Source: a virus
IMG/VR virus record: IMGVR_UViG_3300042865_000103
Coordinates: 1-25,112 of that record
DNA: 25,112 nucleotides
Reading direction: 5' to 3' (one strand)
The translations under genes and the position numbers were made by a program. Shown one piece after another: positions 1-25,112 of this stretch (positions are counted from its first letter, which is position 1; every line of letters begins with the position of its first letter). The notes below the pieces were generated by a model. The model worked only from the letters and a program-made list of their open reading frames with translations, was not told the DNA's origin and made no database searches.

Positions 1-43
1 ATCATCACAATCTTATCAACGCAACAATTTAAAACAACATAAA

Positions 44-334
44 ATGTTTGAACTAACAAAAATAAATCCTGATTCTGACAATGTCTACACAATACTAGGC
101 ATATCAGAAAAAAGATCAGATGAAATGTTTGACTTAACAATAGCTGCCTACAAATCAGAGGAAAAGTTTGTTGACACAATAGACAAGCTAATACAACAAG
201 CTGATAATCTCAATGAGGTAGTGTTCTTTACTCTACTAGCAGCCAGAGTACATGACCAAGGTAAGGACAAAAAGCTTGAGCAAAAACTAGAAGAGTTAAA
301 ATCATTAGCAGAAATCATTAAACTACGAATGTAA
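44..334 (+). CDS. Hypothetical protein, 96 aa
   Basis: Soluble, charged 96-residue protein of unknown function. The C-terminal third (about residues 72-93) is Lys/Glu/Leu-rich and probably a helix or short coiled coil. The ATG at 44 is preceded by an A-rich leader containing AACAATTTAAAACAA, a motif also found just before the gene at 16481, which supports this start. It ends one base before the next ATG at 336, so the two genes are probably co-transcribed. I recognise no domain. Confidence 0.75.
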   Translation: MFELTKINPDSDNVYTILGISEKRSDEMFDLTIAAYKSEEKFVDTIDKLIQQADNLNEVVFFTLLAARVHDQGKDKKLEQKLEELKSLAEIIKLRM

Positions 335-335
335 T

Positions 336-509
336 ATGAACAACAAGGAGGAAAAAAAAGAAGTGTATTGCTACAGCTACATAAGAGATGGTATACTATA
401 CCATACATCTAATGAACAAATTGCAATGCTTAGATCTGATACAGGTGTGTATAACGTAGAGTATTTATCAGCTGAACCTGAACAAATTAATTTGAAGGAT
501 TCAAAATAA
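336..509 (+). CDS. Small hypothetical protein, 57 aa
   Basis: A 57-codon open frame (ATG 336-338, TAA 507-509) fills the gap between its neighbours and starts one base after the preceding stop. The product is hydrophilic: a charged Glu/Lys N-terminus, a Tyr-rich middle and an acidic end. It has no signal peptide or membrane segment. The function is unknown. The evidence for it is its tight spacing and the lack of any competing frame. Confidence 0.6.
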   Translation: MNNKEEKKEVYCYSYIRDGILYHTSNEQIAMLRSDTGVYNVEYLSAEPEQINLKDSK

Positions 510-523
510 ATAATCTATATTTG
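491..523 (+). promoter_or_regulatory. Bacteroidota-type promoter (TTTG ... TATATTTG)
   Basis: TTTG at 491-494 is followed after 21 bases by TATATTTG at 516-523. This fits the known Bacteroidota -33/-7 consensus TTTG/TAnnTTTG. Transcription would begin near 530, giving a leader of about 15 bases before the ATG at 545. The -33 element lies inside the end of the 336-509 gene. Confidence 0.6.
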
Positions 524-544
524 CTACTATGAAGATTGTTACTA

Positions 545-826
545 ATGTTATATCAATTACCCAACGGTAAGGTAGTCAATATATCTGTTGACGAATATCT
601 TAATCTTACTGATGAAGATATACAAGCATTAGTAGCTCTTAATTTTGGTGAATACGCAACCTCTTATTGGTTTGGATCATGCATAAATCAAACAGAAGCT
701 CCAGAAAGACTGGTGCAAGATGCAAGCATGTTATCCTTTGAAGAACAAGATGATTATCTTGACAATCTGTCTAATATAGACATCAATAATATACCCGACG
801 AGGATATTAATTTTACAGATTTATAA
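545..826 (+). CDS. Hypothetical acidic protein, 93 aa
   Basis: An acidic, soluble 93-residue protein of unknown function. The N-terminus (LPNGK, then a Val/Ile-rich strand and an Asp/Glu-rich helix with TDEDIQ) and the Asp-rich C-terminus give a low predicted pI. The open frame extends to a TTG at 536. The ATG at 545 is preferred because a promoter-like TATATTTG box ends at 523, so transcription would start near 530. An ATG at 529 is in another frame and closes after about a dozen codons. Confidence 0.65.
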   Translation: MLYQLPNGKVVNISVDEYLNLTDEDIQALVALNFGEYATSYWFGSCINQTEAPERLVQDASMLSFEEQDDYLDNLSNIDINNIPDEDINFTDL

Positions 827-829
827 AAT

Positions 830-846
830 CTTGGTTAGCTAACAAG
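830..846. promoter_or_regulatory. Intergenic inverted repeat, possible operator
   Basis: CTTGGTTAGCTAACAAG contains the perfect 10-base palindrome GTTAGCTAAC (834-843) flanked by imperfect CTT/AAG arms. It lies in the short gene-free stretch before the gene at 926. There is no T-run after it, so it does not look like a terminator. An operator role is a guess. Confidence 0.2.
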
Positions 847-925
847 AACTTCATGCACCTTGACCTAGTGTATGATTTTATCGTGGTCAAAAAATCAATT
901 TATAAACATTTCAAATCTATTAAAG

Positions 926-1393
926 ATGAAATCAAAAGTAAAAGTAACTGCTGATAAAGCAGGTAATGTAATTTCTGTGTCTAAAAACAACCCTGATTTT
1001 GGACATATCCGTGTAGAGCAAAGTAGAATGGTAATCAATGACAAGACAGGCTTTGCAACAAGTGTAAGAATTTCAGCTCTAATCCCAGGTGAAGTAGAAG
1101 CATTAGCATCATTTGGATTTACTGCAAATCAAGAATTGCCAGGTGTTATCTATGTAAAGGAGCAAACACAAGCCTTTGATACTAAATCACCTGAGCGTGA
1201 TCTTAAGATTGCAGGTACAACAGGAGTAATCTGTAGAATTGGTGATCAAGATATCTACCGTAAGAATTTCTACAGTGTTAATCCTGATAAAGCAGATGAA
1301 ACAATTGAGCATACTAATGCACAAGAGATTCAAGATGCTTATGCTAAACTTAAAGAGTCAGCAATAGCTCCTAGCCAGGAGTTCAACGTGTAA
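926..1393 (+). CDS. Hypothetical protein, 155 aa
   Basis: Soluble protein of about 155 residues. It is probably beta-rich: it has many alternating Val/Ile strands and few long helices, except near the C-terminus. The frame is open from an ATG at 872, but the ATG at 926 (MKSKVKV) is preferred. The extra 18 residues are unlike the rest of the protein, and the ATG at 926 follows an A-rich leader. A strong terminator begins 11 bases after the stop, so this is the last gene of its transcript and may be well expressed. A nucleic-acid-binding or small structural role is possible but unproven. I recognise no family motif. Confidence 0.7.
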   Translation: MKSKVKVTADKAGNVISVSKNNPDFGHIRVEQSRMVINDKTGFATSVRISALIPGEVEALASFGFTANQELPGVIYVKEQTQAFDTKSPERDLKIAGTTGVICRIGDQDIYRKNFYSVNPDKADETIEHTNAQEIQDAYAKLKESAIAPSQEFNV

Positions 1394-1403
1394 ATATATA
1401 GAG

Positions 1404-1436
1404 AGGCAGGGTGCAATATCCCTGCCTATTCTTTTA
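1404..1436 (+). terminator. Rho-independent terminator
   Basis: The perfect 8-base-pair stem AGGCAGGG (1404-1411) / CCCTGCCT (1420-1427) has an 8-base loop and is followed by the T-rich ATTCTTTT. It lies 11 bases after the stop at 1393 and before the next gene at 1455. Confidence 0.85.
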
Positions 1437-1454
1437 TCTTCTAATTATGGAAAC

Positions 1455-1970
1455 ATGGATAAGAAAAAACAATTAGAAGAACTTAAGTCCAGGAAAGATA
1501 AGTTTGAGTACAAAGGTAGCTTGGTAGAGTATCAACTATTAGGTAACAGACATAATGAAGAAAGATACATGACGTATGAGGTAGATCCTTTTAATCAGTA
1601 TCAAAACTTCTTATACAAGCGTGCTCTATTTGGATTAAAGATCTATAGTCAAGATGAAATAAGCGTGATGAAAAAAGAAAAGCGCGCTAGAATATCTAAG
1701 GTACATAGAAAGACACAAAAAATTCTGAACGTGTATAAACAAGAAGTAGTCAACATGTTAAGCAACAACATATTTAAGAAATTATTTCCTAACAGCTCTA
1801 TCACAAAAGCATTACTAGGCGATTTAGATTTTGTTGACAACGAATTTGTAAGCACATTAGATTTTAAAACATTAGGTATAACTAAGGATCATATCGTTAA
1901 TAGATTGATACAAGAAAAGATACTACCTAAAAACTTTTATGAACTAAAGAGTATTACGCTACATGATTAG
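1455..1970 (+). CDS. Hypothetical basic protein, 171 aa
   Basis: A Lys-rich, basic 171-residue protein. The first 20 residues and the region around residues 70-95 carry dense Lys/Arg clusters, which suggests nucleic-acid contact. No catalytic motif is visible. The ATG at 1455 is the first in frame after the terminator at 1404-1436. An ATG at 1447 is out of frame and closes quickly. The stop overlaps the start of the HNH gene at 1963 by 8 bases, so this is the first gene of an operon that runs to 5816. Confidence 0.7.
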   Translation: MDKKKQLEELKSRKDKFEYKGSLVEYQLLGNRHNEERYMTYEVDPFNQYQNFLYKRALFGLKIYSQDEISVMKKEKRARISKVHRKTQKILNVYKQEVVNMLSNNIFKKLFPNSSITKALLGDLDFVDNEFVSTLDFKTLGITKDHIVNRLIQEKILPKNFYELKSITLHD

Positions 1971-2382
1971 TTTAAAGACATGTGATGGGTGCTGTAAGCA
2001 ACGCAAGATTTGGAAGAATCTTGTAGTGAATGGGGAACGCAAGAGGCTATGCAAAGAATGCTGGAGTTGCCAATCAAGTCATTCACTTAAACCAACAAAG
2101 CAGAAACCTCTTGCTTCTCGTTCTCCTAAGCGCGCTAAACAAGAGAAAGAGTACAGTAATAAACGTAAAATATTTATGTCAGACAATGCTATATGTCAGG
2201 CAAATATATCAGGTTTATGTACTACTCAATCTACTGATGTTCACCATGTTAAGGGTAGGTCAGGTGAACTATTACTTGAAGTAAGTGAATGGATGTCAGT
2301 ATGTAGAGCATGCCATCAATGGATTGAGACACATCCTATAGAAGCAACAGCTTTAGGATATAGAAAAAGTAAAACAATTTAA
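1963..2382 (+). CDS. HNH-family nuclease-like protein with N-terminal zinc ribbon
   Basis: A 139-residue protein with two cysteine-rich parts. Residues 7-35 hold a CDGCC and a CKEC pair, which look like a zinc ribbon. The C-terminal half carries an HNH-type beta-beta-alpha-metal signature: HHVKGR with H94-H95, then C114-x-x-C117-H118 followed by a Trp-Ile-Glu-x-His segment. HNH proteins of this size in phages include structure-specific and packaging nucleases as well as mobile endonucleases. The position inside an operon, overlapping the gene before it, argues for a resident phage function rather than a free-standing homing gene. The specific substrate cannot be read from the sequence. Confidence 0.7.
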   Translation: MISLKTCDGCCKQRKIWKNLVVNGERKRLCKECWSCQSSHSLKPTKQKPLASRSPKRAKQEKEYSNKRKIFMSDNAICQANISGLCTTQSTDVHHVKGRSGELLLEVSEWMSVCRACHQWIETHPIEATALGYRKSKTI

Positions 2383-2393
2383 CACTAGAAAAC

Positions 2394-2876
2394 GTGGGAG
2401 ATATTAAATTTAGTAGATGGTCTGATGATGAAAGAAGACAACTAACAGAAATAATTAACATTGGTAAAACTAAAGCCAGAACAGTACATGAGTCATGTAT
2501 GATTGCTGCACGCAAACTTAATCGTACTGTAGAAGGCTGTCAATGGCAGTACTATAATGTAATTTTACCTGATTTAACTGAAGTAGTTAAGCCAGAAGCT
2601 ATTGCAGAACCTGTGCGTAGGTTAGCAGGACGTCCTAAAGGTGCTAAGAATAAGCCTAAAGTAGAAGAGGTAAAAGAAGTTGCTCCTGTAGAGGAGGTAC
2701 AAGAGATAGATGCTCTGAATGCTGAACCTAAAGTAGAGGAAGTTATTCTAGCTAAAGTACCTGTCATTAAGTTGTATGCTAACTTTGGAGATCCTGAACC
2801 TGCAGAAATTATTTCTATTACAGATGATGTCATCGTAGCTAGATGTAAAGGATTCTTTATTACAATAGAAAGATGA
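2394..2876 (+). CDS. Putative DNA-binding protein with SANT-like N-terminus and AT-hook-like motif
   Basis: A 160-residue protein with three parts. Residues 5-50 (a Trp near the start, paired acidic and basic helices, and a second Trp near WQYY) resemble a Myb/SANT-type helical domain. Around residue 79 there is an AT-hook-like core, GRPKGAKNKP. This is followed by a Glu/Val/Pro-rich linker with repeated PKVEEV units and a compact C-terminal domain. The start is a GTG at 2394. The next in-frame ATG would remove most of the SANT-like segment, so the GTG is preferred. The end overlaps the next gene in an ATGA. DNA binding is inferred from these motifs; the target is unknown. Confidence 0.6.
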   Translation: MGDIKFSRWSDDERRQLTEIINIGKTKARTVHESCMIAARKLNRTVEGCQWQYYNVILPDLTEVVKPEAIAEPVRRLAGRPKGAKNKPKVEEVKEVAPVEEVQEIDALNAEPKVEEVILAKVPVIKLYANFGDPEPAEIISITDDVIVARCKGFFITIER

Positions 2877-3421
2877 CTATTGATGTAGAAAAGGAAGTAA
2901 AGAAATTCCATAAGCAATGTAAGTCATTAGGTCAAACATTAATGGAGAACCATAATGAAGTACCTATGACTGTTGCTGTGCTTACCCAATCTAAGGGTAT
3001 GGAGTTTTCAATTGGTGTTGTTCCTACTGTAGGATTTCTATATGATACAGAGAACAAAGAACCCTTCGTGGATGCAATGAAGCAAGTCATCAACCTAACT
3101 AAGCCAGTAGCCATAGCATTCATATCTGAAGCATGGATGGTTAAGAAAGCAAAGAATGATACGTATGACTTCAACATTCCAGTAAGTAAGCAAGAAGATC
3201 GCAAAGAAGTATTGATGGTTCAAATAGAAACATACAAAGACACATCTCTAACTGTATATGATATCATAAGAGATGGAGACGATGTAAGTTTAGAACTAGA
3301 TATGGAAGAAACAAAGATTAGTAAAGAAAATGTAGGAGGTATGTTCTCAAACATGCTAAAGGAGAACTATGAACAGTTCCATTTAAGCATTGAAGAACAA
3401 CTGAAAAAAAGTTTGAATTAA
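2873..3421 (+). CDS. Hypothetical protein, 182 aa, upstream of the CobS/CobT-like pair
   Basis: A soluble 182-residue protein starting at an ATGA overlap with the preceding gene. It has a Lys-rich helical N-terminus, a central alternating hydrophobic region (roughly residues 30-100) that reads like an alpha/beta fold, and a Glu/Lys-rich C-terminal helix. No known motif is visible. It lies 20 bases before a MoxR-type AAA+ ATPase and its VWA partner, so it could be an accessory or target of that machine. That is inference from position only. Confidence 0.7.
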   Translation: MTIDVEKEVKKFHKQCKSLGQTLMENHNEVPMTVAVLTQSKGMEFSIGVVPTVGFLYDTENKEPFVDAMKQVINLTKPVAIAFISEAWMVKKAKNDTYDFNIPVSKQEDRKEVLMVQIETYKDTSLTVYDIIRDGDDVSLELDMEETKISKENVGGMFSNMLKENYEQFHLSIEEQLKKSLN

Positions 3422-3441
3422 ACAGTATAATAAAAAGAAAA

Positions 3442-4389
3442 ATGTCAGAAAAAGTAAAAGAAGCAGCAGAAAAAGTTAAAGAAGTAATGGCTACTAAACC
3501 AGCTGAACCAGTTAAAATGAGCCTTAAGCCTGATCTAAGTAAGATTAAGATCAATAGGAGTAAAGGAGTTGTGACTATCAATGGTTACTTTAAGTTACGT
3601 TTAGGTACTTATGAAATCTTGAAACATAATATTGAGCACTGCGTAAATACTATGATCATTGGTCCTACTGGTACAGGTAAGACTGAAGTAATTAGTAACA
3701 TGGCTGACCTGTTTAACTTACCTATTACAATCTTTGATATGGGTACTATGACAGATCCTGTTATGGGTCTAGTAGGTACTCACGTTATCACTGTAAAGGA
3801 TGGTGTGACTCACTCAGAATTTCGTAGATCAAGATTCTCTGATGTAATACAGCAACCAGGTATTGTATTGTTAGATGAGATTAGTAGAGCAGGTGCAATG
3901 AGTAATAACTTATTGTTCCCGTGTCTAGATTTCAGAAAGGAGTTACCAATGGAGTATTCATTCCATGATACAACTCCTGTGCAAGTACACCCCAACTGTG
4001 TGTTCTTCTCAACTGCAAACATGGGTAGCCAGTATACTGGTACTCATAAGCTAGATAGAGCATTACTTGATAGATTTATGTTGGTAGAGGCAGACACTCT
4101 TAAGACAGAAGATATCAAGGAAACATTGACTAGTGAGTTCCCTTCAATTGCAAAGGAAGAGATCAACAAGTTGGTAACTGTATTTGAATCTATTAATCGT
4201 GAGCATGATGAGTTTAAGATTTCATTTAACTTATCACTACGTCACCTTAAGACAATTGCACGCCTAGTGTCTAATGGATTTACAATCTATGATGGCTTCT
4301 TTGTGCTATGCAAGGGACTAGGAGGTAAAGATGGTTTAACAAGTATCAAGAGTATTCTAGATGATACTACAACAGAGGAGGAAGAATAA
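3442..4389 (+). CDS. CobS/MoxR-type AAA+ ATPase
   Basis: A 315-residue AAA+ ATPase of the MoxR/CobS type. Visible motifs are Walker A GPTGTGKT (74-81), Walker B ending in LLDE with D145-E146, the sensor-1 segment STAN with N193, and the arginine-finger region LDRALLDRF just after it. The first 40 residues are Lys-rich and probably flexible. CobS is the AAA+ subunit that works with VWA protein CobT in cobaltochelatase, and CobS-like genes are known in other phages. No chelatase subunit (CobN) is present, so the likely role is ATP-driven remodelling of an unknown partner. It lies directly before a CobT-like VWA gene (2 bases apart), which strongly supports a functional pair. Confidence 0.88.
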   Translation: MSEKVKEAAEKVKEVMATKPAEPVKMSLKPDLSKIKINRSKGVVTINGYFKLRLGTYEILKHNIEHCVNTMIIGPTGTGKTEVISNMADLFNLPITIFDMGTMTDPVMGLVGTHVITVKDGVTHSEFRRSRFSDVIQQPGIVLLDEISRAGAMSNNLLFPCLDFRKELPMEYSFHDTTPVQVHPNCVFFSTANMGSQYTGTHKLDRALLDRFMLVEADTLKTEDIKETLTSEFPSIAKEEINKLVTVFESINREHDEFKISFNLSLRHLKTIARLVSNGFTIYDGFFVLCKGLGGKDGLTSIKSILDDTTTEEEE

Positions 4390-4391
4390 TT

Positions 4392-5816
4392 ATGATTGGT
4401 TATGCGTGGGATAAAATAAAGGGAACTATGTCAGGGTGGGAGAGATCCCACTTTGGCGGTTTTCATAGAATGATTACTGATTATCCATATATCAAATTAG
4501 ATTATGAAATCAAAATTGAACTGGATGATACATTACTTAAAAGTCTTCAGTGGTATACTGGAGAAAAGTTAATTAAGTTATATCTACTTAAGGCTAACAC
4601 TCTTGGTTTAATAACTAAGTTTCATCAGTCAGAGGATGTAGTAGTAAACAAGTGGACTAAATCAGAGACAAAAGTTATCGTTACTCATTTAGATAATGAA
4701 GATATCTTTGATGATATTACTACTCAGCTACCTGAGTTTGCTCCATTGTTTGAACACTACAAGCAAGGTATCTTTAAATCATTCTTAACAAAAGAAATTA
4801 AAGATGATAAGCAAGATGAGGGTGGTGACAGCAGCAATCCTTCTGAGGATAAGCAAGATGATTCACAATCTGATTCACAAGATGGTGATCAAGATGTTCC
4901 TAGCAAAAGCAAAGAATCTAAAACTGTAACAGCGCAAGCTGCTAAGAAAGAGATGAAGGAGAAGCTAACATCTATAAAGGAGCAAGCACCATGGTCTGCT
5001 AAAGATAGCTTGTCTAGTTTCAATGAGACGCCTAAGTTTATGTCACCTAACCCACATGGTTATACAAAGGACTATAAGTTTACTTCACAAGAGATAACTG
5101 ATGCTGAGAATCTAGTCAAGATGTTAGATATAAGCTTTGATCCTAAAGAAGATGTTGTCAAGAGTCTACGTGCTGGTAAGCTTGATGTATGTAAGATAGC
5201 TGAAGTACCTGCGGGTAGCACATCTATATACAAGCAGACAGTAGAAGACCAAGACACTAAACCATTTGGTGTATGCATCCTAGCAGATTTATCAGGTAGT
5301 ATGACATGTAACAGAAGATTAGATAAGCAAAGACATTTATTAAATGTATTGTATCTAGCTATGTCACAAACAGTAGCTGCAGATAAGCTATGGATATATG
5401 GGCACAGTGGTTGTTCACAGCCTGAGATCTATCCTTTCTATACTCCTTATGACGTTGAGTATGCAAAGTACATCAATAATTATGGTCGTATTGAATATGC
5501 TCAAAACTATGATGGTCCTGTCATTGAAGCTATACATAAGAAGATTAGAGAGGTATCTGACGATAGGATAATCTTTATATGTCTATCTGATGGCTCACCT
5601 TCAGGTGATTGCTATGGTAGTGATGAGGATGTAGAAGACATGAAGAAGATCCTTGAGAGAGCTAGACGTGATGAGTTTATCACCGTAGGTATAGGTATTG
5701 AGTACATCGCAGTAGATGGCTTGTATACTTATCACAAGGTAGTAGACGATCTTAATACTCTTGTAAAAGATGTATCTCATATCGTGAACAAAGTTGTAAT
5801 GACTGAGTTCAAATAA
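4392..5816 (+). CDS. CobT-like protein with C-terminal VWA domain
   Basis: A 474-residue protein with the CobT layout. It has an N-terminal helical domain (about 1-130), a very acidic Asp/Ser/Gln-rich low-complexity linker (about 136-175), a Lys-rich stretch, and a C-terminal von Willebrand A domain from about residue 292. The MIDAS metal site is visible: DLSGS with D299, S301 and S303; an N-Y-D-G segment like the N-x-D-G of CobT; and SDGSP with D400. In cobaltochelatase CobT bridges the CobS ATPase ring to the substrate subunit. Here it would link the AAA+ protein encoded just upstream to an unknown target. It is followed by a strong terminator, so it is the last gene of the 1455-5816 operon. 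Confidence 0.85.
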   Translation: MIGYAWDKIKGTMSGWERSHFGGFHRMITDYPYIKLDYEIKIELDDTLLKSLQWYTGEKLIKLYLLKANTLGLITKFHQSEDVVVNKWTKSETKVIVTHLDNEDIFDDITTQLPEFAPLFEHYKQGIFKSFLTKEIKDDKQDEGGDSSNPSEDKQDDSQSDSQDGDQDVPSKSKESKTVTAQAAKKEMKEKLTSIKEQAPWSAKDSLSSFNETPKFMSPNPHGYTKDYKFTSQEITDAENLVKMLDISFDPKEDVVKSLRAGKLDVCKIAEVPAGSTSIYKQTVEDQDTKPFGVCILADLSGSMTCNRRLDKQRHLLNVLYLAMSQTVAADKLWIYGHSGCSQPEIYPFYTPYDVEYAKYINNYGRIEYAQNYDGPVIEAIHKKIREVSDDRIIFICLSDGSPSGDCYGSDEDVEDMKKILERARRDEFITVGIGIEYIAVDGLYTYHKVVDDLNTLVKDVSHIVNKVVMTEFK

Positions 5817-5827
5817 CTGTAGATAGA

Positions 5828-5886
5828 ATAGCTTGTGGTCTTAGTAGCTTTGGTTACTATCATCACAAGCTATATATCTTTTTTTT
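5828..5886 (+). terminator. Rho-independent terminator with long stem-loop
   Basis: A perfect 10-base-pair stem ATAGCTTGTG (5828-5837) / CACAAGCTAT (5864-5873) encloses a second small stem (TAGTA 5842-5846 with TACTA 5855-5859). A run of eight T follows at 5879-5886. It ends the operon finishing at 5816. Confidence 0.85.
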
Positions 5887-5907
5887 ACAATTTAAATCAC
5901 AGCCGTT

Positions 5908-6111
5908 ATGAGTAAAATGGGCAGAGTAGTATTTGACATCATGCAAAAGTTTGATGGTCAAGTACCAGTAGGTTACACACTTAATGATTATTTTAGAGAT
6001 GAAGAAGAAACTAAAAGAGCAGAGAAACAGGAGATTAGCGCAGATAGGAAAGGATCAGTTGATCTTTATGACAAAAGTCAAGAAGAACATGGGTCATCAC
6101 CTAATCCCTGA
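5908..6111 (+). CDS. Small hypothetical protein, 67 aa
   Basis: A hydrophilic 67-residue protein with a short helical N-terminus and a highly charged Glu/Lys/Arg middle. The Ser/Pro-containing tail is probably disordered. It is the first gene after the terminator at 5828-5886, so a promoter should lie within the roughly 20 bases between them or there is read-through; no clear TAnnTTTG box is visible there. No domain is recognised. Confidence 0.55.
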   Translation: MSKMGRVVFDIMQKFDGQVPVGYTLNDYFRDEEETKRAEKQEISADRKGSVDLYDKSQEEHGSSPNP

Positions 6112-6134
6112 TATAACATGGTATTACACCAACA

Positions 6135-6338
6135 ATGAAGAAGGAGATTAAAAACTTCATAAAGTATCTAGTGGTATGGGTATCACAGAACCTATCTATT
6201 CCATTCTGGATGGTAGGGCATGTACATTTATCTGTACATATCTATGAAGATATAACAGAAGTATTAGCGTCATTAGGTATGAACCTAATTGTAGCTACAG
6301 GATTTATTATAGACTATTTAGACCAACGCAAATCATGA
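6135..6338 (+). CDS. Small membrane protein, 67 aa
   Basis: A 67-residue protein with a Lys-rich N-terminus and two hydrophobic stretches (about residues 9-36 and 43-60). It is likely a two-span inner-membrane protein with both ends in the cytoplasm. The ATG follows an ACCAACA leader. Its TGA overlaps the ATG of the next gene in an ATGA. It could be a holin-like or superinfection-related protein given the glucosaminidase further downstream, but nothing in the sequence proves this. Confidence 0.6.
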   Translation: MKKEIKNFIKYLVVWVSQNLSIPFWMVGHVHLSVHIYEDITEVLASLGMNLIVATGFIIDYLDQRKS

Positions 6339-6700
6339 AAAAATTATTATTAATACTATGCTTGTTGATATCATTAATAACAACAGCACAAGAATCAATA
6401 GAAAGTTATGCATTACAAGTAGGACACTGGAATGAGTACCTAGAGGAGTTTGTGTACGATGAAGTAAGAACTTGTGATGTAAAGTTTCTATTACAAGGAG
6501 ATGTCATCATAGCAAATGATGTAGCTAAATCAATTTATTATACTTATGAAACAATTCATAATGATGAATTAGCAGCTACATGGAAAGCCTTTGACGAACA
6601 GAGACGTAACGTTATTGTATCTTTATATTTTGGTAAAGAACTTAGTCTCTTTACTGTAATCTATGATGACGTATGTTATAAGTATTTTTTAACTGACTAA
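6335..6700 (+). CDS. Secreted/periplasmic hypothetical protein, 121 aa
   Basis: The first ~19 residues form a clear Sec signal peptide: MKK, then a Leu/Ile-rich core, then TTAQ with a likely cut after TTA. There is no lipobox Cys. The mature part is about 100 residues, acidic and Tyr-rich, with three Cys. It should act in the periplasm during infection. Translationally coupled (ATGA) to the membrane protein before it. No family recognised. Confidence 0.7.
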   Translation: MKKLLLILCLLISLITTAQESIESYALQVGHWNEYLEEFVYDEVRTCDVKFLLQGDVIIANDVAKSIYYTYETIHNDELAATWKAFDEQRRNVIVSLYFGKELSLFTVIYDDVCYKYFLTD

Positions 6701-6710
6701 AAATAGAGCT

Positions 6711-6932
6711 ATGAAAACAGCAGTAGAATGGTTAGAAGAACAGGTCAATACAGCTAAATGGAAATTTGCTGATAAAACAGATAGAGAAGCTATTATTCAA
6801 CAAGCCAAAGAAATGGAGAAAGAGCAGATAATGACAGCATTTACTCAAGGAGATATATTTGGAGCAGATTTCTTTGACAGAGTAAATAGAACAGCAGAAC
6901 AATACTACAACGAAACCTTTAAATCAGAGTAA
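6711..6932 (+). CDS. Hypothetical protein, 73 aa
   Basis: A soluble, mostly helical 73-residue protein. It has a Trp-containing N-terminal helix, a Lys/Glu-rich helix in the middle and an aromatic-rich C-terminal helix (FFDRV ... EQYYNETF). The last codons form part of a 24-base direct repeat that recurs 87 bases downstream. The ATG at 6711 sits 10 bases after the preceding stop. Function unknown. Confidence 0.65.
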   Translation: MKTAVEWLEEQVNTAKWKFADKTDREAIIQQAKEMEKEQIMTAFTQGDIFGADFFDRVNRTAEQYYNETFKSE

Positions 6933-7023
6933 GATGAAAAAGTATTTATTTGAAGTAGGTCAGCAATTAGCAGACGTATTTTACAATCAAGAAAATATAA
7001 AACCTTTAAATCAGAGTAAGATG
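6913..7023 (+). repeat. 24-base direct repeat, copies 87 bases apart
   Basis: The same 24 bases (AAACCTTTAAATCAGAGTAA followed by GATG) occur at 6913-6936 and 7000-7023. Each copy ends in an ATG followed by a Lys-rich codon run. The first copy spans the end of the 6711-6932 gene and the start of the next. The second places an in-frame ATG 29 codons into that next gene. The 87-base offset is a multiple of three. This looks like a small duplication or recombination scar at a gene junction. Confidence 0.85.
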
Positions 7024-7347
7024 GAAAAAGAATTTGTACCTTATGAGTTAGCTTTAAGAATGAAGCAACTTGGATTTGATGAACCTTGTATGGCATCTAG
7101 AGATATGGGTAATAACCATGGTCTTATACAAGTACCAACTTGGCAATCAGCATTTAGATGGTTTAGAGAGAAGTATGAATTACATTCTACTATTACATCT
7201 ATTAGTCAAGAATCTTGGCAGTGGCATATAACTAAACCTGGAGAATCTTTAGGTAAATTATATGATGAAGATTTTTATACTTATGAAGAGGCAGAACTTG
7301 CTTGTATTGAAAAGTTAATAGAGATTGTTGAATTAAAATTAGAGTAA
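6934..7347 (+). CDS. Hypothetical protein, 137 aa (or 108 aa from ATG 7021)
   Basis: A soluble, Trp/Glu-rich protein with a region around residues 30-110 that probably forms one domain and an acidic C-terminal helix. Two starts are possible in the same frame: 6934 and 7021. Both ATGs are the last three bases of the two copies of a 24-base direct repeat. The 29 residues between them look like an addition, so the ancestral protein may begin at 7021 (MEKEFVPYE). Small phage proteins with a similar MEKEFVPYELA-type opening occur in Bacteroidota phages and hosts; the function is unknown. Confidence 0.65.
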   Translation: MKKYLFEVGQQLADVFYNQENIKPLNQSKMEKEFVPYELALRMKQLGFDEPCMASRDMGNNHGLIQVPTWQSAFRWFREKYELHSTITSISQESWQWHITKPGESLGKLYDEDFYTYEEAELACIEKLIEIVELKLE

Positions 7348-7348
7348 T

Positions 7349-7516
7349 ATGCCAGATATAAGTATGTGTAAGAATGAAAACTGTCTTCAGAAGAAGACAT
7401 GTTATAGATTCACAGCTGTACCAAGTAAGTACCAACAAGCATATGGTGATTTTAAGCCTGATAAAACAGGTAAATGCGAGTATCATATTTATAAACCAAA
7501 GAAAGAAGAAGAATGA
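7349..7516 (+). CDS. Small Cys-containing protein, 55 aa, possible zinc binder
   Basis: A 55-codon frame (ATG 7349-7351, TGA 7514-7516) starts one base after the preceding stop. The product has four Cys: C7 and C12 spaced four residues apart, then C18 followed by Tyr-Arg, and C43 in GKCEY. This is a possible four-Cys zinc site. The rest is Lys-rich with an acidic tail. The end overlaps the next gene in an ATGA. Function unknown. Confidence 0.65.
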   Translation: MPDISMCKNENCLQKKTCYRFTAVPSKYQQAYGDFKPDKTGKCEYHIYKPKKEEE

Positions 7517-7668
7517 AAAAGTTATTGAATTATTTATTTAGTGATAAAATGTATTTTATCCTGGTAGTATTATCAGGTGCGTATTTTGTACACAGAGGCA
7601 ATTACACTATCGCCTTTATGGAGTTAGTACTTATTATTATGTTACTACTTAAGAAAGATAAAGAATGA
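7513..7668 (+). CDS. Small membrane protein, 51 aa
   Basis: A 51-codon frame joined at both ends by ATGA overlaps (7513-7516 and 7665-7668). The product has two hydrophobic stretches (about residues 13-26 and 32-46) between Lys-rich ends, so it is probably a small inner-membrane protein. It is one of four consecutive membrane-type microproteins or lipoproteins leading to the glucosaminidase. A holin-type role is possible but not shown. Confidence 0.65.
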   Translation: MKKLLNYLFSDKMYFILVVLSGAYFVHRGNYTIAFMELVLIIMLLLKKDKE

Positions 7669-7844
7669 AAAAGAAAATTATCATCAGCAGTATAGTAGCA
7701 GTAGTACTTGTAGTAGTATTTGCTATTATAAATGAAAGAAACAAAGCTGAAGCAGCTAGAAAGTCTAATGAAGAGTTCTTAAAAAAGTTAGATAGATACA
7801 GACATCAAGATTCTCTATACTTTGAATATCTTAAAAAACATTAA
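7665..7844 (+). CDS. Small single-span membrane protein, 59 aa
   Basis: A 59-codon frame with an MKKK start, one strong Val/Ile transmembrane helix (about residues 5-22) and a charged helical tail rich in Lys, Glu and Arg. The layout (short N-terminal anchor, periplasmic coiled-coil-like tail) is like an inner-membrane spanin subunit or a small anchor protein. That comparison rests on shape only. It follows an ATGA overlap and is 3 bases from the next gene. Confidence 0.65.
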   Translation: MKKKIIISSIVAVVLVVVFAIINERNKAEAARKSNEEFLKKLDRYRHQDSLYFEYLKKH

Positions 7845-7847
7845 GGC

Positions 7848-8081
7848 ATGAAAAAGTTCAAAGAACATTTTGTAGAAGTTATAATGTTTGGTGTATTCTT
7901 AACTCTGTTTGGATTGTTAATTATAAAATTAGCAATGACATATCAAAAGAAAGAAGTTGTTGTACCTATAGAAGAAGTTGAAGTCATTCAACACAACTAT
8001 GATGATCCTAAAGATCTTGTCAATGATACAACACTAACTTATGATCAACGTAAATATTACGATAACCTATACGATTATTAA
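7848..8081 (+). CDS. Single-span membrane protein with acidic tail, 77 aa
   Basis: A 77-residue protein with a Lys-rich start, one transmembrane helix (about residues 10-31) and a mainly acidic, Tyr/Asp-rich exposed tail. The stop TAA shares its last base with the ATG of the glucosaminidase gene (TAATG), so the two are probably translationally coupled. This suggests a linked envelope function. No family recognised. Confidence 0.7.
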   Translation: MKKFKEHFVEVIMFGVFLTLFGLLIIKLAMTYQKKEVVVPIEEVEVIQHNYDDPKDLVNDTTLTYDQRKYYDNLYDY

Positions 8082-8611
8082 TGAATAGAATTAAGTATGT
8101 AAGTCAAAGGAGATTCTATAGTAGTCTCCTTTTCTTTTCAACAGCAGTAGGAATTATAATGTATATGGTGGGCTCATGTAGCAAACCCGAAGTAAACAAG
8201 ACAGTACAATATGTAGAGTCTGAACCAATCATAATTAAAGAACATCAGTCATTCAGCAAAGAGAATCTGAAATTACTAATTGATGAATTGAACATAAGAT
8301 TTGCAGACATTGTATTTGCACAAGCACTACTAGAGTCAGGAAATTTTAGATCAAGAATTTTTTTAGAGAACAATAATATGTTTGGTATGAAGTGCGCAAG
8401 AAGGAGACCAACAACACATCAAGGTGAGCTCCATGGGCATGCATATTTTCAAACATGGGAAGATTGTGTACTTGATTATGCCTTCTTTCAAACTACATAC
8501 ATGAAACATATTACAAGTAAAAAAGAGTATTTTCAGTATCTTGCAGATAATTATGCAGAAGATCCTGAATACACTGATAAGCTTAAAATTATTATTCACA
8601 ACAACAATTGA
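8081..8611 (+). CDS. Lipoprotein glucosaminidase (GH73-like peptidoglycan hydrolase)
   Basis: A 176-residue glucosaminidase-type lysin that would cut glycan strands of peptidoglycan. Residues 1-33 form a lipoprotein signal: basic Arg-Arg region, hydrophobic core, and lipobox VGSC with C33 as the acylated residue. The catalytic domain spans about 60-175. It carries the family motif QALLESG with E85 as likely catalytic acid, then a NNNMFGMK segment and an aromatic TWEDC stretch, as in FlgJ/GH73-like enzymes of Bacteroidota. Lipid anchoring would hold the enzyme at a membrane. Its position after a run of small membrane proteins suggests a lysis or cell-entry role. A terminator-like hairpin lies within codons 9-18. 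Confidence 0.85.
   Translation: MNRIKYVSQRRFYSSLLFFSTAVGIIMYMVGSCSKPEVNKTVQYVESEPIIIKEHQSFSKENLKLLIDELNIRFADIVFAQALLESGNFRSRIFLENNNMFGMKCARRRPTTHQGELHGHAYFQTWEDCVLDYAFFQTTYMKHITSKKEYFQYLADNYAEDPEYTDKLKIIIHNNN
8106..8137 (+). terminator. Terminator-like hairpin inside the glucosaminidase gene
   Basis: AAAGGAGA (8106-8113) pairs perfectly with TCTCCTTT (8125-8132), followed by TTCTTTTC. It lies inside the signal-peptide codons of the gene starting at 8081. It could be a partial terminator or attenuator limiting lysin expression, or a chance result of the codons used. Confidence 0.4.
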
Positions 8612-8614
8612 TCT

Positions 8615-8622
8615 TATCTTTG
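8615..8622 (+). promoter_or_regulatory. Possible promoter -7 box (TATCTTTG)
   Basis: TATCTTTG matches the TAnnTTTG consensus of Bacteroidota promoters exactly and lies in the 32-base gap between the glucosaminidase stop and the ATG at 8644. A start near 8629 would give a leader of about 15 bases. No TTG sits at the expected -33 distance, so the call is tentative. Confidence 0.4.
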
Positions 8623-8643
8623 TTGTTATAATACATTACACAT

Positions 8644-8745
8644 ATGGAGAAGAATAGATATTATGAAGGATTCTTAGTAGGACTAGGAGTTGGTATAATT
8701 GCAGCATCAATGGCAATACTTGCTATAGTAACAATACTGCTATGA
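8644..8745 (+). CDS. Membrane microprotein, 33 aa
   Basis: A 33-codon frame just after a TATCTTTG promoter-like box, ending in an ATGA overlap with the next gene. After a short charged and Tyr-containing start, residues 9-33 form one continuous hydrophobic helix with Gly and Ala. It is a single-span membrane microprotein. The promoter-like site, overlap and length-filling position support it as real; the role is unknown. Confidence 0.55.
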   Translation: MEKNRYYEGFLVGLGVGIIAASMAILAIVTILL

Positions 8746-9023
8746 AGAATTTAGATAAAGCAGTTATGCATTGTTATAGGGAGCTCTACGCAAACTCAGA
8801 GCCTCCTGCTAGCTTTGATCAGTTAATGGAAGATGCACCAACAAATGAGATGGGACAGAAAGTAATTGATTATATGGCGTATAGTATTGATGAAGAACTA
8901 TTTGTTAAGATACTCAAGGATACAATAAGCTTATATAAGATCAAATCACCTAAACTAAAGCGCGATTTTGAAGTAGCAATGTATTTAGGTGCAGGACCTA
9001 AATTTAAAGAGAAAGGAGAATAA
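8742..9023 (+). CDS. Hypothetical protein, 93 aa
   Basis: A soluble, helical 93-residue protein starting at an ATGA overlap. It has a mixed-charge surface, no signal or membrane segment, and a Lys/Glu-rich C-terminus. An AAAGGAG sequence within its last codons (around 9012-9018) may serve as ribosome site for the next gene at 9025. No domain recognised. Confidence 0.65.
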   Translation: MKNLDKAVMHCYRELYANSEPPASFDQLMEDAPTNEMGQKVIDYMAYSIDEELFVKILKDTISLYKIKSPKLKRDFEVAMYLGAGPKFKEKGE

Positions 9024-9024
9024 T

Positions 9025-9111
9025 ATGTCACTACCAGTAGGAATACTATTAGTCGTAATAGTTGTAGCGTTTTATTTTTTAATGCGTGAAGATGATATTT
9101 TTGAAGATTAG
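9025..9111 (+). CDS. Membrane microprotein, 28 aa
   Basis: A 28-codon frame (ATG 9025, TAG 9109-9111) that starts one base after the preceding stop and ends three bases before the next ATG. The first 20 residues form one hydrophobic helix and the tail is strongly acidic (REDDIFED). An AAAGGAG sequence just upstream is one of the few Shine-Dalgarno-like sites in the window. It is probably an anchored microprotein. Function unknown. Confidence 0.5.
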   Translation: MSLPVGILLVVIVVAFYFLMREDDIFED

Positions 9112-9114
9112 TAT

Positions 9115-9378
9115 ATGACGGAAGAAGAATTAATCAATGAAGGATTTGAAAAAGTATATGTAGATAAAGAAGAAAGTGGTAATAAAGATGATTACTATTA
9201 CTATGCCTATGAGCTAGCAATAGACACATCAATTATCACATGCGCTAATGATGAAGCCAAAAATGGCTGGTATGCATATAGTGACATAGACCTATCAGGT
9301 AGAATAACTGACATTGAAGATGTTAGAATATTAAAACAACTAATAGAAAAATGGTCGATATCTCACAAGAATGGATAG
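9115..9378 (+). CDS. Hypothetical acidic protein, 87 aa
   Basis: An acidic, Tyr-rich soluble protein of 87 residues with Glu-rich N-terminus and a run of Tyr near residues 26-32. Its end overlaps the start of the DnaA-like gene (9351) by 28 bases, a longer overlap than usual here, in a different frame. No family is recognised. It may be co-expressed with the replication genes that follow. Confidence 0.6.
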   Translation: MTEEELINEGFEKVYVDKEESGNKDDYYYYAYELAIDTSIITCANDEAKNGWYAYSDIDLSGRITDIEDVRILKQLIEKWSISHKNG

Positions 9379-9851
9379 AAGCAGAAGAAATTATTGCAGA
9401 TTTTACAAATGATTTCTATAATAGATTTGGAGTATACGTTGTAGTAAACTATTCATTAGATAAGCCTACGGCTGAGACACCTAAAATACCAATGCAATGT
9501 TTGCTAGATGAGTTCAATGCATTCTTAAAAGTAGATTATCCAGATGGAATGAACTATAAGAATAGAGACAGAAGAACCATTGTAAATGTAGCAGAGTTAG
9601 GTATTAGAACTAAATACAGAATAGCAGAATTAGTAACTTACAGATATTTATTTTACTATGTATGCTATGCTATAGGACACAGCTATAACCAGGTAAGCCA
9701 ATTCATAAAAGGAAAAAGAGATCATTCTATTGTAATACATGGTAGAAAAATGGTAACTCAAAGACTAGAAGTTAAAGATCGCGAAATGACTAATCTATTC
9801 AATAGAGTTATTCCATATTTAAACAACAAGTATAATCTTAAAATACAATGA
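9351..9851 (+). CDS. DnaA domain IV-like DNA-binding protein
   Basis: A 166-residue protein whose C-terminal half resembles the DNA-binding domain (domain IV) of the bacterial initiator DnaA. From about residue 80, helices rich in Arg and Tyr are followed by a helix-turn-helix ending in GKRDHSIVIH (121-130). This corresponds to the conserved GGRDHSTVLHA signature of DnaA that contacts DnaA boxes. There is no AAA+ ATPase region, so it cannot be a complete initiator. It may recognise phage origin sequences, recruit replication proteins, or compete with host DnaA. It overlaps the SF2 helicase gene by 4 bases, which links it to replication. The N-terminal 80 residues are unrecognised. Confidence 0.75.
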   Translation: MVDISQEWIEAEEIIADFTNDFYNRFGVYVVVNYSLDKPTAETPKIPMQCLLDEFNAFLKVDYPDGMNYKNRDRRTIVNVAELGIRTKYRIAELVTYRYLFYYVCYAIGHSYNQVSQFIKGKRDHSIVIHGRKMVTQRLEVKDREMTNLFNRVIPYLNNKYNLKIQ

Positions 9852-10951
9852 GTACATCAAAAAGTAAAATACAAAAAGATGCATTAAGTAAGATACTTCC
9901 ATTAAGTAAGGCAGGCGTTGAGATATCAATGGGTGTAGGTAAGACTTTATTAGGTCTTAGACATATGGATAGCTTGCTAGCATTTAGTGAAGGAGATATA
10001 AAATTTTTAGTTGTAGCACCAAAGGTATCAATATATGACAGTTGGAAATCAGATGCTAAGAAGCATAATCTAGATCATCTATTAAATCATATCACCTTTA
10101 CAACATACAGATCGTTGGAGAAGTGTAGTCATGACTATGAAGCAATCTATTTAGATGAGTGTCATAGTTTGAAATACAATCATACTACATATCTAAGAAG
10201 AGCTGAGCACAAAAACATTACCATAATAGGATTAACTGGTACATATCCAAAATATAGATCAGGAGAAAAAGGAGAGATGTGTAATCTATTCTGCCCTAAA
10301 GTATATGTATATAAGACAGATGATGCTATTGAAGCTAACATACTAAATGATTATAGAATCTATGTTCATATGGTAGATTTAGATGATGCTAGAACTATAC
10401 GCGTAACAAGTGCTAAGGGTAGCTGGCTAATATCTGAACAACAGAACTATGAATACTGGACTAATAAGATCAATAGTAGTTTTAAACAAAAAGATCTGCA
10501 GATACTACGTGTAATGCGTATGAAAGCTATGATGGGTTACAAAAGCAAAGAAGAAAAAGTATTAGAGCTTCTTGCTAGACGTAAGACTAAAACAATACTG
10601 TTTGCTAATACACAAGAACAAGCAGATAGATTAGCACCACATAGTTATCATAGCAGTAATCCTAAATCAGCAGAGAATCTTGAGCTGTTCAAGAATAATG
10701 AGATAGAACTATTATCAGCAGTAGAACAACTAAGCGAAGGTGTAAACATACCTAATCTTAGATCAGGGATAATCATGCATGCTTATTCTAACAATAGGAA
10801 GACATCTCAGAAGTTAGGAAGGATGTTAAGACTTAATCCTGATGATACAGCTGGTATACACATTCTATGCTATCGTGATACAGTTGATGAGCAATGGGTT
10901 AGGAGTGCCATTGAAAGTTTTGATAAAGATAAAATAGTATGGCTGAACTAA
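9848..10951 (+). CDS. SF2 helicase (DEAD/DEAH/SNF2-like)
   Basis: A compact 367-residue superfamily 2 helicase or translocase. Motifs in order are Walker A SMGVGKT (27-33), DECH box D103-E104-C105-H106, motif III-like GLTGTYP, a second RecA domain with a TxxQxxR-like segment, and motif VI-like QKLGRMLRLN near the end. It is smaller than typical SNF2 or RecG proteins and has no visible accessory domain. It uses ATP to move along or unwind DNA, likely in phage replication or recombination. Similar helicases are part of the replication block of crAss-like phages. The DnaA-like gene overlaps its start and the next gene overlaps its end by 13 bases. Confidence 0.85.
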   Translation: MSTSKSKIQKDALSKILPLSKAGVEISMGVGKTLLGLRHMDSLLAFSEGDIKFLVVAPKVSIYDSWKSDAKKHNLDHLLNHITFTTYRSLEKCSHDYEAIYLDECHSLKYNHTTYLRRAEHKNITIIGLTGTYPKYRSGEKGEMCNLFCPKVYVYKTDDAIEANILNDYRIYVHMVDLDDARTIRVTSAKGSWLISEQQNYEYWTNKINSSFKQKDLQILRVMRMKAMMGYKSKEEKVLELLARRKTKTILFANTQEQADRLAPHSYHSSNPKSAENLELFKNNEIELLSAVEQLSEGVNIPNLRSGIIMHAYSNNRKTSQKLGRMLRLNPDDTAGIHILCYRDTVDEQWVRSAIESFDKDKIVWLN

Positions 10952-11160
10952 TATTGTATAAGACAAAAGGATGTGATACTACGTTCTTAACGGCATGTAT
11001 TATAAAATTTTGTGAGCATAAACCTGATCAAGCAGAACAGTGTGCTACTATAGTTAATGGTAGAGGCAGCTATGCTATTAAATCAGGAGATCTTGATACA
11101 ATAGAAGAGATGGCGTTTTTATTTGAAAACGTAGGATTAGTAACCAAAATAGTAGAATGA
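10939..11160 (+). CDS. Small protein, possible ClpS/L7-L12 C-terminal-like fold, 73 aa
   Basis: A 73-residue protein with a Lys/Thr-rich first strand, a helix with two Cys, an AEQCA helix followed by Val-Asn-Gly-Arg-Gly, a strand, a Glu-rich helix and a last strand ending in GLVTKIVE. This beta-alpha-alpha-beta-alpha-beta order and the (A)(x)xCAxIV...G pattern resemble ClpS adaptors and the L7/L12 C-terminal domain. If ClpS-like, it could redirect host Clp protease. This is a fold-level guess, not an identification. It overlaps the helicase gene by 13 bases and the next gene in an ATGA. Confidence 0.6.
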   Translation: MAELILYKTKGCDTTFLTACIIKFCEHKPDQAEQCATIVNGRGSYAIKSGDLDTIEEMAFLFENVGLVTKIVE

Positions 11161-11645
11161 TGACAGAGACAGGTAAGATAATTACAATACCTGTAAAGAC
11201 CTCAGATATATGGTCAGGTATGGTAGCTGTTTTATGCTCAGCAAACAAGATTATAGATTTAGTAACAGTAGATCATATTACGATGCAAGGTAACTATTAT
11301 GTGTTAGGTAAGAACATGGAGTGTTCTATGACAGATGATATGTTCCTAGCTCACTTATTTATTCAAACAGACCAAGGTAAATTACATAAGCTAAAGTTTA
11401 ACCAATGGAATTCAGCAATGAAATCTAAGTTGGTTAATACTGATCAACCCATAGATTTTGTTTTACTATCATCTACATTCTCTACAGGCTACTATCTTAA
11501 AATATGCAACACATGTGGCGCGCATTACAACGCAGCTAAAAAACAAATTGAATGTGAAGATTGCACAGATAAGAATAGATATGCCAAGATAGTTATAGAG
11601 AAGAAAGAAAAAAGACCAAGAATTAAACGCAATGATACCATTTAA
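11157..11645 (+). CDS. Hypothetical protein with C-terminal zinc-ribbon motif, 162 aa
   Basis: The first ~115 residues look like a beta-rich domain with no known motif. Near the C-terminus CNTC and CEDC pairs (about residues 118-140) form a likely four-Cys zinc ribbon, followed by a Lys/Arg-rich tail typical of nucleic-acid binding. The start overlaps the preceding stop in ATGATGA; a second ATG lies one codon later. Its end overlaps the next gene by 14 bases. The role is unknown; DNA or RNA binding is an inference. Confidence 0.65.
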   Translation: MMTETGKIITIPVKTSDIWSGMVAVLCSANKIIDLVTVDHITMQGNYYVLGKNMECSMTDDMFLAHLFIQTDQGKLHKLKFNQWNSAMKSKLVNTDQPIDFVLLSSTFSTGYYLKICNTCGAHYNAAKKQIECEDCTDKNRYAKIVIEKKEKRPRIKRNDTI

Positions 11646-11886
11646 AGTTGTGTGCGTTGATGCTACAGGCATGCCTGACCAGTTACCTAGCTCTAGAAGA
11701 GTGGTAGAGGGTCAGGTATACACTGTAACAGAAATTGCATACTTACAGTTACAATCAATCCAAGGCTATAGATTAGCTGAGATTGATTCTTTTTTTCCAT
11801 ATGAATATTTTAAAGCCTCTAGGTTCAGGCCGTTAGCAGAACAAGAAGCTATCAAAGAGGAGGCAGATTTAGAAAGAGCTATATGA
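11632..11886 (+). CDS. Hypothetical small beta-rich protein, 84 aa
   Basis: An 84-residue protein with a short beta-strand start (FKVVCVDA), a VVEGQVYTV segment, and a FRPL motif after a Phe/Tyr-rich region. This looks like a small SH3-like barrel seen in many phage proteins of unknown function. The C-terminal tail is Glu/Ala-rich and probably helical. It overlaps its upstream neighbour by 14 bases and the next gene by 4 bases. No defined function. Confidence 0.65.
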   Translation: MIPFKVVCVDATGMPDQLPSSRRVVEGQVYTVTEIAYLQLQSIQGYRLAEIDSFFPYEYFKASRFRPLAEQEAIKEEADLERAI

Positions 11887-12278
11887 AACAAAAAAAAGGT
11901 GTATTAAACATTAAGCTTACTAAAGAGAATGGTAGGCTTATACATAAAGATGCAAGTGATGCGTCTCTATACAAAATATTTATGGAAGCATTAGAAGAAG
12001 GACAGACAGTGGATGTCTTTTTTGATGCACATGTAGATAATGGCACGTATGCACAGATATCTAAACTTAAGGTATCTATACGTGAATTAGCAAATGAATC
12101 AGGAGATTCTTTTGAAGAAATGCAGAATATAGTTAAAGAGAAAGCAGGGCTATGCTGGGAAGGTCATTGCAAATCATTTGGTGATTGCAGCATAGAAGAG
12201 CTTAATCTTGCGATTCAGGCTGCTGTTGAGATTGGGGATTATCTAAATCTGAATCTACGTCAGGTGTTTGGAAAGTAG
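11883..12278 (+). CDS. Hypothetical protein, 131 aa
   Basis: A 131-residue soluble protein. An N-terminal strand-rich part with LTKENGRL is followed by a helical C-terminal half that contains a VSIRELANESG helix and a C-x-x-x-x-C pair (CWEGHC region). Last gene of the 9351-12278 plus-strand run. Its final 77 bases overlap, in the opposite direction, the end of the minus-strand gene. No terminator is seen between the convergent genes. A recombination-accessory role is conceivable but I see no diagnostic motif. Confidence 0.65.
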   Translation: MKQKKGVLNIKLTKENGRLIHKDASDASLYKIFMEALEEGQTVDVFFDAHVDNGTYAQISKLKVSIRELANESGDSFEEMQNIVKEKAGLCWEGHCKSFGDCSIEELNLAIQAAVEIGDYLNLNLRQVFGK

Positions 12279-12549
12279 CAGGATCAACAATCTCAAATTT
12301 ATTTTCAGCTCTAACTACAGATTCAATTTCTTTAATCAATACAGTCAGAGTTAGCAAGTGATACTCAAAAGAATCTTTTGGCTCACGTGTAGCAATGTCA
12401 GCAAATATCTGAGCAATCTCAGCATGACTTCTTGTAGAGATGTGATCTGATAAAAGCTGTGACAGCCTTACATAAAAGCCACCAGAAATTTTGATGGATA
12501 CTATTTCCTCTACAGGGAAGATTTCTAATGGTGGTAATTTATCTGACAT
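12202..12549 (-). CDS. Only minus-strand gene, hypothetical protein 115 aa
   Basis: A 115-residue soluble protein on the minus strand. The open frame extends upstream to 12651, but the ATG at 12549 is preferred: a TATATTTG box lies at 12572-12565, and a longer product would run through the ung start. The N-terminal 80 residues look like a compact alpha/beta domain (ISGGFYVRLSQLL, then helices). The last ~20 are acidic and Gln/Ser/Pro-rich, likely disordered. Without this gene, 12279-12580 would be empty. The 3' end overlaps the plus-strand gene ending at 12278 by 77 bases. Small lone genes opposite to the main direction are often regulatory, but no HTH is visible. Confidence 0.7.
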   Translation of the reverse strand: MSDKLPPLEIFPVEEIVSIKISGGFYVRLSQLLSDHISTRSHAEIAQIFADIATREPKDSFEYHLLTLTVLIKEIESVVRAENKFEIVDPATFQTPDVDSDLDNPQSQQQPESQD

Positions 12550-12564
12550 ATAAAAAAGTTTAAA

Positions 12565-12572
12565 CAAATATA
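12565..12572 (-). promoter_or_regulatory. Promoter -7 box (TATATTTG) for the minus-strand gene
   Basis: Read on the minus strand, positions 12572-12565 are TATATTTG, an exact match to TAnnTTTG. The expected start near 12558 gives a leader of about 9 bases before the ATG at 12549. The -33 region is T-rich without a clear TTTG. Confidence 0.5.
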
Positions 12573-12580
12573 CAATATTT

Positions 12581-13285
12581 ATGAATGAGAAGTTAAAAGA
12601 AGTACAGTTAAAATTACATGATGCAATTAAGCCATCAGGATGGGGAAACAAACTTAAGATGTTTGTGTTGAGCGATGACTTTTATAAGATCCTTGAAAGA
12701 TTAATGATTGAATCTAATGCAGGTAAGAAGTTTACGCCAACAATTAAACATTTGTTTAAAGCTTTTGAAGAATGTCCTTATGATGAACTTAAGGTAGTTA
12801 TAGTAGGGCAAGATCCATATCCTAAAGAAGGAGTAGCTGACGGTATAGCTTTCAGTTGTAGTAAAACAGAGCATCCATCTCAGGTACAGCCAAGTTTAAG
12901 ATCAATACATAAAGCTTTAGATGCTGAAGGAATAGAACACTTTCATACATATAATCTAAAGGACTGGGCTAATCAAGGTATATTAATGCTAAATACAGCT
13001 CTTACTACTACAATAGGTACACCAGGAGCACATGCAGCACTATGGGAACCTTTTATGAAATATTTATTTGAAGTGTTGAATGAACAAAAGGGATTAGTTT
13101 ATATCTTTATGGGTAAGGTTGCGCAATCATGGCGTAGTCATATCAATCAAGAAGACAACTATATTTTTACATGTTCTCACCCAGCATCTGCCGCCTATTC
13201 ACAAGGTGAGTGGTACAGTAATGGTGTCTTCAAGAATACAGATAAGATTATCAAAGAAAATTATAACTACAACATAAAATGGTAA
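12581..13285 (+). CDS. ung: Uracil-DNA glycosylase, family 1
   Basis: A 234-residue enzyme that removes uracil from DNA by cutting its N-glycosidic bond. Family 1 motifs are complete: VGQDPY (75-80) with catalytic D78, F92 that stacks on uracil, N138 in LMLNTA for base recognition, and the HPAS loop with catalytic H200. The residue after GQDPY is Pro rather than the usual His, and the HPSPLS loop is altered to HPASAAYSQ. Presence of Ung implies that the phage uses ordinary thymine DNA and needs protection from deaminated cytosine or dUTP. It starts a plus-strand replication run and overlaps the next gene by 7 bases. Confidence 0.93.
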   Translation: MNEKLKEVQLKLHDAIKPSGWGNKLKMFVLSDDFYKILERLMIESNAGKKFTPTIKHLFKAFEECPYDELKVVIVGQDPYPKEGVADGIAFSCSKTEHPSQVQPSLRSIHKALDAEGIEHFHTYNLKDWANQGILMLNTALTTTIGTPGAHAALWEPFMKYLFEVLNEQKGLVYIFMGKVAQSWRSHINQEDNYIFTCSHPASAAYSQGEWYSNGVFKNTDKIIKENYNYNIKW

Positions 13286-13497
13286 GAAAGAAAGAAAAGA
13301 TTTACTTAGTTGAAAATGATCACAGATTCCAGGAATATTGTGAGGAGAATGGATTTACAGCTAACAACGTACCTATAGATAATTTTATAGATGTTGCTAA
13401 AGAAATTGGGTGGGCTATGACAACAAATGAATTTGAGATGCATCATAACACAAGGACTTTACCAACACATTATTTCATGCGTATAAAAGATAACTGA
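13279..13497 (+). CDS. Small hypothetical protein, 72 aa
   Basis: A soluble 72-residue protein with a Lys-rich N-terminus and a His/Asn-rich middle (EMHHNTRTLPTHYF). It overlaps ung by 7 bases and the next gene by one base (TGATG), so it lies within the replication operon. No domain is recognised. Confidence 0.65.
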   Translation: MVRKKEKIYLVENDHRFQEYCEENGFTANNVPIDNFIDVAKEIGWAMTTNEFEMHHNTRTLPTHYFMRIKDN

Positions 13498-14102
13498 TGC
13501 TAGCACATAAAGAAGTATTTGATATCATTGCCTCTAAAGGATTAAGTCCTAATCAATACTACTTACTTGCATGTATACAAGACAATATCCAAAGCAAGAA
13601 GATTAATGTAGCGCTAGAACTTAATGCACTGGTACATGAAGAATATGTCATAGTCACTAAAGATGATAAGTTAATTATGACAGATAAAGCAAAGAAGTTA
13701 ATTAGAAAAGTAGAAGATCTGTTTGTAACTCAGGCCAAGAATGCTGCTAAGCAAAAGCTTGGAGATGATTATGAGCAGATGATTGCTGACTATAATGACA
13801 TCTTTCCTGCAATAAAACTCCCTACAGGCAAATATGCTAGGAGTAATGTAAAGAATCTAAAGAATGCTTTCAAATGGTTCTTTGATAATTTTGATTATTC
13901 ATGGGATGTTATCTTTGAAGCAACAGAAAAGTATATCTATGATTTTGAAATGCAAGGTTTCAAATACATGAGAACTGCTCAGTATTTTATACGCAAACAA
14001 GATACAGATAAGAGCTGGTCTTCAGACCTTGCAAACTACTGTGACATAGTATTATCAGGAGAAGATGAACAACAAAATCATTACTCAGTTAAAGTTGTTT
14101 AA
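13497..14102 (+). CDS. Hypothetical protein upstream of the DnaB-like helicase, possible helicase accessory factor
   Basis: A helical 201-residue protein. The first ~75 residues resemble a winged-helix layout: helix with SPNQYYLLACI, then a short helix, then a strand-turn-strand ending in Lys-rich IMTDKAKKLI. The C-terminal half is aromatic-rich helices ending in YMRTAQYFIRK. It lies just before the DnaB-like helicase gene, whose product lacks the N-terminal domain used for loading. A replication-initiation or helicase-loading role is therefore plausible by position, without sequence proof. It ends 45 bases before the helicase, in a gap holding a promoter-like site. Confidence 0.7.
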   Translation: MLAHKEVFDIIASKGLSPNQYYLLACIQDNIQSKKINVALELNALVHEEYVIVTKDDKLIMTDKAKKLIRKVEDLFVTQAKNAAKQKLGDDYEQMIADYNDIFPAIKLPTGKYARSNVKNLKNAFKWFFDNFDYSWDVIFEATEKYIYDFEMQGFKYMRTAQYFIRKQDTDKSWSSDLANYCDIVLSGEDEQQNHYSVKVV

Positions 14103-14125
14103 GTCAAAAAAATATATTATATTTA
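14095..14125 (+). promoter_or_regulatory. Possible promoter upstream of the DnaB-like helicase
   Basis: TTG at 14095-14097 and TATATTTA at 14118-14125 are 20 bases apart, matching the Bacteroidota TTG/TAnnTTTG arrangement with one mismatch (final A for G). The ATG of the helicase gene is at 14148. Confidence 0.4.
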
Positions 14126-14147
14126 CTTCTAATTAACCAGATAAATA

Positions 14148-15149
14148 ATGTCAGATAAAGAGAGAGCATTGCCTTGGAAATCAAGGCGAGAAGGGTACAT
14201 ATCCGCCCTAAAATATATGAAAGGAAGAATGGAGGGTACTGTAAAAACATACAGAACTCCATGGGAAAAGGTAAATGAAGCAGGTGTTGATGGTATAGAA
14301 TGGAACTCCTTAGTTGTAATAGGAGGAAGACCAGGCACAGGCAAGACACTTATCAAAGATCAAATCATACGTGAAGGTTTCAGATTAAACAAAGGACAAA
14401 GTATTAAGGTACTTGAGTTTACTCTTGAAATGGTATCAGAAAAATCAAGACTAAGAGAATTTACAAGTGTAGCAAAGAAGTCTTACCGTTATCTATGTAA
14501 TGCTGATAAGAAAGAAGATGGGCCTCTATCAGCAATTGACTTTGAGAAATGTAAAGACTATGCTATAGAGGCATCTAAGCTACCTGTAGATGAAGTAGAA
14601 ACACCACCAAGTATAGATCAATTTGAAGCTACAGTTACAAGCTATTTAGAATCAAGTGCAGTAGTAGAAGATGGAGTTAAGATATACTGTAATACAGTTA
14701 TCACTCTTGACCACTCTATTTTAATTAAAGGTTCTAATAAACAAGAGCTACTCTATCAACTAGGAGAGACATGTACAAAGCTTAAAAGAAAGTACCCAAT
14801 CATATTTATAATCTTAAGTCAATTAAACAGATCAGTTGAATCTCCAGAAAGAAATGAAGATGGAAAGTATGGAAACTACATTCTTGAATCAGATTTATTT
14901 GGAGCAGATGCTTTACTACAACATGCAGATTTAGTTATAGGAATCAACAGACCCAAGATGAAATTTATCAACTACTATGGCCCTGATAAATACATCATAG
15001 AAGATGATTCCGTTTTAGTTTTTCATTTTATAAAGTGCAGAAATGGTGATACGCGAATGAGCTTTTTTAGAGCAAAATACAAGACAATGGAGATTGAGGA
15101 GATGGATACACCTCCAAGATACACAGCAGTAAAAAGAAGTAAAACTTAA
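14148..15149 (+). CDS. DnaB-like replicative helicase, RecA core only
   Basis: A 333-residue DnaB-family helicase that would unwind duplex DNA ahead of the replication fork as a ring. Visible motifs are Walker A GGRPGTGKT (59-67), an EFTLEM segment, a Walker B-like VITLDHS, the LSQLNRS segment after it, and a GADALLQHADLVIGI region typical of the DnaB C-terminal domain. In a normal DnaB (about 450 residues) Walker A lies near residue 230. Here it starts at 59, so the N-terminal collar domain is missing. The role is inferred from the motifs and the neighbours: Sak4, SSB and primase follow. A promoter-like site precedes it. Confidence 0.85.
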   Translation: MSDKERALPWKSRREGYISALKYMKGRMEGTVKTYRTPWEKVNEAGVDGIEWNSLVVIGGRPGTGKTLIKDQIIREGFRLNKGQSIKVLEFTLEMVSEKSRLREFTSVAKKSYRYLCNADKKEDGPLSAIDFEKCKDYAIEASKLPVDEVETPPSIDQFEATVTSYLESSAVVEDGVKIYCNTVITLDHSILIKGSNKQELLYQLGETCTKLKRKYPIIFIILSQLNRSVESPERNEDGKYGNYILESDLFGADALLQHADLVIGINRPKMKFINYYGPDKYIIEDDSVLVFHFIKCRNGDTRMSFFRAKYKTMEIEEMDTPPRYTAVKRSKT

Positions 15150-15159
15150 TTAGTTAAAA

Positions 15160-15690
15160 ATGGTACATGAAAAAACAGCAAAAGAAAAGATTGATGAATT
15201 AAAAGCTTTGCACCAACCAACTTTTGACAAATTGAAATTAACTAATCCGTTATTTATACCACGGATATGTTACATTCCAATAGGAGAGAAGGAGCAAGTA
15301 GTGTCTTTCTTTGAGCAAGATTTTGCCAAAGGGAAAGATATCTATACGCATTTTGTAAGCAAAGGGTATGATTCTGAAGATGCTAAAAACAGATTATGGA
15401 AATGGGCATATAATCCATATTATGCTACTGAGTATAAAAGATCTGAGCCACATCATGAAACAGGACATATAAGATTCATTGTTCCTGTAGATGAGTTAGA
15501 ACTTATCGATGAAAAATATATTGACGATGTAGTTGGTATAGATGTAAGTAAATTTGATATTGAGAATGCTATTCCCAATCCAAATGAAGATCCGCTTATA
15601 GAGCAGATGACAATTAGAGATCTTGCAGCTATCTTATTAAAGAGACCTGTAAGTAGAAAGAAATGGTTAAATGAAATAGTAAATAAATGA
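15160..15690 (+). CDS. Hypothetical protein, 176 aa, between helicase and Sak4-like gene
   Basis: A soluble 176-residue protein with no known motif. The middle (around residues 30-110) has alternating strands and helices with several aromatic residues. A region of Asp/Glu/Asn follows, and the end is a basic helix (KRPVSRKKW). It overlaps the Sak4-like gene by 4 bases. Its place between replication genes suggests an accessory role, but no function can be assigned. Confidence 0.7.
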   Translation: MVHEKTAKEKIDELKALHQPTFDKLKLTNPLFIPRICYIPIGEKEQVVSFFEQDFAKGKDIYTHFVSKGYDSEDAKNRLWKWAYNPYYATEYKRSEPHHETGHIRFIVPVDELELIDEKYIDDVVGIDVSKFDIENAIPNPNEDPLIEQMTIRDLAAILLKRPVSRKKWLNEIVNK

Positions 15691-16463
15691 GTAAGATAGT
15701 TCTTCCAACAGCAAAAGTATCTGCTGAAACAAAAAGTCCAAAAAATTTAATTATATTTTCTAAGCCAAAGGTAGGTAAGACAAGTCTGTTAGCAGAGTTA
15801 CCTAATTGTTTGATACTAGATTTAGAATCAGGTACTGACTATGTAGATGCTATGAAACTTAAAGCTTCTTCTACAGCAGAGATAAAAGAGATAGGTCAAG
15901 CAATTATTGAAGCAGGTAAACCATATGATTATATTGCTGTTGATACAATCACTGCATTAGAGGTTATGTGTACTGTTGATGCAGAAAAGATGTACATGGG
16001 AACATCAATGGGTGTTAACTGGGTTAAGAAAAATGCAGATGGCTCTATTAACTATAAGGAGTCTCAAAAATCCAAATATGGTAGCGTTCTTAATTTACCT
16101 AATGGTCAGGGCTATGGTTACCTTAGAGAAGCAATTGTTAATCAAATTGAGTATATCAAAACGTTAGCACCTAGAATTATTCTTTTAGGTCACGTAAAGG
16201 ATACTCAGCTAGAGAAGTCAGGAGTAGAGGTAAGCTCTATGGATCTTGATCTAACAGGTAAGATTAAAAGAATTGTATCCTCTCAATCAGATGCTATTGG
16301 TTATCTATATAGAAAAGGCAAAGACAATGTTCTTACCTTTAAAACTAATGATGAGGTAGCATGTGGTGCAAGACCAGTACATTTAAGAAATCAAGAGATG
16401 GTTATCTCTGAATTAAAAGATGGGCAGTATGTTGCTCATTGGGACAAAGTATATATTGACTAA
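15687..16463 (+). CDS. Sak4-like RecA-fold ATPase
   Basis: A 258-residue P-loop ATPase of the Sak4/AAA_24 type, a RecA-related family used in phage single-strand annealing and recombination. Walker A is SKPKVGKT (25-32). A Walker B-like hydrophobic strand ends in YIAVDT (about residues 76-81). Later strands include RIILLGHVKD. There is no separate N-terminal domain, as in Sak4 proteins and unlike bacterial RecA. The candidate single-stranded DNA-binding gene lies 17 bases downstream, the usual partner arrangement. Assignment as Sak4 rather than another small RecA-like ATPase is likely but not certain. Confidence 0.78.
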   Translation: MSKIVLPTAKVSAETKSPKNLIIFSKPKVGKTSLLAELPNCLILDLESGTDYVDAMKLKASSTAEIKEIGQAIIEAGKPYDYIAVDTITALEVMCTVDAEKMYMGTSMGVNWVKKNADGSINYKESQKSKYGSVLNLPNGQGYGYLREAIVNQIEYIKTLAPRIILLGHVKDTQLEKSGVEVSSMDLDLTGKIKRIVSSQSDAIGYLYRKGKDNVLTFKTNDEVACGARPVHLRNQEMVISELKDGQYVAHWDKVYID

Positions 16464-16466
16464 ACA

Positions 16467-16481
16467 AACAATTTAAAACAA
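16467..16481 (+). promoter_or_regulatory. A-rich leader motif AACAATTTAAAACAA before a gene start
   Basis: The same 15 bases occur at 23-37, just before the ATG at 44, and here end on the first base of the ATG at 16481. Related ACATTTTAAACAATG precedes 23661 and ACAATTTAAATC precedes 5908. This fits an A/T-rich, Shine-Dalgarno-free translation start as used in Bacteroidota. Confidence 0.4.
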
Positions 16482-17263
16482 TGGGATTAAGTACATTAGA
16501 CATTACTATACCTGGATCAGGTAGTAATAACAGTAATAACAACGGTGGTGGTTATAAAGGATTGAATCCAGGTAACTATAAAGTTAAAGTGCATAGATTT
16601 GAGCTATGGGATCAACCATTTGCTCCTGAAGAAAAGGGTCTATTTCTAGTTATGAAAATGGAAAGTGCAAAACCATCTCCTGACTTTGAAGGTTATCCAG
16701 TAGATGAAAACAATCCTGATGGGCCTAAGTATGAAGGGCTTATTGGTAATGTAAGAACAAGCGCATTTGCATTTAAAGATGGATACAACGCTAAAAAGAA
16801 TGTACCAGTTGTAAGAGACAGAGCTATCTTAGAGGAGCTTCTTAGACTATGCACAGAGTTTGATTGCGTTCAGTGGTTTAAAGATGCACATGGTAAGTAT
16901 GGTACTATCCATGAATGGGTAGATGCTTTCAATGAAGCTGCTCCTTTTAAAGATAAGTATCTTGAAGTATGTATTGCAGTTAAAGAATACATGGGTAAAG
17001 ATGGTAAAGTAAAAAAACCATTAGCAATTGCACCATATGAGAAAGTAGATGGTAAGTATCATAACGGATATAAAGCACTTACAAGTCAGAAAACTGTTGT
17101 AAAGTTTGATGCTGATAAACATTGGAAGAAAGTAAATCCAGAGCCTGTATCTGAATTTAAAGCTGATGATCAACCAGATGATGCAGCATTTGAATCTATA
17201 ACAAAGTTTGATAAAGATGGTGATGAAATGCCATTTGATTTAGATGCTGGATTTGATATCTAA
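16481..17263 (+). CDS. Candidate single-stranded DNA-binding protein
   Basis: A 260-residue protein with a flexible Gly/Ser/Asn-rich segment (about 12-25), a central beta-rich domain that could be an OB fold, and a strongly acidic C-terminal tail (about the last 40 residues, ending in hydrophobic/Asp LDAGFDI). Acidic tails of this kind recruit partner proteins in known SSBs. No classical SSB signature is evident. The call rests on the tail, size and position right after a Sak4-like ATPase and before a terminator, an arrangement typical for phage SSBs. It is likely to be well expressed. Confidence 0.65.
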   Translation: MGLSTLDITIPGSGSNNSNNNGGGYKGLNPGNYKVKVHRFELWDQPFAPEEKGLFLVMKMESAKPSPDFEGYPVDENNPDGPKYEGLIGNVRTSAFAFKDGYNAKKNVPVVRDRAILEELLRLCTEFDCVQWFKDAHGKYGTIHEWVDAFNEAAPFKDKYLEVCIAVKEYMGKDGKVKKPLAIAPYEKVDGKYHNGYKALTSQKTVVKFDADKHWKKVNPEPVSEFKADDQPDDAAFESITKFDKDGDEMPFDLDAGFDI

Positions 17264-17279
17264 TAATTAACTAATATTG

Positions 17280-17310
17280 AAGGGGGATATGATGTCCCCC
17301 TTTTTTATTT
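17280..17310 (+). terminator. Rho-independent terminator
   Basis: Stem AAGGGGGA (17280-17287) / TCCCCCTT (17295-17302) with a 7-base loop, followed by a T-run overlapping the stem end. It lies after the candidate SSB gene and before the primase gene. Confidence 0.88.
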
Positions 17311-17317
17311 CCATACT

Positions 17318-18331
17318 ATGCTAAAGTCAAACCCCGCAGTATTTTTTATTGAAGATGTTCCAAGTAACTGGATATTTGAAAGTTATTTGAACTTAAATGA
17401 AAAGCTTACAGGTCAGTCTATCAAGATACATTCCATATTTAAAGCAGAAAAAACTCCTTCAATGTGCATCTATTATTCTGATGCAGATAAGATGTACAAG
17501 TACAAAGATTTCTCTACAGATAAATCAGGTAATGGTGCAGGATTAGTATCAGATATGTTTAACATATCATATGCTAGTGCATGTAGTAAAATTATGGATG
17601 ATTATAATCTATATCTTAGTAAAGGAGATTTATCAAATGATGACCAAATAAGAAAGCATATAATTCCTACACCAAAATATAAGATTACAGAATTTGTAAC
17701 GCGTGGTTGGAATAATATTGATGCAGCATATTGGTTGCAATTTGGTATAGGATCTGATGTATTAAAGCACTATGGAGTAGTTCCTCTACAGGAGTATACA
17801 ATGTGCAGACAATATTCAGATGGTAAAGAGGAAGTAATAAAGATAGCTAGACTAAATGTATATGGTTACTTTAATAAACAAGGAGATCTCTGCAAGGTAT
17901 ATCAGCCTATGCAGAAGAATAAGAAGTTCATTAAGGTAAATGATTATATACAAGGATCAGATCAATTAACAGAAACAAATAAGTATCTAGTCATATGCAG
18001 TTCATTAAAAGATGTAATGGCATTGAAAGCAATGAAGTTCAACAACATTGATGCAGTAGCACCAGATAGCGAGAACTCTAGAATTCCAAAAGAAATAATG
18101 AGTGCGTACCTTGAAAGATATACTACAGTATGTACAATGTTTGATGATGATGTAGCAGGTATGAAATCTATGCAGAAATACAAAGATGACTACGGTATAG
18201 AATCAATTCATCTACAGATGAGTAAAGATCTATCAGATTCAATTAGAGATTATGGAATGAGCAATGTAAAGATTGTATTACATCCTATATTAAAGAAAGT
18301 ATTAACACCAAAAAGTTTGAAGCATGAGTAG
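17318..18331 (+). CDS. DnaG-type primase with Toprim domain, zinc ligands not seen
   Basis: A 337-residue primase-like protein that should make RNA primers for replication. The N-terminal part aligns by pattern with the CHC2 zinc domain of DnaG (a KAEKTPSM segment followed by YKYKDF and GNGAGLVSDMF), but the zinc-binding Cys/His residues are replaced, for example SIFK for CPFH. The Toprim domain follows: FDDDVAG with metal-binding D276 and D278, and CSSLKDVMAL with D232. The usual Glu of the E-G-x-x-D motif is S228. It is short compared with bacterial DnaG (~600) and has no clear helicase-binding domain. It starts 8 bases after the terminator at 17280-17310. Confidence 0.75.
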   Translation: MLKSNPAVFFIEDVPSNWIFESYLNLNEKLTGQSIKIHSIFKAEKTPSMCIYYSDADKMYKYKDFSTDKSGNGAGLVSDMFNISYASACSKIMDDYNLYLSKGDLSNDDQIRKHIIPTPKYKITEFVTRGWNNIDAAYWLQFGIGSDVLKHYGVVPLQEYTMCRQYSDGKEEVIKIARLNVYGYFNKQGDLCKVYQPMQKNKKFIKVNDYIQGSDQLTETNKYLVICSSLKDVMALKAMKFNNIDAVAPDSENSRIPKEIMSAYLERYTTVCTMFDDDVAGMKSMQKYKDDYGIESIHLQMSKDLSDSIRDYGMSNVKIVLHPILKKVLTPKSLKHE

Positions 18332-18764
18332 TTATTTTGACAGTTGGATCTATAACAATATAGAATTTACTGAAGACATGATACCTGAAGGAGCTGTAGG
18401 TTTTGTATATGAAATGACAGCAGTTATAGATGGAAAATCTCGTATATATATTGGAAAGAAAAACTTTTACTCAGATGTTAAAACAAAGCTGGGTAAAAAA
18501 GTATTAGCTCAGCAAACAGATAAACGCCTTAAGACATACAAGCGTGTAAGAAAAACTGTTTATCAGAAGTATTACAGTAGCAATGAAGTGCTTAAGAAAG
18601 CGCATAAAGATGGAGTTAAAATACGTAGAAAAATACTGATGATATGTTACAGTCCTACAGAGCTAACTTATCAAGAAGCTAAGCATCTATTCTGTAATGA
18701 TGTATTAGATTATGATATGTATTTGAACTCCAATATATTAGGTAAATTTTATAAATCAAAGTAG
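18324..18764 (+). CDS. GIY-YIG-like nuclease
   Basis: A 146-residue protein resembling small GIY-YIG endonucleases of large phages (Seg-like). It has GFVYEM (26-31) and IYIGKKNF (41-48) standing for the GIY and YIG strands, a YYSSNEVL segment (83-90), a Lys/Arg-rich helix in between, and a late E118 as candidate catalytic Glu followed by an Asn-rich YLNSNI. The family includes homing endonucleases and repair nucleases such as those cutting branched DNA. It overlaps the primase gene by 8 bases, which suggests it has been integrated into the replication operon. Confidence 0.68.
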   Translation: MSSYFDSWIYNNIEFTEDMIPEGAVGFVYEMTAVIDGKSRIYIGKKNFYSDVKTKLGKKVLAQQTDKRLKTYKRVRKTVYQKYYSSNEVLKKAHKDGVKIRRKILMICYSPTELTYQEAKHLFCNDVLDYDMYLNSNILGKFYKSK

Positions 18765-18765
18765 T

Positions 18766-18927
18766 ATGGATCCACTAAGAGTAATTGAATTACGTGCACA
18801 GTATCTTATATTATCTGAAATAGAAGAAATGTTTGTAGCAAAATCAAAACACAAAGTAGCAAAATATGTAGACAGAAAAATGATTGATATTCTTAAAGAA
18901 TTAAATATTAAATCTAAAGTAAGATGA
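18766..18927 (+). CDS. Small hypothetical protein, 53 aa
   Basis: A 53-codon frame (ATG 18766-18768, TGA 18925-18927) that starts one base after the preceding stop and ends in an ATGA overlap. The product is one or two charged amphipathic helices rich in Lys, Glu and Val, with a basic end. No domain recognised; coupling on both sides supports it as a gene. Confidence 0.6.
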   Translation: MDPLRVIELRAQYLILSEIEEMFVAKSKHKVAKYVDRKMIDILKELNIKSKVR

Positions 18928-19214
18928 AGATAACACATGAAAATTTATTGGAAAACGGATGGGATTGTATTGATGCAAATAATCAAAAGTACATAAGTAA
19001 ATTTCATTTAAACGTAATTCTGTTTTTAAGCAAAAATTATGGTATAGATGATAATTATATGATACAGTTATTATTTCCATCTACTGATTTTGCAAGTGAG
19101 GCAGTTAAAGTTAATATAAATTGTATCAGCATTAAAGATTTACAAACACTTGAACATTTAGTTTATAAAGCAAGTGCTGTAAGTTCAATGAAAAGATTAT
19201 TGTTAAACTATTAA
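18924..19214 (+). CDS. Hypothetical protein, 96 aa
   Basis: A soluble, mixed alpha/beta protein of 96 residues with a hydrophobic strand and helix around residues 28-36, no signal peptide. It opens with an ATGA overlap and ends 5 bases before the VWA/metallopeptidase gene, so it is probably part of that operon. The function is unknown; an accessory role in the VWA-AAA+ module cannot be excluded. Confidence 0.65.
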   Translation: MKITHENLLENGWDCIDANNQKYISKFHLNVILFLSKNYGIDDNYMIQLLFPSTDFASEAVKVNINCISIKDLQTLEHLVYKASAVSSMKRLLLNY

Positions 19215-19219
19215 TACAT

Positions 19220-20407
19220 ATGAACATACATCAGGAAAGCTTAGCTAAAGCTACTAAAGAACTGATGTTTAGTGAACCTTTTTACGGTCTATTTCTAGTA
19301 TCATTAAATAAACAATGGGATGAAAAGGTATCTACTGCATGTGTAGGAGTATCAGGTATCTCTTTTGGTTTAAAGATAAGCCCAACATTTTGGGAGAAGT
19401 TGACACCTTTACAAAAGAAAGGTATACTTAAGCATGAGTTAATGCATATTGCCTTATTCCATCTAACAGATTATAAACATCTAACAGATCATAAGTTAGC
19501 AAATATTGCAATGGATATAGAGATCAACCAGTACATTGATCCTACGTGGCTGCCAGAAGGCGCTATGGGACTTTCAACATTTCCTGAATTAAAATTAGAG
19601 GAAAAGAAAGGTACTAAATATTATTATGATAAGCTCAAGGAGTTGAAGGATGAGGTACAAGAGTGCCTTAAGAAAGCTATTGAGAATGGAGATACATCAG
19701 TTACATTACCTGATGGTACAGTAGTTCAGTTATCAGAGCATGATTGGGATGAAATGGATTCTTTAGATGAAGGTTCACAACGTGTTATTAGAGATCAGGT
19801 ATCAGGTATACTTAAGAATATTGCAGAAACTGTAGAGAAATCACACGGTAGTGTACCAGGAGAATTTAAAGATATACTTCAAAAGCTACTAGAAATACCT
19901 GAACCTAAGTTTGATTGGAAATCACATGTCAGAAGATTTGCTGGTAAATCTATTAAGGTTTATACAAAAAAGTCCAGAAGGAAGTTTAGCAAAAGATATG
20001 AAGACAATCCAGGTCTTAAAATCAAACAAAAGAAACACATATTAGTAGGTATAGATACATCAGGATCTGTAAAGAAAGAAGAGCTCCAAGAATTTCTATA
20101 CGAGATACATCACCTAAATAAAACAGGTAATGATGTTACTATAGTACAGTGTGATACAGCTATATCTCATGTAGGTAAATACAAACCAGGTGAAGATTAT
20201 GCTATACATGGTAGAGGAGGAACAGATTTTCAACCTGTAATAGACTATTATAACGAGCACTTCAATGAGATAAGCTGTTTAATATACTTTACAGATGGTG
20301 AATGTAGTCCTCCAATTAATGCAAAAGGAAACATCCTATGGGTGTTAAGTAGTGAAAGTGAAATGAATGATGATCTCCCTGGAGAAAAAATTAAATTAGA
20401 ATTATGA
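19220..20407 (+). CDS. VWA protein with HExxH metallopeptidase-like N-terminal domain
   Basis: A 395-residue protein of the bacterial VWA-like/DUF2201 type. The N-terminal domain has an HExxH zinc motif, HELMH (72-76), with a DIEINQYID segment soon after, as in these proteins. A central helical linker follows. The C-terminal VWA domain carries a full MIDAS: D279, S281 and S283 in DTSGS, T335 in GGTDF, and D359 in FTDGE. In bacteria such proteins pair with MoxR-type ATPases. It may bind or process a client that the AAA+ ring remodels. It overlaps the AAA+ gene by 4 bases, which strongly supports a complex. Peptidase activity is not proven. Confidence 0.85.
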   Translation: MNIHQESLAKATKELMFSEPFYGLFLVSLNKQWDEKVSTACVGVSGISFGLKISPTFWEKLTPLQKKGILKHELMHIALFHLTDYKHLTDHKLANIAMDIEINQYIDPTWLPEGAMGLSTFPELKLEEKKGTKYYYDKLKELKDEVQECLKKAIENGDTSVTLPDGTVVQLSEHDWDEMDSLDEGSQRVIRDQVSGILKNIAETVEKSHGSVPGEFKDILQKLLEIPEPKFDWKSHVRRFAGKSIKVYTKKSRRKFSKRYEDNPGLKIKQKKHILVGIDTSGSVKKEELQEFLYEIHHLNKTGNDVTIVQCDTAISHVGKYKPGEDYAIHGRGGTDFQPVIDYYNEHFNEISCLIYFTDGECSPPINAKGNILWVLSSESEMNDDLPGEKIKLEL

Positions 20408-21597
20408 AAAGTAATAGCGTAAGATTAGACAGTAATGAATTAAAAAGTTTTTTAATGCACATGATTAGCAATAATCGTCATATACAAGCGGAGGGTAAGA
20501 ACCCTGTAGCAGTAGAGATTATTGGTGAATCAGGTTTAGGTAAAACAAGTAGTGTAATTCAGTTAGCAACAGATGAAAAGTTAAACTTTGTAAAGCTGAA
20601 TTTAGCTCAGATAGAAGAACTAGGTGACCTTGTAGGCTTTCCTATTAGACAATTTAAGATGCTTAAAGAAGCTGAATCTGGATTAAAAGTACATCAGTGG
20701 ATTGATGAGCATGCAGTAGAAGAATACAGTAGACAAGGATATAAATTCACTGGTCAAAAAAGAATGTCATACTGTCCACCAGAATGGATTGCAGATAAAA
20801 TAGGTGGTGGTATCTTATTACTAGATGACTGGAACAGAGCAGATGTAAGATTTATTCAAGCAGTAATGGAACTAGTAGACCGTCAAGAATACATATCATG
20901 GAAGCTGCCTAAAGACTGGCATATACTATTAACAGCTAACCCTGACGATGGTAACTATATGGTAAATAGTATTGATGTTGCACAAAGAACCAGATTTGTT
21001 AGTGTTGAATTTAAGTTTGACGTAGATAGATGGGCAGAGTGGGCAGAAGCTAATAACATTGATGGCAGATGTATCAACTTCTTATTAATGCATCCAGAGG
21101 TAGTTAATGAAAGAGTTAATCCAAGATCCATTACTACATTCTTTAATGCAATTAGTTCTATCCCAAAGTTTGAAGAACAACTAGGATTAATCCAACAAAT
21201 AGGAGAAGGTTCTGTAGGTACAGAAGTAGCAAGTTTGTTTACGCAGTTTATTGCAAACAAATTAGATAAGCTTATCACACCTAAACGAATGCTATTAGAA
21301 GGAGATACTAAAACAGTTATTGAAGAAATCACCAATATAACAAATGATTATAGCGGATACAGAGCTGACATAGCAAGTCTATTGACTAGTCGTATAACAA
21401 ACTTTGGTTTATACTATGCAGAGAAGAATCCTATTGATCAAAAAGTTATAGATAGAATTACAGAAATAATTAAACACGAAGCAGCATTTAATTATGATCT
21501 TAAGTATATCATTGCCAAGAAGTTAGTAGGAGGTAACAAAGCTAAGTTTCAAAAGTTAGTTCTTGTACCTGAAGTTAATGATCTTATAACAAAGTAA
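20404..21597 (+). CDS. MoxR-type AAA+ ATPase, partner of the metallopeptidase-like VWA protein
   Basis: A 397-residue AAA+ ATPase. Walker A is GESGLGKT (41-48). Walker B is GGILLLDDWNRAD with D141-D142, so the second acidic residue is Asp instead of the usual Glu. Sensor 1 is LLTANPDDGNY. A long insertion with Trp and Tyr lies between Walker A and B. The C-terminal 150 residues form a helical domain not shared with the CobS-like protein at 3442. It would form a ring that uses ATP to remodel proteins together with the VWA protein whose gene overlaps it. The next gene starts 2 bases later. Confidence 0.85.
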   Translation: MKSNSVRLDSNELKSFLMHMISNNRHIQAEGKNPVAVEIIGESGLGKTSSVIQLATDEKLNFVKLNLAQIEELGDLVGFPIRQFKMLKEAESGLKVHQWIDEHAVEEYSRQGYKFTGQKRMSYCPPEWIADKIGGGILLLDDWNRADVRFIQAVMELVDRQEYISWKLPKDWHILLTANPDDGNYMVNSIDVAQRTRFVSVEFKFDVDRWAEWAEANNIDGRCINFLLMHPEVVNERVNPRSITTFFNAISSIPKFEEQLGLIQQIGEGSVGTEVASLFTQFIANKLDKLITPKRMLLEGDTKTVIEEITNITNDYSGYRADIASLLTSRITNFGLYYAEKNPIDQKVIDRITEIIKHEAAFNYDLKYIIAKKLVGGNKAKFQKLVLVPEVNDLITK

Positions 21598-21599
21598 TT

Positions 21600-22622
21600 A
21601 TGTTAAAGAAAAGAGTTATTTTAAAATTTCATGAACATGCTCCAGGAGGATTGGTTTATGAATTAGCGTATTTAATTGAACATATAGATGCTTTAGCTCA
21701 AGCAAGTAAAGCAGACTTTAAATTTGAAGAAGGAAAGACATACTTTTATTTACCAGATGTATCAATACCAAGGTTCAAATTAAAAGCAACAACAGAAGCT
21801 TTAAATGTAAAGTCTACAAGATCAAGTGAAAAAGCAGACTACATATTTATGGGCCCTGTTAAGAAAAACAAATCATCAGATAGCTTGTCTAATGCAGAAG
21901 TTACATATAAGAGTTACTATAGAATAAATGATGATTTGCATAGATTTGATCAAGTTAAAAACTTTTCTACTGAATTAGATAGTAAGCTGAATGAAATTGC
22001 ACTTTTATCAACGTCATATGATATACTTATTGATCATGATGTAATTGATAAATTAAGAGGGCAATGGAAAGAACAATATGGAAAATGGTTATGGATGTCT
22101 TTTTATACAACAAAAAATTTCATATCTTTGAAACATCCAAGTCTCCTTTCCAAATTAAGACATCAAGACGATCTTATTGATTTAGTTAACAAAGACTCTA
22201 TTGTTATAACAGATGAGAAGATGAAAGATCTTCAAGGCATGTTTGACAGCAAAGATAATGATAACATAGTGTTAGCAATGGAGATTATGGCCAATTCAAA
22301 CTTTGAAGAAAGCATCCTTAATAACTACTTTTTACTTATCAATAATCTTGCTAAGATAAGTCAGGCAAAAGAATCAAGTCATAGAAACTTTCAAAACTTC
22401 ATGTTATTTTACGGATTAGATTTAAGACATCTACACGGTAGAATAAGAAACTCTGATGTAGATTATATTTCATCATTCTTAAAAGAGTATGGTAAACTAA
22501 CTCAAGAAGCTATGAATAAAATACTAAAAATGTATGCAGATACAAATAGTCAATACATAGGTAAATATTGCAATTCAAGATTAGTAGCTAACACAGATGT
22601 AGAGTATGACGAGTTTGAATGA
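21600..22622 (+). CDS. Hypothetical protein, 340 aa, third gene of a VWA-MoxR cluster
   Basis: A soluble 340-residue protein with no motif I recognise. The N-terminal third looks alpha/beta with Lys-rich strands; the last 150 residues are mainly helical with many Asn, Leu and Phe (for example MANSNFEESILNNYFLLINN). It lies 2 bases after the AAA+ gene and overlaps the nuclease gene by 17 bases. A third component, client or adaptor of the VWA-AAA+ machine is the simplest hypothesis from gene order. Confidence 0.72.
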   Translation: MLKKRVILKFHEHAPGGLVYELAYLIEHIDALAQASKADFKFEEGKTYFYLPDVSIPRFKLKATTEALNVKSTRSSEKADYIFMGPVKKNKSSDSLSNAEVTYKSYYRINDDLHRFDQVKNFSTELDSKLNEIALLSTSYDILIDHDVIDKLRGQWKEQYGKWLWMSFYTTKNFISLKHPSLLSKLRHQDDLIDLVNKDSIVITDEKMKDLQGMFDSKDNDNIVLAMEIMANSNFEESILNNYFLLINNLAKISQAKESSHRNFQNFMLFYGLDLRHLHGRIRNSDVDYISSFLKEYGKLTQEAMNKILKMYADTNSQYIGKYCNSRLVANTDVEYDEFE

Positions 22623-23649
22623 AAAATTAATGTTGGAGTCTGAATTTTATAACAGACCCTTTTGGTTCAGCTATAGCAGTCTTAATAGGCTGCTATACGC
22701 ACCATCAATATTTTATAATGAATATGTTTTAGGAAATAAGCAGCAGAGAACTGATGCGCATCTTATTGATGGAAAGCTTATTCATTATTTAGTACTTGAC
22801 AGTGCACAATTTGGAGATAAATTTATTCTTGCATCAGGAGATCTTCCTACAGCAGGAGTAAAGGATGTCGTAGACATCGTGTATGAAGTTATTGATAAGA
22901 ATGAAGACAAAGAGTTTAGTTCTTATAATAACATAATACAAACAGTACTTAAGCAAATCAACTTATATCAGAAGTTTGTAGATGATAAGAAGCCAGACAA
23001 AGATGGGATACAAAAAACTGCAGATGAAAAAAGATTTGAAAAAATTGTTACAGATCAAGCAAGTAAGTATTTTGAATTTCTAAAAGTAAAAGGTAATAAA
23101 GATATCATAGACCAAGATACATTAGACAGATGTACCAGAGCAGCAGATGCAATTAAATCAAACCAAACAGTTGTAACTCTACTAGGGTTAGACAGAACAC
23201 ATGATAATGAAGCATTTGGTATCTATAATGAACTTGAAATAAATGGTGACCTAGAAGGCATGCCATTTGGAATTAAAGGTATTATAGATAACATGGTAGT
23301 TGATGTTGAACGTAAATTAATTATAATCAATGACCTTAAGACAAGTCATAAGTCATTATCAGATTTTCCAGAATCTATAGAATACTGGAATTACTGGATG
23401 CAGGCTGCCATGTATAAAAAATTAGCTAAGTTATTCCTAAAGGATGTAATAGATAACACGTGGAGAATAGAATTTAATTTTATTGTAATTGACAAATACA
23501 ATCAGGTATACCCATTTAAAGTAAGCAATGCTACTATGAGTATGTGGACTACAAGATTAGATGAGCAATTAGTAGAAGCAAATTATCATTACACAAATAG
23601 AGACTACACTCTACCTTATAAATTTGTAGCAGGCGAAGTTTTATTATAA
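22606..23649 (+). CDS. PD-(D/E)XK nuclease, RecB/Cas4-like exonuclease
   Basis: A 347-residue nuclease of the PD-(D/E)XK superfamily, similar in layout to phage RecE/Cas4-type exonucleases. An N-terminal YSSLNRLL helix is followed by a DGKLIHYLVLD segment (family motif I region, G-x-x-x-H). The catalytic core is GIIDNMV with D228, then NDLKTS with D243 and K245, and a YWMQAAMY helix carrying the conserved Gln. It could resect DNA ends for the Sak4/SSB recombination pathway. The start at 22606 overlaps the preceding gene by 17 bases; a later start near 22630 is possible and would not affect the domain. Confidence 0.8.
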   Translation: MTSLNEKLMLESEFYNRPFWFSYSSLNRLLYAPSIFYNEYVLGNKQQRTDAHLIDGKLIHYLVLDSAQFGDKFILASGDLPTAGVKDVVDIVYEVIDKNEDKEFSSYNNIIQTVLKQINLYQKFVDDKKPDKDGIQKTADEKRFEKIVTDQASKYFEFLKVKGNKDIIDQDTLDRCTRAADAIKSNQTVVTLLGLDRTHDNEAFGIYNELEINGDLEGMPFGIKGIIDNMVVDVERKLIIINDLKTSHKSLSDFPESIEYWNYWMQAAMYKKLAKLFLKDVIDNTWRIEFNFIVIDKYNQVYPFKVSNATMSMWTTRLDEQLVEANYHYTNRDYTLPYKFVAGEVLL

Positions 23650-23660
23650 CATTTTAAACA

Positions 23661-24242
23661 ATGAACATTGAGAATGTATATGGGAAGTATTTTCAGAAGA
23701 GTAAGCTCTTCTTATATCCCTTATTGAAGATACGACAAGGTATAAGTATAGTTCCTGTTCAAACATATATGCGGTGGTTAGATGTATATGAGCTTGGAGA
23801 TTGCAAGCTTGTATGCGTTTACCATAAGAGAAGTGATGATGAGTATAAAAGATTTGAAGAAAAATATCTTTTATCTAATCCGTTGTTTTATGACTACTTC
23901 TTATTACCAGATAATATGGTAGCATATGTGTTTGATTTTTCAGAACATATCCATGACTATTATAAAGTAGCACATGGTAAGTACTCAGAGCTATCAAGCA
24001 ATTTTAAATTTAAAGTAATTAATTTCTTTTCATCAAACCCAATACATTCAGCATATGTAGATAGTTATCTTTATCCAAATAAACATTTTGATCTCTATTC
24101 AGAACTATTAAACTGTAATATAGAGTTACTAATGGAAGTAGGAGAGCTATGTAGCATGCCTGATATTGATCAGGAAACTTTGCTATCTAAACCTATTCTT
24201 TTGGAGATAGAAGATAATTCTTTACATTTGTTAAAACAATAA
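23661..24242 (+). CDS. Hypothetical protein, 193 aa
   Basis: A soluble, strongly aromatic protein of 193 residues (many Tyr, Phe). It has a KLFLYPLL segment near the N-terminus and a long helical region at the C-terminus. No catalytic motif or signal peptide. The A-rich leader ACATTTTAAACA directly before the ATG supports this start. Proteins with a similar opening occur in other large phages as conserved unknowns, as far as I recall. Function not assigned. Confidence 0.7.
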   Translation: MNIENVYGKYFQKSKLFLYPLLKIRQGISIVPVQTYMRWLDVYELGDCKLVCVYHKRSDDEYKRFEEKYLLSNPLFYDYFLLPDNMVAYVFDFSEHIHDYYKVAHGKYSELSSNFKFKVINFFSSNPIHSAYVDSYLYPNKHFDLYSELLNCNIELLMEVGELCSMPDIDQETLLSKPILLEIEDNSLHLLKQ

Positions 24243-24252
24243 AAATAATTTT

Positions 24253-24687
24253 ATGGATTACGGAAAAAACATGCTCGTTGTGAGCAACTACTGGGGTGAG
24301 GCAAAAAGTTTTAAGCTTATTCCAGTTAGTAATGATTGTCCTTACGCAGAAGCATTGTATGATATCAATACAGGACTCTTAGCAGTTATTGGTAAAGTAC
24401 AAAAACAAGTATTTCATAATGTACCTAAGTTAGATGACAATGGTGACATGATGTACTTGAAGATGGGTAAAAGAGAAAATGGTAAGACCTATAAAGAAGA
24501 GCGTCGTACTATTGATACTTTCCAAGAATACTATATCATTGATGAAAAAGAAATCATTGATTTTGTAAATGACTTTGGTGTAAATTCAAAAGACTTTCCA
24601 TTTATTCAGTACATTGAAGCAGCGCGCAAAGATGTATCACAGATGGTTGTTTCAGATAAGCCATCTATTGCAGAGATAGAAAAGTAA
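24253..24687 (+). CDS. Hypothetical protein, 144 aa, last gene before a terminator
   Basis: A 144-residue soluble protein, beta-rich in its first half (VVSNYWGEAKSF, VIGKVQKQVF), with a Lys/Glu-rich hairpin and a helical C-terminal region. No recognised domain. A strong terminator begins 22 bases after the stop, so it closes the long 17318-24687 run. It may be translated in quantity, as is common for the final gene before a terminator, but this is a guess. Confidence 0.7.
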   Translation: MDYGKNMLVVSNYWGEAKSFKLIPVSNDCPYAEALYDINTGLLAVIGKVQKQVFHNVPKLDDNGDMMYLKMGKRENGKTYKEERRTIDTFQEYYIIDEKEIIDFVNDFGVNSKDFPFIQYIEAARKDVSQMVVSDKPSIAEIEK

Positions 24688-24709
24688 TCAATAGATTACA
24701 ATATAATTG

Positions 24710-24737
24710 AAGGAGGGTAAGCAGCCCTCCTTTTTTT
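24710..24737 (+). terminator. Rho-independent terminator
   Basis: Stem AAGGAGGG (24710-24717) / CCCTCCTT (24725-24732) with a 7-base loop, followed by a run of seven T (24731-24737). Confidence 0.88.
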
Positions 24738-24776
24738 GCCAACTAAAATGGGGGAACAGCTTAACTGAACTGTAGT

Positions 24777-25112
24777 ATGATAACAGAAAGAAAATATAAG
24801 AATGCTTTAGCTGTAGTTGAGCAGTATAGACTACAACAATCAGAATTACAAAGAGCTAAATTAAGTAATGCTGATATTACATTGTCTACTACCTTAGAAG
24901 AAGTGTATGATAAAAAACTTATCACAAGTAAGCTTGCACATGTATTACTTACATATCATAAACACTATGTATTAGTAGGTGATAACAATCCACCAACATT
25001 AGAATTTTTTACTGGTATACGTGTAACTGGTATTCAATGCTGGAGTGGTGTAGGTAAAAAAACTTTGAAAGAGTTTATAGATTTAATGGCTGCTGTAGGC
25101 CATGCTGTTGAA
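24777..25112 (+). CDS. Partial protein, open at the right edge (at least 112 aa), helix-hairpin-helix-like segment
   Basis: An open frame from ATG 24777 runs through the end of the window without a stop, giving 112 codons so far. The first 60 residues are helical and Gln/Leu-rich. Toward the end a GVGKKTLKEFIDLM segment resembles the helix-hairpin-helix region of the RNA polymerase alpha C-terminal domain (GxGxKSLxEI) and related DNA-binding folds. If real, it suggests DNA binding or transcription control. An earlier ATG at 24748 closes after six codons. It follows the terminator at 24710-24737, so it starts a new transcript. Confidence 0.55.
   Translation, partial: MITERKYKNALAVVEQYRLQQSELQRAKLSNADITLSTTLEEVYDKKLITSKLAHVLLTYHKHYVLVGDNNPPTLEFFTGIRVTGIQCWSGVGKKTLKEFIDLMAAVGHAVE

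Follow-up and report, generated by a model that had tools for sequence, protein, structure and literature searches.

Two AAA+/VWA gene pairs at a crAss-like replication block

The window (the whole stretch analysed, 25,112 nucleotides of IMG/VR record IMGVR_UViG_3300042865_000103) encodes two complete AAA+/VWA gene pairs, both on the plus strand. In pair 1, a predicted MoxR-like AAA+ ATPase of 315 amino acids (A1, 3442-4389) precedes its VWA partner of 474 amino acids (V1, 4392-5816). In pair 2, a putative zincin-like metallopeptidase fused to a VWA domain (V2, 19220-20407, 395 amino acids) precedes a second MoxR-like ATPase (A2, 20404-21597, 397 amino acids), the end of V2 and the start of A2 overlapping by 4 bases. 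A first-pass annotation had reported both pairs, about 14 kb apart, and they are borne out here by open reading frames, Pfam or PHROGs matches and intact motifs, with predicted folds backing the VWA nature of both; the gap is 13.4 kb. A third plus-strand gene, X (21600-22622), recognized from profile searches and locus comparison as tied to pair 2 in this phage clade, was absent from that annotation's listing.

On a contig from a crAss-like phage, both pairs are part of the replication block or adjoin it. The contig is incomplete and 44 kb long in extended form; the records given G numbers below are likewise metagenome contigs and possibly incomplete. The crAss-type block in the window comprises SNF2, UDG, DnaB, an AAA_24 ATPase, a primase and PDDEXK. 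Its plus-strand markers include an SNF2-like helicase (9848-10951), a DnaG/Toprim-like primase upstream of pair 2 (17318-18331; Pfam, PHROGs) and a PD-(D/E)XK exonuclease-like gene directly downstream of X (22606-23649; Pfam, PHROGs). On the same strand, a GIY-YIG (SegE-like) endonuclease lies between the primase and pair 2 (18324-18764; Pfam), and an HNH endonuclease, a backbone marker, lies close to pair 1 (1963-2382). On the extended contig, part of a giant ORF has matches in six records, namely a Kehishuvirus RNA polymerase, two records each of cr11_1 and cr110_1, which we take to be crAss-like gut phages, and one faecal phage. The replication block and the giant RNA polymerase together indicate that the phage genome probably belongs to the Crassvirales.

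Pair 1 appears NorQD- or midasin-like

A1 carries a Walker A motif (GPTGTGKT), a Walker B motif with the catalytic Glu (LLDE), sensor 1 (TAN) and an arginine-finger-like DRF, and scores 42.9 bits against Pfam AAA_5 (cut-off 22), features that mark it as a probable MoxR-like AAA+ ATPase; LDE[IL]SRA is present in 15/15 distinct A1 rows. V1 is a predicted VWA protein with a MIDAS metal site of the form DxSxS...T/N...D (D299, S301 and S303, plus NYDG and SDG), and these motifs are intact in 17/17 distinct rows, some of which are cut copies. The C-terminal part of its predicted model matches the MIDAS domain of Rea1 (Z 20.3) and the VWA domain of NorD (Z 19.7), with general VWA domains at about 16; residues 253-286, ahead of the VWA domain, are modelled with low confidence. 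'Two TAA' within V1 of G027 and G028 were considered as a pseudogene sign and rejected, the ORF being open over 450 amino acids in L120. When GTDB genomes were scanned with alignment A6, 84 stretches matched and tblastn confirmed none of them; V1 may, on weak evidence, be restricted to viruses.

By database label, pair 1 is CobS/CobT-like: A1 matches phrog_249 ('porphyrin biosynthesis', CobS-like; 6.6e-22) and V1, CobT-like by label, matches phrog_1576 (1.4e-8) and phrog_17276 (CobT; 2.4e-6). That these genes are metabolic cobalt or porphyrin chelatase auxiliaries is very improbable. Among solved (PDB) sequences, the A1 profile matches CobS (2.7e-7) about as well as NorQ/CbbQ (1.8e-7), and V1 has a weak match to CobT (0.005), but the AAA domains of midasin match A1 far better than CobS does (1.6e-35). 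Against the CobS equivalog TIGR01650, A1 scores 31 (cut-off 559) and does better with gas-vesicle GvpN (45); V1 is divergent, reaching 13.8 bits against Pfam CobT_C (cut-off 21), and no ORF in the window is of CobN size, the largest encoding 474 amino acids. The likeness to cobaltochelatase is a distant profile similarity, and a chelatase role was rejected on the CobS equivalog scores.

By profile and predicted fold, pair 1 instead seems NorQD- or midasin-like. Midasin (Rea1/Mdn1) is a giant protein of eukaryotes that has its six AAA units in one chain; here, AAA and MIDAS are in separate ORFs, and midasin-like features are spread over two short proteins. NorQ/NorD is, like pair 1, a two-gene AAA+/VWA machine, described by Kahle et al. 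2026 (PMC13036017) as a metal-insertion factor for a respiratory enzyme, and no such client was seen for pair 1. Machines of the NorQD type are marked by a VWA finger that enters the AAA+ pore; in V1, the segment ahead of the VWA domain is the low-confidence stretch 253-286. V1 follows A1 in 12/12 loci of the close family, and no third gene is common to all 12; the antisense ORF clusters at these loci reflect A1 and V1 on the other strand. Next to pair 1 in L195 lies a profile relative of the gene at 2873-3421, and this L195 gene is itself related to one in L194; the link extends no further. In the more distant relatives L196 and Mel-JY01, the VWA is weak or distant from A1, which argues against a strict A1-V1 unit.

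Pair 2 belongs to a known phage kind and has an Asp-Asp Walker B

V2 encodes a zincin motif (HELMH) and the VWA motifs DTSGS, GRGGT and TDG, exceeds the cut-offs of both Pfam DUF2201_N (67.7 bits; cut-off 23.2) and DUF2201 (56.4 bits; cut-off 26.4), and is predicted to form a VWA fold (Z about 12). It is thus a predicted DUF2201 zincin-VWA protein and, by its intact HExxH motif, a putative metallopeptidase; HExxH and VWA motifs are intact in 50/50 distinct rows. Its PHROGs match, phrog_1314 (8.7e-66), is labelled HNH endonuclease, and pair-2 VWA relatives, found in 278/50,697 phage records, are often filed under that name. V2 is followed by A2 on one strand in 79/79 loci, not all of them independent.

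A2 is more divergent, scoring 14.9 bits against Pfam AAA_3 (cut-off 27), with matches to phrog_1297 (4e-35) and to midasin AAA domains (8.9e-9). Its Walker B motif is LLDD; the DE-versus-DD difference from A1 had been read correctly in the first-pass annotation. This substitution of Asp for Glu holds in 52/52 distinct homologues of the clade, a clade-wide signature that is new in this analysis. A2 departs from MoxR-like ATPases in lacking the Walker B Asp-Glu and has the other motifs. It is probably a divergent relative of the MoxR ATPases and may function as they do; its Walker B could signify a weak or inactive ATPase.

Pair 2 is of a phage kind already known from N4 gp24 (AAA+)/gp25 (VWA), AR9 g028/g029 and the jumbo-phage pair of Iyer et al. 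2021. The N4, AR9 and RaK2 (RaK2_00053/00054) genes are adjacent, as in pair 2, and encode the same DUF2201-type VWA protein, at 24-28% identity. The A4 profile matches the ATPases of N4 (3.1e-6) and AR9 (7.3e-11) and does not match that of RaK2, which is called gp24-like in its record. These pairs differ from pair 2 in placing the ATPase first and in having no X match, and the N4 and AR9 ATPases keep the Walker B Glu, whereas A2 has Asp. In the excerpt at hand of PMC7824862, the MoxR-vWA-metallopeptidase pair of group 2.2 jumbo phages has the same domain architecture as pair 2, is given no third gene and is proposed to act in virion assembly, whereas V2-A2 lies in a replication block. The same excerpt includes another virus-encoded MoxR/VWA pair, that of the Acidianus two-tailed virus. 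This archaeal virus pair, presumably p618/p892, differs in having no metallopeptidase and in its role in tail assembly.

Gene X is linked to one type of pair 2

X contains PRFKLK..KAD and then a conserved LxxMLxSxDxxNxxLAxEIMAN. A BRCT-like N-terminus, suggested by eye, was retained as a lead only: Pfam BRCT was found in 1/17 members (E 0.034), and a PDB profile search gave no BRCT protein. X lies within about 4 kb of A2 in 48/52 distinct cases, and the four cases without X are each truncated by the end of the contig on one side or both. When 25 whole records were searched with the X profile, 14 matches were found in 9/9 records with this pair-2 type and 0/16 others, every one of them about 5 kb or less from V2, with the rest of each record free of matches. 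Seven of the nine records had fed the profile (G003 and G022 gave no row). That X was matched solely beside this pair-2 type among the 25 records is new in this analysis. Profile searches of seven named phages with the other pair-2 type, and of G036/G039, gave no X match, which argues against X as a general pair-2 partner.

X might be a mere passenger that stays with pair 2 by linkage, such as a gene that is selfish or specific to the lineage. It evolves fast, with 15-22% identity to the window's X in 14/16 other members, and the GIY-YIG endonuclease, which has profile matches at 31 loci (some overlapping), often shares the same stretch with pair 2 and X. We consider this rather unlikely: X is kept beside pair 2 in all nine records, on either side and in up to three copies, and both are jointly missing in the syntenic relative G042.

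The pairs are distantly related and vary independently

The first-pass annotation had called the pairs unrelated, which does not hold for the ATPases. Profile-profile alignment relates A1 and A2 over the P-loop domain (E 3.9e-5, probability 70.6), and plain BLASTP finds scattered weak pieces (best E 0.024), consistent with distant MoxR-like homologues that are neither unrelated nor duplicates. The annotation's further view that they are not a recent duplication agrees with the ATPase tree, in which a single branch sets apart each of three groups: 18 pair-1 ATPases (support 100/100), 10 pair-2 ATPases of this clade (100/99) and 12 further pair-2 ATPases (85/82). The branches are long where the pair-1 and pair-2 groups join. 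The presence of two MoxR/VWA pairs in one genome might suggest that one was copied from the other and is now decayed or redundant, a notion with next to no probability: motifs are intact in both pairs, VWA architectures are unlike, gene order is opposite (A1-V1 versus V2-A2), and V1 and V2 show no VWA profile similarity outside the DxSGS motif. As far as the ATPase tree goes, pair 1 as a decayed copy was rejected.

Among related phages, some have both pairs, some have pair 1 or pair 2 alone, and some lack both; conserved gene order supports three pair-2-only cases and one pair-1-only case. G042, a 121-kb crAss-like record, has pair 1; its primase and PD-(D/E)XK genes are about 0.55 kb apart, and the space between them contains an ORF resembling HNH (21.1 bits against Pfam HNH; cut-off 21.4). 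Searches of the whole record with the A3 and A4 profiles, run alongside positive controls, and with the X profile gave no match to V2, A2 or X. The V2 and A2 profiles matched the positive controls G001 and G011 and did not match G042, G041, G040 or G037. Neither pair was matched in crAss001 or phi14:2, which argues against a conserved need. The nearest relatives of the window that were checked (L005, L006, L009 and L012; 73-86% in A2) end before the pair-1 region and are silent on pair 1 in close kin. Independent presence and absence in syntenic relatives fits separate roles of the two pairs.

Pair 1 seems to be a two-gene accessory. AU tests reject a single clade of crAss-like pair-1 ATPases (p 0.011 with three rows, 1.3e-8 with four), and the tree rejects the idea that pair 1 entered these phages just once. 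A1 of the window clusters with its counterparts from the large phage contigs G036/G039 (support 100/99), whose pair-1 loci have no other window gene in common by BLASTP. Such patchy, repeated acquisition, the tandem copies and additional copies found in L193 and G036, and a position that shifts at the edge of the replication block (before the SNF2-like helicase in some relatives, after it in others) would suit host takeover or anti-defence, with one or both machines remodelling or cutting host proteins and pair 1 the likelier candidate. This is improbable: a defence-family search gave weak generic ATPase matches at most (best DolB, 1.2e-6), and any host client would be conjectural.

Early or middle remodelling versus virion assembly

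The replication-block position and the published N4 timing speak for an early or middle role of pair 2; the annotations of PA5oct and S-TIM5 speak against it. PMC4193335 classes gp24/gp25 of N4 as core genes with middle transcription, the homologous AR9 pair directly follows an annotated early promoter, and 41/43 AR9 virion proteins are late-class. The PA5oct pair-2 ATPase is annotated ESI-MS/MS, as are the structural proteins of that phage, and the S-TIM5 pair is near genes called virion structural. According to PMC4193335, several virion proteins of roseophage RPP1 are encoded near gp24/gp25 homologues, which its authors regard as a mid-phase second structural module, and PMC10638138 discusses a MoxR-like ATPase alongside proteins of a purified Staphylococcus jumbo phage.

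These latter cases, the Iyer et al. proposal for jumbo phages (PMC7824862), the analogy with the archaeal two-tailed virus tail machine and the HExxH motif, intact in all 50 rows, would fit a chaperone-protease for virion assembly or maturation. We regard this as unlikely for pair 2, given the N4 and AR9 timing and the crAss-like module itself, which the crAss-like phages examined carry inside the replication block and away from their giant RNA-polymerase-type genes, these being on the opposite strand.

N4-like, AR9-like and these crAss-like phages combine pair 2 with a virion RNA polymerase. As a strict rule, virion RNA polymerase as the pair-2 client was rejected: pair 2 is unmatched in crAss001, phi14:2 and phiKZ, presumably all virion-RNA-polymerase phages, and the pair-2 VWA protein is matched in RaK2, phage G and PA5oct, which to our knowledge are not known as such.

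On balance, we lean slightly towards two separate MoxR-AAA+/VWA machines that would use ATP to remodel proteins, pair 2 with X being a three-part early or middle remodelling module and pair 1 a mobile NorQD-like machine. V2-A2-X (19220-22622) would be a three-gene module of the replication block, made early or mid infection and directed at proteins of replication or transcription, not at the late assembly of capsids. By analogy with NorQD, a ring of A2 would pull V2 or twist it; the MIDAS of V2 would hold the client, and its zincin domain could cut the client or only grip it. X would serve the module as its own adaptor or as its client. A1-V1 (3442-5816) would be a self-contained two-gene machine from another MoxR branch, working like NorQD or like midasin AAA and MIDAS parts split over two proteins, and travelling as an accessory cassette between otherwise dissimilar phages. 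The earlier suggestion of two functional machines with separate clients stands in part: both look functional, lie at a replication-phase block and vary independently; host takeover, anti-defence and virion assembly are candidate roles for their clients. More tentatively, at somewhat short of even chances, V2-A2-X may be a new three-component machine in which a DD motor drives a zincin-VWA arm, and the arm's dedicated partner X, fast-evolving and variable in copy number, picks out the client or presents it. The whole would come and go as a single cassette of the crAss-like replication block, beside an independently mobile NorQD/midasin-like machine.

MoxR/VWA machines are widespread in phages. 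Among the matches listed from open-licence literature, no paper on such pairs in crAss-like phages and no bacterial phage machine with a tested client was found. The Asp-Asp Walker B raises the question of a MoxR motor that works without the usual catalytic glutamate. Syntenic crAss-like genomes that naturally have or lack V2-A2-X and A1-V1 offer a direct route to the client, a search also helped by a gene, X, that travels with only one of the two machines.

Two AAA+/VWA gene pairs in a crAss-like phage fragment

The window carries two complete AAA+/VWA gene pairs, as the first-pass annotation had reported, with all four genes on the plus strand. Pair 1 comprises the MoxR-like ATPase A1 (3442-4389; Pfam AAA_5) followed by the VWA protein V1 (4392-5816), and pair 2 comprises V2 (19220-20407; Pfam DUF2201_N plus DUF2201, a zincin-like domain plus VWA) followed by the MoxR-like ATPase A2 (20404-21597). 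V1 and A2 fall below Pfam cut-offs and match phrog_1576/phrog_17276 and phrog_1297, respectively. Predicted folds support the VWA parts of V1 and V2: the V1 model (mean pLDDT 75.9, pTM 0.70; unreliable at residues 1-15, 140-176 and 253-286) aligns with Rea1-MIDAS at Z 20.3 over 202 residues (rmsd 2.6), and the V2 model (mean pLDDT 83.2, pTM 0.58) aligns with VWA at Z about 12 over about 126 residues. Motifs are conserved in all distinct rows, namely HExxH, DxSxS, GRGGT and TDG in V2 (50/50), DxSGSM, N[YR]DG and SDG in V1 (17/17, locus ends cutting some copies) and LDE in A1 (15/15).

The window is nearly identical to positions 1-25,112 of IMG/VR contig 3300042861_000451 (G001; 44,433 bases); aligned as two overlapping parts, it has one mismatch across 14,386 bases and six across 14,709. 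Beyond the window end, G001 encodes a DNA polymerase without a Pfam match; related phage proteins bear the name DNA polymerase, in some cases family B, with a Nitrincola phage ranking first and crassvirus phi14:2 also among them at 34% identity. Giant ORFs follow on the minus strand, one of 1,873 aa and one of at least 3,247 aa. A 1,100-aa piece of the larger matches six records: a Kehishuvirus RNA polymerase, cr11_1 and cr110_1 (two records each), which we take to be crAss-like phages, and one faecal phage. Replication genes in the window encode SNF2, UDG, DnaB, an AAA_24 ATPase, primase and PD-(D/E)XK, described as a crAss-type set (PMC7886860). Judged from these genes and the RNA polymerase match of the giant ORF, the window is therefore most plausibly a crAss-like phage fragment. 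An endolysin-like gene with a hydrophobic N-terminus (8081-8611; phrog_21890, 3.3e-14) lies amid the replication-phase genes. A small ClpS-like ORF (10939-11160) scores 20.5 bits against Pfam ClpS, just below the cut-off of 23, and phage record G038 encodes a clear ClpS (62.9 bits; L122:14712-15008) within a few kb of each of its two pairs. The minus-strand ORF preceding the UDG gene (12202-12651) is a conserved counter-oriented gene, with a counterpart in the corresponding position of G027 (L120:12604-12927; single comparison, E 1e-12, 30% across 103 aa) that has a further relative at L087:8224-8601.

The two ATPases are distant homologues

The modules had been called unrelated and not recently duplicated. 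A profile-profile alignment of A1 and A2 spans the P-loop domain (E 3.9e-5), so the ATPases are distant homologues and 'unrelated' does not hold; V1 and V2 have little in common apart from the DxSGS motif. In a tree of 41 ATPases, 18 pair-1 sequences (support 100/100), 10 crAss-like pair-2 sequences (100/99) and 12 other pair-2 sequences (N4, AR9, S-TIM5, RaK2 and others; 85/82) each form one side of a branch, although the tree has long branches (P23-45, CobS, Moorella, AR9, N4 and others) and treekit flagged long-branch joins, including that of pair 1 with crAss-like pair 2. This separation argues against recent duplication and against one pair being a decayed copy of the other. The observation of two modules was borne out, and its interpretation partly supported.

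Pair 1 and pair 2 are independent cassettes

Among 40 records searched, V2-type matches occur in 38 (divergent in G036 and G039) and strong pair-1 matches in eight: G001, G027, G028 (where the record end cuts A1), G036, G037, G038, G039 and BS162P1. Occurrence is independent. G011, G013 and G022 have pair 2 and a g1455-HNH-SNF2 block without A1-V1, and neither A1 nor V1 matched anywhere in these whole records. G042 has pair 1 upstream of a retained SNF2-UDG-DnaB-primase-PDDEXK block, and V2 and A2 profiles found nothing in its whole 121 kb while matching the positive controls G001 and G011; gene X (below) had no match in it either. Its primase and PDDEXK genes are only about 0.55 kb apart, and an HNH-like ORF (L271:3780-4190, just below the Pfam cut-off) fills this interval where pair 2 is missing. 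Neither pair matched in crAss001 or phi14:2. Several of these absences are credible because the surrounding gene order is conserved.

Pair 1 lies between HNH and SNF2 in the window, after SNF2 in L087 and G027, and before g1455 in L194 and L195. AU tests, on groups named after a tree had been seen, rejected placing the crAss-like pair-1 ATPases in one clade (window, G027 and L087, p 0.011; with G038 added, p 1.3e-8). One phage record carries a tandem A1-V1-A1-V1 (L193:9812-15103), and the 207-kb record G036 carries A1-V1-V1 plus two further divergent clusters (L124, L125), each with two to three VWA genes and one ATPase; several such machines per phage are therefore a recurring pattern. In the distant relatives L196 and Mel-JY01, the VWA is weak or distant from the ATPase. 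A distant relative of the 182-aa gene just before A1 (2873-3421) directly follows V1 in L195 (11035-11673) and is itself related to L194:13985-14551; the window gene may occasionally partner pair 1. A TROVE-domain protein (L122:75-1664; Pfam 40.7 bits, cut-off 23) is encoded near pair 1 in G038, which has another AAA ATPase at L122:13034-14488.

Pair 2 is a known phage module with a newly seen third gene

V2 relatives were found in 278 of 50,697 phage records. Among the 60 of these listed, spread along the ranking, 22 are named 'HNH endonuclease', a label that phrog_1314 passes to the DUF2201 zincin-VWA family and that motifs and Pfam contradict for the window's V2. Pair 2 is an already known kind of phage module: Iyer et al. 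2021 describe this architecture in jumbo phages and propose virion assembly (PMC7824862), and N4 gp24/gp25 belong to the 14-gene core of N4-like phages and are termed middle transcripts (PMC4193335), both being given as shared elsewhere, gp25 by one of three methods (PMC7650795). AR9 g028/g029 come after an annotated early promoter. Position, N4 and AR9 together suggest early or middle timing for pair 2; against this stand an ESI-MS/MS note on PA5oct, the neighbourhood of the S-TIM5 pair, the RPP1 structural module (PMC4193335) and the discussion in PMC10638138.

V2 precedes A2 in 79/79 crAss-like loci (overlapping contigs included), as in Alteromonas AD45, whereas the ATPase comes first in N4, AR9, S-TIM5, Moorella, PA5oct and RaK2, and the two genes are far apart in Vibrio Va1. 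Walker B is Asp-Asp in 52/52 distinct crAss-like A2, in contrast to Glu at that place in 11 other aligned pair-2 ATPases (RaK2 not included; Moorella Glu-Glu), and this change is specific to the clade. A GIY-YIG endonuclease gene (18324-18764) adjoins pair 2 in many loci, and in G042 the HNH-like ORF takes up the interval from which the pair is absent; homing-type endonucleases may mobilize the pair-2 cassette.

Directly 3' of A2, gene X (21600-22622, plus strand) is a newly seen third gene beside pair 2, with no significant match in Pfam, PHROG or NCBIfam. A profile grown from X recovered a divergent family of 116 copies in 87 overlapping, non-independent loci. X lies within about 4 kb of 48/52 distinct A2, in one (27), two (18) or three (3) copies; the exceptions (L004, L067, L070, L081) come from contigs truncated at one or both ends, although downstream of A2 L070 and L081 offer 2.3 and 10 kb, respectively, that lack X. 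In 25 records of our choosing, searched whole, X occurs in exactly the nine with the crAss-like pair-2 type (G001, G003, G011, G013, G019, G022, G025, G027 and G038; about 854 kb in total). Each of the 14 matches is at most about 5 kb from V2, which is by construction in the seven records (not G003 or G022) that contributed a profile row. The informative part is that nothing matched elsewhere in these nine, or in the other 16, among them the divergent G036 and G039, pair-1-only records and seven named phages whose pair 2 is of the other type.

A possible pulling mechanism

In NorQD, a well-studied two-gene system, a finger of the VWA protein enters the AAA+ pore, and its linker is twisted and stretched by ATP hydrolysis (PMC13036017). 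The predicted V1 fold is close to both NorD and Rea1-MIDAS, and A1 is closest by profile to midasin, followed about equally by NorQ/CbbQ and CobS; from these likenesses we infer that pair 1 would work on a NorQD-like pulling principle. By looser analogy, pair 2 may pull likewise, in which case the zincin domain of V2 may cleave the held client and X may choose the client.
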